From Ruegeria sp. HKCCD8929 (GTDB taxonomy: Bacteria > Pseudomonadota > Alphaproteobacteria > Rhodobacterales > Rhodobacteraceae), in the NCBI RefSeq assembly GCF_013031405.1, contig NZ_WPZY01000012.1:1-64000 (forward strand): a stretch of 64,000 bases of DNA. Reading direction: 5' to 3'. The translations under genes were made by a program, and so were the position numbers. The notes beneath the pieces are model-generated. The model did no database searches. It was given only the letters and a program-made list of their open reading frames with translations, and was not told where the DNA came from. Positions within the stretch are counted from its first letter, which is position 1. Every line of letters begins with the position of its first letter. This document shows, in pieces, positions 1 through 64,000 of this stretch.

Positions 1-229
1 CACACTGACAACCATTTGGGAATCCCCCGATTCAAGTTTTCGGCGGGATGCTTTAACGAGAACGCATTTCGAAACGCGTTTTCCGCCTTGTCCAGATTGT
101 TCTCTAACAAGAAAAACCGGCCAAAGCTGCAGTGCAATTCCGCGTCACGGGAAACCCAATCAAGACGTGGCGTGGTGCTACCCCAAACAGCCTAGAAGCT
201 GCATATTTGGGCGGTTTTATGCAAAGCTA

Positions 230-901
230 TTAGCCGTTGTTCACTTCATTCAGTCCCTCTATTTGCAGATCGAAACCGGCTTGAATATGGGCTGTGAACG
301 TCTCCAACGCTTCCGTCACGTCGCGGGATGCAATTGCGTCGACAAGCGAGAGATGGTCTCCGAGGGACTTGGAGATTTCGACGTTTTCAATGGCTGAAAA
401 CAGGTGGAACGCCATCGCCTTGCCCCAAATCATATCGAACATGTCCAGTAGAAATTTGTTACCTGCCTCGACCATGAAAGCACGGTGAATGCGTCGATTG
501 GCGATGAAATAATCGCGGGTGGTTGGATTTGTGAGGTCTTCTTCACGACGAATTAACTCACGCAACCGATCCAGCACCTCTTGTTCTGCATGAACGGCGA
601 GTATTCGCGCGGCTTGCCCCTCGATTGCGGCACGGGCTTGGTATAGCTGTCGTACTTCATTCTGATCCATACGCGCCAGTCGAAACCCGCCGCTTGCTGC
701 AACTTCCAACACGCCTTCGGTTTCAAGTCGCATGAGTGCTTCGCGCACAGGGGTCCGGCTGATGTTCAGTTCGGCAGCCAGCTTTTCCTGTACCAGCCGG
801 TCCTCGGCCGAGATCTCGCGACTCATGATTGCTTCGACCAGTTGTTCATAGACTTCGTCCGCAAGGCGTCTACGTTGAGTTTTGATCTTTTTCAGAGCCA
901 C
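230..901 (-). CDS. GntR-family (FadR/FCD) transcriptional regulator of the microcompartment locus
   Basis: The protein has 223 residues. Residues about 10-75 form a GntR winged helix-turn-helix (ISRTPVREALMRLETEGVL is the diagnostic recognition segment). Residues about 85-210 form an all-helical FCD ligand-binding domain. FadR-type regulators usually repress catabolic operons until they bind a small carboxylate or related inducer. The gene faces the microcompartment genes, and the same palindrome recurs in front of each of their transcription units, so I infer it controls the whole 1030-17837 block. A weaker copy of the palindrome lies 26 bp upstream of its own start, which suggests autoregulation. 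The inducer is unknown. Confidence 0.9.
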   Translation of the reverse strand: MALKKIKTQRRRLADEVYEQLVEAIMSREISAEDRLVQEKLAAELNISRTPVREALMRLETEGVLEVAASGGFRLARMDQNEVRQLYQARAAIEGQAARILAVHAEQEVLDRLRELIRREEDLTNPTTRDYFIANRRIHRAFMVEAGNKFLLDMFDMIWGKAMAFHLFSAIENVEISKSLGDHLSLVDAIASRDVTEALETFTAHIQAGFDLQIEGLNEVNNG

Positions 902-926
902 TCAGAGCCTCTCTTTCTGTTCTTTC

Positions 927-941
927 TGAATGCTGTATTCA
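927..941. promoter_or_regulatory. Weak candidate operator for the GntR regulator (autoregulation)
   Basis: TGAATGCTGTATTCA matches 13 of the first 15 bases of the stronger site at 6397. It lies 26 bp upstream of the regulator's start codon. Only one half is well conserved. Confidence 0.4.
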
Positions 942-984
942 AAAAAGCAGCGGGTGCCAAGGTGAATGGGGTTGCCATTGTCCG

Positions 985-1005
985 TGTACTGTATACAGTA
1001 TACAG
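985..1005. promoter_or_regulatory. GntR operator site 1
   Basis: The core ACTGTATACAGT is a perfect palindrome centred between 993 and 994. It lies 25 bp upstream of the start of the amidotransferase subunit gene at 1030 and recurs in front of three other transcription units of this locus. Confidence 0.75.
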
Positions 1006-1029
1006 ATATTGCTGAACAGGGAGCTCTTC

Positions 1030-1974
1030 ATGTGTGGAATTGCTGGTAGGATACTAGCCGCGCCCGGAAAGGTTGGGGCGGACCTGGTTGACCTGATGGA
1101 TGCGCAGGAACACCGGGGGGCGGACAGCACGGGATTTGCCGTCTACGGCCTGCCTCGGGAAACCGGGTATGTTTTGCGTGGAATGGGGTTCGATAAGTCG
1201 CAGCAGGATGCTGACCTCGATGTATTTGAGTCTGTCTTGCGCGCCCATGGAAGCAGTTTTCTGTCTGATCCTAAAATCGTAACGGACGATAACCGTCATT
1301 ACTGCTTTCGGATAGAGATTTCGGATCCGTCGAATTTGAAAGCTTGGGTCGCGGACGCCGATGGGTTGACGGATCGGATTGAGGTGCAATCCTGCGGCCG
1401 CAGCCTTGAGATCATCAAAGATATCGGCGGTGCCGAAGCCGTGGCCGAAAAGCACTGTGTGCGTGACATGATCGGTACGCACGGGCTGGGGCACGCACGG
1501 CTGGCCACGGAAAGCTCGGTCCTGCCCAACGCCTCGCACCCGTTCTGGGCGCGCCCGTTTTCGGATGTGGCGATCGTGCATAACGGGCAGATCACCGACT
1601 ATTTCACCTGGCGCGATAGGCTGACCCGGATGGGCTATCGATTTCTGACTGAGAATGACAGCGAGTTGATCGCGGTCTGGGTCAGCGATCAGATGAAAGC
1701 GGGCCTGACGATGGAACAGGCTCTGAAGAAGTCGATCAACTCCATCGACGGCGTCTTTACCTACATGATCGCAACGCCGTCCGGGATAGGCTTTGCCAAG
1801 GACCGGTTCGCCATGAAGCCTCTGGTCGTCGTTAACCGCAATGGCGATCTGGCTGCAGCAACAGAAGAACAGGCGGTGCGCCGTGTGATGACCGAGGAAT
1901 GCAACGTGATCAATTACGACGGTCCGTCGTTGACCGGCATCTGGGGCGCCGGAATCCGGAGCCTGGCGGCATGA
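1030..1974 (+). CDS. Class-II glutamine amidotransferase subunit of a glutamate-synthase-like (GlxB/MgsA-type) enzyme
   Basis: The protein has 314 residues. The start at 1030 is chosen because it gives MCGIAGR, where Cys2 becomes the N-terminal nucleophile of Ntn-type glutaminases; an upstream start at 1009 would bury it. A GGGAG-like ribosome site precedes it. The conserved VHNGQI and TENDSELIA segments of the PurF/GltB fold are visible. In the known three-subunit enzymes (N-methylglutamate synthase MgsABC, GlxBCD) this subunit supplies the amidotransferase half. The stop overlaps the next start by 4 bp. With the GlnA-like ligase downstream, transfer of an amine from a gamma-glutamyl amide is as plausible as release of ammonia from glutamine. 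Confidence 0.88.
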   Translation: MCGIAGRILAAPGKVGADLVDLMDAQEHRGADSTGFAVYGLPRETGYVLRGMGFDKSQQDADLDVFESVLRAHGSSFLSDPKIVTDDNRHYCFRIEISDPSNLKAWVADADGLTDRIEVQSCGRSLEIIKDIGGAEAVAEKHCVRDMIGTHGLGHARLATESSVLPNASHPFWARPFSDVAIVHNGQITDYFTWRDRLTRMGYRFLTENDSELIAVWVSDQMKAGLTMEQALKKSINSIDGVFTYMIATPSGIGFAKDRFAMKPLVVVNRNGDLAAATEEQAVRRVMTEECNVINYDGPSLTGIWGAGIRSLAA

Positions 1975-2684
1975 ACGAGGTGGCAGCGAAGATGGATGAG
2001 ATCGTCATCGAAGTCGGCAAGCGGCATATTCGTGAGGTAAATCGCGATATCATGGCAGCTTGCGCGGCAGGTCGGCCAATCCGCGTGGTCGATACCCTGT
2101 CACGCCATAATCTGGGTGTGGGCCTTCCGGATAATGTGGATATCACCTTTGAGGGCTCGGTTGGCTATTACTGCGGCGGCCTCAACACCGGAGCGAACAT
2201 CACGATCGAACGTAACTGCGGCTGGGCCGTCGGTGAAGGCATGGCCAAGGGTCATATTACCGTTGGTGGCTATGCCGGCATGTCCTGCGGGGCGGCGATG
2301 ATTGGTGGCACGATCCACGTCAAAGGCGATGCCGGGCCACGAGTCGGTGTCGCGATGAAAGGTGGAAACATCGTCGTCGAAGGAAAGATTGGTTATCAGT
2401 CTGGCTTCATGGCGCATTCCGGACGGATCATCGCCCTTGGTGGAGCAGGGGAATCCTGCGCTGACGCGCTTTGGGAAGGTGAGGTCTGGGTGGCCGGAGA
2501 GGTCGACAGCTTGGGAGTGGACGTCGATGTGATCGAACCGACGGCTGAGGAAGTGGCCGAGGTCGATGCGATCCTTGAACCGCTCGGCCTTATCGACAGT
2601 TCGCGAAATTGGCGCAAAATGGTTTCGGGCCAGCGTCTTTGGTATTTTGAAAGCAGGGACGCAAGCGCATGGCTCATGATCTGA
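1971..2684 (+). CDS. GXGXG-domain subunit of a glutamate-synthase-like (GlxC/MgsB-type) enzyme
   Basis: The protein has 237 residues and corresponds to the C-terminal beta-helix domain of glutamate synthase. Repeated glycine-rich turns (GSVGYYCGGLNTGANI, GYAGMSCGAAMIGG, GDAGPRVGVAMKGG) mark the right-handed beta helix. The ATG at 1971 sits in an ATGA overlap with the previous stop; a second Met at 1992 is an alternative. In split enzymes this domain packs between the amidotransferase and FMN subunits and has no catalytic residues of its own. Coding overlaps both neighbours, so the three subunits are translationally coupled. Confidence 0.88.
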   Translation: MNEVAAKMDEIVIEVGKRHIREVNRDIMAACAAGRPIRVVDTLSRHNLGVGLPDNVDITFEGSVGYYCGGLNTGANITIERNCGWAVGEGMAKGHITVGGYAGMSCGAAMIGGTIHVKGDAGPRVGVAMKGGNIVVEGKIGYQSGFMAHSGRIIALGGAGESCADALWEGEVWVAGEVDSLGVDVDVIEPTAEEVAEVDAILEPLGLIDSSRNWRKMVSGQRLWYFESRDASAWLMI

Positions 2685-4093
2685 GTAAACCTTACGAATA
2701 TCCGTTCGACGTCGCCTCGGAAGAGGAAATCAGGTTCCGCGATGCGGGAGCGATCGACGGCCGCCCGGCTGGGGTGCCATCTTCCTACGATGAAGGCGGG
2801 TCGACCCGCTGGACGCCCGAGGCGATCTCGGAAGTTCACGCGCTGGCACAGCTCGGACGCTATCAGGTGCGTGGATACAACACGTTCAACAAGCAATTGC
2901 CGACATTCGACGATCTGACATTCGTTCCTGCAACGATGACCCGCCTTCCTCTGGAAGGCTATCGCGAGAATTGCGATACGACGACTGTTCTGGGCGGGGG
3001 TCGTGGTCTTGTTGAGCGTCCGCTTGAATTGAAGATCCCGATCTACATCGCTTCAATGTCCTTTGGTGCCTTGTCAGCATCGGCGAAGGCATCGCTGGGT
3101 TATGGGGCCTCGAAAGTGGGGACCATGACCTGCACAGGTGAGGGTGGCATGCTGGAAGAGGAGCGCGAAGCCTCCCAACGGTTGCTCTATCAGATGTCAC
3201 CCGCCCGGTATGGCGTGGATCTGGACCATCTGCGCCGCGCGGATGCTTTGGAACTAGTCGTGGGGCAGGGGGCGAAACCCGGAACCGGAGGCCTGCTGCT
3301 GGGCATGAAGGTGAGCCGGCGGGTCAGCCAGATGCGGACTTTGCCCGAAGGCGTAGACCAGCGGTCGACCATCCGCCATCCCGATTTCCTGGGGGCAGAC
3401 GATCTGTCGGTCAAGATCGAAGAGCTGCGTATTGCCACCAACTATCAGGTGCCGATCTTCATCAAAATGGGTGCGACACGGCCCCGGTTTGACGTGGCAG
3501 TTGCAGCCAAAGCAGGTGCAGATGTTGTGGTTGTCGACGGTGCAGAAGGTGGCACCGGCGCATCGCCCGAGCTGCTGCTGAACCATACCGGTATCCCAAC
3601 GATGAGCGCCATTCGTGCAGCGCGCGAAGCCCTGGATGAATGCGGCATGACCGGCAAGGTCTCTCTGGTGGCAGCTGGTGGTATTCGTTCCGGCGTGGAT
3701 GCTGCAAAATGTCTGGCGCTTGGCGCGGACGCAGTGATGATCGGCAATGCAGCCATGGTTGCACTTGGATGCAACAGCCCGCGGTATCTTGAGGATTACG
3801 CGGCCTTGGGAACATCCCCCGGCGCGTGTCACCATTGCCATACGGGCCGCTGCCCGGTTGGCATTGCGACCCAGGAAAAGAGCCTGGAAGCTCGGATGAA
3901 CCCGCATGCCGGCGCTGAGCGCGTGGCACGCTATCTGACGGCTATGACCATGGAGATTACGGCGCTGGCAAAGGCCTGTGGCAAGTCCTCGGTTCACAAT
4001 CTGGAAACCGAAGACCTGCGCGCCCTGAGCTTTGAAGCGTCGGCGTTCACCGGAGTGAAAATGGCCGGAATTGACAGGGCCTTCGACTGGTGA
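2669..4093 (+). CDS. FMN/iron-sulfur synthase subunit of a glutamate-synthase-like (GlxD/MgsC-type) enzyme
   Basis: The protein has 474 residues. The central TIM-barrel shows the FMN-binding features of glutamate synthase (SMSFGALS near residue 130, GAEGGTGASP near 290, AAGGIRSG near 335). The cluster C387-x2-C390-x4-C395 followed by PVGI is the [3Fe-4S] motif of GltB and GlxD. The family reduces an alpha-imino intermediate on 2-oxoglutarate to glutamate, or to N-methylglutamate when methylamine is delivered. The gene starts 16 bp inside its predecessor. Because it lies in a regulon with a GlnA-like ligase and a sarcosine-oxidase-like protein, I infer synthesis of an N-substituted glutamate rather than general ammonia assimilation; the amine is unknown. 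Confidence 0.87.
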   Translation: MAHDLSKPYEYPFDVASEEEIRFRDAGAIDGRPAGVPSSYDEGGSTRWTPEAISEVHALAQLGRYQVRGYNTFNKQLPTFDDLTFVPATMTRLPLEGYRENCDTTTVLGGGRGLVERPLELKIPIYIASMSFGALSASAKASLGYGASKVGTMTCTGEGGMLEEEREASQRLLYQMSPARYGVDLDHLRRADALELVVGQGAKPGTGGLLLGMKVSRRVSQMRTLPEGVDQRSTIRHPDFLGADDLSVKIEELRIATNYQVPIFIKMGATRPRFDVAVAAKAGADVVVVDGAEGGTGASPELLLNHTGIPTMSAIRAAREALDECGMTGKVSLVAAGGIRSGVDAAKCLALGADAVMIGNAAMVALGCNSPRYLEDYAALGTSPGACHHCHTGRCPVGIATQEKSLEARMNPHAGAERVARYLTAMTMEITALAKACGKSSVHNLETEDLRALSFEASAFTGVKMAGIDRAFDW

Positions 4094-4785
4094 GGATCTC
4101 GCTTCTTGAACTGACCAGCCACCCTTTGCCCTTGCTCGAAGGGGTGCCGCGAACCGCGCAGCAGATACAGGAGTGGATCGTTCCGCATCTGCCAGAGGCC
4201 GAGTTCGAGGTGGCTAGGGTCGTCGATGGTGCTCCACTTCCCGATCTTGACGATTTCGATGGTGTCATCGTCGGCGGTTCGGAATGCGGTGTTTATGATG
4301 ACGCCGAATGGATGCGGCCGCTGCGTACATTCCTCGAACTCTGTCGAGATCACCGTAAACCGGTTTTCGGGATTTGTTTCGGGCACCAGATCATGGCCGA
4401 CATCTATGGTGGACGGTCTGAGAAAGCTGAGGTGGGCAATATCGTCGGTGCGCGGTCTTTCGACTTTGCCGGAGACAGCGCTGACGCATTTGTGTGGCAT
4501 CAGGATCAGGTGACCCGCGTTCCCAACTCGGCTCGGGTGACGGGATCAGCAGGTCATTGCCCCGTCGGGGCGTTGGACTATGACTTTCCGGCCCGGTCTG
4601 TGCAGTTCCATCCTGAATACAGGGCGGATCATGTGCGCGAGCTGCTAAAGCGGGTTCGAGAGGTTCTTTTGACGCCCGAGGAAGCGAATGCGAGCCTATC
4701 CACGGTCGACGCCGCAACTGTGTCGGAAGATCTTGCCGCGCGTCAGGCGGTGGAGCTGTTCCGAGGCACCTACAACCCGGCGTGA
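4090..4785 (+). CDS. Class-I (triad) glutamine amidotransferase / gamma-glutamyl hydrolase-like protein
   Basis: The protein has 231 residues with a GTG start that overlaps the stop of the synthase subunit. The nucleophile elbow GICFGHQ places Cys96 as the catalytic residue, and FHPEY carries the His and Glu of the triad. The fold resembles the glutaminase domain of GMP synthase and, more distantly, PuuD. No synthetase domain follows. In this setting it could hydrolyse a gamma-glutamyl amide or serve as an extra glutaminase; the sequence does not decide between them. The C-terminal 35 residues (SLSTVDAATVSEDLAARQAV) extend past the catalytic core. Confidence 0.8.
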   Translation: MRISLLELTSHPLPLLEGVPRTAQQIQEWIVPHLPEAEFEVARVVDGAPLPDLDDFDGVIVGGSECGVYDDAEWMRPLRTFLELCRDHRKPVFGICFGHQIMADIYGGRSEKAEVGNIVGARSFDFAGDSADAFVWHQDQVTRVPNSARVTGSAGHCPVGALDYDFPARSVQFHPEYRADHVRELLKRVREVLLTPEEANASLSTVDAATVSEDLAARQAVELFRGTYNPA

Positions 4786-4840
4786 GACGTCATTGGGCGA
4801 ACGCCTCTTGATCCTGATCAAGTCCGGTCGATCCCCTTGT

Positions 4841-4860
4841 GCATACTGTATACACTATGA
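4841..4860. promoter_or_regulatory. GntR operator site 2
   Basis: CATACTGTATACACTATG (4842-4859) is a near-perfect palindrome centred at 4850/4851. It lies just upstream of the DUF6455 gene, which begins at 4876, and gives that gene its own regulated promoter. Confidence 0.7.
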
Positions 4861-4875
4861 GATGGAGATTTTGGA

Positions 4876-5226
4876 ATGACGGGATACAAGAATTTCTTTG
4901 AGCGAATTGCGCGGATCGTCAATGCGCCACGCGATGAAAGTATCAGCGAGCTTGAACTGTCCGATCTCGGTCTTTCCCGTGCTGATCTAGCCATGTTGCG
5001 CTCTGGCGCGCCCAACGCGCGAGAGCGTATCCTTTCTATGGCAAGTCAGTTTGGTCTTAGCGAAGATGATCTCAATGCACATCCTGAGCTTAGCCTTGAG
5101 CTTGCAGAAAAATGTGGGCATTGCCGTCAGGCGAAAACCTGCCGCGATGCTATTCGATCAGGTAGTCGCCTGCCGCAGGAGAAGTGCCCGAACTCAGGGT
5201 TTTATAGTGCTCTGTCGGACCTTTAA
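4876..5226 (+). CDS. DUF6455-family small cysteine-rich protein
   Basis: The protein has 116 residues. The first half is helical (LGLSRADLAMLRSG), and the C-terminal half has the clustered cysteines CGHCRQAKTC followed by a late CPNSGFY. This is the pattern of the DUF6455 family, common and uncharacterised in Rhodobacteraceae; the cysteines could bind zinc or an Fe-S cluster. It has its own copy of the operator 20 bp upstream, so it belongs to the regulon. The last 4 bp overlap the end of the convergent flavoprotein gene. Function is unknown. Confidence 0.75.
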   Translation: MTGYKNFFERIARIVNAPRDESISELELSDLGLSRADLAMLRSGAPNARERILSMASQFGLSEDDLNAHPELSLELAEKCGHCRQAKTCRDAIRSGSRLPQEKCPNSGFYSALSDL

Positions 5227-6362
5227 CGCCCGCTTGGACTTTCCTTCGGGCTCAGTTTTCTTCGACCAGTGATCTTGAAACGATCTGCCGTTCCGAAACC
5301 CTTCATTCCAACACCTGCCGCAAATTCGGCAAAGACCGGCGCGTGTTTAAACAGATGTCCCGAGCAGCCTCCGGCGAACAGCACGTTTTCATGCTCGGGG
5401 TGCCAGTCGACAATAAAGTGTGTGTCGGGTGTCAGGATGATTTGGTTGAACTTGGAGTCCACGACCCGCTCACCCTCAAGGCCCGGAAGACGATGACGGA
5501 TGTAGCTGCGGGTGCGACCCAGCGTTTCCTGCCGGATCAGCCGCTCGTCATTGTCCAGATCGATCTTGTCCGGAATCACGACCGCGGCTTTCACGCCTGA
5601 ACCTTCGGATGAGGGTAGCCCGAATGAGCCCTGACCATGATCGATCCAGCAGGGCATCCGGCTCATATCGAACTCCTCAGACCCGTCGGGTGTTGATGTG
5701 TAGAGAACATTCACACCAACCACCGTCGATATCGGCTTGATCGTCCTAGGGAACATGTCCGCCATCCAGGGGCCGGTTGAGACAATGATAAGATCAGCCT
5801 CAAGCGGCTTTCCTTCCAGCATTGGGCGCTCTGATCCATCGGTGGTCACGCGACCGCGCTGTACGATCCCGCCTGCGCGGCGAAACAGCTCAAGCCCGGT
5901 CAGGACGCAGCGATGCGCCATCAGCATTCCGGCTTCGGGTTCGAACAGGGCGTATTCGATGTCAGGAACGCGAAACTGCGGAAATCGCGATTCGATATCC
6001 TGCCGTGCGAATTTGTAATAGGGCACACCAACACGGTCGAAAGTTTCGGCTGTGGCGTTCTCCCAATCACAATGCCCGCCTGTTGCCAGAATCAGGGCGC
6101 CGCATTCGTACATAAGATTCTGGCCGCTTTCTGCTTGCAGTTCCAACCAGCGCAGGCGACTTTCCCGCGCCCACCGGGTATAAAACTCGTCCCGCCCAGA
6201 AATCGCGCGGATGACACGGTTGTAATCTGTTGAAGATGCACGGGAATGTCCCGGTTCCCAGCGATCTATCAAGGTCACTGCCTCACCACGTCGTTGCAGT
6301 GTAAGCGCCGTCATGACGCCGACGATGCCGCCTCCGACAACGATGATCGAGTTCTTGGACAT
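5223..6362 (-). CDS. Monomeric sarcosine oxidase-like FAD amine oxidoreductase (DAO superfamily)
   Basis: The protein has 379 residues. IIVVGGGIVGVMTALTLQRRG at the N-terminus is the FAD Rossmann motif. The order and wording of later segments (SSTDYNRVIRAISG, FEPEAGMLMAHRC, DTHFIVDWHPEHENV, AGGCSGHLFKHAP) follow monomeric sarcosine oxidase and N-methyltryptophan oxidase closely. These enzymes oxidise N-alkyl amino acids to aldehyde plus free amino acid. The position of the cysteine that holds FAD covalently in sarcosine oxidase is Asn306 here, so FAD is probably non-covalent. The gene is divergent from the GlnA-like gene across a shared operator. I infer it oxidises the N-alkyl-glutamate made by the synthase. 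Confidence 0.82.
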   Translation of the reverse strand: MSKNSIIVVGGGIVGVMTALTLQRRGEAVTLIDRWEPGHSRASSTDYNRVIRAISGRDEFYTRWARESRLRWLELQAESGQNLMYECGALILATGGHCDWENATAETFDRVGVPYYKFARQDIESRFPQFRVPDIEYALFEPEAGMLMAHRCVLTGLELFRRAGGIVQRGRVTTDGSERPMLEGKPLEADLIIVSTGPWMADMFPRTIKPISTVVGVNVLYTSTPDGSEEFDMSRMPCWIDHGQGSFGLPSSEGSGVKAAVVIPDKIDLDNDERLIRQETLGRTRSYIRHRLPGLEGERVVDSKFNQIILTPDTHFIVDWHPEHENVLFAGGCSGHLFKHAPVFAEFAAGVGMKGFGTADRFKITGRRKLSPKESPSGR

Positions 6363-6396
6363 GATGCAGTTTTTCCTTGTTTATCGACTGTCTTTG

Positions 6397-6418
6397 TGAA
6401 TACTGTATACAGAATACA
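6397..6418. promoter_or_regulatory. GntR operator site 3, between divergent genes
   Basis: The palindrome is centred at 6407/6408 with core CTGTATACAG and pairs 9 of 11 positions. It lies 35 bp from the flavoprotein start on one side and 37 bp from the GlnA-like start on the other, so one bound repressor could silence both promoters. Confidence 0.75.
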
Positions 6419-6454
6419 GCATTTATAAAGCCAAAAAACAGGGAGAGCGCATCA

Positions 6455-7747
6455 ATGAGTTCGGGATTTGATCTGCCCGAGGGAACGCATACCGTCATAT
6501 TGGGTGTGGGTGATCTCAACGGCATCATGCGCGGCAAGCGCATTCCGGCCAGCCATTGGGATCACGTCTGCAAAAGCGGCAATGCGCTGTCGATTGCATT
6601 GATGGCAATCGACATGACATGCGACGTCTGGGATACGCCCTACGTCAATTTCGACAACGGCTACCCCGATATGCACGTCTTCCCTATGACCCAGCCCGTT
6701 GCTGTGCCTTGGGAGCCGGGCGTCGCCGTTTGCTTCGGCCGCGCAGAGGGTATGGACCATAAGCCTGTCCCCATCGATCCACGTCAGGCGCTGGTGCGGC
6801 AGGTTGAACGTGCTCGCAGTATGGGATTCGAGGTCAATGTTGGTACCGAACTTGAATTCTATCTTCTGGATCCGGAAACCGGGCAGCCGCGCGACAGTGG
6901 GATTCAGGTCTACGGCCTGGGCCGTGCCGCGCGGATGGAACACATTGTCGGACCGATCCGCCAGCAGATCAATGAATGCGGTATTCCCATTGAACAGTCG
7001 AATCCGGAGTACGCTGCCGGTCAGATCGAAGTGAATATCCGGTACGGAGAAGCTCTGGAAGCGGCGGATCGCGTCATCTTGTTCAAATCGCTGATCCGCC
7101 AGTTGGGGATCGCACACGGGTATCTGGCGACTTTCATGCCAAAGCCGTTCTTTGAGCAGTCAGGCAATGGATTTCACACGCATTATTCGCTGTGGAAAGA
7201 CGGCAAGAATGTCTTCGCTGACAACGGTAAGATAAACGATATCGGCAAGTCCTTCATCGCCGGGCTGCAGCAACGCATGTGCGAAACATCGATCTGTGGT
7301 AGCGGCACGGTCAATGGCTATCGTCGTCGCCAGCCCTATACTTTCTGCCCGATCAACACGAGCTGGGGTTATGACAACCGGACTGTTGGTATTCGGGTCA
7401 TAGAAGGGTCCGATAGCGCGGTGCGCGTGGAAAAACGCGATGCCGGCGCAGATGCCAATCCCTACCTTCTGCTGGCTGCCGAGATTGGGGCGGGCCTGGA
7501 TGGAATCGAGCAAGGTTTAACCCCGACGGATCCAACCCCCGGCAACGCATATGAAGAAGGCATAGGCGATCCGATCCCCACCGATCTGCCGACGGCGATC
7601 GAACTGGCACGAGGGTCCGAGTGGCTTCGCGATGTCATGGGCGAAATGCTGTGGGAACTGGTTTTGCAGCAGGCCGAGCGCGAGCTTGAGTTCTTCAATC
7701 AACAGGTCACTTCGGTTGAGTTGGACCGTTACCTGAGGACGTTCTGA
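6455..7747 (+). CDS. Glutamine-synthetase-like ligase (GlnA3 / gamma-glutamyl-amine synthetase family)
   Basis: The protein has 430 residues. The start at 6455 is chosen for its GGGAGAGCG ribosome site and because longer frames run through the operator. Family landmarks include GTELEFYLL (metal site), the ATP/ammonia region ESG-like GNGFHTHYSL, and PYTFCPINTSWGYDNRTVGIRV. The C-terminal adenylylation tyrosine region of housekeeping GlnA is absent, and housekeeping glnA is present at 50108. Relatives couple amines to glutamate (PuuA, GmaS). The stop overlaps the BMC-P start, which links it tightly to the compartment. I infer it activates the imported amine as a gamma-glutamyl amide. Confidence 0.85.
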   Translation: MSSGFDLPEGTHTVILGVGDLNGIMRGKRIPASHWDHVCKSGNALSIALMAIDMTCDVWDTPYVNFDNGYPDMHVFPMTQPVAVPWEPGVAVCFGRAEGMDHKPVPIDPRQALVRQVERARSMGFEVNVGTELEFYLLDPETGQPRDSGIQVYGLGRAARMEHIVGPIRQQINECGIPIEQSNPEYAAGQIEVNIRYGEALEAADRVILFKSLIRQLGIAHGYLATFMPKPFFEQSGNGFHTHYSLWKDGKNVFADNGKINDIGKSFIAGLQQRMCETSICGSGTVNGYRRRQPYTFCPINTSWGYDNRTVGIRVIEGSDSAVRVEKRDAGADANPYLLLAAEIGAGLDGIEQGLTPTDPTPGNAYEEGIGDPIPTDLPTAIELARGSEWLRDVMGEMLWELVLQQAERELEFFNQQVTSVELDRYLRTF

Positions 7748-8013
7748 TGCATCTGGGCAAGATCGCCGGAACCGTCACAGCCACGACCAAAGACGCAAAA
7801 CTGGTTGGTTCGAAACTGCTGGTGACGGATTTGGTCGATAGCAAAGGTAAGGTGATCGATCCGGCACGAGTTGCAGTCGACACCTGCGGCGCCGGGGTCG
7901 GTGACACGGTTCTGCTGGTCAGCGGCTCGGCGGCGCGCATGGTGGCCGGTCTGTCCACGGCGCCCGTTGATCTGGCGATCATCGCGATTGTGGACCGTGT
8001 GTCCACGATCTGA
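7747..8013 (+). CDS. Microcompartment pentamer shell protein (BMC-P, EutN/CcmL family)
   Basis: The protein has 88 residues, the usual length for EutN/CcmL vertex proteins. It begins [16 protein letters not shown] and carries KLLVTDL and the [17 protein letters not shown] segment typical of the family. Pentamers cap the vertices of the polyhedral shell. Translation is coupled to the GlnA-like ligase through a TGATG overlap. It is the only BMC-P gene in the window. Confidence 0.93.
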
Positions 8014-8056
8014 ACCAAGAACACCAAACATCTACATTTCTTTGGAGGAACTGAAA

Positions 8057-8365
8057 ATGGCGAAACCTATGGCGGGGCAAATGGCCCTGGGCATGATTGA
8101 AACGCGCGGACTGGTCGGCGCAATCGAAGCGGCAGATGCGATGGTCAAGGCGGCCAGTGTTTCGATCGTCGGTCAAACCAAGGCGGGTGGTGGGCTGGTC
8201 ACCACCCTTGTGCGCGGTGAGGTCGGCGCGGTTAAAGCTGCAGCCGATGCGGGTGCCACGGCGGCAAACAAAGTGGGCGAAGTCGTATCGGTCCACGTGA
8301 TTGCGCGCCCTCATGATGAACTTGAGGCCATCATCGACGGCCTTGGTGCTGGCTCTGCGGCTTAA
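8057..8365 (+). CDS. Microcompartment hexamer shell protein (BMC-H)
   Basis: The protein has 102 residues forming a single BMC domain: [22 protein letters not shown] at the start and [16 protein letters not shown] in the middle are canonical. The pore loop reads KAGGG. The ATG at 8057 follows a strong TTGGAGGA ribosome site, as expected for the most abundant shell component; the frame is open further upstream but only as an artefact. BMC-H hexamers tile the shell facets and their pores pass substrates. It is the only BMC-H gene seen here, with BMC-P upstream and BMC-T downstream. Confidence 0.96.
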
Positions 8366-8388
8366 TCCGCCTGTCTTGAGGAGACGCT

Positions 8389-9573
8389 ATGTCAGCCGGT
8401 TTCGAGGAATTCACACTTGCGGCGACACGTGGCTCAACCCGGGGTGCGCCTGAACGCCCCACGCTCGACCGGATATCGGTGTTGGGGGGGGAGGCGGATG
8501 CACGCCTTTTGGCAGCTCTTTGTCTTGCCGAAGGGGCTGAGGTCACTTTGTTTTCGGCTTACGGAGCCGAACTGTCGCTGTTGGCCCAATCCTCGGGTAT
8601 CTCGCTTCGGGGTGAGGGTCCGGTTGGGACCTATCAAGTTGATCGGGATGGGCCATCGGTGCGCACAACCGCTGAACTGGATGCAACGGTGCGCGATGCA
8701 CAGGTGATTTTTCTGACCGGTCCGCTTCACAAACAGCGCACCTATGCCATGGTTCTGGCGGACCATCTCAGCGATGGTCAGATCTTGGTGCTTGCGCCGG
8801 GACGCTCCATGGGGGCGGTTGAAACTGCCTGGCTCTTGCGGATCGGAGGCTGCACGGCAGACATCACGCTGGTCGAGGTTCAGGGGCTGCCCTATTGGTT
8901 CCGTTCCGAGGGCGCAGCTTTAACGCTTTCGCAGGCGGCTCCGATGGCTGCGGCCACATTGCCACGCGGCCGTGACGAGGTTCTCGATGCCTTGTCTATG
9001 TACCTCCCGAACGTACAGGCAGTTGAATCCGTTTTGGCGTCTGGTTTCAACGATATTTCGGCCGCCGTAGAGATACCGGCACTGATCCTCAGCGGTACCG
9101 CAATGGGCACAGGTGGCCCAGATATTCCGATGGGTGGGGTTCCGTTAGAGGCCAACCAGACCTTTGCGTCTCTGATCGGACCTGACCAGAAAGAGGTGAT
9201 CCATGGCCTGGTCGATGAGCGGCGACGCATTGCTGCTGCCTTCGGGGTTCGCAACTTGCCGGCGACGGAACAATGGATATCGACCTTTGCCGGTGCCGAA
9301 CGCGGCTCGGGCGCGCGTCCGATCCCGGATCAGCAGACCTCACGTGGTTTGATGCGGGACGGGGTGCAGGGCTCGCTTGCGCCTCTGGTATCTGCGGGTG
9401 AGCTTGCGGGGATCCCAAGCCCGCTGACGAACAGCCTGATCGCGATGTCTGACCGAATTTTGGGCGCTGACGTGGCTGCGGCTGGTCGGCGTCTGGAATC
9501 CATAGGGGTTTCAGCGGACGACGTTGATCAAGCGCGCCGTATCTTTGACACCATCGTCACCGGAGCTTCGTGA
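8389..9573 (+). CDS. Octopine/nopaline dehydrogenase-like NAD(P) oxidoreductase
   Basis: The protein has 394 residues. The layout fits opine dehydrogenases: an N-terminal Rossmann domain (RISVLGGEADARLLAALCLA, then VIFLTGPLHKQ and LVLAPGRSMGAVE) and a C-terminal helical substrate domain with IPSPLTNSLIAM. Opine dehydrogenases form or split secondary amines between an amino acid and a keto acid, which suits a pathway through N-substituted amino acids. The usual GxGxxG dinucleotide loop is degenerate here (GGEADA), so cofactor use is uncertain. It sits between shell genes, and the AGGAG site 15 bp upstream supports the start. It may be encapsulated. Confidence 0.7.
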   Translation: MSAGFEEFTLAATRGSTRGAPERPTLDRISVLGGEADARLLAALCLAEGAEVTLFSAYGAELSLLAQSSGISLRGEGPVGTYQVDRDGPSVRTTAELDATVRDAQVIFLTGPLHKQRTYAMVLADHLSDGQILVLAPGRSMGAVETAWLLRIGGCTADITLVEVQGLPYWFRSEGAALTLSQAAPMAAATLPRGRDEVLDALSMYLPNVQAVESVLASGFNDISAAVEIPALILSGTAMGTGGPDIPMGGVPLEANQTFASLIGPDQKEVIHGLVDERRRIAAAFGVRNLPATEQWISTFAGAERGSGARPIPDQQTSRGLMRDGVQGSLAPLVSAGELAGIPSPLTNSLIAMSDRILGADVAAAGRRLESIGVSADDVDQARRIFDTIVTGAS

Positions 9574-10952
9574 TGGACGCAGATCTGAAATCGATCGCCG
9601 CCGCAAGGCGCGCCGCAGACAGCGCTTTCGAAGCCTATCGCACTTTTCTGGGTACTGACCCGGTACAGGTGAACGCGATTGTCGACGCCATGGCGCGCGC
9701 TATTGAGCCGGAAGCCGAGCGGTTGGGGCAAATGGCAGTTGAGGAAACCGGCTATGGAAATGTGCCGGACAAAAGGGTCAAGAACCTGTTCAATGCGCTT
9801 TCGGTCGCCGACTACCTAAGAGACGTGACAACGCTGGGCATGCTCTGGCGAGATGACGCGACAAAGATCGCAGCCTTCGGGGAACCCATGGGTGTTGTGG
9901 CGGCCCTGATCCCGGTGACAAACCCGACGTCGACCATCATCTACAAAGTGCTTTCAGCGGTGAAAGCTGGCAATGCCATTGTGTGCGCACCGCACCCGCG
10001 CGGCGTGGTGTGCGGGATCGAAACCGTGCGCGTCATGGCACGTGTAGCCGAGCAGATGGGCGCCCCGAAGGGCCTCATCCAGTGTCTGGATTCAGTAACG
10101 ATTCACGGAACGGCCGAGTTGATGAGGCATCGCCGTACTTCGGTTGTGATGGCAACCGGTGGCCCGGCAATGGTCAAAGCGGCTTATTCCAGCGGCAAAC
10201 CCACGCTTGCGGTCGGTGCAGGCAACGTGCCCTGCTACGTGCATAAGTCGAAAGCGCGCGATCTGGCCGAAGTGGCTGAGATGATCGTGACGTCGAAAAG
10301 CTTTGATTACGGAACGGCTTGCGTCAGTGAGCAAGCTGTCGTTGCTGACCCAGAAATCGCACGTGATCTGCGCCACGAGCTCAAGCTGAAAGGTGCCTAT
10401 TTCTGTACGTCTGCCGAAGCGGATCGTTTGGCAGGGGTCATCTTCAAAGGCGTACAAGCCATGGACCCGGATAGAGTCGGGCAAAGCCCGCAGGCGCTGG
10501 CGGATGCGGCAGGTTTTTCTATCCCGCCACGCACCCGGTGCCTTGTCTCGGAAGAGACAGAAGTAGGCTGGCAACGCCCGCTGTCCGCCGAAAAGTTGAA
10601 CCCCGTTCTGGCGTTTTACGCGGCGAAATCCACCGACCATGGGATCAAGCTGGCGCAATCCATCGCCAAGTTCGAAGGGTGGGGCCATTCCTCGGTCATC
10701 CATTCGGACGACCCCGAGGTCGTGGCCCGGTTTGCTACCGTGCCGACGGGTCGGGTTCTGGTGAATACGCCGGGCATCATGGGCGGCATGGGATATTCGA
10801 CCGATCTTGAACCATCCTTCATGCTGGGCACTGGCACGTGGTCGGGTTCGATCACATCGGACAACGTAACGGCCTTGCATCTCATCAACATCAAACGGGT
10901 TGCTTATGAAAGCAGACCCTGGCGCGACATTTATGAGGAGTATGGCGCATGA
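9573..10952 (+). CDS. CoA-acylating aldehyde dehydrogenase, predicted microcompartment core enzyme
   Basis: The protein has 459 residues. The ATG at 9573 overlaps the previous stop; a GTG one codon earlier is possible. The catalytic cysteine is Cys250 in YGTACVSEQ, and GAGNVPCYV and EGWGHSSVIHS are typical of EutE/PduP/AdhE-type acylating enzymes that convert aldehydes to acyl-CoA. Such an enzyme is the constant partner of catabolic microcompartments, where the shell confines the aldehyde. The first 25 residues form a probable amphipathic helix (LKSIAAARRAADSAFEAYR) that could target it to the lumen. The aldehyde it uses cannot be read from sequence. Confidence 0.9.
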   Translation: MDADLKSIAAARRAADSAFEAYRTFLGTDPVQVNAIVDAMARAIEPEAERLGQMAVEETGYGNVPDKRVKNLFNALSVADYLRDVTTLGMLWRDDATKIAAFGEPMGVVAALIPVTNPTSTIIYKVLSAVKAGNAIVCAPHPRGVVCGIETVRVMARVAEQMGAPKGLIQCLDSVTIHGTAELMRHRRTSVVMATGGPAMVKAAYSSGKPTLAVGAGNVPCYVHKSKARDLAEVAEMIVTSKSFDYGTACVSEQAVVADPEIARDLRHELKLKGAYFCTSAEADRLAGVIFKGVQAMDPDRVGQSPQALADAAGFSIPPRTRCLVSEETEVGWQRPLSAEKLNPVLAFYAAKSTDHGIKLAQSIAKFEGWGHSSVIHSDDPEVVARFATVPTGRVLVNTPGIMGGMGYSTDLEPSFMLGTGTWSGSITSDNVTALHLINIKRVAYESRPWRDIYEEYGA

Positions 10953-11572
10953 GCGAGATTACCATCCGGGCGCTGATGCAGATCGACAATCTGCAACCCA
11001 AATTCGCGGCCTATAACGGTGCGACGGTCCAAGGGTCGGTTCCTTTGTCTGGGGATACGGTGCTGATTGGGGAATTCGCGCCGGGCAACGGGGTATTTTC
11101 GCTGATTGACCGGGCCCTCAAGGCGTCTTCGGTTGAGGCGACCACACAGCTGGTCGAACGCGAGTTCGGATTTTTCATCTTGCGCTCTCCATCAAGTGCC
11201 GAGGTATCCGCTGCACGGGATGCGATGCTGGCAGAACTGGGTGCTTCGATGTCTGACCGGTTGAAACCGGCGATAAGTTCGACGCAAATCATCACCAGCG
11301 TCGAACCCTATCAGGCGCAATTGCTGAACAAATGGCGCAAGGGGGCGCTGATCGTTCCGGGGCAGACGCTGGGGATCGTGGAATGTGCCCCGGCCGCTTA
11401 CATCTCGATTGCCGCGAATGAGGCAGAGAAGGCGGCAGAAATCGACATCGTCGAAGTGCGCGCGGTAGGGCGGTTTGGCCGCTTGTTCATTTCAGGATCG
11501 GAAAACTCGGTCAGAACTGCTGTCGAGGCCGCGACCCGCGCCATCGAGGTTATAGACGGGCAAGCCAACTGA
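10949..11572 (+). CDS. Microcompartment trimer shell protein with tandem BMC domains (BMC-T)
   Basis: The protein has 207 residues, twice a BMC domain. The first domain runs to about residue 100 and the second covers about 110-205, where [26 protein letters not shown] is the clearest BMC signature. Trimers of tandem proteins form pseudohexamers, often with larger gated pores for cofactors. The ATGA overlap couples it to the aldehyde dehydrogenase, and its stop overlaps the next start. Confidence 0.9.
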
Positions 11573-12751
11573 TGGCAGCGCCGCGTGTCATAGGTTCGGA
11601 GGCGGTCGAAGACGCCCGCCGGCGCGGCAGGATCGTGTTCGAAGTCCTGCCCGACGATATCGTGACAGCCCTGGCTCGTGAAACGGCCGAACGTGTTGGC
11701 ATTAAACTTGTCGACGGCCCGTTGGAAAAACCACAGCCACCACGCTCCGATGCAGCGGTTTCGATGCAGCGAGTGCTGTATCGTCGCTCGCCCAAATGGG
11801 TTGCACCTGTACGGGCGAAACGCAAAGCCCGCAGATTGGGTAAGCTTGCATTGATCGGGGCTGGAGGCGTCGGGGGCAATGTGGCGCATCTGGCGGCCAT
11901 GCAGGATATCGCCGATGAGATTACCCTGATCGATATTGCACCCGGAATGGCCGCAGCAACGGCGTTGGATCTGAACCACACGTCAGGCATTACCGGAGCG
12001 CGAGCGCGATGTGTTGGCGGCGAGTCGCTGGATCTTGTGGCAGGGGCCGAGGTGGTGGTGGTGACCGCTGGACGCGCCCGACGTCCGGGCATGAGCCGCG
12101 CGGATTTGATCGACGTGAACGCACGCGTGATCCGTCAGGCCGCCGAGGCCATCCGCTCTGCCGCGCCAGATGCCGTCGTCATCGTCGTGACCAATCCGCT
12201 TGATGAAATGACCGTCGAAATGCTGCGCGCCTCCGGGTTCCCGCGCGAACGGGTGCTGGGCATGGCCGGTACGCTTGACAGCAGCCGCTTTCGCAACGCA
12301 CTGGCCATGGCGGCCGGAGTTGTCCCCGCCGATGTCGAGGCCTTTACGCTTGGCAGTCATGGCGACGAGATGGCACCGATCCCCAGCCGTGCCAGAATTA
12401 AGGGCAGGGCATTGGATGTGTTTCTGTCATCCGATCAGATCGAGGCTTGCGTTCAGGACGCGGTGACAGGGGGGGCAGGTTGTTGCCCTCAAGAAATCAG
12501 GCTCTGCGACCATCGCACCGGCGCATGCGTCGATCGAGTTGATCGACCATATCCGGGGTGCACGCACGGGCTCGGTTCCGGTCTCGGTCATGTTGCAGGG
12601 GGAATATGGCATCGATGGCGTGGTTCTTGGCGTTCCCGCCCATCTCGGGTCCTCTGGGTTGGTTGAAGTCGAGGAATTGCAGCTGACCGATCAAGAGCAA
12701 GCCGCCTTGCAGAATGCGGCTGATGCCCTCCGTTCGAGGTTGGGCCTGTGA
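11572..12751 (+). pseudogene. Malate/lactate dehydrogenase-like protein with N-terminal targeting extension, frameshifted
   Basis: Reading from 11572 gives a good malate dehydrogenase fold up to about 12467: [12 protein letters not shown] (NAD loop), [18 protein letters not shown] (mobile loop arginines), VTNPLDEM and the catalytic GSHGDEM. A run of seven G at about 12472 then throws the frame, and the true C-terminus ([20 protein letters not shown] to SRLGL) continues in another frame to 12751. Removing one G restores a 392-residue protein. The first 90 residues are extra to the family and contain [19 protein letters not shown], resembling lumen-targeting helices. The expected role is NADH reoxidation inside the compartment. 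The shift could be a sequencing error, a real mutation or phase variation. Confidence 0.8.
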
Positions 12752-13158
12752 CCATCCGCACCTGGAAGTCAGGGGGGCGGTTCGAAGAAGTCGCGTCTTA
12801 CTCCCGCGCAAAGCGCATCGGTCCCTTCGTTTGGGTTGCTGGGACCACAGCGATCGAACCCAGTGGGCGTATTCATGCGCCAGGAGATGTGGGCGCCCAG
12901 ACAAAATACATTCTGTCCCGTATAGAAGAGGCGCTTAAGGCCGTCGGTGCCGAGATGCGCCATGTAGGCCGGGTCCGCGCCTATCTGACCGATCTGTCGC
13001 GCGCGGGTGAATTCGCACGCGTTCACGGAGAGGTATTCAAGGATATCGATCCAGTTCTGACAGCCGTTCAAGCGGGGCTTACGCAACCCGGTTTGATGGT
13101 GGAAATCGATGTGGATGCGATAATTCACGACGAAAACGGCGAAATCAGCGGAATCTGA
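12748..13158 (+). CDS. RidA (YjgF/YER057c/UK114) family enamine/imine deaminase
   Basis: The protein has 136 residues with a GTG start that overlaps the end of the dehydrogenase-like gene. YSRAKRIGPFVWVAGTTAIEPSG and the late QPGLMVEIDVDAII are family signatures; Arg in HVGRVRAYLTD is the expected substrate-anchoring arginine. RidA proteins hydrolyse reactive imines or enamines released by amine-metabolising enzymes. Its presence at the end of the shell gene cluster supports an imine intermediate in the pathway. Confidence 0.87.
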   Translation: MTIRTWKSGGRFEEVASYSRAKRIGPFVWVAGTTAIEPSGRIHAPGDVGAQTKYILSRIEEALKAVGAEMRHVGRVRAYLTDLSRAGEFARVHGEVFKDIDPVLTAVQAGLTQPGLMVEIDVDAIIHDENGEISGI

Positions 13159-13196
13159 ACATGAGTCACCAAGAAAGGATTTGATCGAACTATCGT

Positions 13197-13222
13197 CTTG
13201 TGTACTGTATACAGAATACAAG
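13197..13222. promoter_or_regulatory. GntR operator site 4, before the ABC importer
   Basis: This is the longest of the palindromes: a 26-bp dyad centred at 13209/13210 with 11 of 13 pairs matching, outer arms CTTGT and ACAAG and core CTGTATACAG. It lies 33 bp upstream of the binding-protein gene and puts the importer in the regulon. Confidence 0.8.
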
Positions 13223-13254
13223 AAGGGCATAATAAGACACAGGGAGCTAATGTG

Positions 13255-14535
13255 ATGATCAAGACAGCGCTACTCAGCGGAACATGTATCGCGCTCATGG
13301 CCTCGGCGGCCGCAGCGGAAATCAAGGTTGGATTTATCGGATCTCTTTCTTCGGATACCGGACTATCGACGCTGCGCGGTGCCGAAATTGCAATTGAAGA
13401 GTTGAATGCGAATGGCGGCGTGATGGGGGAGCAGATCACTCTGGTGTCGGCCGACACGGGACAGGACCCGACCGAAGGTGTGCGGGCCTATGAATATCTG
13501 GCGGAAACCGAAGAAGTGGATTTCATCATTTCGGGCACTATCGATGATGTATCGCTTGGCTGGCTGCCGCGGATGCAGGAATACAGGATTCCGACGCTGG
13601 ATACCTGGACATCCTATATCGGCATCATCGACATGGTGGTCGAAGACCCCGAAAGCATGGCGCCGTACTTCATGAACATCGCTTCTGACGAGGCGCTGGC
13701 CACACTTTACATCAACTTTGGCGCGGACGTGCTGAAAGAGAAGATGGGATGGGAATCCGTCGTTATTTTGGCCGAGGATACAGCGTTTGGCGAAGCGATC
13801 ACAGGTTTGGTGACCGAGGCGCTGGCACTCGTTGCCGGGATCGAGGTCAAGGATATCATCACCTATGACGTTGCCACCGTTGACTTTGCACCGATCTTCA
13901 GCAGGGCGCAAGACACTGGGGCCGACTTCATCTATCAGGTCTCATCCGTGAATTCACAGGTGGTCTCGTCGCAATATGTGAAACTGCAGGTGCCCATGGC
14001 GATGACAGGCGTTAACGTAGCCGCATTGGGCATGGAATATTGGGAAGACACTGGCGGAGCCGGTGGCGGCATCTCGACCTTGTCACCGATCCCGTCTGTG
14101 GGGTTCAAGCTGGACCCGGCCAGTCAGGCCTTTGTTGATACCTATCAGGCCAAATATGACAGCCGCCCGCTGCTGCCACATTTCAATGGGTTCAACGCCT
14201 ATCACGGTCTGAAACAGGCCATGGCTGCCTCGGAAGAGGCGGGTGGCTTCGACAATGTCGAAGGCTGGGCCGATGCGATGAAGAAACAGGACCTGGTTCT
14301 TGAGATGGATGGTCAGCTTTGGCTGCGCTATGCCTTCTGGGGCGACGATGAGGTCGAGCCTGTGACAGGCCGCACCTATCCTCACAACATTCGCTTTGAT
14401 CTGTCCGAGCCGTTTGATGATGCGGCCCCGTCAATGGTCGTTGTTCAGTGGTATGAAGACGGCACCGCCGCCGTAGTGTACCCCGAGAAATACGCGACCG
14501 GCGAGTTCACGCTGCCCAGCTGGGTCAAGCAGTAA
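13255..14535 (+). CDS. Periplasmic substrate-binding protein of a branched-chain-type (HAAT) ABC importer
   Basis: The protein has 426 residues. The start at 13255 follows an AGGGAG site and yields a clear Sec signal peptide (MIKTALLSGTCIALMASAAAA, cleavage before EIKVGFIG). The mature part is a type-I periplasmic binding fold of the LivJ/amide-binding family. The operator immediately upstream and the permease/ATPase genes downstream indicate it brings in the substrate of the microcompartment pathway. The ligand cannot be assigned from sequence; an amine, amide or amino-acid-like compound is most likely from context. Confidence 0.88.
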   Translation: MIKTALLSGTCIALMASAAAAEIKVGFIGSLSSDTGLSTLRGAEIAIEELNANGGVMGEQITLVSADTGQDPTEGVRAYEYLAETEEVDFIISGTIDDVSLGWLPRMQEYRIPTLDTWTSYIGIIDMVVEDPESMAPYFMNIASDEALATLYINFGADVLKEKMGWESVVILAEDTAFGEAITGLVTEALALVAGIEVKDIITYDVATVDFAPIFSRAQDTGADFIYQVSSVNSQVVSSQYVKLQVPMAMTGVNVAALGMEYWEDTGGAGGGISTLSPIPSVGFKLDPASQAFVDTYQAKYDSRPLLPHFNGFNAYHGLKQAMAASEEAGGFDNVEGWADAMKKQDLVLEMDGQLWLRYAFWGDDEVEPVTGRTYPHNIRFDLSEPFDDAAPSMVVVQWYEDGTAAVVYPEKYATGEFTLPSWVKQ

Positions 14536-14560
14536 TCCTGACCCAGCCATAGCTTGAAAC

Positions 14561-14582
14561 GGGTGCGCGCCAGCGCGCACCC
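14561..14582 (+). terminator. Strong hairpin between binding-protein and permease genes (attenuator or mRNA stabiliser)
   Basis: Ten-base arms GGGTGCGCGC and GCGCGCACCC enclose a two-base loop. There is no T-run, so full termination is unlikely. Hairpins at this place commonly protect the abundant binding-protein message or reduce read-through to the membrane genes. Confidence 0.6.
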
Positions 14583-14600
14583 GCAGCCAAGGATCTACAC

Positions 14601-15452
14601 ATGTTGCAGATACTGATTCAGGGGCTTTTGCTCAGCGGTCTCTACGCGCTTATTGCAATGGGGTTTACGCTGATCTTCAGCATCGGTCGCGTTCTGAATC
14701 TCGCCTATGGCGCCTATCTGATGGTCGGCGGCTATATTTACTTCTGGATCTCGCAATCGCTTGGAATGCCCAAACTTATGGGGGTTGCCGTTGCCGCTGT
14801 ACTGGGTGTTTTGATGGGAGTTCTGAAGTACCGCCTGATTGTCAAAACGCTCAAAGGGGATCACGTGGCTGTCGAGATTTCGACGCTGATCCTTGCGGTC
14901 GTCATTCAGGCCGGGATCGTTCTGGTCTTTGGCGAAAGCAGCAAAATCCTTTTGCCGATTGTTCCCGGAGTGATCAATGTGGCCGGGGCCTCAGTCACGT
15001 ATAACATCCTGATTGCAACCCTTATTAGCTGGGCCATTCTGCTTGGGCTCTATGCCTTTGTACGGCTGACACATACCGGACGGGCGATGCAGGCGGTGTC
15101 GATGGATGCCAAAGGCGCGGCGATTTCAGGGATCGACCCTGATCGCATCAATCTGATCACGTGGGGTATCTCCGGCGCGCTGGGAGCACTCGGTGGTGTT
15201 TTCTTCGCCAGCTATACCCAATTGTCGCCGTCGATGTGGGTGGCACCACTGATCATCTCGGTGGCCGTTGTCATCGTGGGCGGGATCGGCTCCATCCTCG
15301 GCACACTGGTAGTGGCCCATATTGTCGGGTTTCTTGAAGTCATCGTTGTGGCGACGCTCGCACCGGAACTGCGAGGTGTATTCACGATGCTGTTGATCAT
15401 CGGCGTGCTGGTGACGCGACCGCAGGGCCTGTTTGGCCGCGAGGAGCTATAA
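14601..15452 (+). CDS. LivH-type ABC permease
   Basis: The protein has 283 residues and about eight membrane segments. It opens with LIQGLLLSGLYALIAMGFTLIFSIGRVLNLAYGAY, which is diagnostic of LivH permeases, and carries the loop AISGIDPDRINLITWGISGALGALGG. It forms the inner-membrane channel with the LivM-type protein encoded 2 bp downstream. Confidence 0.92.
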   Translation: MLQILIQGLLLSGLYALIAMGFTLIFSIGRVLNLAYGAYLMVGGYIYFWISQSLGMPKLMGVAVAAVLGVLMGVLKYRLIVKTLKGDHVAVEISTLILAVVIQAGIVLVFGESSKILLPIVPGVINVAGASVTYNILIATLISWAILLGLYAFVRLTHTGRAMQAVSMDAKGAAISGIDPDRINLITWGISGALGALGGVFFASYTQLSPSMWVAPLIISVAVVIVGGIGSILGTLVVAHIVGFLEVIVVATLAPELRGVFTMLLIIGVLVTRPQGLFGREEL

Positions 15453-15454
15453 CG

Positions 15455-16402
15455 ATGGGGCTACGTTGGTTTCACTTTGCTCTCTGGGGTGGATTGATCG
15501 CCGGAATGTTCCTGTTGCCGCAATTCGTCTCAAACGGGACGTTGCGCACGATGATCTTTGCTAACTATCTGGCGATCTTTGCCATCAGTTGGGACGTGCT
15601 GTCTGGAAGAACAGGATATGTCAGCTTTGGCCACCCTTTCCTGATTGGCATCGGGGCCTACACCACCGCGATCCTGACCAAGCGGTTTGACGTCGCTGTC
15701 GAAATCTCGATCCCGATCGCAGTTCTTGTCACCATGATTGCCAGCCTGCTCGTGTTGCTGCCGGCCCTGCGTATTCGGGGCAGCTATTTCGCTTTGGTCA
15801 CGCTGGCCTTCATGGAGTTGCTGTATCAATTGGTTCAGGTCATTCGTCCAGATCTGACTGGCGGAACGCGCGGTATGTCCGGCATTCAAACGCTGACACG
15901 CGGCGCGGCGAACGGTTACTACCTGTCCACCGCGCTTATGTTGACGATTGCCGTCAGCATGTGGCTGCTAATGAAAACGCGGCTTGGAACTGCCTTGTCT
16001 GCGATTGGCATGAACGAGGAAAGTGTCCGCGGCTCGGGTCTCAGCACCACGCGCCTCAAAGCCTTTGCCTTCTTGACAAGCGCAATGATCGCGGGTCTGG
16101 GTGGCGCGTTCTACGTCCACTATTTGGGATCACTCGCGCCGCGTGCGCTGTTTGATATCAACTTCCTGTTCACGATCATCGTTGCAGCGCTCTTAGGTGG
16201 AACCTCAACCATCATCGGCCCAATGATCGGCGCCTTTTTCATGACTTTCCTGTTGGAGTACTTGCGGCCGGTTCTTCCCGGCGCTGAACGTTACTTTGTT
16301 TACGGTGCCATTGCGCTGCTCCTCTACATGTATCAACCGAAAGGCCTGGTAGAGCTGGTCCAGCGTGGTTTCAAAGGTCTGGGCAAGGGGCGGACGGCAT
16401 GA
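15455..16402 (+). CDS. LivM-type ABC permease
   Basis: The protein has 315 residues and is polytopic. GRTGYVSFGHPFLIGIGAYTTAIL and the RGSYFALVTLAFMELLYQLV segment are typical of LivM, as is the late GLGGAFYVHYLGSLAPR. It follows the LivH-type gene by 2 bp, and its end overlaps the LivG-type start by 4 bp. Confidence 0.92.
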   Translation: MGLRWFHFALWGGLIAGMFLLPQFVSNGTLRTMIFANYLAIFAISWDVLSGRTGYVSFGHPFLIGIGAYTTAILTKRFDVAVEISIPIAVLVTMIASLLVLLPALRIRGSYFALVTLAFMELLYQLVQVIRPDLTGGTRGMSGIQTLTRGAANGYYLSTALMLTIAVSMWLLMKTRLGTALSAIGMNEESVRGSGLSTTRLKAFAFLTSAMIAGLGGAFYVHYLGSLAPRALFDINFLFTIIVAALLGGTSTIIGPMIGAFFMTFLLEYLRPVLPGAERYFVYGAIALLLYMYQPKGLVELVQRGFKGLGKGRTA

Positions 16403-17130
16403 GCGTAGCGTTGCAGGTTTCAGGTCTGGTGAAGCGATTTGGCGGGTTGGTCGCGACGAATGATCTGTCGTTCTCGCTTAAAGAGGGCGAGTCATTGGGA
16501 TTGATCGGCCCAAATGGGGCAGGCAAGACAACCGTGTTCAGCCAGATCATGGGTGAGCTACGGCAGAACGGCGGCACGATTGAACTGTTCGGGCAGGAAA
16601 TCTCGACGCTGTTGACGCCTCAACGCATTCGCGCCGGGGTCAGTCGGACCTATCAGATCCCGCGTCCGTTTGGCGACATGAGCGTTGCCGAAAACATCCG
16701 GGTCGGTCTGATGCCCGACAATATCTGGAAAATGATTGTCTCCCCCCCCGATAAAGAACGTGAGCGGGAAATTGCACTCAGCGTCGGGTTTACAGAAGCG
16801 GATCTGGATCGCACGCCAACAGAATTGGCCATGGGTGATCTACGCAAGCTAGAAATGGCGCGCACAATGGCAACGGCACCCAGGGTGATGTTGCTGGATG
16901 AGGTGTTTGCAGGTCTCACCACAGGGGAGATCGCTCAGATCTCAGATCTCATTCAGTCGATGCGCAAGGATGGGATGACCTTCTTGATTGTCAGCCATGA
17001 CTTGCCCGCGCTTGAGCCTTTGATCGACCGCGCTATCGTCATTGAACGGGGCACCATGATCGCCGAGGGCTCATTTAGCGAGGTGATGAACGACAAAGCT
17101 GTTCAGGCCTCGTATCTGGGGGGCGCATAA
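16399..17130 (+). CDS. LivG-type ABC ATPase
   Basis: The protein has 243 residues. Walker A is GPNGAGKTT near residue 38 and Walker B is VMLLDEVFAGL. The signature motif is degenerate: LAMGDLRKLEMARTMA where LSxGQ is usual. It powers import together with the LivF-type ATPase encoded immediately downstream. Confidence 0.92.
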   Translation: MSVALQVSGLVKRFGGLVATNDLSFSLKEGESLGLIGPNGAGKTTVFSQIMGELRQNGGTIELFGQEISTLLTPQRIRAGVSRTYQIPRPFGDMSVAENIRVGLMPDNIWKMIVSPPDKEREREIALSVGFTEADLDRTPTELAMGDLRKLEMARTMATAPRVMLLDEVFAGLTTGEIAQISDLIQSMRKDGMTFLIVSHDLPALEPLIDRAIVIERGTMIAEGSFSEVMNDKAVQASYLGGA

Positions 17131-17837
17131 TGTCGTATCTAGAAATCGAGAACCTGTCGGCTTTCTATGGCAAGGCGCAGGCGTTGACCGACATCTCAGT
17201 CACAGTGCAACCGGGTGAGATCGTCGCCGTTGTTGGCCCAAATGGCGCGGGCAAGTCCACCTTGCTGGACAGCATTATGGGGTTGGTCAAGATTGAGGGC
17301 GACATCCGGTTGAGGGGGCATAGCCTTGCAGGGCGAACGCCATCGGAAATCGTGCGCCACGGCGTTGGTTATGCGCCCGAACGCTTCAATCTGTCTCCCT
17401 ATATGTCGGTGCGCGACAATCTGATGGTCGGCGCATATACGGCCCGCGAGGACATCCAGAGCAATCTGGACATGGTCCACAAGCTTTTCCCGCGTCTTGA
17501 GGAGCGGGAAGGCCAAGAGACCTCAACCCAGTCTGGCGGGGAAAGGCAGATGGTATCGTTCGGGCGAGCCCTGATGACCAGCCCCGAGCTTCTATTGGTA
17601 GATGAGCCAACCATCGGCCTGGCACCCAAAATATGTCAGGAAATCGCCGAGGTTGTCCGACAGCTGAACAAGGACTACGGCCTGACCGTTGTGATCACCG
17701 AGCAGAATGCCAATTTCGCTTTGTCGCTCGCCAGCCGGATCTATGTACTGGAATCGGGTCGGATGCAGACAATTGGTACGGCCGCCGAGCTTCGAAACGA
17801 TGAGAGACTGCTTGAGGCCTATTTCGGCGGTCACTAG
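17130..17837 (+). CDS. LivF-type ABC ATPase
   Basis: The protein has 235 residues. Walker A is GPNGAGKST, the signature is QSGGERQMVSFGRALM, and Walker B is LLLVDEPTIGLAP. It is the last gene of the importer and of the GntR-controlled block; the start shares its first base with the end of the previous stop. No terminator is obvious behind it. Confidence 0.93.
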   Translation: MSYLEIENLSAFYGKAQALTDISVTVQPGEIVAVVGPNGAGKSTLLDSIMGLVKIEGDIRLRGHSLAGRTPSEIVRHGVGYAPERFNLSPYMSVRDNLMVGAYTAREDIQSNLDMVHKLFPRLEEREGQETSTQSGGERQMVSFGRALMTSPELLLVDEPTIGLAPKICQEIAEVVRQLNKDYGLTVVITEQNANFALSLASRIYVLESGRMQTIGTAAELRNDERLLEAYFGGH

Positions 17838-18303
17838 ATACAGGCAGGGCATTGCCAACTTGTTGCGAGCGTCCGAATGCGGCTTGATCTGCTTCCGTCA
17901 GGCGTTAATTTCGGTGGCATAACCGTTCCATAGATCGGACGCATCGGATCTGGCATGCGGTAGGCAATCCAGTTCGCAGACGCAGCATGTCGGTCCAAGC
18001 GACTAGCGGACGGTGAGTCCAGGCGCAGCATGGCGTCCAGCGGCCCATAAGAGACATTCAACATCATCTCGCGATGCTGCGGTCGCAGCCCGCAAAGCCG
18101 TCATTCGCTGCGATGCTGAATTTACCAGATTTCCGAACTTACAGACTGCGGGACGAACCACGCACTCGACTTGTGAACTCGAACGTCCGGTGCTGGTTTC
18201 TCTATAAGCTGGCCGCACGGAGCGATTGATCAGTCTCGGAAATTGACAGGCTTGCGAATGCCTGCGACCTTGGGTTGAATTGATCAGAACAAGGTATTTT
18301 CCA
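17838..18303. other. Gene-free stretch between the microcompartment regulon and the unknown island
   Basis: Short frames here lack ribosome sites and protein-like composition. I see no tRNA, repeat or clear terminator. It probably holds the promoter of the large protein that follows. Confidence 0.5.
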
Positions 18304-21300
18304 ATGGGTCTGCGTGCGTTGCTGGGGCTGCCTCCCAAGCCCTCCAAGAAAAAGGCAAGTTCGGAAGACAAGGGAAAATCGCGAGATTACTCGGCAATCA
18401 AGCAAAAAGCCGATCAGGTGGCCGGCCTGGCGCAGTTTGATCTGTTGACGGAGGCGCAGCAAAAGACCTTTCGCATGGCGCGCGAAGAGGCCGACGGGCT
18501 GGTCGCGCATGAGGAATACAAGGCAGCTACCGATAGGCTGACCGCCGCCACAGCAGTCGTCGCCAATCAGATGAACGGGGCCCAGACCGCAAAAACGGCC
18601 GCCGAGCAGATCAGCCCGAAGGTCAGCGGCGTGCTGGATGGGGCGCAATTGCTGGGCGTGCCAAAGGATCACATGGGTGCCCTGCGCGAGCGGTACAACA
18701 AACTGATCAAGGAATCCGATCAGGATTGGCCCGCTGCGGCGGATGGGCTGAAAGCCCTGGCCCAAGACATATCCAACGATATGACGATCAAGGCTGCCAA
18801 GGCCGCTCGCGACCGGGTTTTGTCGGAAAAGGACAAGGTAGAGGCCGCCGCCACCGAAGCGCTGAAAGTCGAAACCGAGACGCCAGAGGTTTTGAAACAG
18901 AATCGGATCCTGGCGGACGCCTTGCCCAAGATCGGGTTCAATTCGGGCAAGCTGAACTACCTTGAGGCCGAGAAATACATCGACATCTGCAATGCCTGCA
19001 TCGTCAAGATCAACGCCGAAGCCCCGGGCATCGCCGCGGCCATCCAGATGCGCGACGAGGTGACGGCCAAACGGAAGACTATCGATGGCGACGTCAACCT
19101 GGCCCGCAAGACCTATGGCCTGACCAAGGATGCCAAAAGCCTGGTCGAGCAGTTCAAGAATACCGACCAGGCCTTTGAAGGGGCAATGGCGGACAGGGAG
19201 TACAAGGATGCCAAGACCTTGCTCAAAACGCTGGAAAGCCTCGCCAAGCGCGTTGTCGAGCTGCGCCCCGAGATGGAAGAGGACGAGCGGAAGAAGAAAA
19301 AGAAAAAGGACCTGCTATCTGATGTGCGCGCAGAAGAAAACGCCTTTGGGGCCGTGCCCAAGGCCACACCCGAGCTGGAACGTATCTGGGGACTGGCGCA
19401 GACTGAACTGGACGCGTTCTTCGATGCCTACAATGCCAACGAACTGGACACGGCCCACGCCTGTCTGGTCACCATCAAACAGCTGCACACGGAATTTGAC
19501 GAGGCCGCCGAGGATGCCGCCGACGAACTGGCCAAGGAACAGGAGGCCATCGACTATTGGAGCGATAATTGCGCCGACCGCTTTGAAGACTTGAAGAATA
19601 TTCTCGGGTCGCTGCCCGAGATGTCCTCGGCGATTGCAACGGCCGAGAAAACCTTTGACGAATTGAACAAGAACCTGTCGGATTGCGACTTTTCGACTGC
19701 TCTGTCTTTGGCAAAGAAGCTCAAGGTTGATCTGGACGCCGTGGATGACCTCAAGGACGAAAACGCCGAAGCAATTCAGCGGCGCAACGAGGGCTACGAA
19801 GAATACGCCAAGAACCAGGCCTTGTGGGACGAGGCGATGGACGTCAAACCGAACACGCCGGAAATGGCATTGCTCTTCAAAACCTTCACGGCCAACCACG
19901 ATGAATTCCACAAGTTGCGGCGCGAAGGCGATCCGATTGCCATCGATATGCTGCCGCAACTGATCGACGATGCCCAGGCGGTAATTGATGGCAAGGAAGA
20001 CAATGACGCGGGCGAGCTTGAGGGCGAATTGGCCGCCGAAGAAGCCCGCGACAAGGCAATTCCGGAATACAACAAGGCCAGGGACATTGCCAAAAAATAC
20101 GAACCCCGCAGCACGCTGGAACTGCGCGCGCTGACAAGGCTGGCGGAATCCTTCAACTGGGCGTTCAAGGCGGGACGCTTCATGGAATCGATTGAATATC
20201 TCAAGGGCATTCCGGACGCGGCCAAGGCCATCTATGACAAGGAAGATGAATGGAAAGCCGCCGCTGCGCAGGACAAGGACGCCTATGACAAGCGCTACAA
20301 GAAGGTCATCAAGGATTTCGACAAGGTTGTTCTGTATGAATGGGTGCTGCCCGGGCTTCAACAAGACATCGAAGCCGTCGAAGATCTGAAATCGGATGCG
20401 GACTCTGCCTATGGCAAGAAGGAAATCGGCAAGGCCAGCGGAATTCTGGATGACCTGGAAGAGGGCGTTGCCGATCTGGTGGCCCAGAAGTCCGCGCATG
20501 ACGCGGCCGTCGCCGATCGCCAGTGGGTCGAGGACAAGGTCAGGGACAAAGGCGGCGACCTGGACGCCGCCGTCGCAGGGTTTGCGCTGTTGCCGGAAAC
20601 CCAGGATATTCAGGCACGTCTGAAATATGCATCAAACGTGGTGAAAACCGCCTCGGATGAACTGAACTTTGCCGAGGCCCGCAGCCAATGGGTCGAAATC
20701 GAACGGCTGCTTATCCTCTGGAGTGGCAAAGAGGCTGATAACGACAACGCCTGGACGCCCGAGGCTGAAGAAGTTCACGACCGGTACTCGGCTCTGGAAG
20801 CGGATCTGAATATCGCCAACGAAGTGCGCGGGATCACACCGGATCTGCGGAAGGCGGTCGACGATTTTCAGAAAGTCGACGGCCAGTTCTGGAAGGCCTA
20901 TCGCGGACTGGATTGGCAGCGCGCCCTGGATTTGATGGACGAATACGAGCGTCTGGCCAAGCTGGTGGCCGCCGCAAAACCCGATTTCGACAAGGCCATG
21001 CTGGAAGCGCAACCGCGCGCCGACAAGGCCAAGCAGGATCTGACGGCTATCTCACCGGAAGACCTGAAATCGAAATCGACCGACGACAAGCTGCAATTGC
21101 TGGAAGACCTGCGCGCCACAGGTGCCAAGCTGGACAAGGACCAGCTCAAATTGCAGCGCAAGCTTTACGCGTCGCTCGATTATGATCCCGAGTTCAAGGA
21201 AGCGGACGAAGGCCGCCGATCCAAGCTGGTGGAGGATCTCAAATCCGACGAAGAGATCACCAAGGCCCGCGGTAAATGGGCGGAAATGACGGATGACGAC

Positions 21301-21762
21301 CGCATGAAGGTTTTGACCAAGGTGATGACGGCCGAGTGCAAGGTCTTTAACATCCCTGCACCTAAGATACGTCTGTTTTACGAACCGCCCGGCGATTACG
21401 GCTTCTTTGACCCCAGTGCCAAGACGCTGAACCTGAACACGCATGTCGATGCGGGCTGGCTGGATTACAAGGAAATTGTGAACACAGTGGTGCATGAAAA
21501 CATGCACAACTACCAGTTCACCCTAGTTGAGCGGCTCAAGGAGGGTATCATCACCAAGGATGACCCGGAATATACCCAAGCGTTGATATTCGCGGCAAAC
21601 TTCGACGGCTATGTCCCGCCGAGCGAAGAACTGGATGATGACGAAAAAGACACCAACCCTTACAAAACGCAGCCGGTCGAAGCGCATGCTTGGGACAGCG
21701 GCGATGGTGTCTCTGCCGATCTGGTGGCCGAAGAAGAGCCGCCCAAAGGCGTAACACTGTAA
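18304..21762 (+). CDS. Giant helical protein with C-terminal zincin-like (HExxH) domain, function unknown
   Basis: The protein has 1152 residues counted from the ATG at 18304. No known family is recognised for most of it. Residues about 30-1000 are rich in Asp, Glu, Lys and Ala, with repeated helical units carrying patterns such as ALAKxxEL and LKxDLDAVDDL, so extended helical bundles or coiled coils are likely. The C-terminal 130 residues look like a metalloprotease: H1064-E1065-N-M-H1068 fits HExxH, and Glu1126 in PVEAHAWDSG is a candidate third zinc ligand. There is no signal peptide or membrane segment. It may be co-transcribed with the next gene. It could be an effector or toxin, or a structural scaffold. 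Confidence 0.75.
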   Translation: MGLRALLGLPPKPSKKKASSEDKGKSRDYSAIKQKADQVAGLAQFDLLTEAQQKTFRMAREEADGLVAHEEYKAATDRLTAATAVVANQMNGAQTAKTAAEQISPKVSGVLDGAQLLGVPKDHMGALRERYNKLIKESDQDWPAAADGLKALAQDISNDMTIKAAKAARDRVLSEKDKVEAAATEALKVETETPEVLKQNRILADALPKIGFNSGKLNYLEAEKYIDICNACIVKINAEAPGIAAAIQMRDEVTAKRKTIDGDVNLARKTYGLTKDAKSLVEQFKNTDQAFEGAMADREYKDAKTLLKTLESLAKRVVELRPEMEEDERKKKKKKDLLSDVRAEENAFGAVPKATPELERIWGLAQTELDAFFDAYNANELDTAHACLVTIKQLHTEFDEAAEDAADELAKEQEAIDYWSDNCADRFEDLKNILGSLPEMSSAIATAEKTFDELNKNLSDCDFSTALSLAKKLKVDLDAVDDLKDENAEAIQRRNEGYEEYAKNQALWDEAMDVKPNTPEMALLFKTFTANHDEFHKLRREGDPIAIDMLPQLIDDAQAVIDGKEDNDAGELEGELAAEEARDKAIPEYNKARDIAKKYEPRSTLELRALTRLAESFNWAFKAGRFMESIEYLKGIPDAAKAIYDKEDEWKAAAAQDKDAYDKRYKKVIKDFDKVVLYEWVLPGLQQDIEAVEDLKSDADSAYGKKEIGKASGILDDLEEGVADLVAQKSAHDAAVADRQWVEDKVRDKGGDLDAAVAGFALLPETQDIQARLKYASNVVKTASDELNFAEARSQWVEIERLLILWSGKEADNDNAWTPEAEEVHDRYSALEADLNIANEVRGITPDLRKAVDDFQKVDGQFWKAYRGLDWQRALDLMDEYERLAKLVAAAKPDFDKAMLEAQPRADKAKQDLTAISPEDLKSKSTDDKLQLLEDLRATGAKLDKDQLKLQRKLYASLDYDPEFKEADEGRRSKLVEDLKSDEEITKARGKWAEMTDDDRMKVLTKVMTAECKVFNIPAPKIRLFYEPPGDYGFFDPSAKTLNLNTHVDAGWLDYKEIVNTVVHENMHNYQFTLVERLKEGIITKDDPEYTQALIFAANFDGYVPPSEELDDDEKDTNPYKTQPVEAHAWDSGDGVSADLVAEEEPPKGVTL

Positions 21763-21784
21763 TTCTGGCGAAAGGACACCTGGC

Positions 21785-22231
21785 ATGGCCCAAACTGTAC
21801 CCCTGAGGATCGTCTACGTATTCGAGGACGGCGCCGAATCCGACATGGCTCTGGGCACGATTTCGCGCGAAGGCGTTTTGGAAACGACCAAAATCGCTGA
21901 CGGTCAGGAAAAGGCTGTCGAGACGCTTGTTTCTGAACTCAACGCCTCGGATCGCGTCTTCCTTCGCGAAATGGTCACCTCACCACGCACCGGGATGGGC
22001 AGCATGGCCAAAATCCCGGTCGAGCGCGGCACGCCGGGCTTTCTGGCGGCCCTGCAGGAAACCGCCAAACGGTTCTACAAACTGGAGCTGCGATTCGATC
22101 CCAAGGCGTTTGATGGCGGCACGACCATTCAGGCCGGAGGCGGCGAATCCGCAGAAGACGCGCTGGACGAAAAAATTTCGGAGCCGGATATGACGCCCCG
22201 GGAAAACGCCAAACCGGGGATAGACGTCTAG
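21785..22231 (+). CDS. Conserved-looking hypothetical protein downstream of the giant zincin protein
   Basis: The protein has 148 residues and starts 22 bp after the giant gene, behind a GAAAGGA site. The first 110 residues look folded (VPLRIVYVFEDGAESDMALG, then FLAALQETAKRFYKLELRFD). The last 35 are acidic and probably disordered. I recognise no family. Proximity and shared direction suggest it works with the giant protein, perhaps as a partner, chaperone or immunity factor; this is inference only. A terminator follows it. Confidence 0.65.
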   Translation: MAQTVPLRIVYVFEDGAESDMALGTISREGVLETTKIADGQEKAVETLVSELNASDRVFLREMVTSPRTGMGSMAKIPVERGTPGFLAALQETAKRFYKLELRFDPKAFDGGTTIQAGGGESAEDALDEKISEPDMTPRENAKPGIDV

Positions 22232-22246
22232 GCCCGGAAAAGAATA

Positions 22247-22270
22247 GGGGCGCCAATCGGCGCCCTTTTT
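22247..22270 (+). terminator. Rho-independent terminator after the island operon
   Basis: GGGCGCC and GGCGCCC arms with an AATC loop are followed by TTTTT. It ends the plus-strand pair before the convergent acidic protein. Confidence 0.8.
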
Positions 22271-22291
22271 GCGCGTGCTCTACAGCTCAGC

Positions 22292-23434
22292 TCAGCGACC
22301 CAGTGCTGTTGCGATCTCGGAGAGCTTCGCCCGGATCGGTGCCGCAATCGAGACGTCCGGCAGAATGTCGTTTCCATCCAGCTCCGCCAGGATCGGATCG
22401 CTGTCAACATGCTTGTTGAACCTCTTGATCATGTCGTGCGCCGCGTCGACCTGGGCTTTCCGATCTGACTCGTCCGCGTTCAGGACCTCGTCCAGCTGTT
22501 CATGCAGATTTTCGTTGAACGTCGCCAGGCTCTTGTCCAGTTGGCTGAGTGCGGCTGACACCGCGCCCGCAGCTTCCGGCATGTCGGAATATTCGGATTC
22601 GATGTGCTTTTTCAAACGGTCAAGATCGGCAAATGCCTTAGTCCGCGTTTCCGGCCATTCCAGCCGGACCTTGCCCAGTTTGACCAGTGAAACCGGCCCA
22701 GCTTCTTCTTGTTCCCCCTCATCCGCGGCATGTTGCTGTTCCGTGGCGTCTTCATCCGCAGCTTCGTCCTGAGCCTGCGGGGCGGTCTCGGCTTTTTGCG
22801 CGGCTGCCGCTATCTTGCCCAGCAGTTCGGTCAGCTGACCCAGCCGTTTCTTGGCAGTTTCGCTGTCATTTGCTGCACCTGCCGTCTTGATGGCCGCCAT
22901 CAGTTTCTGGATCGGCTCCTGTGCCTTTGCGTTCTGGCCTAGCGCCGTGGCAATACGCGGCGCCAATTTTTTCAGCACGGCGTCGAGCTTGCCAGACAGT
23001 TCGGCACTTTCATCCTGATCGTCATGTTGGGGTTCGTCCTGTGCCTGATCCTGGGGTGCCGCCTCGGCCTTGTCTTCGTCCTCATCGCCTTCCAGGACAC
23101 TGCCGCTGGTGTCCATTAGCTGGACTTTCATCATGTCACCGGTGGCCAGTTTGAGGAATGCCTTCAGGCGTTTGGCCGCACCCGGCGGCGGATCTTCCAA
23201 GCAGGTCAGCATCACCAGCTTGCCCTTGCTTTCAACGGTGCCGCAGGCCACCTTGGCCGAGCCACCCAGTTTCTTGGCCTTTTTCATCAGGATCTCGGGG
23301 GCCTTGATCCGGTCGATGACCAGCGCGCATTCCTCGGGTTTGGTTGCGATGCAGACGCCGAAATTCAGCGCCTTCTTTCGGGACGCCGCCAGTTGCGCCT
23401 TCAGGCTGTCCTTGTCTGCAGCACTCATCGGCAT
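22292..23434 (-). CDS. Acidic two-part hypothetical protein, convergent with the giant zincin operon
   Basis: The protein has 380 residues. Residues about 20-95 form a compact cysteine-containing domain (KALNFGVCIATKPEECALVIDRIK, then VACGTVESKGKLVMLTC). This resembles small unnamed domains that I associate with bacterial effector-like gene groups, but I cannot name a family. It is followed by an acidic Glu/Asp/Gln-rich linker (about 110-145), helical segments and a second acidic linker. An AAGGAA site precedes the ATG; a Met two codons later is an alternative. It shares helical, acidic composition with the giant protein. Confidence 0.65.
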   Translation of the reverse strand: MPMSAADKDSLKAQLAASRKKALNFGVCIATKPEECALVIDRIKAPEILMKKAKKLGGSAKVACGTVESKGKLVMLTCLEDPPPGAAKRLKAFLKLATGDMMKVQLMDTSGSVLEGDEDEDKAEAAPQDQAQDEPQHDDQDESAELSGKLDAVLKKLAPRIATALGQNAKAQEPIQKLMAAIKTAGAANDSETAKKRLGQLTELLGKIAAAAQKAETAPQAQDEAADEDATEQQHAADEGEQEEAGPVSLVKLGKVRLEWPETRTKAFADLDRLKKHIESEYSDMPEAAGAVSAALSQLDKSLATFNENLHEQLDEVLNADESDRKAQVDAAHDMIKRFNKHVDSDPILAELDGNDILPDVSIAAPIRAKLSEIATALGR

Positions 23435-23572
23435 CTTTGAAATTCCTTCTGCAATCTATGGTCACACTGTGCCGCGAAAACTGGAGTCACTCAATATAGT
23501 GTCCGTCGTCAGATGATTTAGGACAGGGCGACTTGATCTGTAGCGGAGGCCCTGGCTCGTTGTGTTTTCAAT

Positions 23573-24064
23573 CTATGCCGCGGTCTGTCGGTGCAGCAAG
23601 CGGCGTTTCTCGATGGTCTGTCGCTTGATCTCCTTTCGTCGTCTGAGGATAGAAACTGCCCTGCCGAAGTAGACATCGGCTGGTGTCAGATTGCCGAGGC
23701 TTTCGTGATAGCGGCGGTGATTGTAGTGGTCGACGAAGGCTCTGATCGCTTCTTCAAGAGCGCCCGGCAGGTAGTAGTTCTCCAACAGGATACGGTTCTT
23801 GAGCGTCTGGTGTCATCGCTCGATCTTGCCCTTGGTCTGCGGATGATTTGGTGCCCCTCGAACATGGTCCATACCCTGATCTTCGAGCCAGTCCGCCAAG
23901 TCGCCAGAGATGTATGATGAGCCGTTATCGCTGAGCAGCTTCAGCTTGTGCTGGACGGTCGCAGACGAACAGCCTGATGCCTCCAGCGCCAATTCCAGCG
24001 TGTCGGTGACGTCACCGGCCTTCATCGTCGTGCAAAGTTTCCACGCCACTGTGGGGTTGTCCAC
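23573..24064 (-). pseudogene. Remnant of an IS3-type DDE transposase
   Basis: The frame encodes the second half of an integrase core: VAWKLCTTMKAGDVTDTLELAL, then LLSDNGSSYISGDLADWL with the second catalytic Asp, GAPNHPQTKGKIER with the catalytic Glu, and NYYLPGALEEAIRAFVDHYNHRRYHESL. A TGA at 23813-23815 falls exactly where family members have Trp (ER-W-HQT), so one base change stopped it. The first catalytic Asp and everything before it are missing. It marks a decayed insertion at the edge of the unknown island. Confidence 0.8.
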
Positions 24065-24524
24065 TCGATGAGTGAGAAGGAGTGCGTGCCGAACTTCAAC
24101 TGTAAAACACCAACTGGTTCCCAGCCCAGTGTCATAGCGGCTTCTGTGAAAGCGGCTCGCTGATGTGGGTTTCGCAGGGTTTCGTATGAGTCGCCATCTT
24201 TTTTGCTGCCATGCGGCCCGGGTCTTCCCTGAATCACGGCTTTTAAGGGGGCGGATCGGGCTTTAACCGGTCGGCAGCTTGGGTGGAGTGCATAGATTCC
24301 TCACTGCAGTCGCCGTCATGTCTTTCACTGTGGTAGTGTTTTCGATCAACTGCGCGAACCCGGGCTTTGTACAAATCGGACAGTCCACGTCCGAAGCCAT
24401 GTACAAAACCGACACTGCTTTCCGGTCGCCGCGTATTCGCCGCGCTTGAACCTTTTGGCCGCAACGCATAGGTTCCCGCCAAATTTGTGGGTCAGGCCCG
24501 CTCTCATGAACAAAGGAATATACC
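24065..24524. other. Gene-free stretch upstream of yajC
   Basis: The part next to the transposase remnant has no recognisable IS sequence or terminal repeat. The part before 24525 presumably holds the yajC promoter. Small frames here look like noise. Confidence 0.45.
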
Positions 24525-24809
24525 ATGGAAGGTGGCGCCATCGCCCAGTTTCTCCCGCTCATTCTGATCTTCGCGATCATGTATTTCCTGCTGATCCGTC
24601 CGCAGCAGAAGAAGATGAAAGAGCATCAGGCCATGGTCAATCAGCTGCGCCGGGGCGATCAGGTGGTCACGCAGGGCGGTCTGATCGGCAAGGTCGCCAA
24701 GGTCAAGGAAGATGGTGAACTCGAGGTCGAGATCGCCGAAGGTGTCAAGGTGCGCGTGGTCAAGGCGACCATTGCCCAGGTTCTGAACAAGACCGAACCG
24801 GCGAAGTAA
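24525..24809 (+). CDS. yajC: Preprotein translocase accessory subunit YajC
   Basis: The protein has 94 residues with one N-terminal membrane segment (FLPLILIFAIMYFLLIRPQQKK), the diagnostic RPQQKK turn and a small cytoplasmic domain (GDQVVTQGGLIGKVAKV). YajC joins SecDF at the Sec translocon. It precedes secD and secF in the usual order. Confidence 0.96.
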   Translation: MEGGAIAQFLPLILIFAIMYFLLIRPQQKKMKEHQAMVNQLRRGDQVVTQGGLIGKVAKVKEDGELEVEIAEGVKVRVVKATIAQVLNKTEPAK

Positions 24810-24842
24810 CTTCGCGCCACAACATCTTGAAAAGGCAGGGTA

Positions 24843-26504
24843 ATGCTGCAAATTGATACCTGGAAGCGGGTTCTGATCTGGCTGGTCTGTGCGGTCGGTC
24901 TGCTGATGGCCCTGCCAAACGCGTTCTATACCCGCGTCGAACAATCCAACGACGCGCTGGCCGCGATCGAGCTGGGTGCGACCGGCGCCGAGCTGCAGGC
25001 GCAGGCCGATCAGTGGCCCGGCTGGATGCCGTCTTCGCTGGTCAATCTCGGGCTCGATCTGCGCGGCGGCGCGCATCTGCTGGCCGAGGTCAAGGTCGAG
25101 GATGTCTACGAGTCCCGGATGGAGGCGATGTGGCCGGAAATCCGCGACACCCTGCGCGGCGAGCGCACCACCATCGGCACCATCCGCAAACAGCCCTCTG
25201 CCCCGGATGAGATTCGCATCAAGATCAGCCAACCTGAAGGCATGTCCCGCGCGCTGGAAGTGGTACGAGGTCTGGCCCGTCCGATCCAGTCGCTGACCGA
25301 TGCCGGCGCCATGGATATCGAGGTCCGGGCCGAGGGTGACGTCGTAGTGGTGACGCTGTCGGAGGCCGAGAAACTCGCCTCGGATGACCGCACCGTCCGG
25401 CAGGCGCTGGAAATCGTGCGCCGCCGGATCGACGAAGTCGGCACCCGCGAGCCTACCATCCAGCGTCAGGGCGCAGACCGCATCCTGATCCAGGTGCCGG
25501 GCATCGGCAGCGCGTCGGAACTGAAAGAGATCATCGGCACTACAGCGCAGCTGACCTTCAACCCAGTTGTCTCGCGTGGGACCGATCCGGACGCCACCGT
25601 CGGTGTGGGTGAAAAGCTCGTTCCCTCAATCGATGAAGAGGGGGTTTACTACATTATCGAGGCCGCCCCGGTTGTCACCGGTGAGGAACTGGTCGACGCG
25701 CAGCCTTCGTTCGATCAGAACGGGCGGCCCGCCGTGAACTTCCGCTTCAACACCACGGGTGCGCGCAAGTTCGGTGACTACACCCGCGAAAATATCGGTG
25801 CCCCCTTCGCCATCGTGCTGGATGACGAGGTGATCTCGGCCCCGGTGATCCAGAGCCACATTCCCGGCGGTTCAGGCATCATCACCGGGCGCTTTACGGT
25901 CGAGGAAAGCACCAATCTGGCCGTGCTGTTGCGCGCGGGGGCGTTGCCCGCCGGACTGGAATTCCTTGAAGAGCGCACCATCGGGCCCGAGCTGGGTCAG
26001 GACAGTATCGACGCAGGCAAGGTGGCAACCATCGTGGCCTTTGCCGCGGTACTTGTGTTCATGGGGCTCAGCTATGGCCTGTTCGGCCTCTTCGCCAATG
26101 TCGCGTTGATCATCAACGTGGGACTGATCTTTGGCCTTCTATCGATCATCGGAGCCACTCTGACCTTGCCGGGCATCGCCGGGATCGTGCTGACCGTCGG
26201 CATGGCGGTGGACGCCAACGTGCTGATTTTCGAGCGTATCCGCGAGGAACTGAAGACCGCGCGCGGCCCGTCGCGTGCTATTGAGCTGGGCTATGAAAAG
26301 GCGCTTTCGGCCATTCTGGACGCCAACATCACCACCTTTATCACGGCGGTGATCCTGTTTGCCATGGGCTCGGGGCCCGTCCGGGGTTTTGCCATCACGC
26401 TGGGGCTGGGCATCCTCACCTCGGTCTTCACCGCGATCTTCGTGACGCGGCTGATGATCGTGATGTGGTTCGAACGCCGCCGTCCCAAAACGATCGAGGT
26501 ATGA
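24843..26504 (+). CDS. secD: Protein translocase subunit SecD
   Basis: The protein has 553 residues. An N-terminal membrane segment is followed by a large periplasmic domain (LGLDLRGGAHLLAEV, the hallmark of SecD) and then membrane segments 2-6. The conserved GMAVDANVLIFERIREEL helix of the RND-like proton pathway is present. SecD pulls translocating proteins into the periplasm using the proton gradient. The gene lies 33 bp after yajC and 1 bp before secF. Confidence 0.97.
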   Translation: MLQIDTWKRVLIWLVCAVGLLMALPNAFYTRVEQSNDALAAIELGATGAELQAQADQWPGWMPSSLVNLGLDLRGGAHLLAEVKVEDVYESRMEAMWPEIRDTLRGERTTIGTIRKQPSAPDEIRIKISQPEGMSRALEVVRGLARPIQSLTDAGAMDIEVRAEGDVVVVTLSEAEKLASDDRTVRQALEIVRRRIDEVGTREPTIQRQGADRILIQVPGIGSASELKEIIGTTAQLTFNPVVSRGTDPDATVGVGEKLVPSIDEEGVYYIIEAAPVVTGEELVDAQPSFDQNGRPAVNFRFNTTGARKFGDYTRENIGAPFAIVLDDEVISAPVIQSHIPGGSGIITGRFTVEESTNLAVLLRAGALPAGLEFLEERTIGPELGQDSIDAGKVATIVAFAAVLVFMGLSYGLFGLFANVALIINVGLIFGLLSIIGATLTLPGIAGIVLTVGMAVDANVLIFERIREELKTARGPSRAIELGYEKALSAILDANITTFITAVILFAMGSGPVRGFAITLGLGILTSVFTAIFVTRLMIVMWFERRRPKTIEV

Positions 26505-26505
26505 A

Positions 26506-27474
26506 ATGCGACTGAGACTTGTTCCCAAGGAAACCTCGTTCGATTTCTTCAGCCGGTGGAAGCTATGGCTGGGTATTTCAGCACTGCTGGTGGTGGTGGG
26601 CTTTGCCTCGTTCCTGATCCAGGGGCTGAATTTCGGCATCGACTTCCGGGGCGGCACAACCATCCGCACCGAAAGCGCGCAGCCCATCGATGTAGGTACC
26701 TACCGCGATGCGATCTCGCCGTTGGATCTGGGCGACGTGACCATCACCGAGATTTTCGACCCAACGTTTGGCCCGGATGAAAACGTGGCAATGATCCGCA
26801 TTCAGGCGCAGGAGGATGCCGAGTCGGTGACCGCCGAACTGATCGGCAATGTGCAGAGCGCCCTGACCGAAGTGGTGCCGGATATCGAGTTCGTTTCGGT
26901 CGAATCCGTCGGCCCCAAAGTGTCCGGAGAGCTGATCCAGACCGCCGTGATCGCGGTGATGCTCGCCATCGGAGCGGTGCTGGTCTATATCTGGCTGCGC
27001 TTCGAATGGCAGTTCGCCCTGGGCGCTGTGGCAGCACTTGTGCATGACGTGATCCTGACCATCGGCATCTTCTCCGAACTGCAGATCCGCTTTGACCTCG
27101 CCATCATCGCGGCGCTTCTGACCATCGTCGGCTATTCGTTGAATGACACGGTGGTGGTATTCGACCGGGTCCGTGAAAACCTGCGGAAATACAAGAAGAA
27201 AGACCTCAAAGAGGTGCTGAACCTCTCGATCAACGAAACCCTCAGCCGGACGGTGATGACCTCGGTTACTACGCTGCTGGCGCTGATCTCGCTCTATGTG
27301 CTGGGTGGTGACGTGATCCGGGGCTTTGTCTTTGCGATGATCTGGGGTGTGATCGTGGGCACCTATTCCTCGGTCTTCGTGGCCTCGACCATCCTGCTGT
27401 GGCTGGGGGTCAAGCGCGACTGGTCCAAACCGTCGAACACGTCGGGAAACCAGTTCGCTAATGTTGATGCCTGA
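26506..27474 (+). CDS. secF: Protein translocase subunit SecF
   Basis: The protein has 322 residues. FGIDFRGGTTIRTES matches the SecF periplasmic signature, and the membrane part carries GYSLNDTVVVFDRVREN. It pairs with SecD; the two genes are nearly contiguous. Its end overlaps the start of a TSUP-family gene by 14 bp. Confidence 0.97.
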   Translation: MRLRLVPKETSFDFFSRWKLWLGISALLVVVGFASFLIQGLNFGIDFRGGTTIRTESAQPIDVGTYRDAISPLDLGDVTITEIFDPTFGPDENVAMIRIQAQEDAESVTAELIGNVQSALTEVVPDIEFVSVESVGPKVSGELIQTAVIAVMLAIGAVLVYIWLRFEWQFALGAVAALVHDVILTIGIFSELQIRFDLAIIAALLTIVGYSLNDTVVVFDRVRENLRKYKKKDLKEVLNLSINETLSRTVMTSVTTLLALISLYVLGGDVIRGFVFAMIWGVIVGTYSSVFVASTILLWLGVKRDWSKPSNTSGNQFANVDA

Positions 27475-28219
27475 TGCGCTGCATGCAGCGCTGGCCACGC
27501 CGGGCCTGATCTGGCTGTGCCTCACCATCGGAGCCGCGGGTCTTGTCCGCGGCTTCACTGGTTTTGGCACGGCGATGATTTTCGTTCCGGTGGGCACCCA
27601 GTTCCTGCCAGTTGCGGATGTGGTGTTCATGATGGCGGCCACGGGCATCTTCTCGACGATGGCTCTGGCACCACAAGCGTGGCGCGAATGCGACAAGGGC
27701 GAGGTCAGCACACTGGCGCTCGCCGCCGCCGTGACCGTGCCAATGGGTCTGTGGCTGATGACGCGGATCGACCCGGTAGCGCTGCGCTGGATCGCCTCTG
27801 GCGTGATCGGTCTGACGCTTTTGGCGGTGATCACCGGCTGGCGCTGGCAGGGCAGGCTGGGCTGGCCGGGGCGCTTTGCAATCGGCGGCGGGGCAGGAAC
27901 CGTGGGCGGCATGACCGGCCTGACCGGACCGGTGGTGATCGTCTTCTACCTTGCCAACGCCCGCGACGTGCGCAGGGTGCGTGCCAACACCATCATCTTT
28001 CTGGCGATGCTCGACATCGTCATCGTGGCCAACATCCTGCTGGGCGGGCTGGCGGACACCGCGACGCTTTGGGTGGCACTGATCCTGACTGTGCCCTATC
28101 TGATCACCACGCTGATCGGCAAACGGCTGTTCGACCCGTCGCTGGAGAAACTTTACCGCGTCGCCTCCTACGGCGTGATCGCGGCGGCGGTGATCTCGGG
28201 CCTGCCGGTTCTGGATTGA
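27461..28219 (+). CDS. TSUP-family membrane exporter (sulfite exporter TauE/SafE type)
   Basis: The protein has 252 residues and about eight membrane helices. GLVRGFTGFGTAMIFVPVG near the start and GGGAGTVGGMTGLTGPVVIVFYL in the middle are the two repeats of TauE/SafE/TSUP proteins. Members move sulfur-containing or organic anions, and the substrate here is unknown. It overlaps secF, so it is probably co-transcribed with the Sec genes although it is not functionally linked in any obvious way. Confidence 0.85.
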   Translation: MLMPDALHAALATPGLIWLCLTIGAAGLVRGFTGFGTAMIFVPVGTQFLPVADVVFMMAATGIFSTMALAPQAWRECDKGEVSTLALAAAVTVPMGLWLMTRIDPVALRWIASGVIGLTLLAVITGWRWQGRLGWPGRFAIGGGAGTVGGMTGLTGPVVIVFYLANARDVRRVRANTIIFLAMLDIVIVANILLGGLADTATLWVALILTVPYLITTLIGKRLFDPSLEKLYRVASYGVIAAAVISGLPVLD

Positions 28220-28231
28220 AGGAGGGGGACG

Positions 28232-28585
28232 ATGCGCCTCAACGAAGTGACCTACACCGATGCCCAGCCCGTCGACGGCTACGGCCCCGGCTTCTTCCGC
28301 ATCGGCGGCGAGGTCCATTACGGCACCCTGCTGACCGGCCCGCAGGGCACCGCCCCTTGGGGTGGTTACAGCGACGCGGCCCCGCTGCTCGACCTCGCGG
28401 ATACCATCGACGTGCTCTTCATCGGCACCGGCAAAGAGCTGTCCCACATTCCCGCCGATCTGCGCCGCACGCTCGAGGACGCAGGCCTCGGCGTCGAAAT
28501 CATGAACTCCCCCGCCGCCTGCCGCACCTACAACGTGCTCCTCTCCGAAGGCCGCCGCATCGCGCTCGCTCTCATCCCGGTCTGA
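28232..28585 (+). CDS. Mth938-like domain (DUF498/NDUFAF3 family) protein
   Basis: The protein has 117 residues. YGPGFFRIGGEVHYGTLLTG and the VLFIGTGKEL turn with MNSPAACRTYNVLLSEGR are typical of the Mth938 fold, whose mitochondrial relative NDUFAF3 helps assemble respiratory complex I. The bacterial role is not established. In alphaproteobacteria it often sits near secDF, as here (12 bp after the TSUP gene). Confidence 0.85.
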   Translation: MRLNEVTYTDAQPVDGYGPGFFRIGGEVHYGTLLTGPQGTAPWGGYSDAAPLLDLADTIDVLFIGTGKELSHIPADLRRTLEDAGLGVEIMNSPAACRTYNVLLSEGRRIALALIPV

Positions 28586-28592
28586 CCCCACA

Positions 28593-28647
28593 CCCTCTTC
28601 ATCTTTTCCCAAATACTCCGGGGAGCGCGAGGGGCCAGCCCCTCGCT
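28593..28647. repeat. Intergenic roseobacter-type repeat, copy 1
   Basis: This 55-bp segment matches the reverse complement of 52201-52255 at 50 of 55 positions. It starts with CCCTCTTCATCTTTT, passes through AAATACTCC and ends in a hairpin with arms GCGAGGGG and CCCCTCGC. It lies just past a stop codon, where it may also serve as a terminator-like fold. Confidence 0.75.
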
Positions 28648-28732
28648 CCCTCTCCCCACCTCACGCGCAACCTTGGGATGCTGCGGCAAATCCCTCCTTT
28701 TGCCCCCGTCGCCAATGGGATAAGCGGAACCC

Positions 28733-29347
28733 ATGACACTGTCTGTGACCGACCTCGCCATTACCCGCGGCGGCGTACCCGTTCTCGAAGGGCTCAGCTT
28801 TGCGCTGGAACCCGGCCGGGCGCTGATTCTGCGCGGTCCGAACGGCATCGGCAAGACCACGCTCTTGCGCACGCTGGCCGGGCTGCAACCGCCATTGGCG
28901 GGCAGGGTCGATGGCGCCGAGGACACGATCGCCTATGCTAGCCACTCCGACGGGCTGAAACCGACACTGACCGTGGCCGAAAATCTGCAATTCTGGGCCT
29001 CGGTCTTCGGCGCCAAGAGCATTCAGACTGCGCTCGACGCGTTTGCGTTGAACGACCTCGCCGACCGCCACGCGGGCAATCTTTCTGCCGGACAGAAACG
29101 GCGGCTTGGTCTGTCGCGGCTGTTGGTCACGGGCCGTCCGATCTGGATGCTGGACGAACCCACCGTCTCGCTCGACCGCAACGCGGTGGCGATGTTTGCA
29201 GATGCCGTGCGCGGCCATTTGGGGCAGGGCGGCTCGGCCCTGATCGCCACCCATATCGACCTTGGCCTGGACGGAGAGGTGCTGGACGTGGGCCCCTACA
29301 AGGCCAAACCGAAACCCATCGACGATTTCGACGGAGGGTTCCTGTGA
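28733..29347 (+). CDS. ccmA: Heme exporter ATPase CcmA
   Basis: The protein has 204 residues. Walker A is [11 protein letters not shown], the signature is [14 protein letters not shown] and Walker B is [12 protein letters not shown]; the small size and the [15 protein letters not shown]-like segment fit CcmA. With CcmB and CcmC it releases heme-loaded CcmE for cytochrome c maturation. The stop overlaps the ccmB start. Confidence 0.94.
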
Positions 29348-30000
29348 TCGCCCTTCTGCTGCGTGATTTGAAACTGGCCTTCCGCGCCGGTGGCGGTTTT
29401 GGCCTGGGGCTAGCCTTTTTCCTGATCGTCACCGTGCTGGTCCCGTTTTCCGTTGGCCCACAATCCTCGCTGCTGGCCACCATCGCTCCGGGCGTGCTGT
29501 GGCTGGGGGCCTTGCTGGCGTGTCTCCTGTCGCTCGACCGCCTGTTGGCGCTGGATTGGGAGGACGGCTCGCTCGACCTGCTGGCCACCGCGCCGTTACC
29601 ACTGGAATCGGTAGTGACGATCAAGGCGCTGGCCCACTGGATCACCACCGGTCTGCCGCTGGTGCTGGCCGCACCCGTGTTAGGCGTGCTGCTGAACCTG
29701 CCGGGGCCGGGCTATTTCTGGCTGGTGGTCTCGCTGGCGCTTGGCACCCCGGCGCTCAGCGTCATTGGCACATTCGGAGCTGCACTGACCGTGGGGCTGA
29801 AACGTGGCGGGCTCTTGCTGTCGCTGCTGGTGTTGCCGCTCTATGTGCCCACGCTGATCTTCGGCGCCGAAGTGGCCCGGCGCGGGGCAACCGGGATGGA
29901 GACCGCCACCCCGCTTTTGATGCTCGCCGGGATCACCGCCGCCACCATCGCGCTCTTGCCGTTCGCCAGCGCCGCCGTACTGCGCGTCAATTTGCGGTGA
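29344..30000 (+). CDS. ccmB: Heme exporter permease CcmB
   Basis: The protein has 218 residues and six membrane segments. [16 protein letters not shown] at the N-terminus and [21 protein letters not shown] are characteristic of CcmB. It is the membrane partner of CcmA and is encoded by an overlapping gene; ccmC follows after 62 bp. Confidence 0.94.
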
Positions 30001-30062
30001 CCGCCCTGCCGCGTTGATCAATGTCAATTGAGAAGCCCCCCGTTTCGGACTAGATAAGGCCC

Positions 30063-30836
30063 ATGTCTATCGCAGCCAAAGCCAACGCCCTCTGGGAATA
30101 CGCCAACCCCAAGAAGTTTCTGGCCACGACCGAGCGCATGCTGCCCTTTTTCTGGGTCGCCTCTGCCATCTGTCTGGTGGTGGGGCTCGTGTGGGGCTTT
30201 TTCTTCACGCCTGACGATTACAAGCAGGGCTCAACCGTCAAGATCATCTACCTGCATGTTCCCTCGGCGCTGATGGCGATCAATTGCTGGCTGATGATGC
30301 TGGCCACCTCGCTCGTCTGGCTGGTGCGCCGCCACCATGTCAGCGCGCTTGCCGCCCGCGCCGCCGCGCCCATCGGCATCGTGATGACGCTGATCGCACT
30401 GGTGACCGGCGCGATCTGGGGCCAGCCCATGTGGGGCACCTGGTGGGAATGGGACCCACGCCTGACCTCGTTCCTGATCCTGTTCCTGTTCTATCTGGGC
30501 TACATGGCTCTGTGGGAAGCGATTGAGGACCCCGACACCGCCGCCGATCTGACCTCGGTCCTGTGTCTGGTGGGGTCGGTCTTTGCGCTGCTCAGCCGCT
30601 ATGCGGTGAACTTCTGGAACCAGGGCCTGCATCAGGGCGCCTCGGTCATGCGGGCCGCCGCCGTGACTGGCACGGATACCGAGGAGAAGGTGAGCAACAT
30701 CTTCTTCTACCCGCTGCTGATGTGCATCGTTGGCTTCATCCTGCTCTTCATCGCATTGGTCTTTTATCGCACCGGAACCGAGATCCGGGCGCGTCGGATC
30801 AAGGCGCTTCTGGCTCGTGAAAGGGTGAACGCATGA
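30063..30836 (+). CDS. ccmC: Heme-handling protein CcmC
   Basis: The protein has 257 residues and six membrane segments. The tryptophan-rich periplasmic motif WGTWWEWDPRLTS that presents heme to CcmE is intact, and the conserved histidines are in YLHVPSA and the later FWNQGLHQGAS segment. The gene overlaps ccmD by 4 bp. Confidence 0.96.
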   Translation: MSIAAKANALWEYANPKKFLATTERMLPFFWVASAICLVVGLVWGFFFTPDDYKQGSTVKIIYLHVPSALMAINCWLMMLATSLVWLVRRHHVSALAARAAAPIGIVMTLIALVTGAIWGQPMWGTWWEWDPRLTSFLILFLFYLGYMALWEAIEDPDTAADLTSVLCLVGSVFALLSRYAVNFWNQGLHQGASVMRAAAVTGTDTEEKVSNIFFYPLLMCIVGFILLFIALVFYRTGTEIRARRIKALLARERVNA

Positions 30837-30991
30837 TGCCCGATCTGGGAAAATACGCCGACACGGTGCTGTCGGCTTATGCCGCTTCGCTGCTGCTGCT
30901 GGTGGCGCTGGTGGCGTTCAGCATCTGGCGCGGGCGCAAGGTGCGGGCCGAGATGGAGAAGGTGGAACAGAGGGTGTCGCGCCATGGCTAG
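30833..30991 (+). CDS. ccmD: Heme exporter small subunit CcmD
   Basis: The protein has 52 residues. It begins MMPDLGKYADTVLSAYA, has one membrane helix (SLLLLVALVAFSIW) and a basic/acidic tail (RGRKVRAEMEKVEQR), the standard CcmD plan. It sits in its expected place between ccmC and ccmG, overlapping both. CcmD helps release holo-CcmE from the CcmABC complex. Confidence 0.92.
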   Translation: MMPDLGKYADTVLSAYAASLLLLVALVAFSIWRGRKVRAEMEKVEQRVSRHG

Positions 30992-31520
30992 GGTCTCACC
31001 TTTGATGATCGCGCCGCCGCTGATCTTTGGCGCCTTCGTGGCGCTGGCTGCGGTGGGTATGTTCCGCGAAGACCCCGAAGCGCTGCCCTCGGCGCGTGAA
31101 GGCCAACCCGCGCCGCCGGTGGTGATGACCGAATTCCCCGGCAAGGCGGGGTTCGACGACGCCGCCCTGCGCGATGGTGAGGTCAAGCTGGTCAACTACT
31201 GGGCCAGCTGGTGTGCGCCCTGCCGGGCCGAACACCCGAATCTCGAGGCGCTGTCGAAAGAGGGCATCCCGGTTTACGGCGTGAACTACAAGGACCAGTT
31301 GGCCAACGCCGAGGCCTTCCTCAACGAGTTGGGCGACCCCTACCGTGCCATCGGCCGCGACGAGCAGGGGCGCATGGGACTCGACTGGGGCGTCTACGGA
31401 GTGCCCGAAACTTACGTGATCGACGGCGAGGGCACCATCGTGCTGCGCTTTGCTGGGCCGATCACGCAACGGGTGATCGAAAAGACCATCCGCCCAGCTC
31501 TTGAAAAAGCCGCCCAATAA
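30984..31520 (+). CDS. ccmG: Thiol:disulfide interchange protein CcmG (DsbE)
   Basis: The protein has 178 residues: an N-terminal membrane anchor (MIAPPLIFGAFVALAAVGMF) and then a periplasmic thioredoxin fold with WASWCAPCRAEHPNL as the redox site and GVPETYVID carrying the cis-proline. The start at 30984 lies inside the end of ccmD. CcmG reduces apocytochrome c before heme attachment. ccmE, ccmF and ccmH are not in the window. Confidence 0.94.
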   Translation: MARVSPLMIAPPLIFGAFVALAAVGMFREDPEALPSAREGQPAPPVVMTEFPGKAGFDDAALRDGEVKLVNYWASWCAPCRAEHPNLEALSKEGIPVYGVNYKDQLANAEAFLNELGDPYRAIGRDEQGRMGLDWGVYGVPETYVIDGEGTIVLRFAGPITQRVIEKTIRPALEKAAQ

Positions 31521-31652
31521 ACCCGTGGCCGTTTCCAAACGGAGCGCGCCTACGGCGCGCGCTCGATCCCTGATTGGCGCCAGTGACGACGGCGTGCCTC
31601 AATCCAGCCGGATCGCCTCGTCAAACCAACCGCTTCGACCGAGGCGAACCCC

Positions 31653-31717
31653 ACATCTTCTTCTGTTCAAAAATATCCCGGGGGAGTCGCGCCCTGCGCG
31701 ACGGGGGCAGCGCCCCC
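31653..31717. repeat. Diverged intergenic repeat related to the copies at 28593 and 52201
   Basis: The order of motifs is the same (CATCTTCTTCTGTTCAAAAA, ATATCCCGGGGGAG, then short inverted repeats such as GTCGCG/CGCGAC and GGGGGC/GCCCCC), but base identity is lower. It lies between ccmG and the aconitase terminator, within a 260-bp gene-free stretch. Confidence 0.5.
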
Positions 31718-31747
31718 AATTCCCAACGCCCATAAAGCGCGGAAACG

Positions 31748-31776
31748 AAAAAGCCCCGGCGCGATGGCCGGGGCTT
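31748..31776 (-). terminator. Rho-independent terminator of acnA
   Basis: On the minus strand the arms GCCCCGGCC and GGCGCGGGGC-like partner form a GC hairpin followed by TTTTT, beginning 8 bp past the aconitase stop. Confidence 0.85.
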
Positions 31777-31783
31777 TGAAGGC

Positions 31784-34474
31784 TTAGCTGGCCTTGGCCA
31801 GATTGCGCAGCACGTAATGCAGCACGCCGCCGTTTTCGATGTACTCGATCTCGGGCGCGGTATCGATCCGGCATTTGAGTTGGATCACCTTCTCGGACCC
31901 ATCCGCGAAGGTGATGGTGCAGGGCACTTCCTGCAGCGGCTGGATGGTGTCCAGCCCGCTGATCGAGACGGTCTCATCCCCCGTCAGCCCCAGCGACTTG
32001 CGAGTGTCGCCGCCGGTGAACTCGAAGGGGATCACGCCCATGCCCACCAGGTTCGAGCGGTGGATACGCTCGAAGCTCTCAGCGATCACCGCCTTGACGC
32101 CCAGCAGCGCCGTGCCTTTGGCCGCCCAGTCGCGTGAGGACCCCGCACCATACTGTTCGCCACCGAACACCACCAGCGGCGTGCCCTGTTCCTGATAGGC
32201 CATCGAGGCGTCGTAGATCGAGGTCTGTTCGCCATCGGGGCCTTTGGTATAGCCGCCCTCGACGCCGTCCAGCATCTCGTTCTTGATGCGGATATTGGCG
32301 AAGGTGCCGCGCATCATGATCTCGTGGTTGCCACGGCGCGAGCCGTACGAGTTGAACTCGCGCGGCTGCACCTGACGGTCCATCAGGTACTTGCCCGCGG
32401 GCGTGGTGGTTGCGAAGGAGCCCGCAGGCGAAATGTGGTCGGTGGTGACCATGTCGCCGAGGATCGCCAGAACCTTGGCGCCTTCGATGTTCGAGATCGT
32501 GCCCGGCTCATGCCCCATGCCCTGGAAATAGGGCGGGTTCTGGATGTAGGTCGAGGTTGCGGGCCAGTCATAGGTCTCGGCATCGGTGGTCTCGACACCC
32601 TGCCATTTCTCGTCGCCCTTGAAGACGTCGGCATATTTCGACTGGAACGCCTCGCGGGTCACGGTGCTTTCGACCAGATCGGCGATTTCCTTCTGGGTCG
32701 GCCAGATGTCCTTCATGTAGACATCGTTGCCGTCCTTGTCCTGACCGAGCGGTTCCGAGGTCAGGTCGATATCCAGCGTACCGGCCAGTGCGTAGGCCAC
32801 CACCAGCGGCGGCGAGGCCAGATAGTTGGCGCGCACGTCGGGGCTGATCCGGCCCTCGAAGTTACGGTTGCCCGACAGAACGCTGGTGGCGACCAGATCG
32901 CCCTCGGCGATGGCCTCGCTGATCTCCTGCTGGATCGGGCCCGAGTTGCCGATACAGGTGGTGCAGCCATAGCCCACAAGGTTGAAGCCGATCTTGTCCA
33001 GATCCTCCTGCAGGCCCGCGGCCTCAAGATAGGCGGACACAACCTGGCTTCCCGGCGCCAGCGAGGTCTTGACCCACGGCTTGCGGTTCAGACCCAGAGC
33101 AGCGGCCTTGCGCGCCACCAGACCGGCACCGATCATTACGTAAGGGTTCGAGGTGTTGGTGCAGGAGGTGATCGAGGCGATCACCACCTTGCCCGACTCC
33201 ATGGTGTAATCCTCGCCCTTGACGGCAACTTCCTTACCCATGGGGCGCTTGAAGGTCTGCTCCATCTCTTTCGAGAAGGCGGCCTTGGCATCGGTCAGTG
33301 CCACATAGTCCTGCGGACGTTTCGGGCCCGAGATGGCAGGCACGATGGTGCCCATGTCGAGGCTCAGCGTGTCGGTGTAGATCGGCGCATAGTCAGCGTC
33401 GCGCCAGAAGCCGTTTTCTTTTGCATAGGCCTCGACCAGCGCGATGCGGTCCTCGTCACGGCCGGTGTTGCGCAGGTAACGGATGGTCTCACCGTCGATC
33501 GGGAAGAAACCGCAGGTGGCGCCGTATTCGGGTGCCATGTTGGCGATGGTGGCGCGGTCGGCCAGCGGCAGACGGTCCAGACCCTCGCCGTAGAATTCGA
33601 CGAACTTGCCGACCACGCCCTTGGCACGCAGCATTTCGACCACCTTCAGCACCAGGTCGGTGCCGGTGGTGCCTTCCATCATCTCGCCGGTCAATTCGAA
33701 CCCGATCACCTCGGGGATCAGCATCGAAATCGGCTGACCCAGCATCGCTGCCTCGGCCTCGATCCCGCCGACACCCCAGCCCAAAACAGCCGCACCATTG
33801 ACCATGGTGGTGTGGCTGTCGGTGCCGACCAGCGTGTCGGGATAGGCGACCTCATCCCCGCTCTGGTCGGTGTCGGTCCAGACCGTCTGGGCCAGATATT
33901 CCAGGTTCACCTGATGGCAGATGCCGGTGCCGGGGGGCACAACGCGGAAATTGTTGAAGGCCGACTGACCCCATTTCAGGAACTGATAGCGCTCCATGTT
34001 CCGCTCGTATTCGCGATCCACATTCATCTGGAACGCGCGCGGGTTTCCGAACTCGTCGATCATGACCGAGTGGTCGATGACCAGATCGACCGGGTTCAGC
34101 GGGTTGATCTTCTGCGCGTCACCACCCAGGCCCTTGATGCCATCGCGCATCGCGGCCAGATCGACCACGGCCGGAACGCCGGTGAAGTCCTGCATCAGAA
34201 CACGGGCCGGGCGGTAGGCGATCTCGCGCGGGTTCTTGCCGCCATTGGCGCCCCATTCCGCAAAGGCCTTGATGTCGTCGACTGAGACGGAAAAGCCGCC
34301 ATCCTCGAACCGGAGCATGTTCTCCAGCACCACCTTGAGCGCGGCAGGCAGGTTCGAGAAATCACCTAGGCCCGCCTCTTGCGCAGCGGGGATCGAGTAA
34401 TAAGAAATGGATTTGCCATTCACGCTCAGGCTGCGGCGTGTCTTGGCGGTATCCTGTCCGACTTTGATGGGCAT
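31784..34474 (-). CDS. acnA: Aconitate hydratase A
   Basis: The protein has 896 residues, the full length of AcnA/IRP-type aconitase. The [4Fe-4S] ligands are in SCTNTSNPYVMIGAG and GCTTCIGNSG, and the C-terminal swivel domain carries FGGEQYGAGSSRDWAAKG and RIHRSNLVGMGV. It interconverts citrate and isocitrate in the TCA cycle. The gene stands alone with its own terminator; a 235-bp gap separates it from the divergent DUF1223 gene. Confidence 0.98.
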   Translation of the reverse strand: MPIKVGQDTAKTRRSLSVNGKSISYYSIPAAQEAGLGDFSNLPAALKVVLENMLRFEDGGFSVSVDDIKAFAEWGANGGKNPREIAYRPARVLMQDFTGVPAVVDLAAMRDGIKGLGGDAQKINPLNPVDLVIDHSVMIDEFGNPRAFQMNVDREYERNMERYQFLKWGQSAFNNFRVVPPGTGICHQVNLEYLAQTVWTDTDQSGDEVAYPDTLVGTDSHTTMVNGAAVLGWGVGGIEAEAAMLGQPISMLIPEVIGFELTGEMMEGTTGTDLVLKVVEMLRAKGVVGKFVEFYGEGLDRLPLADRATIANMAPEYGATCGFFPIDGETIRYLRNTGRDEDRIALVEAYAKENGFWRDADYAPIYTDTLSLDMGTIVPAISGPKRPQDYVALTDAKAAFSKEMEQTFKRPMGKEVAVKGEDYTMESGKVVIASITSCTNTSNPYVMIGAGLVARKAAALGLNRKPWVKTSLAPGSQVVSAYLEAAGLQEDLDKIGFNLVGYGCTTCIGNSGPIQQEISEAIAEGDLVATSVLSGNRNFEGRISPDVRANYLASPPLVVAYALAGTLDIDLTSEPLGQDKDGNDVYMKDIWPTQKEIADLVESTVTREAFQSKYADVFKGDEKWQGVETTDAETYDWPATSTYIQNPPYFQGMGHEPGTISNIEGAKVLAILGDMVTTDHISPAGSFATTTPAGKYLMDRQVQPREFNSYGSRRGNHEIMMRGTFANIRIKNEMLDGVEGGYTKGPDGEQTSIYDASMAYQEQGTPLVVFGGEQYGAGSSRDWAAKGTALLGVKAVIAESFERIHRSNLVGMGVIPFEFTGGDTRKSLGLTGDETVSISGLDTIQPLQEVPCTITFADGSEKVIQLKCRIDTAPEIEYIENGGVLHYVLRNLAKAS

Positions 34475-34708
34475 CGGGTGGCCTCCCTCTCAAATGACGT
34501 GGATTACGGGATTCGCTGAGGGCTAGATGCATCACACGCGGCCCCGGTTCAAGGTCCAAGACGGGGGGTGCGGCAATTTTTGTATACCATTGCACACAAA
34601 AGTGCCGATTCCGGCGGTAAATCACCGAAGTCTCAAGAAACCTTGATTGGTCAAAGCGTCGGGGCAGGAGTAGACCGAAAGGAAAGCTCACATCCGAAAG
34701 CCGCCAAT

Positions 34709-35410
34709 ATGACTGCCCTGAAGACCCCGCTCACCCTGTTCTGGATGACCCTTGCCACTGCCGTTGCGGCCGGCGACAACCCTGTGGTGGTCGAGCTTTA
34801 TACCTCGCAGGGCTGCTCGTCCTGCCCGCCTGCGGACGCGCTGATGCACAAGCTGGCCGAGCGCGAGGATGTGATCGGTCTGGCGCTGCATGTGGATTAC
34901 TGGGACTATATCGGCTGGAAGGATGAATACGCGAAGCCGAGCCATACCAAAAGGCAGCAAGGCTATGCCCGGTCCGGCGGGCGGACGATGATCTATACCC
35001 CGCAGATGATCGTGAACGGGCAGGAGGACGTGGTCGGTGCGCGCGGCATGGAACTGATGGACCTGATCGCGCAGCACAAGGCCGAGGCGCCGGTGGCGCA
35101 GGTTTCGGCGGCGCGTGCGGGCGAGGCTGTCACCATCGCGATGCAACCGCTGTCAGGGCCGGTCGCGGGGGATTATGTGGTGGAATTGGTGCGCTACACG
35201 CCAATGCGCCATGCCTCGATCCGTCGCGGAGAGTTGGCGGGGCATGAGCTGGACTATGCCAACGTGGTCGAAAGCCTGGATGTGGTCGGGCGCTGGGACG
35301 GGCAGGGGACGGTGGAACTGACCGTGCCGGTCTCAGGCGATCTGCCTGCCGTCGTGCTGGTACAGAGGGCGGGCCATGGCCCGATCATCGCGGCAGCGCG
35401 GGTCGAGTGA
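34709..35410 (+). CDS. DUF1223 thioredoxin-like secreted protein
   Basis: The protein has 233 residues. The start at 34709 gives a signal peptide (MTALKTPLTLFWMTLATAVAA); the frame is open further upstream but without a good start. VVVELYTSQGCSSCPPADALM near the mature N-terminus is the DUF1223 signature, a CxxC within a thioredoxin-like fold. The C-terminal half is a beta domain. The physiological partner is unknown. It converges on the acyltransferase gene with no gap. Confidence 0.88.
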   Translation: MTALKTPLTLFWMTLATAVAAGDNPVVVELYTSQGCSSCPPADALMHKLAEREDVIGLALHVDYWDYIGWKDEYAKPSHTKRQQGYARSGGRTMIYTPQMIVNGQEDVVGARGMELMDLIAQHKAEAPVAQVSAARAGEAVTIAMQPLSGPVAGDYVVELVRYTPMRHASIRRGELAGHELDYANVVESLDVVGRWDGQGTVELTVPVSGDLPAVVLVQRAGHGPIIAAARVE

Positions 35411-36334
35411 TCAGGGCATGTCCTCGGGCTGAACGCCCAGGCCGTTCCATGCCTTCCAGCGGCGGTGAATCCAGAACCACTGACCCATATGCTGGCGCAC
35501 CATCGCCTCAAGATCGTCATTAATAAACTGGGTCATCGTTTTTGGATCGGAATGCGGCACCGGATCGTGCAGCACGATTTCGAAATCCAGCCCGTTGGGT
35601 TTGCGCACCGCGTAGCAGGGGATCATCACTGCATTGTATTTCAACGCCAGTTCAGCGTTCAGTACCGAGGTGACGGCGGGCTTGCCGAAGAATGTCAGCT
35701 CTTCGCCGCCATGGGCGTGCAGGTCCGAGACGATGGCGATGATGCCGCCTTTCTTCAGCGACCGCACCATCTCCATCATTCCGCGGCGGCCCTGTTCGAA
35801 CATCGGCTCGCCCGTGCGGTGGAAGGCATCCACGTAGACATCGTTGAAATAGGGATTGGCCATGCGGCGGTAGAGGCAGCCGATAGGTTTGCCGCTGCGG
35901 GTCTGCAGCGCCACGCGAGCGGCGAGGTAATGGCCGAAATGGGCGGTGATCATCATGATCGGACGGCCTGCTGCGATGGCGCCGTCAAAGGCGGCGATGC
36001 CAGGGCCGGTCACTTCGGCGTTGCGTTGCCTTGCACTGAAGTCCTCTGGCGAGAAATGTTCCATGATGGCACGGCCCGCCGTGTCGGGCACGTCACGGCA
36101 GATCTGCGCAACCTCCGCTTCGGGCAGGTCGGGGCAGGTGAGTTTGAGGTTCTTGCGGATCCGCCTGCGGAACCCCACCAGCGGCGCCACGACGCGCACG
36201 ACCGCGCCCATGGCACCGATGCGGCGGTCATAGGGCAGCAGGTGCATTGCCTTGATCACGCCCTGCAGAAACAGGTTCGCGACATAGTATTTCCCGCGTT
36301 CAATGCGGCTGAGTTCCGATTTTTCGACGGGCAT
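35411..36334 (-). CDS. Lipid A biosynthesis acyltransferase-like protein (LpxL/HtrB family)
   Basis: The protein has 307 residues. IMMITAHFGHYLAARVAL aligns with the active-site block of LpxL-type acyltransferases, and the later MVRSLKKGGIIAIVSDLHAHGGEELTFFG matches the second conserved block. Family members use His with an acidic residue five places later; here that place is Leu, so catalysis may be altered. An N-terminal hydrophobic stretch is consistent with inner-membrane association. A DMT transporter gene lies 9 bp upstream in the same direction, so the two may be one transcript. Confidence 0.82.
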   Translation of the reverse strand: MPVEKSELSRIERGKYYVANLFLQGVIKAMHLLPYDRRIGAMGAVVRVVAPLVGFRRRIRKNLKLTCPDLPEAEVAQICRDVPDTAGRAIMEHFSPEDFSARQRNAEVTGPGIAAFDGAIAAGRPIMMITAHFGHYLAARVALQTRSGKPIGCLYRRMANPYFNDVYVDAFHRTGEPMFEQGRRGMMEMVRSLKKGGIIAIVSDLHAHGGEELTFFGKPAVTSVLNAELALKYNAVMIPCYAVRKPNGLDFEIVLHDPVPHSDPKTMTQFINDDLEAMVRQHMGQWFWIHRRWKAWNGLGVQPEDMP

Positions 36335-36343
36335 GCGGCGATC

Positions 36344-37198
36344 TCACTGAATTTGCGTTTCGCGATGCCAGACATACAGACCCGCCCCAGCGATCACAAG
36401 CGCGCCGCTGATGGTCCAGATATCGGGATATTCGTTGAAGAACAGAGCGCTCCACAGCGCGGCGAAGGCGAGGCCGCAATAGGCATAGGGCGCGAGCATC
36501 GCCGCCTCGCCCAAGCTGAAGGCGCGGATCAGCAGCATCTGGGCCAGAGTGCCAAACCCGGCGACCAGCGCGATCAGACCCCATCCCGCCGTATCTGGTG
36601 TCTGCCATTGGGCGGGTGCAATCAGGCTCAGCAGCAGGGTTCCGACCAGTCCGGTGTAGAAGAGCGAGGTCCACGGGTCCTCGTCCGGGCCCACCCGGCG
36701 GGTGAGCAGCGCATAGCCCGAATAGCAGATCGCGGCACCGAGCGGGTAGAGGGCCGCTGGTTGGAACACGCCCGAACCGGGCCGGATGATCAGCAGGGCG
36801 CCGAGAACGGCGATGGCGATTCCGGTCAGGCGGCGCGGGTCCAACGCCTCGCCCAGCAGCAAACCGGCGCCCAGTGTGATCAGGACCGGGTTCAGCGACA
36901 TCAGCGCGGTGGCGTCGGTCAGCGGGATGCGGGTGAGGCCGGTGAAGAAGAACCCGGTGGCGCCCATCAGCAAGAGCGAGCGCAGCAGTTGAAGCACCGG
37001 ATAGCGCGTGCGGATCACCTGATGCAGTCGGGGCAGAACCAGCACAAGAACCAGCGCTATCTGTCCTGCATAGCGGACCCAGAGCGCCGACATCACACCG
37101 ACCCTCGGCGCCAGCGCTTTGACTGAGGCATCCATCAGCGAAAAGGACAGAATGGCCAGGATCATGAACAGAATCGGACGGTTGGCACCGCTGCTCAT
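36344..37198 (-). CDS. EamA/DMT-superfamily membrane transporter
   Basis: The protein has 284 residues and about ten membrane helices in two EamA repeats (GFFFTGLTRIPLTDATALMSLNPVLITLGAGLLLGE in the first, GFGTLAQMLLIRAFSLGEAAMLAPYAYCGL in the second). Members export amino acids or other metabolites; the substrate is unknown. It lies 9 bp upstream of the acyltransferase. Confidence 0.85.
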   Translation of the reverse strand: MSSGANRPILFMILAILSFSLMDASVKALAPRVGVMSALWVRYAGQIALVLVLVLPRLHQVIRTRYPVLQLLRSLLLMGATGFFFTGLTRIPLTDATALMSLNPVLITLGAGLLLGEALDPRRLTGIAIAVLGALLIIRPGSGVFQPAALYPLGAAICYSGYALLTRRVGPDEDPWTSLFYTGLVGTLLLSLIAPAQWQTPDTAGWGLIALVAGFGTLAQMLLIRAFSLGEAAMLAPYAYCGLAFAALWSALFFNEYPDIWTISGALVIAGAGLYVWHRETQIQ

Positions 37199-37334
37199 GA
37201 CGTGTTCGAAAAACGCGGATGGTTCTCACACACAGCGGGTCCAGGGATTTGGTGGGCAGGGAAAAGCCGGGTCATGCGCCTTGATAGGCTGCACTATCCT
37301 GCCTGTCCATCAGGTGCAAGCAGTGCGCGTCCAG

Positions 37335-38435
37335 TCAGGCTTCCTCTTCCTCGGGTTCGACCAATGTGATGGCGCCTTCGTCCAGTAGAGCGCGGATGGC
37401 ACCAACCACCTCGGTCATGGCCTGTTCGGCATCGGCCTGTTTGACCTTGCCGCGTTCACCCATTTCTTCGCGCAGGTTGTCGGCCATACGGCTGGAGATA
37501 TTTGCCAGAATAAATTCTGTCGCCGCCTGATCTCCTTCGGTCTGCGCCCCGGCAAGCGCGGAAATCAGTACCGCCTGATCTACACCGCGGATCACCGCAG
37601 GCACGTCGCGCGGCGCGATGCGGGTTGGGATGTGGGCGAAGGTGAAGATCACCTTGCGCACGGTATCGGCAAACTCCGCATCCTCTTCGTCCAGCGCGTT
37701 CAGCAGCCCGTCGCGAGTGGCCGCCGCTGACTGGTTCAGAATCGCCCCCACCCGCTCTCCGGGGGCGTCTTTGAAGGCGGCGATGGGGCGTTGATCGAGC
37801 TGAGCGGCCAGCGACCAGCCGATGCGATCCACAGCCTCGGGCGTGACCTTGCCAGTCTGCGAGACCGCATAGGTGATCCGCCGCGCCACCGGGCCGGGCA
37901 ACTGCCCCAGCAGTTCGGCGGCCTTGGCGGTGTCGAGCTTCGACAGCATCACAGCGGCGACCTCGGTGCTTTCGGCCTGCGCCATGGTGGCAAGTTCCCC
38001 GGCCTCGAGCGCACGCAGGCGCTGCCAGGGGTCGCCGATCTGGCGCACTCCGGCCTCTTTGCGCAGGCGCGCGGCGGTGGTGGGGGCGATCTTGCCGTTC
38101 ATCGCATCGAGTGCCCCGGCCAGACCGTGGGGGAAAGACAACCCGACCCCGGCCAGTGCGTCGGAAAACTCGCGCGCGACCGAGGCAAGCGTCACCCGGT
38201 CCACCAGTCCCATGCGGCCCATCTGGTGGGTCAGTGTCTCTTGCAGGTCCTCGGGCAACTCCTCCAAAGGGATGTCCGCCCCTTCGGTCAGCAGCAGCCG
38301 CACTACGATGGCGGCCTTTTCCCGCCCGCTCAGTTCACGGGGGACGACCCGCTCTTCCTCGGCCCCCGCAACAGGTGCGGGCGTCCCGCCCGGAACGCCC
38401 GCATCAAGCTGTATCAGCGCATTGTTGTCCTGCAT
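37335..38435 (-). CDS. fliG: FliG-like flagellar motor switch protein
   Basis: The protein has 366 residues. RELSGREKAAIVVRLLLTEG, VAAVMLSKLDTAKAAELLGQLP and the C-terminal DVPAVIRGVDQAVLISALAG segment follow the three armadillo-like domains of FliG. The N-terminus has an extra 30 residues and the C-terminus ends in an acidic run (EPEEEEA). No other flagellar gene is nearby in the window, so it is either an isolated fliG, as occurs in some roseobacters, or a paralogue. Confidence 0.8.
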   Translation of the reverse strand: MQDNNALIQLDAGVPGGTPAPVAGAEEERVVPRELSGREKAAIVVRLLLTEGADIPLEELPEDLQETLTHQMGRMGLVDRVTLASVAREFSDALAGVGLSFPHGLAGALDAMNGKIAPTTAARLRKEAGVRQIGDPWQRLRALEAGELATMAQAESTEVAAVMLSKLDTAKAAELLGQLPGPVARRITYAVSQTGKVTPEAVDRIGWSLAAQLDQRPIAAFKDAPGERVGAILNQSAAATRDGLLNALDEEDAEFADTVRKVIFTFAHIPTRIAPRDVPAVIRGVDQAVLISALAGAQTEGDQAATEFILANISSRMADNLREEMGERGKVKQADAEQAMTEVVGAIRALLDEGAITLVEPEEEEA

Positions 38436-38507
38436 CCGCCTGCGTCACCCAGCATTTTTTAGTTCCGCAGGCACGTTACCGCAGGCCGGGTAAAGAAAGG
38501 CTGAACC

Positions 38508-39044
38508 TCAGTAGCTATAGGTGATCCCGGTCCGGATCGCCTCGCGCAGCGAGGTTTCGGCCCATGTGCCTTCGCCACCGCGCGCCTTGATCTCGCGCCA
38601 CTGGGCGATGGCCAGATCGGTCTTGCCCTCGGTCACGAAACCCTGCGCCATGTAGCTGCGGGCTAGGATGTTGTCGGGATTTTCCGAAATGGCCTTTTCG
38701 TAAAAGACATTTGCCAGCTCCAGCTCGCCCATCTTGCGATAGGTGAAACCCCAATAGGTCAGCACCCGGTCATCGTTCTGGTCCGGCATGGCACGTAGCA
38801 CGTTCTGCGCATTCTCGTACTGGCCGGCATAGGCCAGCTCGCGCGCGGCCTGGTAAAGCTCTTCTTCGGTGAAATTGGTTTTGTTGGGCCGGACGCAGCG
38901 GCCGCGGTCCTTGTCCCAGACCCGCCCGAACAGGCATTTCTTGGTGGTCTTGGTCGGCTTCGGTGGGTTGGAATCTCCACCTGCGGCAAGCGCCAACGTC
39001 GGCGTAATTGCAATGGCTGCCACCGCGATCATGTGTCTAATCAT
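38508..39044 (-). CDS. Secreted tetratricopeptide-repeat protein
   Basis: The protein has 178 residues with a signal peptide (MIRHMIAVAAIAITPTLALAAGG). After a basic Cys-containing segment (KKCLFGRVWDKDRGRCVRP) come at least two TPR units (LAYAGQYENAQNVLRAMP; MGELELANVFYEKAISENPDNILARSYMAQ). It probably acts in the periplasm as a scaffold; no partner is evident. Confidence 0.8.
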   Translation of the reverse strand: MIRHMIAVAAIAITPTLALAAGGDSNPPKPTKTTKKCLFGRVWDKDRGRCVRPNKTNFTEEELYQAARELAYAGQYENAQNVLRAMPDQNDDRVLTYWGFTYRKMGELELANVFYEKAISENPDNILARSYMAQGFVTEGKTDLAIAQWREIKARGGEGTWAETSLREAIRTGITYSY

Positions 39045-39329
39045 TTTGCTCGTCTCCTATGTCCCATGAACTTAACCAGGTCATTGGTGGGACCGTTAAC
39101 CTAATACCCCGCAGTTTCCACAGTTCGGGGCCGCTGTCACCTAAGAATAAAGTGAATGAATAATCTCGGCAGGTCGCGTGTTTTTAAAGTTGGTACCCGG
39201 TGCCGACTGCGTGGTTTGCGGTCGATTGCCGGGCTGTCTGAGTAACGAGTTCGACCCGGAAATTTCAGCTGGGTGGTGTGTGAAACGAAAATGCCTAGTC
39301 CGGGTTGCAGCCCGACAAGTCATTGAACG
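39045..39329 (+). other. Gene-free stretch ending in a plus-strand terminator; candidate small RNA
   Basis: No convincing protein is encoded between the TPR gene start and purB end. A strong terminator on the plus strand closes the stretch although no plus-strand gene precedes it. That arrangement suggests an unannotated plus-strand transcript starting somewhere after 39045. Confidence 0.35.
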
Positions 39330-39358
39330 GGGCCCGGTGAATGCCGGGCCCTTTTTTT
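39330..39358 (+). terminator. Plus-strand rho-independent terminator without an upstream gene
   Basis: Perfect eight-base arms GGGCCCGG and CCGGGCCC enclose TGAATG and are followed by seven T. The T-run is on the plus strand, so it does not serve the minus-strand purB gene beside it in the usual way. Confidence 0.8.
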
Positions 39359-39362
39359 ACGG

Positions 39363-40667
39363 TCACGCGCCGAACACGCGGGCAAAGATCGTGTCCACAT
39401 GCTTAGTGTGATAGCCGAGGTCGAATTTCTCTTCGATCTCCTCGGCGCTCAGCGCGGCGGTCACTTCGGCATCGCCCAAAAGCTCGGTCTTGAAGTCCTT
39501 GCCTTCTTCCCAGACCTTCATAGCGTTGCGCTGGACGAGGCGATAGGCGTCCTCGCGGCTGACACCGGCCTGGGTCAGCGCCAACAGCACCCGCTGGCTC
39601 ATCACCAGACCGCGGAACTTGTTCATATTGGCCAGCATGTTCTCAGGGTAAACCACCAGCTTGTCGATCACCTGCGTCAGACGGGCCAGCGCGAAGTCCA
39701 GCGTTACGGTAGCATCGGGGCCGATGTTGCGCTCGACCGAGCTGTGGGAGATGTCGCGCTCGTGCCAGAGCGCCACGTTCTCCATTGCAGGCACAACCGC
39801 CATGCGCACCAGACGGGCCAGACCGGTCAAGTTCTCGGTCAGCACCGGGTTGCGCTTATGCGGCATCGCGCTGGAGCCTTTTTGCCCTTTCGAGAAGAAC
39901 TCTTCGGCCTCCAGCACCTCGGTGCGCTGCATGTGGCGGATCTCGGTGGCGACGTTCTCGATGGACGAGGCCACCACACCCAGCGCGGCAAAGAAAGCCG
40001 CGTGACGGTCGCGCGGGATCACCTGCGTGCTGATCGGCTCGGGTTCCAGTCCCATCTGCTGGCAGACATGCTCTTCGACCGCCGGGTCGATATTGGCAAA
40101 GGTGCCGACCGCGCCGCTGATCGCGCCGGTGGCGATCTCCATCCGCGCCTTTTTCAGGCGGTTCAGGTTCCGGTCCATCTCGGCATAGAAACGGGCAAAG
40201 GTCAGGCCCATGGTGGTGGGCTCGGCGTGGATGCCATGGCTGCGGCCGATGCGAACGGTGTCCTTGTGCTCATAGGCGCGGCGCTTGAGCGCGGCCAGCA
40301 GGCCCTGCATGTCCTCGATCAGGATATCGGCGGCGCGTACCAGCTGCACGTTGAAGGTGGTGTCCAGAACGTCCGAGCTGGTCATGCCCTGATGCACGAA
40401 GCGGGCCTCGTCATTACCGATGATCTCGGCCAGATGAGTGAGGAAGGCGATCACGTCATGCTTGGTCACCGCCTCGATTTCGTCGATCCGGGCCACGTCG
40501 AATTCTACATCCTTGGCCTTCCACACGGCTTCGGCGTTTTCCTTCGGGATCACGCCCAGCTCGGCCTGTGCGTCGCAGGCATGGGCCTCGATCTCGTACC
40601 AGATGCGGAACTTCGTCTCGGGGCTCCAGATGGCGACCATGTCGGGGCGGGAATAGCGGGGGATCAT
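39363..40667 (-). CDS. purB: Adenylosuccinate lyase
   Basis: The protein has 434 residues. The start at 40667 gives MIPRYSRPDMVAIWSPETKF, the standard PurB beginning; a longer open frame upstream has noncoding composition. The superfamily signature GSSAMPHKRNPV is intact, as are HQGMTSSDVLDT and RIGRSHGIHAEPT with the catalytic histidines. It acts twice in purine synthesis, on SAICAR and on adenylosuccinate. Confidence 0.97.
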   Translation of the reverse strand: MIPRYSRPDMVAIWSPETKFRIWYEIEAHACDAQAELGVIPKENAEAVWKAKDVEFDVARIDEIEAVTKHDVIAFLTHLAEIIGNDEARFVHQGMTSSDVLDTTFNVQLVRAADILIEDMQGLLAALKRRAYEHKDTVRIGRSHGIHAEPTTMGLTFARFYAEMDRNLNRLKKARMEIATGAISGAVGTFANIDPAVEEHVCQQMGLEPEPISTQVIPRDRHAAFFAALGVVASSIENVATEIRHMQRTEVLEAEEFFSKGQKGSSAMPHKRNPVLTENLTGLARLVRMAVVPAMENVALWHERDISHSSVERNIGPDATVTLDFALARLTQVIDKLVVYPENMLANMNKFRGLVMSQRVLLALTQAGVSREDAYRLVQRNAMKVWEEGKDFKTELLGDAEVTAALSAEEIEEKFDLGYHTKHVDTIFARVFGA

Positions 40668-40755
40668 TGGCAGCGGCACCTTTTTGTGATTGGCATGAGG
40701 CGTTGGCGCGGGGTTTAGACTCGCGCGGGTCGGTGGACAAGGCGGGAGAGCGCGG

Positions 40756-41088
40756 ATGAGACGGTTTGCCCTGATTGTGGCCTTTTGGCCGGGGGTTCTG
40801 ATGGCCGAGGGGTTCCAGCGGTTGACCGGTGACGAAATCCTTGAGGCGCTGTCGGGCCGCAAGCTGAACTATGAGGGCGGCGCTTCGCAAACCTTTGAGC
40901 CGTCGATGCACACCCAGTATTTCTCGGGTGGTCCCAGCGCCGGGATCTGGGCGGTGCAGGAGGATCAGTATTGCTCGCTCTGGCCGCCTTCGGATCTGTG
41001 GGCTTGCTATGACATCGAGCGCAACGGCGATATGATCCGCTTTATTGGCAAGGGTGGGGACATCACCGACGGGGTTTATGCCGAGTGA
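40756..41088 (+). CDS. Small secreted hypothetical protein
   Basis: The protein has 110 residues with a short signal peptide (MRRFALIVAFWPGVLMAEG). The mature part contains GDEILEALSGRKLNYEGGASQTFEPSM and two cysteines (QYCSLWPPSDLWACYDI) that may form a disulfide. This pattern is common in periplasmic proteins of roseobacters, but I know of no function. It overlaps the following gene by 4 bp. Confidence 0.7.
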   Translation: MRRFALIVAFWPGVLMAEGFQRLTGDEILEALSGRKLNYEGGASQTFEPSMHTQYFSGGPSAGIWAVQEDQYCSLWPPSDLWACYDIERNGDMIRFIGKGGDITDGVYAE

Positions 41089-41507
41089 CGGGACCTGAGC
41101 GGATCGAAGATTTTGAAGGCGGCTGGAGCCTTAGCCGCGTGATCGACGACCGGCTGTCGGGTCAGGTGCTGCGCGCGAAGGGAACAGCGACGCTGCGTCG
41201 CGGCGAGGGTGAATACGTGTATGATGAAGAGGTTGTCCTGCAGGTTCCCGGGCAGCAACCCATGCGCGGAACCCGCCGGTATCTGTGGCGCGGGGCGGCG
41301 GATCATATTGCGATCCACTTTGAAGACGGGCGGTTTTTCCACAACTTAGCGCTGGGGCAAGCCCATCCGGCCGATCACCATGATTGCCCGCCGGACAGCT
41401 ACGATGCGGCCTATGACTTCTCCACCTGGCCCCGCTGGAGTGTGCGCTGGACCGTGTCGGGCCCGCGCAAATCCTATGAAATGCGGACCGAATTTACGCC
41501 GCGATAG
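41085..41507 (+). CDS. DUF6314-family protein
   Basis: The protein has 140 residues with a GTG start overlapping the previous stop. DFEGGWSLSRVIDDRLSGQ, RYLWR and FEDGRFFHNLAL, with the HDCPPDSYDAAYDF block, are the DUF6314 pattern: a small beta-barrel-like fold with conserved His and Cys. The function is unknown. Coupling to the secreted protein may be incidental. Confidence 0.8.
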   Translation: MTGPERIEDFEGGWSLSRVIDDRLSGQVLRAKGTATLRRGEGEYVYDEEVVLQVPGQQPMRGTRRYLWRGAADHIAIHFEDGRFFHNLALGQAHPADHHDCPPDSYDAAYDFSTWPRWSVRWTVSGPRKSYEMRTEFTPR

Positions 41508-41584
41508 CGTAATCATCTTGCAGGAAACGCCCTGAGAGGGCATTGCTGTAACCAAATATCCGTCTGAACTGGGAGACACGAGAG

Positions 41585-42172
41585 ATGAACACAAGCGTTC
41601 TGGCTGACGCAATCGGCCCGCGCGAGGGGACGGCCCTGCGGGTCAAACAGGTGGTTCTGGTTGCCTTGGGCATTGTTGCCCTGGCGGTGGCTGCCAAGAT
41701 CAAGGTGCCGATGTGGCCGGTTCCGATCACCATGGGCACGTTCGCGGTGCTGACCATCGGCACCGCCTATGGCGCCCGTCTCGGGCTGACCACGATGGTC
41801 GGCTATCTGCTGATCGGCGCGCTGGGCTTTGACGTCTTTGCCGGTTCTTCGGCCGAGAAATTCGGCCTGACCTACATGATGGGCGGCACCGGCGGTTATC
41901 TGGTGGGCTACCTGCTGGCCACCGTCCTGCTGGGTGCGCTTGCCACTCGCGGCTGGGACCGCTCCTTTGGCAAGATGGCGCTTGCTCTGGTGCTGGCCAA
42001 TGTCGTGATCTACGTGCCGGGCCTGCTGTGGCTGGGTCAACTCTATGGCTGGGACAAGCCGATCCTAGAATGGGGCCTGACCCCGTTCCTGGTGGGTGAC
42101 GCGATAAAGCTGGTGCTGGCCGCCGTGCTGATCCCGGGCTTGTGGAAGCTGGTGGGCGACGCCCGCGGCTAA
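41585..42172 (+). CDS. bioY: Biotin transporter substrate-binding component BioY
   Basis: The protein has 195 residues and about six membrane helices. GTFAVLTIGTAYGARLGLTTMVGYLLIGALG and GGTGGYLVGYLLATVLLG are BioY signatures. BioY is the S-component of ECF biotin importers and can act alone. No bioM or bioN gene is adjacent. A terminator follows. Confidence 0.93.
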   Translation: MNTSVLADAIGPREGTALRVKQVVLVALGIVALAVAAKIKVPMWPVPITMGTFAVLTIGTAYGARLGLTTMVGYLLIGALGFDVFAGSSAEKFGLTYMMGGTGGYLVGYLLATVLLGALATRGWDRSFGKMALALVLANVVIYVPGLLWLGQLYGWDKPILEWGLTPFLVGDAIKLVLAAVLIPGLWKLVGDARG

Positions 42173-42195
42173 AGCCCGACATATCCCATGACACA

Positions 42196-42225
42196 GGGCT
42201 CGGAGCGCGTCTCCGGGCCCTTTTT
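42196..42225 (+). terminator. Rho-independent terminator after bioY
   Basis: Ten-base arms GGGCTCGGAG and CTCCGGGCCC (one G-U pair) enclose CGCGT and are followed by TTTTT. Confidence 0.85.
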
Positions 42226-42284
42226 CGTTTACTTTGCATCTCCACCGCAGGATGCTCGATGCAACTAGAACGAAAGTGAGAGAT

Positions 42285-42848
42285 ATGCGACACGTCCCCA
42301 GATTTATCCGATCCTCTTTTGCCGCATTGGCGGTGATCCTCGTCCCGGCGCTGGCCTGCGCCGACATGCCGGTCGTCTACAAAAGCGATGGCCAGGCGCT
42401 GTTTCGGCTGAACGCGCCCGATTTCTGGCAGGTGCGCGCAGGCGGGCCGCGCGTGATCACTCCACCGGATTCGGATGAGGCGCGGCTGATCAACCGGGTG
42501 ATCGGGCTGGAACCGGTCGCTGAGGGCGGCGTGTGGGTCGGGTTCATGTCGCCGCACGGCGTGGCCAATTTCGAGCAGGCGCGGGACTATCTGCGCAATA
42601 TCGGCAGATCGGTTGTTGATGACCCGCAGGTACAAAGCGAAAGCCGCACCCGCGTCGGCGGTTTGCCTGCCGCGAGATACGCGGGCACCGGGCGGCGCGG
42701 CGGGCGGGCGGTGAATTTCACCGCCGTGCTGATCGACCTTCCGGACAACCGCGTGGCAATCTCGATGGCTGTGATCGAGGGCGGGGCAAACCCGGATCTG
42801 GTCGAGGATATCAACGCCATTTACGGCTCGTTCCGGGCAGTGCGCTGA
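42285..42848 (+). CDS. Secreted hypothetical protein
   Basis: The protein has 187 residues with a signal peptide (MRHVPRFIRSSFAALAVILVPALACA). The mature sequence begins DMPVVYKSDGQALFRLNAPDFWQVR and later has GLPAARYAGTGRRGGRAVNFTAVLIDLPDNR, compatible with a small alpha/beta periplasmic domain. I recognise no named family. A GAGAGAT site precedes the chosen ATG. The next gene starts 11 bp downstream. Confidence 0.75.
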   Translation: MRHVPRFIRSSFAALAVILVPALACADMPVVYKSDGQALFRLNAPDFWQVRAGGPRVITPPDSDEARLINRVIGLEPVAEGGVWVGFMSPHGVANFEQARDYLRNIGRSVVDDPQVQSESRTRVGGLPAARYAGTGRRGGRAVNFTAVLIDLPDNRVAISMAVIEGGANPDLVEDINAIYGSFRAVR

Positions 42849-42859
42849 GGGAGGATGAC

Positions 42860-43168
42860 ATGACACGCACCTTCAGAAAACTCGTTCTCGCTGCGGTTCT
42901 GGGACCCGCTGTTCTGGCCATGACGGCCTGCGATCCGACCTACTCCGGCGGCGGCTCGATCTATTACGACTCATTGCTGTGGAACGATTACTACTACGGC
43001 TATCCCCGACCGCCGCGCCCCGACCGGCCAAATCCGCCGGACCGCCCGCATCCGCCGGTCAGGCCCGAGCATCCGATTGCCAGACCGCCCGTCGCGCGCC
43101 CGCCTGTGGCCCGGCCCCCGATCCACCGACCTCCGGTGGCGCGACCGATGCCAGCACGCCTGCGGTAG
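42860..43168 (+). CDS. Proline/arginine-rich putative lipoprotein
   Basis: The protein has 102 residues. VLAMTAC at residues about 18-24 is a lipobox, so Cys24 would be lipidated after signal cleavage. The mature part has a Tyr-rich segment (SIYYDSLLWNDYYYGYPRPP) and then PRP/PPV repeats (PPVARPPVARPPIHRPPVARP). This is low-complexity surface or wall-spanning sequence with no catalytic features. GC-rich repeats here may mutate in copy number. Confidence 0.7.
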   Translation: MTRTFRKLVLAAVLGPAVLAMTACDPTYSGGGSIYYDSLLWNDYYYGYPRPPRPDRPNPPDRPHPPVRPEHPIARPPVARPPVARPPIHRPPVARPMPARLR

Positions 43169-43190
43169 CCTCGGTCGGGCCGGTGCCTGT

Positions 43191-44417
43191 TCAGGCGGGT
43201 ACCGGCTCATCCAGTTCGGTGGTCACGTGGGACGAGCCTTCGAGCGTCCGGTGAACCGGGCACTTGTTGGCAATCTCCAGCAGCTTGGCGCGCTGTTCAC
43301 GGTCCAGCGGTCCCTCCAGGCGCACCCGGCGGATGAAATGGTCGATCTTGCTGTCGGCGCGCATCCCGGCATCCTGCGCGTGCACCTTGTTGTGGCTGAC
43401 ATCGACGCTGACATTGGTCAACGGCCAACCCTTGCGGCGGGCATACATCCGGATGGTCATCGAGGTGCAGGCGCCAAGCCCCGCCGAGACAAAGCCATAG
43501 GGCGACATGCCCCGGTCGGTGCCGCCATATGAGACCGGCTCATCGGCAAAGACGTGGTGATCGGGGCCGGACTGTACGTCCTGCAGGAACCCGCCCGGAT
43601 CGGCCTCGGTCACTCGCACGATGCCCTCGGGCGCGCCGGGCGGTGGGGCGGGCGGCGACAGGTCCACATAGCGCGACACCCAGGCCGAAATCACGTCGGC
43701 GGCATATTCGGCATCCTCAGGGCGCGAGATCAGGTGGTCGGCATCGTCGAGCGTGACAAAGCTCTTGGGGTGCTTGGCGGCCAGAAAGATCTGGCCCGCA
43801 TTGTCGATGCTGACCGTGGTGTCACGCGGAGCATGCAGCACCAGCAGCGCCGCTTTCAGGTCGCCGATGGCGGCGTTGAGGGACGCCTCGGAGATATCCT
43901 CGACAAAGGCCTTGCCGATGCGGAACGGACGCCCGCCTAGCGTCACGTCTGCGGCGCCATCGGCTTGAATCTGGGGCAGGGCGTCTTCGAAATGATGCGA
44001 GACATGGCCCGGATCGGCGGGCGCGCCCAGCGTCACGACCGCCTTGATCGACGGAATGCCGGCCCGTGCGCGCAGCACCGCTGCGCCACCCAGAGAATGG
44101 CCGATCAGCAAGGCGGGCGGCATGTTGCGCCCGGCCAGAAACTGCGCCGCCGCGATCAGATCCTCGACATTCGAGGTGAAGGTGGTGTTGGCAAACTCCC
44201 CCTCGGAATGGCCCAGCCCGGTGAAGTCGAACCGCAGCACTGCAAAGCCCATCGCCGCCAGTCGGGCCGAGATGCGGCGGGCGGCGGGTATGTCCTTGGA
44301 GCAGGTAAAGCAATGGGCAAACAGCGCGGTGGCCAGAACCGGCCCATCGGGCAAATCCAGACGCGCGGCGAGTTTGCTGCCATCGTGACCGGCAAAAGTA
44401 ATGCGTTCCGTGGGCAT
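43191..44417 (-). CDS. Bifunctional alpha/beta hydrolase - OsmC family protein
   Basis: The protein has 408 residues. The N-terminal half is a serine hydrolase with GHSLGGAAVL as the nucleophile elbow and DDADHLI near the catalytic His. The C-terminal half is an OsmC/Ohr-type domain with its two redox cysteines in GLGACTSMTIRMYARRKGW and NKCPVHRTLE. This fusion is well known in proteobacteria; the OsmC part suggests peroxide or organic-thiol detoxification and the hydrolase substrate is unknown. The start at 44417 gives MPTERITFAGHDG. Confidence 0.92.
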   Translation of the reverse strand: MPTERITFAGHDGSKLAARLDLPDGPVLATALFAHCFTCSKDIPAARRISARLAAMGFAVLRFDFTGLGHSEGEFANTTFTSNVEDLIAAAQFLAGRNMPPALLIGHSLGGAAVLRARAGIPSIKAVVTLGAPADPGHVSHHFEDALPQIQADGAADVTLGGRPFRIGKAFVEDISEASLNAAIGDLKAALLVLHAPRDTTVSIDNAGQIFLAAKHPKSFVTLDDADHLISRPEDAEYAADVISAWVSRYVDLSPPAPPPGAPEGIVRVTEADPGGFLQDVQSGPDHHVFADEPVSYGGTDRGMSPYGFVSAGLGACTSMTIRMYARRKGWPLTNVSVDVSHNKVHAQDAGMRADSKIDHFIRRVRLEGPLDREQRAKLLEIANKCPVHRTLEGSSHVTTELDEPVPA

Positions 44418-44791
44418 GGCGGCTCCTTGAGTTGTGGGGCGGTTCCAATACTGTGCACGGGGACTGTGGTCCTCAACCCTTATGTCAGAGGCGTCACGGG
44501 AAGGTGAGAATAGGGCAGATCGTCCTGAAGTCTGTATTTGTGTCGTGGCTGCAGATGCTTGTGTGGCGAGGTTGGTCAATCATTGTGCCTTGCGGCTGGT
44601 AAGAGGGGCTCTCACGAGACCCTACCTGCCCCCGACGGTTCGATCCGTGAGGTGATGGGCGGTGTCGATTTTTTTTGGTGACATAGTTCATCAAGATCTG
44701 TGATTGATGGCCGCTCAAACATTCAATTTTATTATGCCCATGACGTACCCACATTACCGATGCACTGAGACATTTGTAATGGAGGCCCAAA
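44418..44791. other. Gene-free stretch upstream of the small membrane protein
   Basis: Several short frames exist but none has a ribosome site with protein-like sequence. Promoters for both flanking genes must lie here. No repeat or RNA structure stands out. Confidence 0.45.
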
Positions 44792-44986
44792 ATGGCACAT
44801 ACGGCATCCGCGCCGCACGGCGCAGGAGTACGGCCCGGAATTCTTCTTGCGATTGTTCTGGCCGGAGCGATCGGCTTTGCACTAGGTCAAAGCTGGCCTG
44901 TTGGCACCGACACGACCACGCCGACGGCGCAGCCTGTACTTGAGGATTGGCACGGCAACGTCATGCGGTCGCATTGGCCGCAGTGA
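44792..44986 (+). CDS. Small single-pass membrane protein next to dddP
   Basis: The protein has 64 residues and one membrane helix (PGILLAIVLAGAIGFALGQSW), with a short periplasmic tail containing WHGNVMRSHWPQ. A good GGAGG site precedes the ATG. It ends 4 bp before the convergent dddP stop. I recognise no family; association with DMSP metabolism is only positional. Confidence 0.6.
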   Translation: MAHTASAPHGAGVRPGILLAIVLAGAIGFALGQSWPVGTDTTTPTAQPVLEDWHGNVMRSHWPQ

Positions 44987-44990
44987 AGCC

Positions 44991-46334
44991 TCAGGCCAAC
45001 CCCATGAGGCGTTTGTCAAAGGGGTAGGTGGTCAGGTTCTCGTACGCGTCCTCGGTGATCAGCACCTGATCTTCGAGCTTGATCGAGAAATCGCCGCCTA
45101 CCTCACCCACACAGGCCTCGACACACAGCACCATGCCGGGCTCGAGCGCGTAGTCATAGGCGCCCTCGACCGCGTGATCTGGATAGGCGACCAGGGGCCA
45201 CTCGTCGCACAGGCCCACCCCGTGCATGAGGCAGCCATACTTCTGCGCCTGAAACTTGTCATCGAGCCGGTGCGAATTGGCGGTCAGTTCCGGGATGGTC
45301 ACGCCGGGTTTCAGCATCTCCATATTGGTCATGATGTGCTCATGCGCGTGCTGCATGGCATAGATCATGTCGGGGCGCGGCTTTTCGTCCCCGATCCACC
45401 AGCTGCGCGAGATGTCGATGCAGATGCCGTATGAGCCGATGAGGTCGGTGTCGAAGGAAATGATCTCGTTCTTCTGGGTGATGCGCGGGCCGCATTCCTG
45501 AAACCACGGGTTGGTGCGCGGCCCCGAGGCCAGCAGGCGGGTCTCGATCCACTCGCCGCCGCGCTTGATGTTCTCGGCGTGCAGCACGGCCCAGATATCG
45601 TCTTCGCAAGTCTTGCCGTCGCCCACATTGGCGCGGGCGAATGCTTCCATCTCGGCCACCGCCGTCTCGCAGGCATGATTGGCGCAGCGCATGGCCAGGA
45701 TCTCGTCAGGGCCCTTGATGGCGCGGGTCTTTTCGGTGACTTCCTCGCCTTCCATGATCTCGAAGCCCTGCGCCTCCAAAGCGCGCAGGCCGTGCAGCAT
45801 GATCTTGTCCACCGCAAGCCGCATGTTGCCGCCGCCATGCTCGGTGATCAGAAGGCGGATTTCGTTCGACAGCTTGTCGGCGGCCACATCCACCTTGTCA
45901 CCCCGGTCGAAATAGAACAGATCGGCACCCGAGCGCTGCTCGCGGACCAGCGGGTTGAAGGTGCTCAGAAACGGCGACTGTTTGTAGTCCCAGATCACCA
46001 TGTAGCCATCGGCGCACAGCAGCAGGGCGCGGAACGGGTTGTGGGTGTTCCAGAGCTGCATGTTGGTGCTGTCGGTGGCGTAGCGGATGTTGAGAGGGTC
46101 GAACATCAGCAGCCCGCCATAGCCGCGATCGACGATGGCCTGGGTCAGCCGCTTCCAGCGATATTCGCGCATGCGTTCGAGATTGGGCAGCTCCAGCCCC
46201 ACCGTCGCCCATTCGGTAAAGGCAAGCCGGGTCGGGCCGATCTCGACCCGGTCATTGTCATTCGGGGTTCCGTCGCCCAGGGACGTACCACGGCTGGGGT
46301 CGATCTTGCGGGTGTCTCGGTAATGCGTGTTCAC
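44991..46334 (-). CDS. dddP: Dimethylsulfoniopropionate (DMSP) lyase DddP
   Basis: The protein has 447 residues with a GTG start reading MNTHYRDTRKIDPSRGTSLGD, as in known DddP. It has the M24 'pita-bread' peptidase fold. The metal-binding aspartates are in FDTDLIGSYGICIDIS, the histidine in MHGVGLCDEWPL, and the glutamates in CVEACVGEVGG and KLEDQ. NMQLWNTHNPFRALLLCADG is distinctive of DddP rather than prolidases. The enzyme splits DMSP into dimethyl sulfide and acrylate in the cytoplasm, a marker of marine roseobacters. No DMSP transporter or acrylate genes are adjacent. Confidence 0.95.
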   Translation of the reverse strand: MNTHYRDTRKIDPSRGTSLGDGTPNDNDRVEIGPTRLAFTEWATVGLELPNLERMREYRWKRLTQAIVDRGYGGLLMFDPLNIRYATDSTNMQLWNTHNPFRALLLCADGYMVIWDYKQSPFLSTFNPLVREQRSGADLFYFDRGDKVDVAADKLSNEIRLLITEHGGGNMRLAVDKIMLHGLRALEAQGFEIMEGEEVTEKTRAIKGPDEILAMRCANHACETAVAEMEAFARANVGDGKTCEDDIWAVLHAENIKRGGEWIETRLLASGPRTNPWFQECGPRITQKNEIISFDTDLIGSYGICIDISRSWWIGDEKPRPDMIYAMQHAHEHIMTNMEMLKPGVTIPELTANSHRLDDKFQAQKYGCLMHGVGLCDEWPLVAYPDHAVEGAYDYALEPGMVLCVEACVGEVGGDFSIKLEDQVLITEDAYENLTTYPFDKRLMGLA

Positions 46335-46457
46335 GGCGGGCCTCTCTGCTTGCCGGGCAAGTCTGCTGGGCATGATCGCCCGGGTCGCTCCGGATTGCGA
46401 CCGGGGGGCGGTCGTTTTTTGACCGACAGGGCCAATGGGCAATGCTAGATCAGGCGC

Positions 46458-47195
46458 ATGAATGCGATTCTGCAGAAATCAATCCCTTACGATCCGTTGA
46501 TCGCGCGCACGTTGCCGGGAATTCAGCCCATTTCCATGGAGGATTGGCTGCATCGGGACGACGCGTTTGCCGCGCAGATGGCACGGCGGGCCGAGTTGCT
46601 GGCGGGGCGGCGGGACGAGGTTCTGGCTATGGACGAGGGCGCCCGGCCCGCGGCGCTGGAGCTGCTGGCACTGGTGTTGGCGCAGGTTTACCCGGGCGCG
46701 AGAGAGCGGGTGCGGCGGCCCGATGGGGTCGAGGTCGGGATCGACCGGGACCGGCCCCTCGACACGCTCTGCCTGCTGGTACAGGAGGATTTCTGCATCT
46801 TGCAGAAACGGGGCGACGAGCATGTGCTGACCGGCGCGATCCTGTGCTTTCCGGCCAGTTGGACTTTGTCCGAGAAATTCATGCGCCCGCTGATCGCGAT
46901 CCATATGCCGGTGGCCAGCTACGACGTGGATGTCGCCCGCCGGGTCCAGCGCCTGTTCGACGGGGTGCAACCCGGGCGTCCACTTTGGCGCTACAACGCG
47001 CTGTGGTATCCCGACCCCGAACTGCACCAGCCGCGCAGCGTGCTGGCACCGCGCCCTGCCAGCGACCGGGTCGATGCCCGCTATCTGCGCAGCGAGCGAC
47101 AAAGCCTGCTGCGGCTGCCACAAAGTCGAGCGGTGGTGTTTTCGATCCACACCTATCTGCTGGACCGCAAGGACCTGCCCGGGGTAGTGGATTAG
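46458..47195 (+). CDS. DUF3445 heme-dependent oxidative N-demethylase-like protein
   Basis: The protein has 245 residues. LCLLVQEDFCILQK, LCFPASWTLSEKFMRPLIAIHMPV and the late FSIHTYL segment are the DUF3445 pattern. This family includes the catalytic subunit of heme-dependent oxidative N-demethylase and of dimethylamine monooxygenase in marine bacteria. It is shorter than the usual subunits, and no partner genes are present, so its substrate is uncertain. It is divergent from dddP across 123 bp. Confidence 0.78.
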   Translation: MNAILQKSIPYDPLIARTLPGIQPISMEDWLHRDDAFAAQMARRAELLAGRRDEVLAMDEGARPAALELLALVLAQVYPGARERVRRPDGVEVGIDRDRPLDTLCLLVQEDFCILQKRGDEHVLTGAILCFPASWTLSEKFMRPLIAIHMPVASYDVDVARRVQRLFDGVQPGRPLWRYNALWYPDPELHQPRSVLAPRPASDRVDARYLRSERQSLLRLPQSRAVVFSIHTYLLDRKDLPGVVD

Positions 47196-47201
47196 AGGAT
47201 C

Positions 47202-48101
47202 TCAACCCCCCAGATAACCCGCCGCTTCGGCAAAGGCGCCACTTCTGTGCAGCGCGATAATGGCCGCCGTGTAGGAGAGCACCTGCGTGTTCAGGCGAAA
47301 ATCCTCGCCTCGGATCAGATTGACTGCGGCCAGCGAAAGGGCCACGGGGGCCGACAGTGACATCACAAGGCCGGTCATGCACCAACTGGTCAGGCGCTGA
47401 ATGTCATTGCGTTCTTCGCGTTTGACCTCGTTCGTGGTGTCCGGGGCCTCGACCGGTTCCGGCTCCGGCTGGGCACGAAAGGAGAGGGCGAGGATCTCTT
47501 CTTCCCCAAGTTTGATGACCTCCGGCTTGCCTTCGGGCTCCGGCTGGTCCGTATCTTCGCCGATATCCGCCTCGGTAAACGGGCCGCAAACGGACCGAAA
47601 GGCCTGCCGCCTGCTGCGTATCCGGCGTGGCGAGAGGTTGGCGAACGTGCCCATGAACTGATCGATGGACAGAGCCGCGTCAGGGGCAAGCCATTCAACC
47701 TGTTCCACCGCACAGAGATCGATCATCCGATACAACATGACGACCAGCATCAATTCGGAAATCTCGCGGTCATCCAGCAACTCGGACACCGGCGTCAGGG
47801 AAATGACCAGACGATTTCTGAGGCGGGCGGGGCGTTTGATCCTTACCCCGTTCAGACCGGCGGCGCGATCCAGCCGCCGACGCCGGTCTTCGGCCGTTGG
47901 CAGATCGGTTTCTAGGTTCAGACGGACAAGATACTGGCTGGCGACAATGCGCGCCTCATGCGTGCTCAGGAGAGTCTGTCTTTCGATCAGGTGACCATAA
48001 TCTTCCAATGTCGCCGCCGCGATGCGGCCGAAGCGGTTCAACGCTTCGTTACTTTCACCCAAAAAAATTAAACCACCGTGATACCTGCATGTCTGCGTCA
48101 C
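47202..48101 (-). CDS. Hypothetical protein with C-terminal hydrophobic helix
   Basis: The protein has 299 residues and no recognised family. Residues about 20-180 are helical (ESNEALNRFGRIAAATLEDYGHLI; LVVMLYRMIDLCAVEQVEWL). A Glu/Pro-rich linker (about 190-235) follows, and a hydrophobic segment near residues 240-270 (MTGLVMSLSAPVALSLAAVNLI) may be a membrane anchor. About 200 gene-free bases lie upstream of its start. Confidence 0.65.
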   Translation of the reverse strand: MTQTCRYHGGLIFLGESNEALNRFGRIAAATLEDYGHLIERQTLLSTHEARIVASQYLVRLNLETDLPTAEDRRRRLDRAAGLNGVRIKRPARLRNRLVISLTPVSELLDDREISELMLVVMLYRMIDLCAVEQVEWLAPDAALSIDQFMGTFANLSPRRIRSRRQAFRSVCGPFTEADIGEDTDQPEPEGKPEVIKLGEEEILALSFRAQPEPEPVEAPDTTNEVKREERNDIQRLTSWCMTGLVMSLSAPVALSLAAVNLIRGEDFRLNTQVLSYTAAIIALHRSGAFAEAAGYLGG

Positions 48102-48310
48102 AGTGAAGATCCTCCTTGACGTGTGTTCAATGTTATACCTCTACCGGAAGATGTGGGAGAAAGTTTGACTGACCCGAAGATCACTGGGTGAAATTCGGCA
48201 TTTTTTGAGTGATTGGCCACGAATTGGAAACCAATAAAATATGACTTAACGGTTTGGCCCGTGTCGAAATCATGTCCTAATTGCGGCAAAAATTGGGCGC
48301 GACGCCGTAT

Positions 48311-49108
48311 CTACCCGTCGATGCGACCCGCCATGATGGCAATGGCCTTTTGATAGACCGAGGCGGCATTCCATTGTTGGATCACGGCGAAATTCGGCTG
48401 CCCGGGCTGATAGCCGCGGCCGGGTTTCCAGCCCTTCCGGCGCAGGAAATTCGCGGTTGAGGCCAGCGCGTCAGTGAGGTTGTAGAAATCGACCCGACCG
48501 TCGCCATTTGCATCGACGCCATAGGTCATCGCGTTGCCGGGCAGGAACTGGGTATGCCCCAGCTCGCCATGTTTTGCCCCCTTTGTCGCCATGGTGATCG
48601 CCCCCTGATCCACCAGCTTGAGCGCGCCGATGGCGTGCGGAATGAAGAAATCCGAGCGGCGGCAATCATAGGCCAGTGTCGTTATTGCGGAAACAACCTG
48701 ACTGTCGCCCATGAAACGGCCGAACCCGGTTTCCATGCCGTGAATGGCGATCAGGATACCCGCCGGAACGCCATATTGCCGCTCAAGCGCGGCGTAGAAT
48801 TGCGGATTGGCCGCCTTGCGCTTGCGGCCCTGCGACACGATTGCGTTGGCTCCGCGCACCTGCATGAATTTCTCCAGCGAATACTTGAAGCTCTTCTGGT
48901 TGCGGTCGGCGGAAATCGTGCGGGTTGCGTATTGCGTCTGAGCCAGCGCTTTCAGCCCCGTCTTTCGCACACCCGAGCGCCGGGCCTGTTTGGCGAAATC
49001 CTTTTTCCACGCCTCAAATCCCGCGCTCGTATTACCGCAATTGGCGGCGGAGAGCGGAGCAGGGGCGATGAACAATGCGATGAGCAGGAACAGGGTGATC
49101 GGGCGCAT
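48311..49108 (-). CDS. Lytic murein transglycosylase (MltB/SLT_2 type)
   Basis: The protein has 265 residues with a signal peptide (MRPITLFLLIALFIAPAPLSA). GILIAIHGMETGFGRFMG places the catalytic Glu, and HGELGHTQFLPGNAMTYGVDANGDGRVDFYN is the second family block. It cleaves peptidoglycan strands in the periplasm during wall turnover. The binding-protein gene upstream is only 24 bp away in the same direction, so they may share a transcript. Confidence 0.9.
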   Translation of the reverse strand: MRPITLFLLIALFIAPAPLSAANCGNTSAGFEAWKKDFAKQARRSGVRKTGLKALAQTQYATRTISADRNQKSFKYSLEKFMQVRGANAIVSQGRKRKAANPQFYAALERQYGVPAGILIAIHGMETGFGRFMGDSQVVSAITTLAYDCRRSDFFIPHAIGALKLVDQGAITMATKGAKHGELGHTQFLPGNAMTYGVDANGDGRVDFYNLTDALASTANFLRRKGWKPGRGYQPGQPNFAVIQQWNAASVYQKAIAIMAGRIDG

Positions 49109-49132
49109 GAACAGGTCTCCGGGTCAGGCAGG

Positions 49133-49969
49133 TCAGGGCAGAGTCGGGGCGAGCACGAAGAGCGCCCTGAGTGCATCGCCCGGCTCGACGCCCGGCAGCG
49201 CGGCGCGAAAGATCTCTTCCATCGTGCCGTCGGCATACATCTGCGACAGTACCCCGTCGACCAGCAGCTGGAACTCATCGTCGCCCTTGGCCAGCGCCAG
49301 CCCGTGTTTCTCGATTGTCAGGATTTCCTGAGACATCTTGAACCCGTCGGTCAGCCCGGCAGCGATGTAATTGGCCAGCAGGATCGACTGATCGGCGAAA
49401 TAGGCATCGATCTCACCCGCCGCCAGCGCCTTGATCCCGGCGGGATGCGAGGCAAAGCGCACCATTTCGGCCTCGATCCCCGCAGCGGCGAACGAGTTCG
49501 TGACCGCCTCTTCGGTGGTGGTGGCGCTGCGCATGCCGACCTTCTTGCCCGCAAGCGACGCTAGCCCGGTATCCGCCACGCGCGGCAGCAGGACCGCGGT
49601 GCCATCCACATAGGTCGGGATCGAGAAATCCACCTTTTCGCGCCGCGACAAGGTGATTGTGGCCGCCCCGCACAGCAGGTCGATCTCGCCCGAGGCTACC
49701 TTGTCGAACCGGTTGTTGGGCTCGACGGGCAGGAACTGCACGTTGAGCTCCGACAAGTTCAGCCGTTTGGCGATGGCCTGGGCAATCCGGTCGCAGACCC
49801 GCGGCGAGTATCCATCGGGCCGGTTTTGATCGTTGACATAAGACAGCGGCGCGGCATCTGTGCGGAACCCGAAGCGGATTTCGTTGTTGGCCTTGATGCG
49901 GTCGAGGGTCTGGGCAGAGACGCCGGTTGCCAGCAGGGCGGCAGTCAGGGCCAGGGAAAGAATGCGCAT
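49133..49969 (-). CDS. Amino-acid-type periplasmic solute-binding protein (family 3)
   Basis: The protein has 278 residues. The start at 49969 gives a signal peptide (MRILSLALTAALLATGVSAQ). IRFGFRTDAAPLSYVNDQNRPDGYSPRVCDRIAQ is a typical family-3 opening, and DLLCGAATITLSRREKVDFSIP is the ligand-gate region. No permease or ATPase gene is near, so it is an orphan binding protein or pairs with genes elsewhere. Confidence 0.88.
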   Translation of the reverse strand: MRILSLALTAALLATGVSAQTLDRIKANNEIRFGFRTDAAPLSYVNDQNRPDGYSPRVCDRIAQAIAKRLNLSELNVQFLPVEPNNRFDKVASGEIDLLCGAATITLSRREKVDFSIPTYVDGTAVLLPRVADTGLASLAGKKVGMRSATTTEEAVTNSFAAAGIEAEMVRFASHPAGIKALAAGEIDAYFADQSILLANYIAAGLTDGFKMSQEILTIEKHGLALAKGDDEFQLLVDGVLSQMYADGTMEEIFRAALPGVEPGDALRALFVLAPTLP

Positions 49970-50059
49970 GAAATCTTCCTTGAGAGGTGAATTCGGCGAC
50001 CACCCTAGCGGCACAGCCGCGCGTCTCAAAGTGCAAATAAATCGGCGGAGCGCGCAACG

Positions 50060-50088
50060 AAAAAGGGCGCCCCGTCGGGGCGCCCCTT
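50060..50088 (-). terminator. Rho-independent terminator of glnA
   Basis: On the minus strand a GGGGCGCCCC...GGGGCGCCC hairpin is followed by TTTTT, 20 bp past the glnA stop. Confidence 0.88.
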
Positions 50089-50107
50089 GCATCGATCCGG
50101 AACCGGA

Positions 50108-51514
50108 TCAGCAGCTGTAATACATGCCGTACTCGACCGGGTGCGGCGTGTGTTCGTAGGTTTCGACCTCTTCCATCTTCAGCGCGATATAGCCGTCGAT
50201 CTGGTCCTTGGTGAACACGTCACCCTGCAGCAGGAAGTCGTGATCGGCGGCCAGCGCCTCGAGCGCCTCACGCAGCGAGCCGCAGACGGTTTCGATACCG
50301 GCCAGTTCCTCGGCGGGCAGATCGTAGAGGTTCTTGTCCATCGCCTCGCCCGGGTCGATCTTGTTCTTGATGCCGTCCAGGCCGGCCATCAGCAGGGCGG
50401 CGAAGGCCAGGTAGGGGTTGGCTGCCGGATCAGGGAAGCGGGCCTCGACACGCTTGGCTTTCGGCGATTCAGTCCACGGAATACGCACGCAGCCCGAACG
50501 GTTACGGGCCGAGTAGGCGCGCAGAACAGGCGCTTCGAAACCCGGGATCAGACGCTTGTAGCTGTTGGTCGACGGGTTGGTGAAGGCGTTCAGGGTCTTG
50601 GCGTGCTTCAGAACACCACCGATGAACCACAGCGCCTCGTCCGACAGGTCAGCATACTTGTCGCCCGCGAACAGCGGCTTGCCGTCTTTCCAGATCGACA
50701 TGTTGACGTGCATGCCGGTGCCGTTGTCGCCTGCGATGGGTTTCGGCATGAAGGTGGCCGATTTGCCGTAGGCGTGCGCCACGTTGTGGATCACGTATTT
50801 GTACTTCTGCAACTCGTCGGCCTGCTTGGTGAGGCTGTCGAAGATCAGGCCCAGTTCGTGCTGGCACGACGCCACCTCGTGGTGGTGCTTGTCGACCTTC
50901 ATGCCCAGACGCTTCATGGTGCTGAGCATCTCGGAACGCAGGTCCTGGCTCTCGTCGACCGGGTTCACGGGGAAGTAACCGCCCTTGACGCCGGGACGGT
51001 GGCCCATGTTGCCCATCTCGTATTCGGTATCGGTGTTCCAGGATGCGTCGGTCGCATCAACTTCGTATGATACCTTGTTGATACTGTTCGAGAAACGGAC
51101 ATCGTCGAACAGAAAGAACTCCGCTTCGGGGCCGAAGAAGGCAGCGTCACCGATGCCCGAGGATTTCAGGTAGGCTTCTGCCTTCTGCGCGGTGCCGCGC
51201 GGGTCACGTTCATAAGGTTCGCCGGTGTCGGGTTCGACCACCGAGCAATGCAGGCAGATGGTCTTCTCGGCATAGAAGGGATCGACATAGGCGCTGTCGG
51301 TGTCGGGCATCAGTTTCATGTCTGAGGCTTCGATCGATTTCCAGCCGGCGATGGACGAGCCATCAAACATGAAGCCTTCCTCAAGGAAGTCCTCATCGAC
51401 CTGATCGGCCATGATGGTCACGTGCTGCAGCTTGCCGCGCGGGTCGGTGAAGCGGATGTCGACATATTCCGCATCTTCGTCCCGGATCAGTTGAAGAACT
51501 GCGTCCTTGCTCAT
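50108..51514 (-). CDS. glnA: Type I glutamine synthetase
   Basis: The protein has 468 residues. [18 protein letters not shown], the ATP-binding block [19 protein letters not shown] and the adenylylation site NLYDLPAEE are all present, so this is the housekeeping, GlnE-regulated enzyme. It makes glutamine from glutamate and ammonia. The start at 51514 gives [14 protein letters not shown]; the frame extends a little further upstream. It lies 33 bp downstream of glnB, the usual order in alphaproteobacteria. It contrasts with the GlnA-like ligase of the microcompartment locus at 6455. Confidence 0.97.
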
Positions 51515-51547
51515 TCTCTTGGTCCTCTTTTGAGAATTCAAATAGGG

Positions 51548-51892
<345 letters not shown>

Positions 51893-52055
51893 TTACCTCG
51901 CAAGCTTGTCACGCAGGCTCAGATCACGTCTAAGATCGGGCGGCAACGGGATTGCGGATCTGGCCGGGCTGCGGTGCTGCGAAAACAGGCGGCCGGTGAA
52001 GTTTTGGGCGTGTTGCACAAAAAATGCGCAGAATTGAATCGCGGGAGGTTTGGAG

Positions 52056-53735
52056 ATGACGGAATTGCTGACCGCGGCACAGATGCGGGCGATCGAGAAG
52101 GCGGCAATCGACAGCGGTAAAGTGACCGGCCTGGAGCTGATGGAGTGGGCGGGCCGGGGCGTTGTCGAGGCGATTTTCGAGGAATGGCCGGAGTTGGGCA
52201 AGCGAGGGTCCAGCCCCTCGCGCTCCCGGGAGTATTTGGAAAAAGATGAAGAGGGTTTTCGGGCGGTTGTTCTATGCGGGCCGGGTAACAATGGCGGCGA
52301 CGGGTTTGTGGTAGCGCGGTTGTTACGTGAGCGGGGGTGGGCGGTGGAAGTGTTTCTCTACGGCGATCCCGAAAAACTGCCGCCGGATGCGCGGGTAAAC
52401 TATGAGCGGTGGGTGGAGATGGGAGAGATCCTCCCCCTCCCAGAAGGCACCTGGTCGCCGCATTGCGACCTGCACATAGATGCCCTGTTCGGCACTGGTC
52501 TGACGCGCGAGATTCCGAAGGCTATTTCATACTCTTTGTCATACTTGCACAAACACCATGCACATTTTGTTGCTGTCGCCGTCGACACTCCCTCCGGCTT
52601 GTGTGCGGATAGCGGTCGGGCACTTGGAGTGTCAGGCAAGGCAGATCTGACCGTGACGTTTCACAGATCCAAGGTCGGACACTATCTGAGTGAAGGGCCA
52701 ACGCGATCGGGCAAAATCGCCGTGAAGGATATTGGTCTGCCAGTGCCCGCGTTCAAGGACGAGGCCGAGCTGCTGGCATGGGTAAACAATCCAAAAAGAA
52801 AGCGACCGAGTGCGGAAGAGTTGAAAGCTGAAACCGATAGGCTGGCATCGGAACACAAAGCTGTCGTGCGGCTTGTTGCAGTTCCGGCAACTGGACCATG
52901 GGCAAAGATTCGCAAAGGGAATGCTGGCCACAAATACGCCCACGGCCATGCCCTGATCCTCTCCGGCGGTTCCGGCAAAACCGGTGCGGCGCGGTTGGCC
53001 GCTCGGGGGGCGCTCAGGATCGGGGCGGGGCTGGTGACACTGGGGGTGCCGCCCTCGGCGCAGATGGAGGTCGCCGAGCAGATCACTGCTTTGATGCTGC
53101 GGCGGGTCGAGAATGGCGACGGGCTGGCGGAAGTACTGAAGGATGAGCGGCTCAACGCGCTGTGTCTCGGGCCGGGGCTCGGGGTGGAGCGGGCGCGGGA
53201 ACTGGTGCCGGTGGTGCTGCGCGCCGGGCGGGCGGCAGTGCTGGATGCGGATGCGCTCTCGGCTTTTGCCGATGCGCCGGACCAGTTGTTCGGCATGCTG
53301 CATGAGACAAGTGTTCTGACCCCGCATGGCGGTGAGTTTGCACGGCTGTTCCCGGATATCGCCGATAAGCTCAATGAGACGCCCACCAAGGGGCCCGCTT
53401 ATTCCAAGGTCGACGCCACCCTTGAGGCAGCGCGGCGTGCGGGATGTGTTGTGCTGTTCAAGGGACCCGATACGGTGATCGCGGCGCCGGATGGAAGGTG
53501 CTCGATCAACTCGGCGCATTATGAGCGGGCGGCGCCCTGGCTTGCCACGGCGGGGTCGGGGGACGTGTTGGCGGGGTTCATCACCGGGCTGCTGGCGCGC
53601 GGGATTGCTCCGATGCAGGCGGCCGAGACCGCAGCCTGGCTGCATGTTGAATGCGCGCGGGAATTCGGGCCGGGGCTGATTGCGGAGGATTTGCCGGAAC
53701 AACTGCCTGCCGTGTTCCGCAAGCAGGGCCTTTAG
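52056..53735 (+). CDS. nnr: Bifunctional NAD(P)H-hydrate epimerase/dehydratase Nnr
   Basis: The protein has 559 residues. The N-terminal epimerase (YjeF_N) carries VVLCGPGNNGGDGFVVARLL. The C-terminal ADP-dependent dehydratase carries LSGGSGKTGAARLAARGALRIGAGLV and ATAGSGDVLAGFITGLLARG. The enzyme repairs hydrated NADH and NADPH. An unusual insert of about 20 residues (KRGSSPSRSREYLEKDEEG) before the epimerase signature is encoded by an intergenic repeat that landed in frame. A second segment (about residues 160-200) also uses codons less GC-rich than its surroundings. The end overlaps the convergent Hint-domain gene by 4 bp. Confidence 0.93.
   Translation: MTELLTAAQMRAIEKAAIDSGKVTGLELMEWAGRGVVEAIFEEWPELGKRGSSPSRSREYLEKDEEGFRAVVLCGPGNNGGDGFVVARLLRERGWAVEVFLYGDPEKLPPDARVNYERWVEMGEILPLPEGTWSPHCDLHIDALFGTGLTREIPKAISYSLSYLHKHHAHFVAVAVDTPSGLCADSGRALGVSGKADLTVTFHRSKVGHYLSEGPTRSGKIAVKDIGLPVPAFKDEAELLAWVNNPKRKRPSAEELKAETDRLASEHKAVVRLVAVPATGPWAKIRKGNAGHKYAHGHALILSGGSGKTGAARLAARGALRIGAGLVTLGVPPSAQMEVAEQITALMLRRVENGDGLAEVLKDERLNALCLGPGLGVERARELVPVVLRAGRAAVLDADALSAFADAPDQLFGMLHETSVLTPHGGEFARLFPDIADKLNETPTKGPAYSKVDATLEAARRAGCVVLFKGPDTVIAAPDGRCSINSAHYERAAPWLATAGSGDVLAGFITGLLARGIAPMQAAETAAWLHVECAREFGPGLIAEDLPEQLPAVFRKQGL
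52201..52255. repeat. Intergenic-type repeat inserted in frame within nnr, copy 2
   Basis: The reverse complement matches 28593-28647 at 50 of 55 positions. Elsewhere the element is noncoding; here it is read through without a stop and contributes an Arg/Ser/Glu-rich peptide to Nnr. Confidence 0.8.
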
Positions 53736-54295
53736 GCGGCGGGTCGCAATTCAGCGGGCGCGCCATGGCCGGCAAGCTCAAGACCGCCTGCGTAGAGGAT
53801 GTGGCTGGCGTCGAAATAGAGCTGGAATAGAGACAGATCGCGGGTGCCGAGATCGCGAACGAACATCCCGTCGACCAGCGCGTCGGCGCGGACCAGCGCC
53901 TGTTTGCGGCCGAACATGGCCTGCGCCCGCCAGTCCCGCACCAGAACCTGCTGGCCTGCGGGCAGCGTCAGATCGCTCTCGGGACGCGTATCGCCGGAGG
54001 AGCCGGCGGCAAAATGGATCGCACGCACGCGCTGCTTCCCGTGACCGATACCAGCGATCCGAACCAGGCCAGCATTCCGGGTGATGATCCTGTCCCCCTC
54101 GGACAGATACTCGACCGGCAATTCACCATCCTGGGTCAGCAGAAGGGTGCCGGGCAGGAACCCGGCTTCGGACAGCGCGCTGTCCTTGGCGGCAGGCTGC
54201 CGGATGGTATTTGCGGTATTCCATGTCACGTCGGGTATCATGGCAGTCTCGATCAGTTGCCCGTTGATATGACGCCGCAATGATGGCGAAAGCAT
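53732..54295 (-). CDS. Hint-domain protein (Hint_2, Hedgehog/intein-type)
   Basis: The protein has 187 residues from the ATG at 54295; longer starts exist. AGFLPGTLLLTQDGELPVEYLSEGDRIITRNAG and the following LPAGQQVLVRDWRAQAMFGRKQALVRADALV fit the Hint_2 domain widespread in Rhodobacteraceae. In most members a Cys precedes the FxPGT segment and attacks the peptide bond; here that place is Ala-Gly, so autocatalysis is unlikely. The role of such proteins is unknown. It ends inside the nnr stop region. Confidence 0.75.
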   Translation of the reverse strand: MLSPSLRRHINGQLIETAMIPDVTWNTANTIRQPAAKDSALSEAGFLPGTLLLTQDGELPVEYLSEGDRIITRNAGLVRIAGIGHGKQRVRAIHFAAGSSGDTRPESDLTLPAGQQVLVRDWRAQAMFGRKQALVRADALVDGMFVRDLGTRDLSLFQLYFDASHILYAGGLELAGHGAPAELRPAA

Positions 54296-54433
54296 GAGCA
54301 CCCCGGGGCCACATTCAGGCGATATGTGGCAGGATTGGGCGCGCATTTTTGACGTCGCTGGCGACGATTCCCCCTCGCGCTCGGCAGGAACCTTTGTTAT
54401 TGAGCGCGACACCACAGGGTCTGGCCCTGATGT

Positions 54434-54518
54434 GCGGGTGTGGCGGAATTGGTAGACGCACCAGATTTAGGTTCTGGCGCCGCAAGGCGTGGGGGTTCAA
54501 GTCCCTTCACCCGCACCA
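54434..54518 (+). tRNA. tRNA-Leu (anticodon TAG)
   Basis: The acceptor stem GCGGGTG pairs with CACCCGC, with discriminator A and encoded CCA. The anticodon loop is TTTAGGT between CCAGA and TCTGG, giving TAG. A long variable arm (GGCGCCGCAAGGCGT) and the GTTCAAGTC T-loop fit the leucine type. Prophage genes begin 84 bp downstream, so the 3' end is the likely attachment site. Confidence 0.97.
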
Positions 54519-54601
54519 TTTAATATCTTCAAAATATTGAAAATAAACAATTACTGTTCCGTGCGGTGTGGTTGGTCCCCCAGATGGCCCCCCAGGGAAA
54601 G

Positions 54602-54793
54602 TCAGTATAGGGACTGCCCTTCTATCCAGGTCGAGACCTCTTCAATCTTCACAACGGACATGCCGTTGCGCTTGTAAATCTTGAAGCATTGCTCTTTGGC
54701 CCGCCGGTAGACGGTGGCGCGGCTCATGCCGAACAGGTCGCGGCACTCTTTGATTCGCGCATAGATTTTCGGCGTCACGGTTGCTGCTGTCAT
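54602..54793 (-). CDS. Excisionase/AlpA-like helix-turn-helix protein
   Basis: The protein has 63 residues from the ATG at 54793, which has a GAGGGC ribosome site; an upstream Met at 54826 is an alternative. YARIKECRDLFGMSRATVYRRAKEQ is a MerR/AlpA-type DNA-binding helix pair, followed by a short beta wing (FKIYKRNGMSVVKIEEVSTWIEG). Proteins of this size next to a tRNA attachment site are usually excisionases or phage regulators. It is the prophage gene closest to the tRNA. Confidence 0.75.
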   Translation of the reverse strand: MTAATVTPKIYARIKECRDLFGMSRATVYRRAKEQCFKIYKRNGMSVVKIEEVSTWIEGQSLY

Positions 54794-54815
54794 CGGTTGC
54801 CCTCTGCTCTGATCT

Positions 54816-55499
54816 TCATGCCGCATTCCTTTCTAAGACATAATCACCCCATTGGACGGCCATTGCGGCAGCCAAACCGGGGAAGAATTTTGAGCGTGTT
54901 TTCCAGCGATCCGGGCCCGGGCTGGCCCTGTGAACACTGGCGCGCGCTGTAGAGCCGTCCAAAGTGCCTGTGGGTCTCAACTTGGGTAGTTCGCGCAGCC
55001 ACAAGCACGTGCGCTTCCGCTCGTTGTCTGGGCCGTTGGTGTCTGTCCCGAACTGCCATGGCTGCACCGATTGGGCGAATGGCTGATAGTTCTCTATCCG
55101 CTCTTTCGCATGGGAGTGCATAACCGGGTTTTCAATTGCGACACGCGGAACCGGAGCATTCCAACACGCGGAAAACAAGGCCGCGCCTTCATCCAATTCC
55201 GCCCACATGTCCTCGAGCGCTCGGCCAGCCGGTGGTTTGCTCAACCAACGAACACCGCTATTGCAAAGTCGTGTGCAGGGTGGATGCATGACCGCCAGCA
55301 AATCCCAGCCCATGTCCAAAGTTTCGCGGACGTCGCACTGCATGTGCCGGTTTGAACGATCATCGGCCGGACGCAAATCGCAAGACCAGGCGTCGTGCCC
55401 TCGATCGAGGAAGGCACGGCGGACAATGCCAGAGGTTTCGCAACCGACAAGTACGCGGAGCGGATTGCCCTGTACTTTGGGAATGCCCACGGATTTCAC
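54816..55499 (-). CDS. Phage DNA (cytosine) methyltransferase-like protein
   Basis: The protein has 227 residues. LRVLVGCETSGIVRRAFLDRGHDAWSCDL resembles the S-adenosylmethionine-binding motif of cytosine methyltransferases, and LAVMHPPCTRLCNSG resembles the PC catalytic loop. The remaining methyltransferase motifs and a target-recognition domain are not evident, so it may modify DNA or may have another SAM-dependent role. The stop and start overlap with the upstream phage gene by 4 bp. Confidence 0.65.
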   Translation of the reverse strand: MKSVGIPKVQGNPLRVLVGCETSGIVRRAFLDRGHDAWSCDLRPADDRSNRHMQCDVRETLDMGWDLLAVMHPPCTRLCNSGVRWLSKPPAGRALEDMWAELDEGAALFSACWNAPVPRVAIENPVMHSHAKERIENYQPFAQSVQPWQFGTDTNGPDNERKRTCLWLRELPKLRPTGTLDGSTARASVHRASPGPDRWKTRSKFFPGLAAAMAVQWGDYVLERNAA

Positions 55500-55840
55500 T
55501 GGAAAGCCTTCCCGAGTCCGATCTTGTTCGCAAACTCGTGCATCAGGCTACGAAGCTCGGTTCGCAGCACCGTAACGTCTGCGGATTTCTCCGCTGCTTT
55601 GGCGACCTCGATCCTGCGTAGGAAGTCGCCCGCGCCTCGAATGACATACTTTGGGTAGCCCTTTTCCATCGCGTCTTGGGCAATGGCATTCTGTTCCCTG
55701 CTCGGTTTGGTCTGACCGACTTCAAAGTGCTGCGCATATGAAGTGCCGAAGCGCATTATCTCCGCTTCAGTCGCCTTCCATGCCTTTACCTTAACCGCCA
55801 GGTCCTCAGGCGTTTCAACCAAATGGCTCGATACGCTCAT
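55496..55840 (-). CDS. Phage hypothetical protein
   Basis: The protein has 114 residues, mostly helical (TPEDLAVKVKAWKATEAEIMRFGTSY; IEVAKAAEKSADVTVLRTELRSLM). No family is recognised. It overlaps both neighbours by 4 bp, showing a tightly packed minus-strand phage operon. Confidence 0.65.
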   Translation of the reverse strand: MSVSSHLVETPEDLAVKVKAWKATEAEIMRFGTSYAQHFEVGQTKPSREQNAIAQDAMEKGYPKYVIRGAGDFLRRIEVAKAAEKSADVTVLRTELRSLMHEFANKIGLGKAFQ

Positions 55841-56064
55841 GCGCGAACCTCCTGCAAGAGTGGATGGACGGTGACAAGGCCGTCATCTTCGACCTGGTTC
55901 TTTAGCCCCGGGCAGTCTGGTTGAACTGTCCCGTCAGGGCAGTTGCATTCTGGCCAGAGGGGGCAGTGAAAGGCTTTCTCAGGGGCACGGGCGCCCCCGC
56001 CGGGCTTGAGAAATTCAGGCACCGACGGGGGCTGACTGCCGTGAGTGGCATCTGAATTAGACAT
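55837..56064 (-). CDS. Small phage protein with cysteine pairs
   Basis: The protein has 75 residues from the ATG at 56064; the longer open frame upstream overlaps the next gene and looks noncoding. FHCPLWPECNCPDGTVQPDCPG contains four cysteines that could bind zinc. No family is recognised. Confidence 0.55.
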   Translation of the reverse strand: MSNSDATHGSQPPSVPEFLKPGGGARAPEKAFHCPLWPECNCPDGTVQPDCPGLKNQVEDDGLVTVHPLLQEVRA

Positions 56065-56521
56065 GGGGAACCGCCTCATATTGACCCGGGCCAAGCCGGA
56101 TGATTTCCGATTGTGCATCCTCGACCTCGACAATGCCGGTGCCGAACTGGCGGCCGCGCACGGTTCCGGTTTCGCGGTGGTGGGTCGGGGACCTCTGGAA
56201 ATGCACCATGTCGCCCAGCTCGGGCGCTGCGCCGGGCGCTGGGCGCGGGATGTCCTCGGCATCGGCGGAAAGAATGTTGCGCGCGGCGATCAGCCAGTTT
56301 TTTGGCAGTTCCGCTGCATCCTCGGCCATGGCGTAGACACCGAACAACTCGGCTGACTTGATAAGGGGGTTATATTCCCCGATCCGCTCGCTTGGCAGAT
56401 CCCCGCGTCCGCCGTGTTTGATGATTAAGAGCTTCAGCTTGTCCAGGCATCCAGAGATCGAGGTGTTTGCCAGAGTGTCGACGGCGAGGCGGATCCGGTT
56501 CAGGTCAAGGCGCTCAGTCAT
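56057..56521 (-). CDS. Phage hypothetical protein
   Basis: The protein has 154 residues. The first part is helical (RIRLAVDTLANTSISGCLDKLKLLI). The C-terminal part (PELGDMVHFQRSPTHHRETGTVRGRQFGTGIVEVED) looks like a small beta barrel. No family is recognised. It overlaps the following minus-strand gene by 8 bp. Confidence 0.6.
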   Translation of the reverse strand: MTERLDLNRIRLAVDTLANTSISGCLDKLKLLIIKHGGRGDLPSERIGEYNPLIKSAELFGVYAMAEDAAELPKNWLIAARNILSADAEDIPRPAPGAAPELGDMVHFQRSPTHHRETGTVRGRQFGTGIVEVEDAQSEIIRLGPGQYEAVPHV

Positions 56522-56625
56522 GGTGGCTGATCCTTTGAAGAAAGGGGCCGGAGCGATGGGTACGGCATCACCCCGGCCAGTTGTCGGTGCGCGCTCGAAA
56601 GGGGAGAGAGCGCTCCCGAGGTAGG

Positions 56626-56916
56626 TCAGGCGATGGCGTCTGGCAGGATCAACGGGGCAGGGCGGACGCCTCCCCGGCGGGCCGCATGTTCACGGGTGCG
56701 CAGACGTACCCGTTCTTCGCGGGCGATCTGTTCCATCAGCGCCGGATCGATCGTCGAGCGATCAACGCCAATGCGATGGAGCCGATCGTCTGTCACCGGC
56801 TGGCCGCACAGGCCCTTTGCCTTGCACCATACGGCGACAGCGAGCGCTGGGTGATAGTGGTGGCTGGGATTTGCAATCACCCGGGCCAGTTGTTCGAATT
56901 GCGAGTTCGATTGCAT
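56626..56916 (-). CDS. Phage hypothetical protein
   Basis: The protein has 96 residues. It contains QLARVIANPSHHYHPALAVAVWCKAKGLCGQPVTDDRLHRIG, rich in His and Cys, and a basic helical C-terminus. It lies just downstream (in its reading direction) of a pair of repressor-type operators, so it is probably the first gene of the minus-strand operon. Confidence 0.55.
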   Translation of the reverse strand: MQSNSQFEQLARVIANPSHHYHPALAVAVWCKAKGLCGQPVTDDRLHRIGVDRSTIDPALMEQIAREERVRLRTREHAARRGGVRPAPLILPDAIA

Positions 56917-56947
56917 TGTCTACCTCCTATCGCTGGCAACAACGCGT

Positions 56948-56998
56948 AACTCATAAAAAATGAACTTACAATCCCAAAAGTTCAAAAATTATGAGTTT
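56948..56998. promoter_or_regulatory. Pair of phage repressor operators before the minus-strand operon
   Basis: AACTCATAAAAAATGAACTT at 56948-56967 and its near-reverse copy at 56978-56998 share the half-sites ACTCAT and TGAACTT with the sites at 57536-57588. They are placed to control the gene starting at 56916. Confidence 0.65.
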
Positions 56999-57179
56999 AT
57001 TTTTCCAGAAAGATCGCGCATAAGGCGAACATGTGCCAGCACCCGATTCACCGAAGCGGGAGAACTGACGCAATTTGTACTGGAATAGTTAGAGGAAATA
57101 GCCGTGCGGGCAGCAGTAATCTACCTTGCGTCCTGGGCGCGCGATCGCATGGGGCTTAACCTGAACTGGGTGTTCGACC

Positions 57180-57494
57180 CTATTGGCTCGCTGCGTCTTG
57201 CAGTGCGGCAAAAAGGCGATCCTGAACATCCGCAGGCAACTGTTGGAAATCACCGTGGATGATGAAATTGAAGTCAATCCTGTGTTCGCGATGTAGGTAT
57301 AGCATGACTTTCCGTGACGGAAAGCTAAGGCCCGCCTCCGAATTCAGGTAGGATGTCAGGCTTACGTTAGCGCCTTTGCAAAACTCGGTTTTGGAGAGGC
57401 CAGTAGCGATTCTAGCCGCAATCATCCGGTATGCGCACGCTTCTTTGGACGCGTCTCCTAGACGTGTCATGGCGATCTTCCCTGCAAAATCCAT
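57180..57494 (-). CDS. Phage repressor-like helix-turn-helix protein
   Basis: The protein has 104 residues from the ATG at 57494. RMIAARIATGLSKTEFCKGANVSLTSYLNSEAGLSFPSRKVMLYLHREHRIDFNFIIHG is an Xre-type DNA-binding domain. There is no peptidase domain, so induction is not by simple self-cleavage. It is divergent from a Cro-like gene with shared operators between them, the standard lysogeny switch layout. Confidence 0.8.
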   Translation of the reverse strand: MDFAGKIAMTRLGDASKEACAYRMIAARIATGLSKTEFCKGANVSLTSYLNSEAGLSFPSRKVMLYLHREHRIDFNFIIHGDFQQLPADVQDRLFAALQDAASQ

Positions 57495-57535
57495 TTGTTG
57501 ACCCTCGTTCCTATGAGGGCAAATTGCACTGTAGG

Positions 57536-57588
57536 TCAAAAAAAATGAACTTTCAATAAAATGAATTCTAGACCTCATAAAAAATGAG
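57536..57588. promoter_or_regulatory. Phage switch operators between repressor and Cro-like genes
   Basis: CTCATAAAAAATGAG (57574-57588) has perfect CTCAT/ATGAG half-sites, and TCAAAAAAAATGAACTT (57536-57552) is a second copy. The same elements recur at 56948-56998. Confidence 0.7.
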
Positions 57589-57603
57589 TGTATAGCTAGC
57601 TGC

Positions 57604-57819
57604 ATGATGACCGTGGCCGAAATCACCGATGCAGTTGGTATCCGAAAGTTCGCAAAGGCGCTGGGCGTCAAGTCGCCCGCCATCTCGAACATGAGATCGG
57701 CAAACGTCATCCCCGCCAAGAAATACACCATCGTCTGCGAGTTGTGTCGGGAACACGGCCTCGCTGCGCCCGAACAGCGTCTGTTCTCGTTCGACAAGCC
57801 AAGCAAGAGGGCTGCATGA
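57604..57819 (+). CDS. Cro-like phage regulator
   Basis: The protein has 71 residues. VGIRKFAKALGVKSPAISNMRSANVIPAKKY is a compact Cro/CI-type helix-turn-helix. It is the first gene of the rightward phage operon and starts 16 bp past an operator palindrome, so it would compete with the divergent repressor. Confidence 0.75.
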   Translation: MMTVAEITDAVGIRKFAKALGVKSPAISNMRSANVIPAKKYTIVCELCREHGLAAPEQRLFSFDKPSKRAA

Positions 57820-57854
57820 TGATCGGTTTTCGTCAATTTCAATGGGGCTGCTGA

Positions 57855-58211
57855 ATGTCATTCAAAACCCTTCCTCGCGTGATTTCCTCTGGGGTCAAGT
57901 TTCTCCTGAACGGCCGCGAAAAGTCTTTCGTGGTGAACCGGGTCGAGGCGCGGGAGTTGGCGCGCAGCCGGTTTGCTGAGGCACTGCGCGAAGCGTTCCC
58001 TGGTGTCTCCGACAATGAAGTCGCCCGGCGGGCCGCGCCAGTGCTCGGGCGGTCAGAGCGGCAAATCCAGAACTGGCTATCCGGGATGAGCAGCCCGGTG
58101 ATTGAGGACGTCTACACGGTCTGCGCGATCCTGGGCGTCTGGAAGACCATGGAAATCCTGACGGCAGATCAGACGCGCAACGACATTCTGGGGCAGATCG
58201 GGCAGAGATGA
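57855..58211 (+). CDS. Phage DNA-binding protein
   Basis: The protein has 118 residues. VSDNEVARRAAPVLGRSERQIQNWLSGMSSPVIEDVYTVCAILG is a helix-turn-helix of the type that reads DNA through RQIQNWL. The position after cro suggests a CII-like activator or early regulator. It overlaps the next gene by 4 bp. Confidence 0.65.
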   Translation: MSFKTLPRVISSGVKFLLNGREKSFVVNRVEARELARSRFAEALREAFPGVSDNEVARRAAPVLGRSERQIQNWLSGMSSPVIEDVYTVCAILGVWKTMEILTADQTRNDILGQIGQR

Positions 58212-58552
58212 GCGGTATCGGGCAAGAATTCGGCGCGCTGTTGCACAGCGACTTGTCGTGTGCAGGGGCAGAGGCGGTTTCCGGCGCCCTAGGCTGGTGG
58301 CTGACAGTCAGCCTCGCGCATTTTGGCATCGGCGTCGCCGTCAGCTCGCTTGTGCTGTTTCGCGGGCTTTCTCATACCTGGCTGTGGCTTGGGATCGTCG
58401 GAATTTTTCTGAAAGAAGTTGCTGGCGACATTCCCAACAGCGGGTTTCAAGCAATCGTCATCCTGGACAGCCTTTGGGATCTGGCCTGTTACATGATCGG
58501 CTTCTTTGTTCTGTGGGGACTGATGATGTCAGGCGGGGAGGGCGAGACTTGA
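58208..58552 (+). CDS. Small phage membrane protein
   Basis: The protein has 114 residues and three predicted membrane helices (WWLTVSLAHFGIGVAVSSLVLF; TWLWLGIVGIFLKEV; DLACYMIGFFVLWGLMM). It may be a phage inner-membrane or exclusion protein; no family is recognised. It lies too far from the lysis genes to be called a holin. Confidence 0.65.
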   Translation: MSGIGQEFGALLHSDLSCAGAEAVSGALGWWLTVSLAHFGIGVAVSSLVLFRGLSHTWLWLGIVGIFLKEVAGDIPNSGFQAIVILDSLWDLACYMIGFFVLWGLMMSGGEGET

Positions 58553-58767
58553 ACACCCCGCCCAAGTTTCCTCGCGCCAAGCTTCGCGGCCTGACAGGCG
58601 ACAACCACGACCGGGATCGGTTGGCGGTGTCGTTCGACCGGGAAGACGGCGAGACCGTGCGTCTGTCACTGACAATCAAGGATCTTAACGCCCTTGGCGA
58701 AATGACCGAATGGGCCATTCCGACGCTGACCGAGTCGTGGCGCCAGCGTGATGAGGCTCAGCGATGA
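58549..58767 (+). CDS. Small phage protein
   Basis: The protein has 72 residues with a TTG start that overlaps the previous stop. PRAKLRGLTGDNHDRDRLAVSFDREDGETVRLSLTIKDLNAL looks like a short beta-rich domain. No family is recognised. The start is uncertain. Confidence 0.5.
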   Translation: MNTPPKFPRAKLRGLTGDNHDRDRLAVSFDREDGETVRLSLTIKDLNALGEMTEWAIPTLTESWRQRDEAQR

Positions 58768-59003
58768 CGGACGCGAACCCTTTCCCAATCCGCCAAGTCG
58801 TCGGGCAGTTCGCAGTCAGCCGGGTCAATTCCATTCGACGGGTGGTAGCAATAACCGCGAACAAGATCTCCGTGAGCACCCGCGAGCCAATTGTATCGAC
58901 CGAGAGTTTGATCTTCATGGGCGATTTCCCAGAGCTCGCCAATCATGGCAATCGTCCATGTGCCGAAGCGGTTCACGTGGCGGTAGAAGAAAACAGATTT
59001 CAT
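58758..59003 (-). CDS. Possible small phage protein on the minus strand
   Basis: The protein would have 81 residues with plausible composition (FGTWTIAMIGELWEIAHEDQTLGRYNWLAGAHGDLVRGYCYHP). A plus-strand frame over the same DNA gives Arg/Ser-rich noise, so I prefer the minus strand. It would be the only leftward gene within the rightward operon. Confidence 0.45.
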   Translation of the reverse strand: MKSVFFYRHVNRFGTWTIAMIGELWEIAHEDQTLGRYNWLAGAHGDLVRGYCYHPSNGIDPADCELPDDLADWERVRVRHR

Positions 59004-59028
59004 CCTGCCTGGTCCTCAAATTGGCGGG

Positions 59029-59235
59029 ATGGATACGCGCGGCGGGGTTGCAGCCCCATCGCGCATCCCGCGCGGTTACACGTTGGGGCAGGCTGGGTGG
59101 ATTCGCAATGCGGTTCCCTGGCGCTGGGCGTCTCAGAACATTGCTCCGGTTTCTCCTTTCGTCGGAACGGTTCAGCGCGACGGGTTGGCGAGCCAGTCGC
59201 GCGTATTCGACATCGCCGGTTACTTCCCCCGCTGA
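59029..59235 (+). CDS. Possible small phage protein
   Basis: The protein would have 68 residues. IPRGYTLGQAGWIRNAVPWRWASQ and VQRDGLASQSRVFDIAGYFPR look like natural protein sequence, but the ribosome site is weak and no family is recognised. About 200 bp without a gene follow before the initiator. Confidence 0.35.
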   Translation: MDTRGGVAAPSRIPRGYTLGQAGWIRNAVPWRWASQNIAPVSPFVGTVQRDGLASQSRVFDIAGYFPR

Positions 59236-59434
59236 ACATCACGGGACAGTGGGCCCGACAGGGTGACAAACAAGATTGCACTGCGCGTCAGTACCGGCGG
59301 CCAGGCAAGGGTTCATTGCGGCTGACAAGTGCGGTTACCGGGGCGCGGGGCAGGCGCCAGAGGCAGGGCGGGGCAACGATCTCTTACCTACCGCTGACAA
59401 CTAATCTTACGAGCAGTAAATCGAGGCGGGTCAC

Positions 59435-60334
59435 ATGAGCAACGAAGTTCACACGCTGGTTAAGCGCCGCGTTGTCGGCTCGCAGACGATGAAATCTGTT
59501 CTGCTCTACATGGCAGATGCGGCATCTGACGACGGATCAGGGATTTGGGTCAGCAAAGCCAACATGGCGCTGGATCTCGAATTCAAGAGCAAGCGGACCG
59601 TTCAGACGGCTATCGCGGACATGCTCGCGAAAGGCCTGGTGAAGGAAGTCGGTCAACGCAAGCACCATCACGGATACACGATCGAATACCAGATCAATCT
59701 ATCGGCGGTCGCAGGGCTTCCAGAAACTCGGCCTAGCCTTACTGAGCGGAATCAGAGGGGTGCAGGAAATGCACCCGTTGCACAAAATGTAGGGGGTGCA
59801 GGAGATGCACCCGTGCAGGAGGTGCACCCCACGGGTGCAGCAGATGCACGTCAAGAGGTGCAGGAGATGCACCCAAACCATACTAGAACCATCCTTGAAC
59901 CTTGTGTGTCGCCCGAGGCGCCACACACACAAGATTTCAACTTCGAGGATTTTCAGCGCGAGTTCGAGGACGTGTATCCGCGCCTTGGCGATGGCGAGGC
60001 GACCGAGGCTGAGCTGAGGGCAGCGATCGAAGCGGGGACCGCCCCCGCCAAGATCCTTGCCGGGGCCCGGGCCTATGCCGCCGAGCAGAAGGGCAACAAG
60101 CGACAGTACATCGCGTTCTCGGAAAACTGGTTGCGGGCCAAGCGCTGGGTGCAGCACGCTCCTGCATCGAAAGAGGCGGCGGACCCAGCAAAGGTGCTGG
60201 AGTTTCACGCCAACACCATCCAGGAAGGCAAGCCATTCCTCTGCCGGACAATCAGCGCGGCTGCGGCGCGTGAGTGCATCGCCGCCGGATTGGTGACCCT
60301 CGATCAATGCCGCGAAGCGGGGGTGCAGCTATGA
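59435..60334 (+). CDS. Phage replication initiator with N-terminal winged helix
   Basis: The protein has 299 residues. Residues 1-90 (VKRRVVGSQTMKSVLLYMADAASDDGSGIWVSKANMALDLEF, then KRTVQTAIADMLAKGLVKEVG) form a winged helix of the replisome-organiser type. Residues about 105-150 are a low-complexity Gly/Ala/Pro/His linker encoded by the iterons. The C-terminal half (DFQREFEDVYPRLGDGEATEAELRAAI, AFSENWLRAKRWVQH) is probably a helicase-loader contact domain. The arrangement recalls lambda O, whose gene contains the origin. It is tightly followed by three further early genes. Confidence 0.8.
   Translation: MSNEVHTLVKRRVVGSQTMKSVLLYMADAASDDGSGIWVSKANMALDLEFKSKRTVQTAIADMLAKGLVKEVGQRKHHHGYTIEYQINLSAVAGLPETRPSLTERNQRGAGNAPVAQNVGGAGDAPVQEVHPTGAADARQEVQEMHPNHTRTILEPCVSPEAPHTQDFNFEDFQREFEDVYPRLGDGEATEAELRAAIEAGTAPAKILAGARAYAAEQKGNKRQYIAFSENWLRAKRWVQHAPASKEAADPAKVLEFHANTIQEGKPFLCRTISAAAARECIAAGLVTLDQCREAGVQL
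59758..59874. repeat. Iterons inside the initiator gene: candidate phage replication origin
   Basis: Five 19-bp units close to GGGTGCAGGAGATGCACCC start at 59758, 59794, 59811, 59833 and 59856; a degenerate sixth lies at about 59777. Each unit is an imperfect palindrome GGTGCA-N5-TGCACC. Spacing is 17 to 23 bp. Confidence 0.8.
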
Positions 60335-60609
60335 CATCGCCCCATTGCGACCCCCTCGCCAATGGCCGTGTGTTCGGCCAGGTCACCGTGACAGTGGATC
60401 TGGACGCGGGCGACTGCGTTGTGCGCGCGCCGCGTCAGGGCGTGGTTGCGATGGTGCCGCGATCAACCCGCTTTCACAGCCTCGACGAAATCCGCGGGGC
60501 CTATCAGGTCCAGATCGGCCGGGCCGCAACCGATCCGGTGGCAAAAGATATCGCTGCCGCCCTGAAATTTGCAGGTCAGCAGATCAAAGCCCACCAGGAG
60601 GGGACCTGA
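60331..60609 (+). CDS. Phage hypothetical protein
   Basis: The protein has 92 residues from the ATG at 60331 that overlaps the initiator stop. GQVTVTVDLDAGDCVVRAPRQGVVAMVPRS is beta-rich and the C-terminus is helical (KDIAAALKFAGQQIKAH). No family is recognised. It ends 1 bp before the nuclease gene. Confidence 0.6.
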   Translation: MTSPHCDPLANGRVFGQVTVTVDLDAGDCVVRAPRQGVVAMVPRSTRFHSLDEIRGAYQVQIGRAATDPVAKDIAAALKFAGQQIKAHQEGT

Positions 60610-60610
60610 C

Positions 60611-61006
60611 ATGGAACGCATGACTGTCGCACAACTTCACCAGATGCAGGGCGAACAGCTTAAGGAAGACAAACGCCGCGTTCGAGGCGCCCAGCGCGTC
60701 GAGATCGACGGCGAGTCTTTCGATAGCAAGGCTGAAGCTGACCGCTGGAACCAGTTGCAGCTGTTGCAGATGGCCGGAGAGATTTCCGGGCTGCGCCGTC
60801 AGGTGGAGATCGGTCTTGTCGGTCGGGATGGTCCGATCATGACCGACAGCGGGAAGCGGCAGCGGGTTTACCGTGCCGATTTCGTCTACGTCGATCACGC
60901 GCTGGGCGCGCAGGTGATCGAAGACCGCAAGGGGCACGCAACCGACGTGTTCAATCTGAAAAAGGCGATCCTTGCGGCGCAGGGCATCGAGGTGCTGGTG
61001 ACATGA
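60611..61006 (+). CDS. DUF1064 phage endonuclease-like protein
   Basis: The protein has 131 residues. DSKAEADRWNQLQLLQMAGEISGLRRQV followed by YRADFVYVD and VIEDRKG is the DUF1064 pattern, related to PD-(D/E)xK Holliday-junction resolvases; Asp of ADF and Glu/Lys of EDRKG would form the active site. It probably resolves replication or recombination intermediates of the phage. Its place beside the initiator fits that role. Confidence 0.82.
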   Translation: MERMTVAQLHQMQGEQLKEDKRRVRGAQRVEIDGESFDSKAEADRWNQLQLLQMAGEISGLRRQVEIGLVGRDGPIMTDSGKRQRVYRADFVYVDHALGAQVIEDRKGHATDVFNLKKAILAAQGIEVLVT

Positions 61007-61037
61007 GCGATCCGACCCGCCGGTTTGGGGGATCAGG

Positions 61038-61445
61038 TTGACTGATCTCGCACCGCCACTCCCAGAAAGCGTTGCAGAGATTGCCGAGGTGATCGGACGC
61101 GATCAGGCGCTGCATCTGATCGGATCGTTGCCGCAGTCCGGGTCACGCGCCTGGCGCGTCTGCGTCTACATCCCAAAGCGCCTGCCCGAAGTCGACCACC
61201 CGCTGGTGCGCATCCTCGGCTGGAATGATGCGAACAAGCTGGTCAGGGCGTTCTCCGGGATGATCCTGCAACCGTCGAACTGCCGCTTCATCGCACGGGC
61301 CGCGCGGGATCGCCGCATTCGGGAAATGGCGGCTGATGGACTGTCGGTCGGTGAAATCGCCCATGGCGTCAATTTATCGACCTATCGTGTTCGCGAGATC
61401 CTTGTCGGGGAAACCGCCAGAGGACGGGGAATGCGCTGCGCGTGA
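61038..61445 (+). CDS. Mor-like phage transcription activator
   Basis: The protein has 135 residues from a TTG start with a GGGGATCAGG site. SVAEIAEVIGRDQALHLIGSLPQSGSRAWRVCVYIPKR matches the N-terminal dimerisation domain of Mor/GpC-type activators, and REMAADGLSVGEIAHGVNLSTYRVREIL is the C-terminal helix-turn-helix. Such proteins switch on late phage genes. It stands directly before the lysis cassette. Confidence 0.75.
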   Translation: MTDLAPPLPESVAEIAEVIGRDQALHLIGSLPQSGSRAWRVCVYIPKRLPEVDHPLVRILGWNDANKLVRAFSGMILQPSNCRFIARAARDRRIREMAADGLSVGEIAHGVNLSTYRVREILVGETARGRGMRCA

Positions 61446-61481
61446 TCATCGCGGCGAACCCTGGCGAAGGATCAAGGACCT

Positions 61482-62246
61482 ATGAGCAGCAAGAACTTTG
61501 AAGCCTGCCTGAACCACATCCTGAAATGGGAAGGCGGCTATGTGGATCACCCGAAGGACCCGGGCGGGGCGACAAACCTCGGGATCACGCTTGCCACGCT
61601 GGCCAGGTATCGCGGCCGGGCAGTGACCAAGCGCAACGTTCAGGCGCTTAAAGTTGCCGAGGCGCGTCGGATTTACCGCAAGGACTACTGGAACGAAGTC
61701 AAGGGTGATGAGCTACCGCAGGGCCTCGATCTGGTTGCCCTGGATGGCGGGGTCACCTCTGGACCTTCAAAGGGCGCGAAGTGGGTGCAAAAGGGGCTGG
61801 GCGTAACCGCTGACGGCAAGGTGGGGATCAACACGCTCACCAGGGCCCGCAATGCCGGCGATCTGGTCGCGGTGATCCGGAAGGCCAGCGCCGCTCGCAT
61901 GGGGTTCCTACGCAAGCTGCGCACCTGGTCGACCTTCGGGCGCGGTTGGGCGCGGCGGGTGGCCGATACCGAGGCCGAGGCGGTGGCGATGGCGACGCAG
62001 TCGGCGTCCCGGTTGCAGAAAGAGGCCGACAATGCCCAGGGCGCCGGTGCTCGCCAGGCCAAGGGCGCCCGCGCCACGCCGCTTGGCGGGGCAGGGGCCG
62101 CGCTGGCGGACCTGCCGGAATGGGCGCTGTGGTCGATTATCGGGGTTCTGGCGGTCTGCACCCTGATCATGGCGCTGAACGCAGCCCAGCACGCGCGCAG
62201 GGCCGCTGCCTATCGTGAAAAGCTGAGGGAGTTGACCAATGTCTAG
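61482..62246 (+). CDS. Phage endolysin: GH108-type muramidase with C-terminal membrane anchor
   Basis: The protein has 254 residues. HILKWEGGYVDHPKDPGGATNLGIT is the GH108 catalytic signature with the Glu nucleophile/acid in WEGGY, and a peptidoglycan-binding-like segment (QGLDLVALDGGVTSGPSKGAKWVQKGLG) follows. A C-terminal membrane helix (LWSIIGVLAVCTLIMALNA) suggests export or anchoring without a classic signal. It degrades the cell wall at lysis. The next gene starts 8 bp inside its end. Confidence 0.88.
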   Translation: MSSKNFEACLNHILKWEGGYVDHPKDPGGATNLGITLATLARYRGRAVTKRNVQALKVAEARRIYRKDYWNEVKGDELPQGLDLVALDGGVTSGPSKGAKWVQKGLGVTADGKVGINTLTRARNAGDLVAVIRKASAARMGFLRKLRTWSTFGRGWARRVADTEAEAVAMATQSASRLQKEADNAQGAGARQAKGARATPLGGAGAALADLPEWALWSIIGVLAVCTLIMALNAAQHARRAAAYREKLRELTNV

Positions 62247-62475
62247 GCCGTGGTGGCATCCAAAGCCGTGGTGGCTTTCAAAAACTCTCTGGTTCAACGC
62301 GTTAATGGCGATTGTGACGTTTGCCGTCGAGGTGTTGCCTTTATTGGATCAATTGGTGGCGTTGGGTCTAGCGCCTGAGATCGCAGCAAAGGCTAGGGTT
62401 GGACTGACCGTAGTCACTCTGGTTGGTAACGCCATCCTTCGATCGGTCACCAGTAAGGCCCTTTCGCTAAAATGA
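62239..62475 (+). CDS. Small phage membrane protein, holin-like
   Basis: The protein has 78 residues with a Trp-rich N-terminus (MSRPWWHPKPWWLSKTLWFN), one strong membrane helix and a second weaker one. Its place between endolysin and a larger holin fits a holin or holin-partner function. It overlaps both neighbours. Confidence 0.65.
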   Translation: MSRPWWHPKPWWLSKTLWFNALMAIVTFAVEVLPLLDQLVALGLAPEIAAKARVGLTVVTLVGNAILRSVTSKALSLK

Positions 62476-62888
62476 CGGGCATTCTCGCATTCCTGATCAA
62501 GCTCAGCTTTGGCGGCATGGTCGACAAGGCGTTCACACACATGGAGCGCCGGGCCGAACTGGCAAACGACACCGAACGATTGAAGACAACGGCCACGATC
62601 GAGCTGGCGCGCGAGCTGGTGAATGAGGCCCAGATCATGGCGGAGTTCAACCGGGCAAAACTGGCCTTCCCGTGGTTCTGGGTGTTGGTCTTTGCGGTCG
62701 GTGGGCCGCTGATCCTGTGGGAGACCGCCGTGGTGTTCGACAGCATCCCTTACCTGCGCGACGTGTTCGGCGATCAGCAGGTGTATGACTTGCCGACGCC
62801 AGCCTTGCAGGAGGCATTCGCGCGCATGATCGAGTGGGTGTTCTACGTCGGCTCGGGCGTCGGTGTTTGGAAGACGCTGACGCGATGA
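62472..62888 (+). CDS. Phage holin-family protein
   Basis: The protein has 138 residues. GMVDKAFTHMERRAELANDTERLKTTATIELARELVNEAQIM is a helical charged region typical of the phage '3TM-type' holin family, followed by membrane segments WFWVLVFAVGGPLILWETAVVF and WVFYVGSGVGVWKTL. It completes the lysis cassette. Confidence 0.75.
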   Translation: MTGILAFLIKLSFGGMVDKAFTHMERRAELANDTERLKTTATIELARELVNEAQIMAEFNRAKLAFPWFWVLVFAVGGPLILWETAVVFDSIPYLRDVFGDQQVYDLPTPALQEAFARMIEWVFYVGSGVGVWKTLTR

Positions 62889-63016
62889 GGTCCTAAGCGG
62901 TTGAAAAAGTGGGTCCTTCCCCCGGGGGTATCGTCTGTGGGTGGGAATAGGCGCAAAAAAACATGTGTGCGAGGGCGCGGGAAACGTGTCCTACTACTAT
63001 TACTTGAGGTGGCAGA

Positions 63017-63169
63017 GTGGCCAACAATGTCGGGCGCGGGCGGACGCTGAACAGGGCTGAGACCGCCGATTATCTCGGGATCGCGATGACTACCCTCGAC
63101 GATTGGGTTCGCCGGGGGTGTCCCGCTGTCCAGCGTGGCTCGCGCGGCAAGGCGAGACCGACACGGTGA
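63017..63169 (+). pseudogene. Terminase small subunit (Nu1-like) remnant
   Basis: The protein has 50 residues from a GTG start. TLNRAETADYLGIAMTTLDDWVRRGCPAVQRGSRGKA is the Nu1-type winged-helix DNA-binding start of phage terminase small subunits, which are normally more than 150 residues long. The frame ends abruptly after ARPTR, where the sequence switches to the end of a prohead protease. The rest of this gene, the large terminase and the portal gene are missing. Confidence 0.75.
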
Positions 63170-64000
63170 CCGTCACCGAGTGGGAACCTTTCGAGATTTC
63201 CATGGTGAGCATCCCCGCTGATCCGAATGTGGGTGTGGGACGTTCGGCGGGGGAACCGCCAGAGGAAGACCCCCCGCTGCCCGGCAATACTCAGCGTCAG
63301 GCAAACCCCAACCAAACAGAAGGATCGGGACATATGGAACGAATTCTCCGCAATGCGGCTGGCGACCTGGTCCGCGCAAAAGTGGATGAACAGGGAAACA
63401 TCGTCGAAGTGCTCGAGGTACTGGAACGCGCCGCCGACACCCAGGCGCTGGTGCAACGCGGCACCCAGGCCGAGCAGCAGCGCACCGCGGACCTGCTTGA
63501 GCTGGGTGAACAGTATTCGGCGCAGGCGCTGGCCGCCGAGGCGATCCGCAACGGCACCAGTGTTTCCGACTTCACCACCGCGCTTTTGGAGCACGTCAGC
63601 AACTCCGACAGCGCCAACAGCCGGGGCAATCAGCCGCTCAGCGATGATGCCGGGGTCATCGGCATGAGCGAGAACGAAGCGGATCAGTTCAGCTTTGTGC
63701 GCGCCTTGCGTGCGCTGGCCAACCCCAATGACAGTGCCGCCCGCGAGGCTGCCGCGTTTGAGTTCGAGGCATCCCGCGCCGCCGAGCAATCGTCCGAGCG
63801 CGCCGCGCAAGGCATCATGGTTCCGGCCGATGTGCTGCGCCGGGCGCTCAACACCGCAACCACGGGGGTTGCGGCCGGGGACACTGGCGGCCATGCGATC
63901 GCCACCGATCTGATGGCGCAGTCCTTCATCGAGATGCTGCGCAACCGCTCGGTGCTGCTGGGCATGGCAACCCCGATGGGTGGTCTGGTCGGCAATGTGG
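63154..64000 (+). CDS. Prohead protease/major capsid protein fusion, 5'-truncated and running off the window
   Basis: From about 63154 the frame reads DTVTVTEWEPFEISMVSIPADPNVGVGR, the conserved end of HK97-type prohead proteases, then a Pro/Glu linker, then a capsid protein beginning MERILRNAAGDLVRAK at 63334. Helical delta-like sequence (VLEVLERAADTQALVQRGTQ) precedes the capsid core (AAFEFEASRAAEQSSERAAQGIMVPADVL). The protease catalytic half is missing upstream, where the terminase remnant begins. The capsid part could still be made from 63202 or 63334. No stop occurs before the window ends. Confidence 0.75.

Follow-up and report, generated by a model that had tools for sequence, protein, structure and literature searches.

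The window analysed here, a stretch of 64,000 nucleotides from Ruegeria sp. HKCCD8929 (contig NZ_WPZY01000012.1), holds between positions 1030 and 17837 all of the genes that the initial annotation had named, as judged by Pfam and NCBIfam matches: the shell genes BMC-P, BMC-H and BMC-T, an acylating aldehyde dehydrogenase (ALDH), a GlnA-like ligase, a GlxBCD synthase, a sarcosine-oxidase-like flavoprotein, an opine-dehydrogenase-like protein and a Rid protein. The genes of a Liv-type importer also lie in this interval (profile matches). The earlier list was correct but incomplete, as it left out a malate-dehydrogenase-like (MDH-like) gene, a GntR/FCD regulator, a class-I glutamine amidotransferase (GATase) and a 116-aa protein. 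Judged by its genes, the locus is probably the self-contained set with which a marine bacterium makes a protein-shelled organelle and degrades a small amine via glutamate-bound intermediates. Genes are on the + strand unless otherwise given. An Rfam scan of positions 1-18500 gave no match.

The shell genes comprise a BMC-P vertex protein of the EutN/CcmL family (7747..8013; PF03319, 3.3e-25), a BMC-H hexamer protein (8057..8365; PF00936, 1.1e-25; 67% to EutM) and a CcmP-like BMC-T protein (10949..11572; PF00936, 6.4e-12), the last scoring 203 bits with the CcmP model, under its cut-off of 340. Judged from genes, the joint occurrence of the three classes is that of a shell-forming set, and the only two PF00936 genes found in the 6.08-Mb genome are both in this locus. 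The BMC-H protein has a GGG motif, at what we take to be the pore loop, in 71/71 loci. The core enzyme of a metabolosome, a CoA-acylating ALDH, is encoded at 9570..10952 (5j78, 426 bits); its score with TIGR02518 is 496 bits, below the curated cut-off of 620, and with SauS 302, below 600. Both the acetaldehyde and the sulfoacetaldehyde model are thus under cut-off, and the score does not decide the substrate. The presumed catalytic Cys is present in 77 of 79 alignment rows, with gaps in the other two. As had been claimed, no Pfam match to EutBC, PduCDE, glycyl-radical enzyme or RuBisCO was found among the 20 locus proteins scanned. EutB is absent genome-wide, and an ethanolamine ammonia-lyase metabolosome was rejected on this ground. 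A PduL-type PTAC (PF06130) is absent from the whole genome as well, so that the core is incomplete in the terms of Axen 2014.

The synthase consists of a GlxB/MgsA-like class-II GATase (1030..1974; PF13522, 1.3e-15; N-terminal MCGIAG), a GlxC/MgsB-like GXGXG protein (1971..2684; PF01493, 8.6e-18) and a GlxD/MgsC-like FMN protein with a glutamate-synthase domain (2669..4093; PF01645, 1.3e-95), the CxxCx4C motif of which is present in 55 of 56 alignment rows. By homology these are the three parts of an MgsABC-like synthase as in the N-methylglutamate pathway. The putative gamma-glutamyl-amine ligase (6455..7747; PF00120, Gln-synt_C, 7.5e-87) retains most of the metal, ATP and glutamate residues of glutamine synthetase (GS), and in the family alignment Tyr179 is replaced by Val in 66/70 rows and Glu327 by Phe in 69/71. 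In the part of the literature consulted, the proven ethanolamine ligase GlnA4 has V189 (or D186, by model) and F331 at the positions of Y179 and E327 (PMC6529630). Judged by these residues, the ammonia pocket is altered as in that enzyme, which supports the expectation that the ligase is other than an ordinary ammonia enzyme. The pattern would fit an amine ligase, but GS Asp50 is kept (Asp in 70/70 rows of an alignment that is gappy there), a position at which some amine ligases differ, and Ser replaces GS Asn264 in 67/70 rows.

The flavoprotein (5223..6362, - strand; PF01266, 4.1e-40; 1el5, 119 bits) belongs to the DAO family, resembles monomeric sarcosine oxidase (MSOX) and is proposed to be the N-alkyl-glutamate oxidase. 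With residue roles taken from the parts of PMC12582975 and PMC5459902 consulted, the equivalents of R52 (65/67), K348 (67/67) and K265 (66/67) are retained: two of the three residues that bind carboxylate, together with the Lys that activates O2, in agreement with the initial naming. The third carboxylate-binding residue, Tyr55, is Ser or His in 65/67 rows and Tyr in none.

The names opine dehydrogenase and RidA hold at the level of fold only, as both families lack the residues normally used in catalysis. The protein at 8389..9573 has the opine-dehydrogenase fold (1bg6, 65.6 bits; Foldseek to 1bg6, TMt 0.82; AlphaFold2 pLDDT 88.3), with a Pfam Octopine_DH score of 23.1, below the cut-off of 30. 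A His-Asp pair forms the usual catalytic residues of opine dehydrogenases; the His is found in 0/74 rows (Glu, Asp or Ala instead) and the Asp in 44/74, while the nucleotide-binding glycines are largely conserved in the family, the third being Glu in the window protein. Its predicted N-terminus, a helix at residues 3-13 followed by a low-confidence, flexible linker at 13-20, resembles an encapsulation peptide, and the two FxxF positions are kept in 69/74 and 65/74 rows. In the Rid-family protein (12748..13158; PF01042, 9.3e-22), the Arg that is catalytic in the RidA imine deaminase of E. coli is absent from all 72 rows, the window protein included.

The MDH-like protein (11572 to about 12750; Ldh_1_N, 2.2e-35) has an N-terminal extension of about 90 aa with a weak likeness to the EutQ N-terminus. 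Its frame is interrupted in the assembly at a seven-G homopolymer (12469-12475), whereas 75 of 80 related loci have an open frame across the match, and its active-site residues, which we presume to be malate-type catalytic residues, are kept in 75/75. The class-I GATase-like protein (4090..4785; PF00117, 1e-16) is a possible accessory gamma-glutamyl-amide hydrolase. The 116-aa Cys-rich protein (4876..5226) has no Pfam or NCBIfam match and is preceded by an operator-like site. The importer comprises a substrate-binding protein (13255..14535; PF13458, 8e-38), whose best solved relative scores just 44 bits and gives no clue to the substrate, two permeases (14601..15452 and 15455..16402) and two ATPases (16399..17130 and 17130..17837), the latter four by profile matches.

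The GntR/FCD protein (230..901, - strand; Pfam FCD, 6.8e-21; GntR, 1.2e-16) is divergent from glxB. Operator-like palindromes are seen in the GntR/glxB region (TGTATACAGTATACA, 990..1004), before the 116-aa gene (4840..4854, one mismatch), between flavoprotein and ligase (two overlapping, 6397..6418) and before the ABC genes (two overlapping, 13199..13220). Allowing at most one mismatch, the palindrome TGTATNNNNNATACA occurs 6 times in the window, where 0.37 sites would be expected, and the tighter form TGTATACNGNATACA occurs in the whole genome solely at C20:990-13220. Among 80 related loci, 200 of 214 sites fall inside three promoter regions (GntR/GlxB, ligase/oxidase and importer); the flavoprotein-ligase gap holds a palindrome in 60/65 evaluable loci, and one stands ahead of the importer in 40 of the 56 loci with a substrate-binding protein. 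The palindrome is also found near the glxB start in 8/9 unlinked GlxBCD stretches, and all six shell-less stretches have at least one site. Relatives of the GntR protein adjoin many GlxBCD copies, whether linked, unlinked or shell-less. The GntR/FCD protein is likely the local regulator, its pairing with the operator-like sites being suggested by position, and similar gene sets in other bacteria are apparently under one common DNA switch.

The 80 related loci were retrieved by their BMC-T and come from Alpha- and Gammaproteobacteria, Acidimicrobiia and Nocardioides. Where evaluable, the flavoprotein is present in 63/64, the ligase in 68/68, BMC-P in 69/69, BMC-H in 70/70, the opine-dehydrogenase-like protein in 70/70, ALDH in 69/69 and MDH in 72/72, and gene order is identical in 67/67 loci holding all eight genes. 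Neighbour clustering across the loci yielded little more than an SDR, found in 8 loci, and two families with 4 loci apiece; it missed a DMFA2-like gene that was found separately. GlxD serves by co-occurrence as the marker for the pathway clade: a close GlxD is found in 9/9 family genomes with the locus versus 4/286 without the opine-dehydrogenase-like marker (Fisher p 1.7e-14, kinship not corrected for). All of 20 searched shell genomes, three of them shared with the nine, have GlxD (72-91%), in 17 of the 20 unlinked within the retrieved stretch, and GlxBCD of the pathway clade is in all 26 distinct shell genomes checked. Linkage, genome co-occurrence and the common operator-like sites place GlxBCD and the ligase in one system with the shell genes, so that the first condition under which the initial annotation would have been refuted, GlnA/GlxBCD genes never linked to shell genes, does not apply.

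The same GlxBCD clade occurs, with a different oxidase (a DAO of another subfamily), in six genomes that lack BMC-domain genes, five of which also have a non-acylating aldehyde dehydrogenase. One shell-less locus (L111) has no ligase in its 20 kb, which together with the different DAO subfamily leaves room for a different oxidation step in these variants. No opine-dehydrogenase-like relative was seen in the six stretches. In two of the shell-less loci there are acyl-CoA ligases akin to those of fatty-acid or branched-chain type, a hint of a substrate beyond C2.

We consider it fairly probable that the products of the locus form an aerobic metabolosome that handles a small primary amine, with the genes organised as one regulon under the local GntR-type regulator and working via an N-alkyl-glutamate. 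The Liv-type ABC importer would take up the amine or a precursor, and the ligase would use ATP to form a gamma-glutamyl alkylamide from the amine and glutamate. The glutamate-synthase-like GlxBCD would then use 2-oxoglutarate as acceptor of the alkylamine and release N-alkyl-glutamate and glutamate; this parallels the chemistry proposed for N-methylglutamate synthase in the part of PMC6237917 consulted. With O2, the flavoprotein would convert N-alkyl-glutamate to glutamate and an aldehyde, which the ALDH, presumably located in the shell, would turn into acyl-CoA and NADH. The MDH-like protein, with its malate-type site and targeting-like extension, could re-oxidise NADH with oxaloacetate, so that no aldehyde would be lost as alcohol. 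A C2-C5 amine would fit best as substrate, ethylamine or ethanolamine first. Of the earlier interpretation, the association of GlxBCD and ligase with the shell and the residues of ligase and flavoprotein agree with our results; the statement that the route explains every gene does not, since the opine-dehydrogenase-like, MDH-like, Rid and class-I GATase proteins have no proven place in it and the first and third of these lack their usual catalytic residues. Against the proposed route count the loss of MSOX Tyr55, the kept GS Asp50, the Ser in place of GS Asn264, the missing PduL-type PTAC, the broken MDH frame in this assembly, the different oxidase subfamily and the acyl-CoA ligases of shell-less variants, the absence of a ligase from L111 and the unexplained opine-dehydrogenase-like, Rid and class-I GATase genes.

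The class-I GATase in the window could instead belong to a Puu/Ipu-like route, in which the flavoprotein oxidises the gamma-glutamyl amine made by the ligase with its glutamyl group still attached, the class-I GATase-like protein removes glutamate and GlxBCD just recycles nitrogen. A PuuD-like hydrolase adjoins the locus in L100 and L103, and in Mesorhizobium loti a 63%-identical ligase has a gamma-glutamyl hydrolase and a P450 in its vicinity. We regard this route as rather unlikely: the class-I GATase is found at >33% identity in 27/80 loci (some too short to judge) versus 26/26 shell genomes for the GlxBCD clade, GlxBCD has the common operator-like sites, the CoA-acylating dehydrogenase differs from a PuuC-type enzyme and the closest solved protein to the flavoprotein is monomeric sarcosine oxidase. 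Opine dehydrogenases cleave secondary-amine amino acids, and the opine-dehydrogenase-like protein might free the aldehyde from N-alkyl-glutamate inside the shell with NAD, leaving another step to the flavoprotein. Its encapsulation-peptide-like N-terminus, its presence in every evaluable shell locus, its strong 1bg6 fold match and its largely kept glycines speak for this, but with the catalytic His lost in 74/74 rows, the paired Asp kept in 44/74 and no relative in the shell-less stretches, where a DAO oxidase is used, we find it quite unlikely. That ligase and GlxBCD form a nitrogen-assimilation operon using ammonia or glutamine, the shell being part of an unrelated aldehyde pathway, is suggested by the family names glutamine synthetase and glutamate synthase and by Asp50, yet it is highly improbable given the lost ammonia-site residues Tyr179 and Glu327, the co-occurrence and common operator-like sites with the shell genes and the shell-less loci that pair the same GlxBCD with aldehyde enzymes.

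The proposed N-alkyl-glutamate route can be compared with several known systems. We matched MIC1 (Axen 2014) to the loci of Methylibium petroleiphilum PM1 plasmid RPME01 and Rhodococcus oxybenzonivorans pRB98, records not named in the part of that source consulted. These share with the window the order BMC-P, BMC-H, ALDH, BMC-T, malate dehydrogenase, with identities of 52% and 49% (ALDH), 52% and 54% (BMC-T) and 73% and 70% (BMC-H) for Methylibium and Rhodococcus, respectively, and an MDH extension that looks similar by weak scores (a separate ORF in Rhodococcus). As in MIC1, an ALDH and an LDH/MDH-type dehydrogenase occur without a PTAC. The MIC1-type loci additionally have EutJ, an alcohol dehydrogenase, a HAD-hydrolase and other genes, whereas the MreB-like protein (EutJ), phosphatase and hydrolase of MIC1 are absent among the 20 scanned locus proteins; in the incomplete gene tables of the MIC1-type loci no ligase, GlxBCD, flavoprotein or opine-dehydrogenase-like gene is annotated. 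With the N-methylglutamate pathway (gmaS, mgsABC, mgdABCD; PMC6237917, as far as consulted) the window shares a GS-like ligase, the GlxBCD/MgsABC architecture and N-alkyl-glutamate oxidation as proposed, but it has a single-chain DAO oxidase (no MgdABCD in the locus), a shell and an acylating ALDH. The canonical methylamine pathway was rejected as the role of the locus, a separate gmaS/mgs-type set being present at C41 of the same genome (GmaS match 621 bits; GlxD 51% and ligase 30% identical to those of the window). Eut, Pdu and glycyl-radical metabolosomes likewise have the shell classes and an acylating ALDH, and differ in the signature enzymes and PTAC found missing here. The ethanolamine route of Streptomyces coelicolor GlnA4 has the same ligase Val and Phe, with no shell or GlxBCD described in the part of PMC6529630 consulted.

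A literature search, judged from titles and abstract openings, found no description of this gene set, although the locus may already be catalogued as a metabolosome of unknown function: the main text of Sutter 2021 (PMC8217296), as far as consulted, gives the function of MIC2-7 and MUF2-3 as unknown and includes metabolosome types with an aldehyde dehydrogenase and no obvious aldehyde-producing enzyme. The likely regulon and the shell-less pathway variants point to a front end such as these types are missing, a glutamate-bound amine. Chances are about even that this is a new functional class of metabolosome, which would use O2, a GS/glutamate-synthase-like cascade that converts a small and perhaps volatile primary amine to N-alkyl-glutamate and on to aldehyde, and a malate-oxaloacetate shuttle replacing alcohol formation in the recycling of cofactor, with the shell gained or lost several times around the same chemistry. 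If so, nitrogen and carbon derived from amines would have a dedicated organelle in marine bacteria, and the variants would offer a natural comparison with and without a shell for the purpose of the shell itself. Strains of Ruegeria, Sulfitobacter and Hoeflea are among the relatives in which this could be tested directly.

The genome of Ruegeria sp. HKCCD8929 comprises 6.08 Mb in 146 contigs, with the window on contig C20; among named relatives, GlxD places it nearest to Ruegeria sp. ANG-R and R. profundi. The locus starts with the gene of a GntR/FCD regulator (230-901, minus strand), followed by GlxB, GlxC, GlxD, a class-I GATase, a 116-aa protein, a sarcosine-oxidase-like flavoprotein (minus strand) and a GlnA-like ligase. 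The order continues with BMC-P, BMC-H, an opine-dehydrogenase-fold protein, an acylating aldehyde dehydrogenase, BMC-T, a malate-dehydrogenase-like (MDH-like) protein, a Rid protein and the five genes of a Liv-type ABC importer. In the whole genome just two genes with PF00936 were found, both in the locus. We also scanned ten additional proteins of the window, six of which had matches; because these neighbours match SecD, SecF, aconitase, FliG and YjeF among others, the surroundings of the locus look chromosomal. A 1160-aa protein past the importer genes (18280-21762) had no Pfam match and by eye is charged and repetitive.

The opine-dehydrogenase-like protein was searched in 295 genomes of the family, our own counted in, and gave matches in 13. 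Nine of these, the window's own (100%) among them, carry it at 46% identity or more within the same gene set; the match in the remaining four is 27-29% identical and lies outside such a gene set. The locus of family genome G014 includes BMC-P, which is visible on the same contig fetched as L109. A BMC-T alignment scan over genome contigs gave 89 loci, the best 80 of which were used; they include the eight other family genomes again (8/80) and five near kin of the window (L030-L033, L037). Hosts include Ruegeria, Sulfitobacter, Hoeflea, Nitratireductor, Granulosicoccaceae, Arenicellales, a Thioglobus, Acidimicrobiia and Nocardioides. Where the stretch was long enough to count, individual core genes occurred in between 63/64 and 72/72 loci and the Rid gene in 68/73, and the order is identical in all 67 loci holding all eight core genes; since the loci were chosen by BMC-T similarity, these figures describe this BMC-T clade. 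Among plasmid records, the closest BMC-T proteins belong to loci of Rhodococcus oxybenzonivorans and Methylibium petroleiphilum, which by our reading fit the description of MIC1 in PMC4207490. MIC2-7 and MUF2-3 are named without function in the sections of PMC8217296 compared here, and our locus may already be labelled in that scheme.

GlxBCD belongs with the shell locus. GlxD was inside the fetched stretch in 43 of the 80 loci (37 upstream, 6 downstream); it was not found in 20 loci having at least 9.5 kb upstream, and another 17 were too short to judge. Close GlxD, defined as at least 76% identity (no further paralogue in the 295 family genomes exceeds 57%), is present in 9/9 family genomes with the locus versus 4/286 others. 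The 286 genomes are defined by having no close opine-dehydrogenase-like marker, and one of the four matches is only partial, lying at the end of a contig. Shell genes were searched in just those four and none were found. All 20 shell genomes searched individually, which were 17 from the 20 unlinked loci (L079, L095 and L104 left out) and three of the nine family genomes, have GlxD at 72-91%. With a stricter limit, GlxD was present in 2/384 other genomes of the class sample and 0/397 of the phylum sample. A third GlxBCD and GS-like set in the window's own genome (L123, G000:C1:300001-320000) lies near an FMO that by eye looks trimethylamine-monooxygenase-like.

The operator-like palindrome TGTATACAGTATACA is the putative target of the GntR protein. 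Allowing one mismatch, TGTATNNNNNATACA occurs six times in the window versus 0.37 expected: upstream of GntR/glxB (990), upstream of the 116-aa gene (4840), between flavoprotein and ligase (6397 and 6404) and upstream of the importer (13199 and 13206). A whole-genome scan with TGTATACNGNATACA at up to one mismatch returned the same six positions only, and its reversed control pattern gave one match per strand. With the looser pattern of the two, 200 of 214 sites in the 80 loci were inside three promoter regions, namely flavoprotein/ligase (60/65 loci), glxB (13/19 with sufficient upstream sequence) and importer (40/56). In a shuffle control on 20 of the loci, 77 real sites compare to 9 shuffled ones. 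Unlinked GlxBCD copies have a site close to glxB in eight of nine stretches, the exception being L117. About 100 kb separates the GlxBCD site of Candidatus Rhodobacter lobularis from the BMC operon and the importer, which have sites of their own. About six single-mismatch positions elsewhere in the ten scanned genomes (by our matching of coordinates) look like chance. This distribution suggests that shell, GlxBCD and importer genes are probably one regulon, for which the GntR protein is a candidate regulator, a pairing we infer from position.

Of the GS residues that serve metal, ATP and glutamate, the ligase family retains the majority. The column of GS Asn264 has Ser in 67/70, that of Y179 has Val in 66/70 and that of E327 has Phe in 69/71; at the latter two, the window genome's GmaS carries Cys and Trp. 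Where the ligase family has mostly Val and Phe, GlnA4, a proven gamma-glutamylethanolamide synthetase, has V189 (or, in the alternative model, D186) and F331, according to PMC6529630. For NpaA1, an amine ligase, and its relatives, PMC11335346 names the loss of GS residues, including Asp50', as a likely reason that ammonium is not used. Asp50 is retained in 70/70 of our family, which does not fit a simple amine-ligase picture of these predicted enzymes. The flavoproteins have equivalents of MSOX Arg52 (65/67), Lys348 (67/67) and Lys265 (66/67) and none of Tyr55 (0/67), and the Cys that we take to be flavin-linking is conserved in 11/67. Roles of the MSOX residues follow PMC12582975 and PMC5459902. 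In L129 (Mesorhizobium loti pML2037) a 63%-identical ligase, perhaps part of another amine route, is encoded close to genes for a P450, a 2Fe-2S protein, a gamma-glutamyl hydrolase and an APC permease; the annotation lists no shell gene there.

The opine-dehydrogenase-like family mostly retains the nucleotide-binding glycines, and the usual catalytic His is replaced by Glu, Asp or Ala in 74/74. The structural model is confident (pLDDT 88.3), with 1bg6 as best fold match (TM 0.82 on target), and starts with a helix at 3-13 followed by a low-confidence linker. The mean hydrophobic moment of this N-terminus is 0.39 versus 0.23 in its own shuffles, and the other four proteins tested were within about 0.06 of theirs, all with script-called starts. 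An N-terminal helix with a flexible linker is the layout of encapsulation peptides; its predicted presence here makes a candidate targeting signal, not proof. The MDH-like family retains, in 75/75, five residues that are presumably the malate-type active site. The resemblance of its N-terminal extension to EutQ is weak (14-17 bits, tiny databases); a separate Rhodococcus ORF scored 12.5 bits and Methylibium 6.7 bits. That ORF (L127:12618-13004) has a EutQ-like start and a LYRR motif, both resembling those of the extension. In this assembly the MDH-like frame is broken at a seven-G run (12469-12475), either a sequencing error or a real lesion; an open frame spans the match in 75/80 relatives. 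The RidA Arg is missing in 72/72 Rid proteins.

A C2 amine would be favoured by the pocket of the ligase and by the dehydrogenase, which is of the acetaldehyde/sulfoacetaldehyde type, and acyl-CoA ligases at two shell-less loci favour a longer substrate. An N,N-dimethylformamidase-like hydrolase (at least 65% identity) is present in 8/20 shell genomes searched, three of them picked already knowing that they carried it, and in 1/2 shell-less ones; in the family sample it is present in 1/9 locus genomes (G213, the query source) and 2/286 others. Its operon has an operator-like site in one Hoeflea genome, and none was found in two other genomes. As this hydrolase recurs, once with such a site, some hosts may start from an amide, which is a lead rather than a result. 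A gene like its large subunit is next to BMC or GlxBCD genes in L038, L039, L064, L098, L116 and L154; in L154, from the genome of L064, its operon also encodes a second Liv-type importer and has an operator-like site upstream.

Six genomes carrying close GlxD had no PF00936 protein. In their stretches (L110-L113, L125 and L126), all with at least one operator-like site, GlxBCD adjoins a DAO oxidase from another subfamily (6/6), a non-acylating aldehyde dehydrogenase (5/6), a Rid protein (5/6), a 66-72% identical ligase (4/6) and a related acyl-CoA ligase (2/6), counts that cover partial stretches for L112 and L113, cut by contig ends. Five shell-less rows were used in the GlxD tree and fall in three places beside or among rows of shell genomes: L110/L111 with L098 and L116 (support 98/99), L125 (96/84) and, more weakly, L112/L126 (90/87). 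Judging by these gene sets and their scattered placement, one shared front end seems to lead either into a soluble route from aldehyde to acid or into a shell containing an acylating dehydrogenase.
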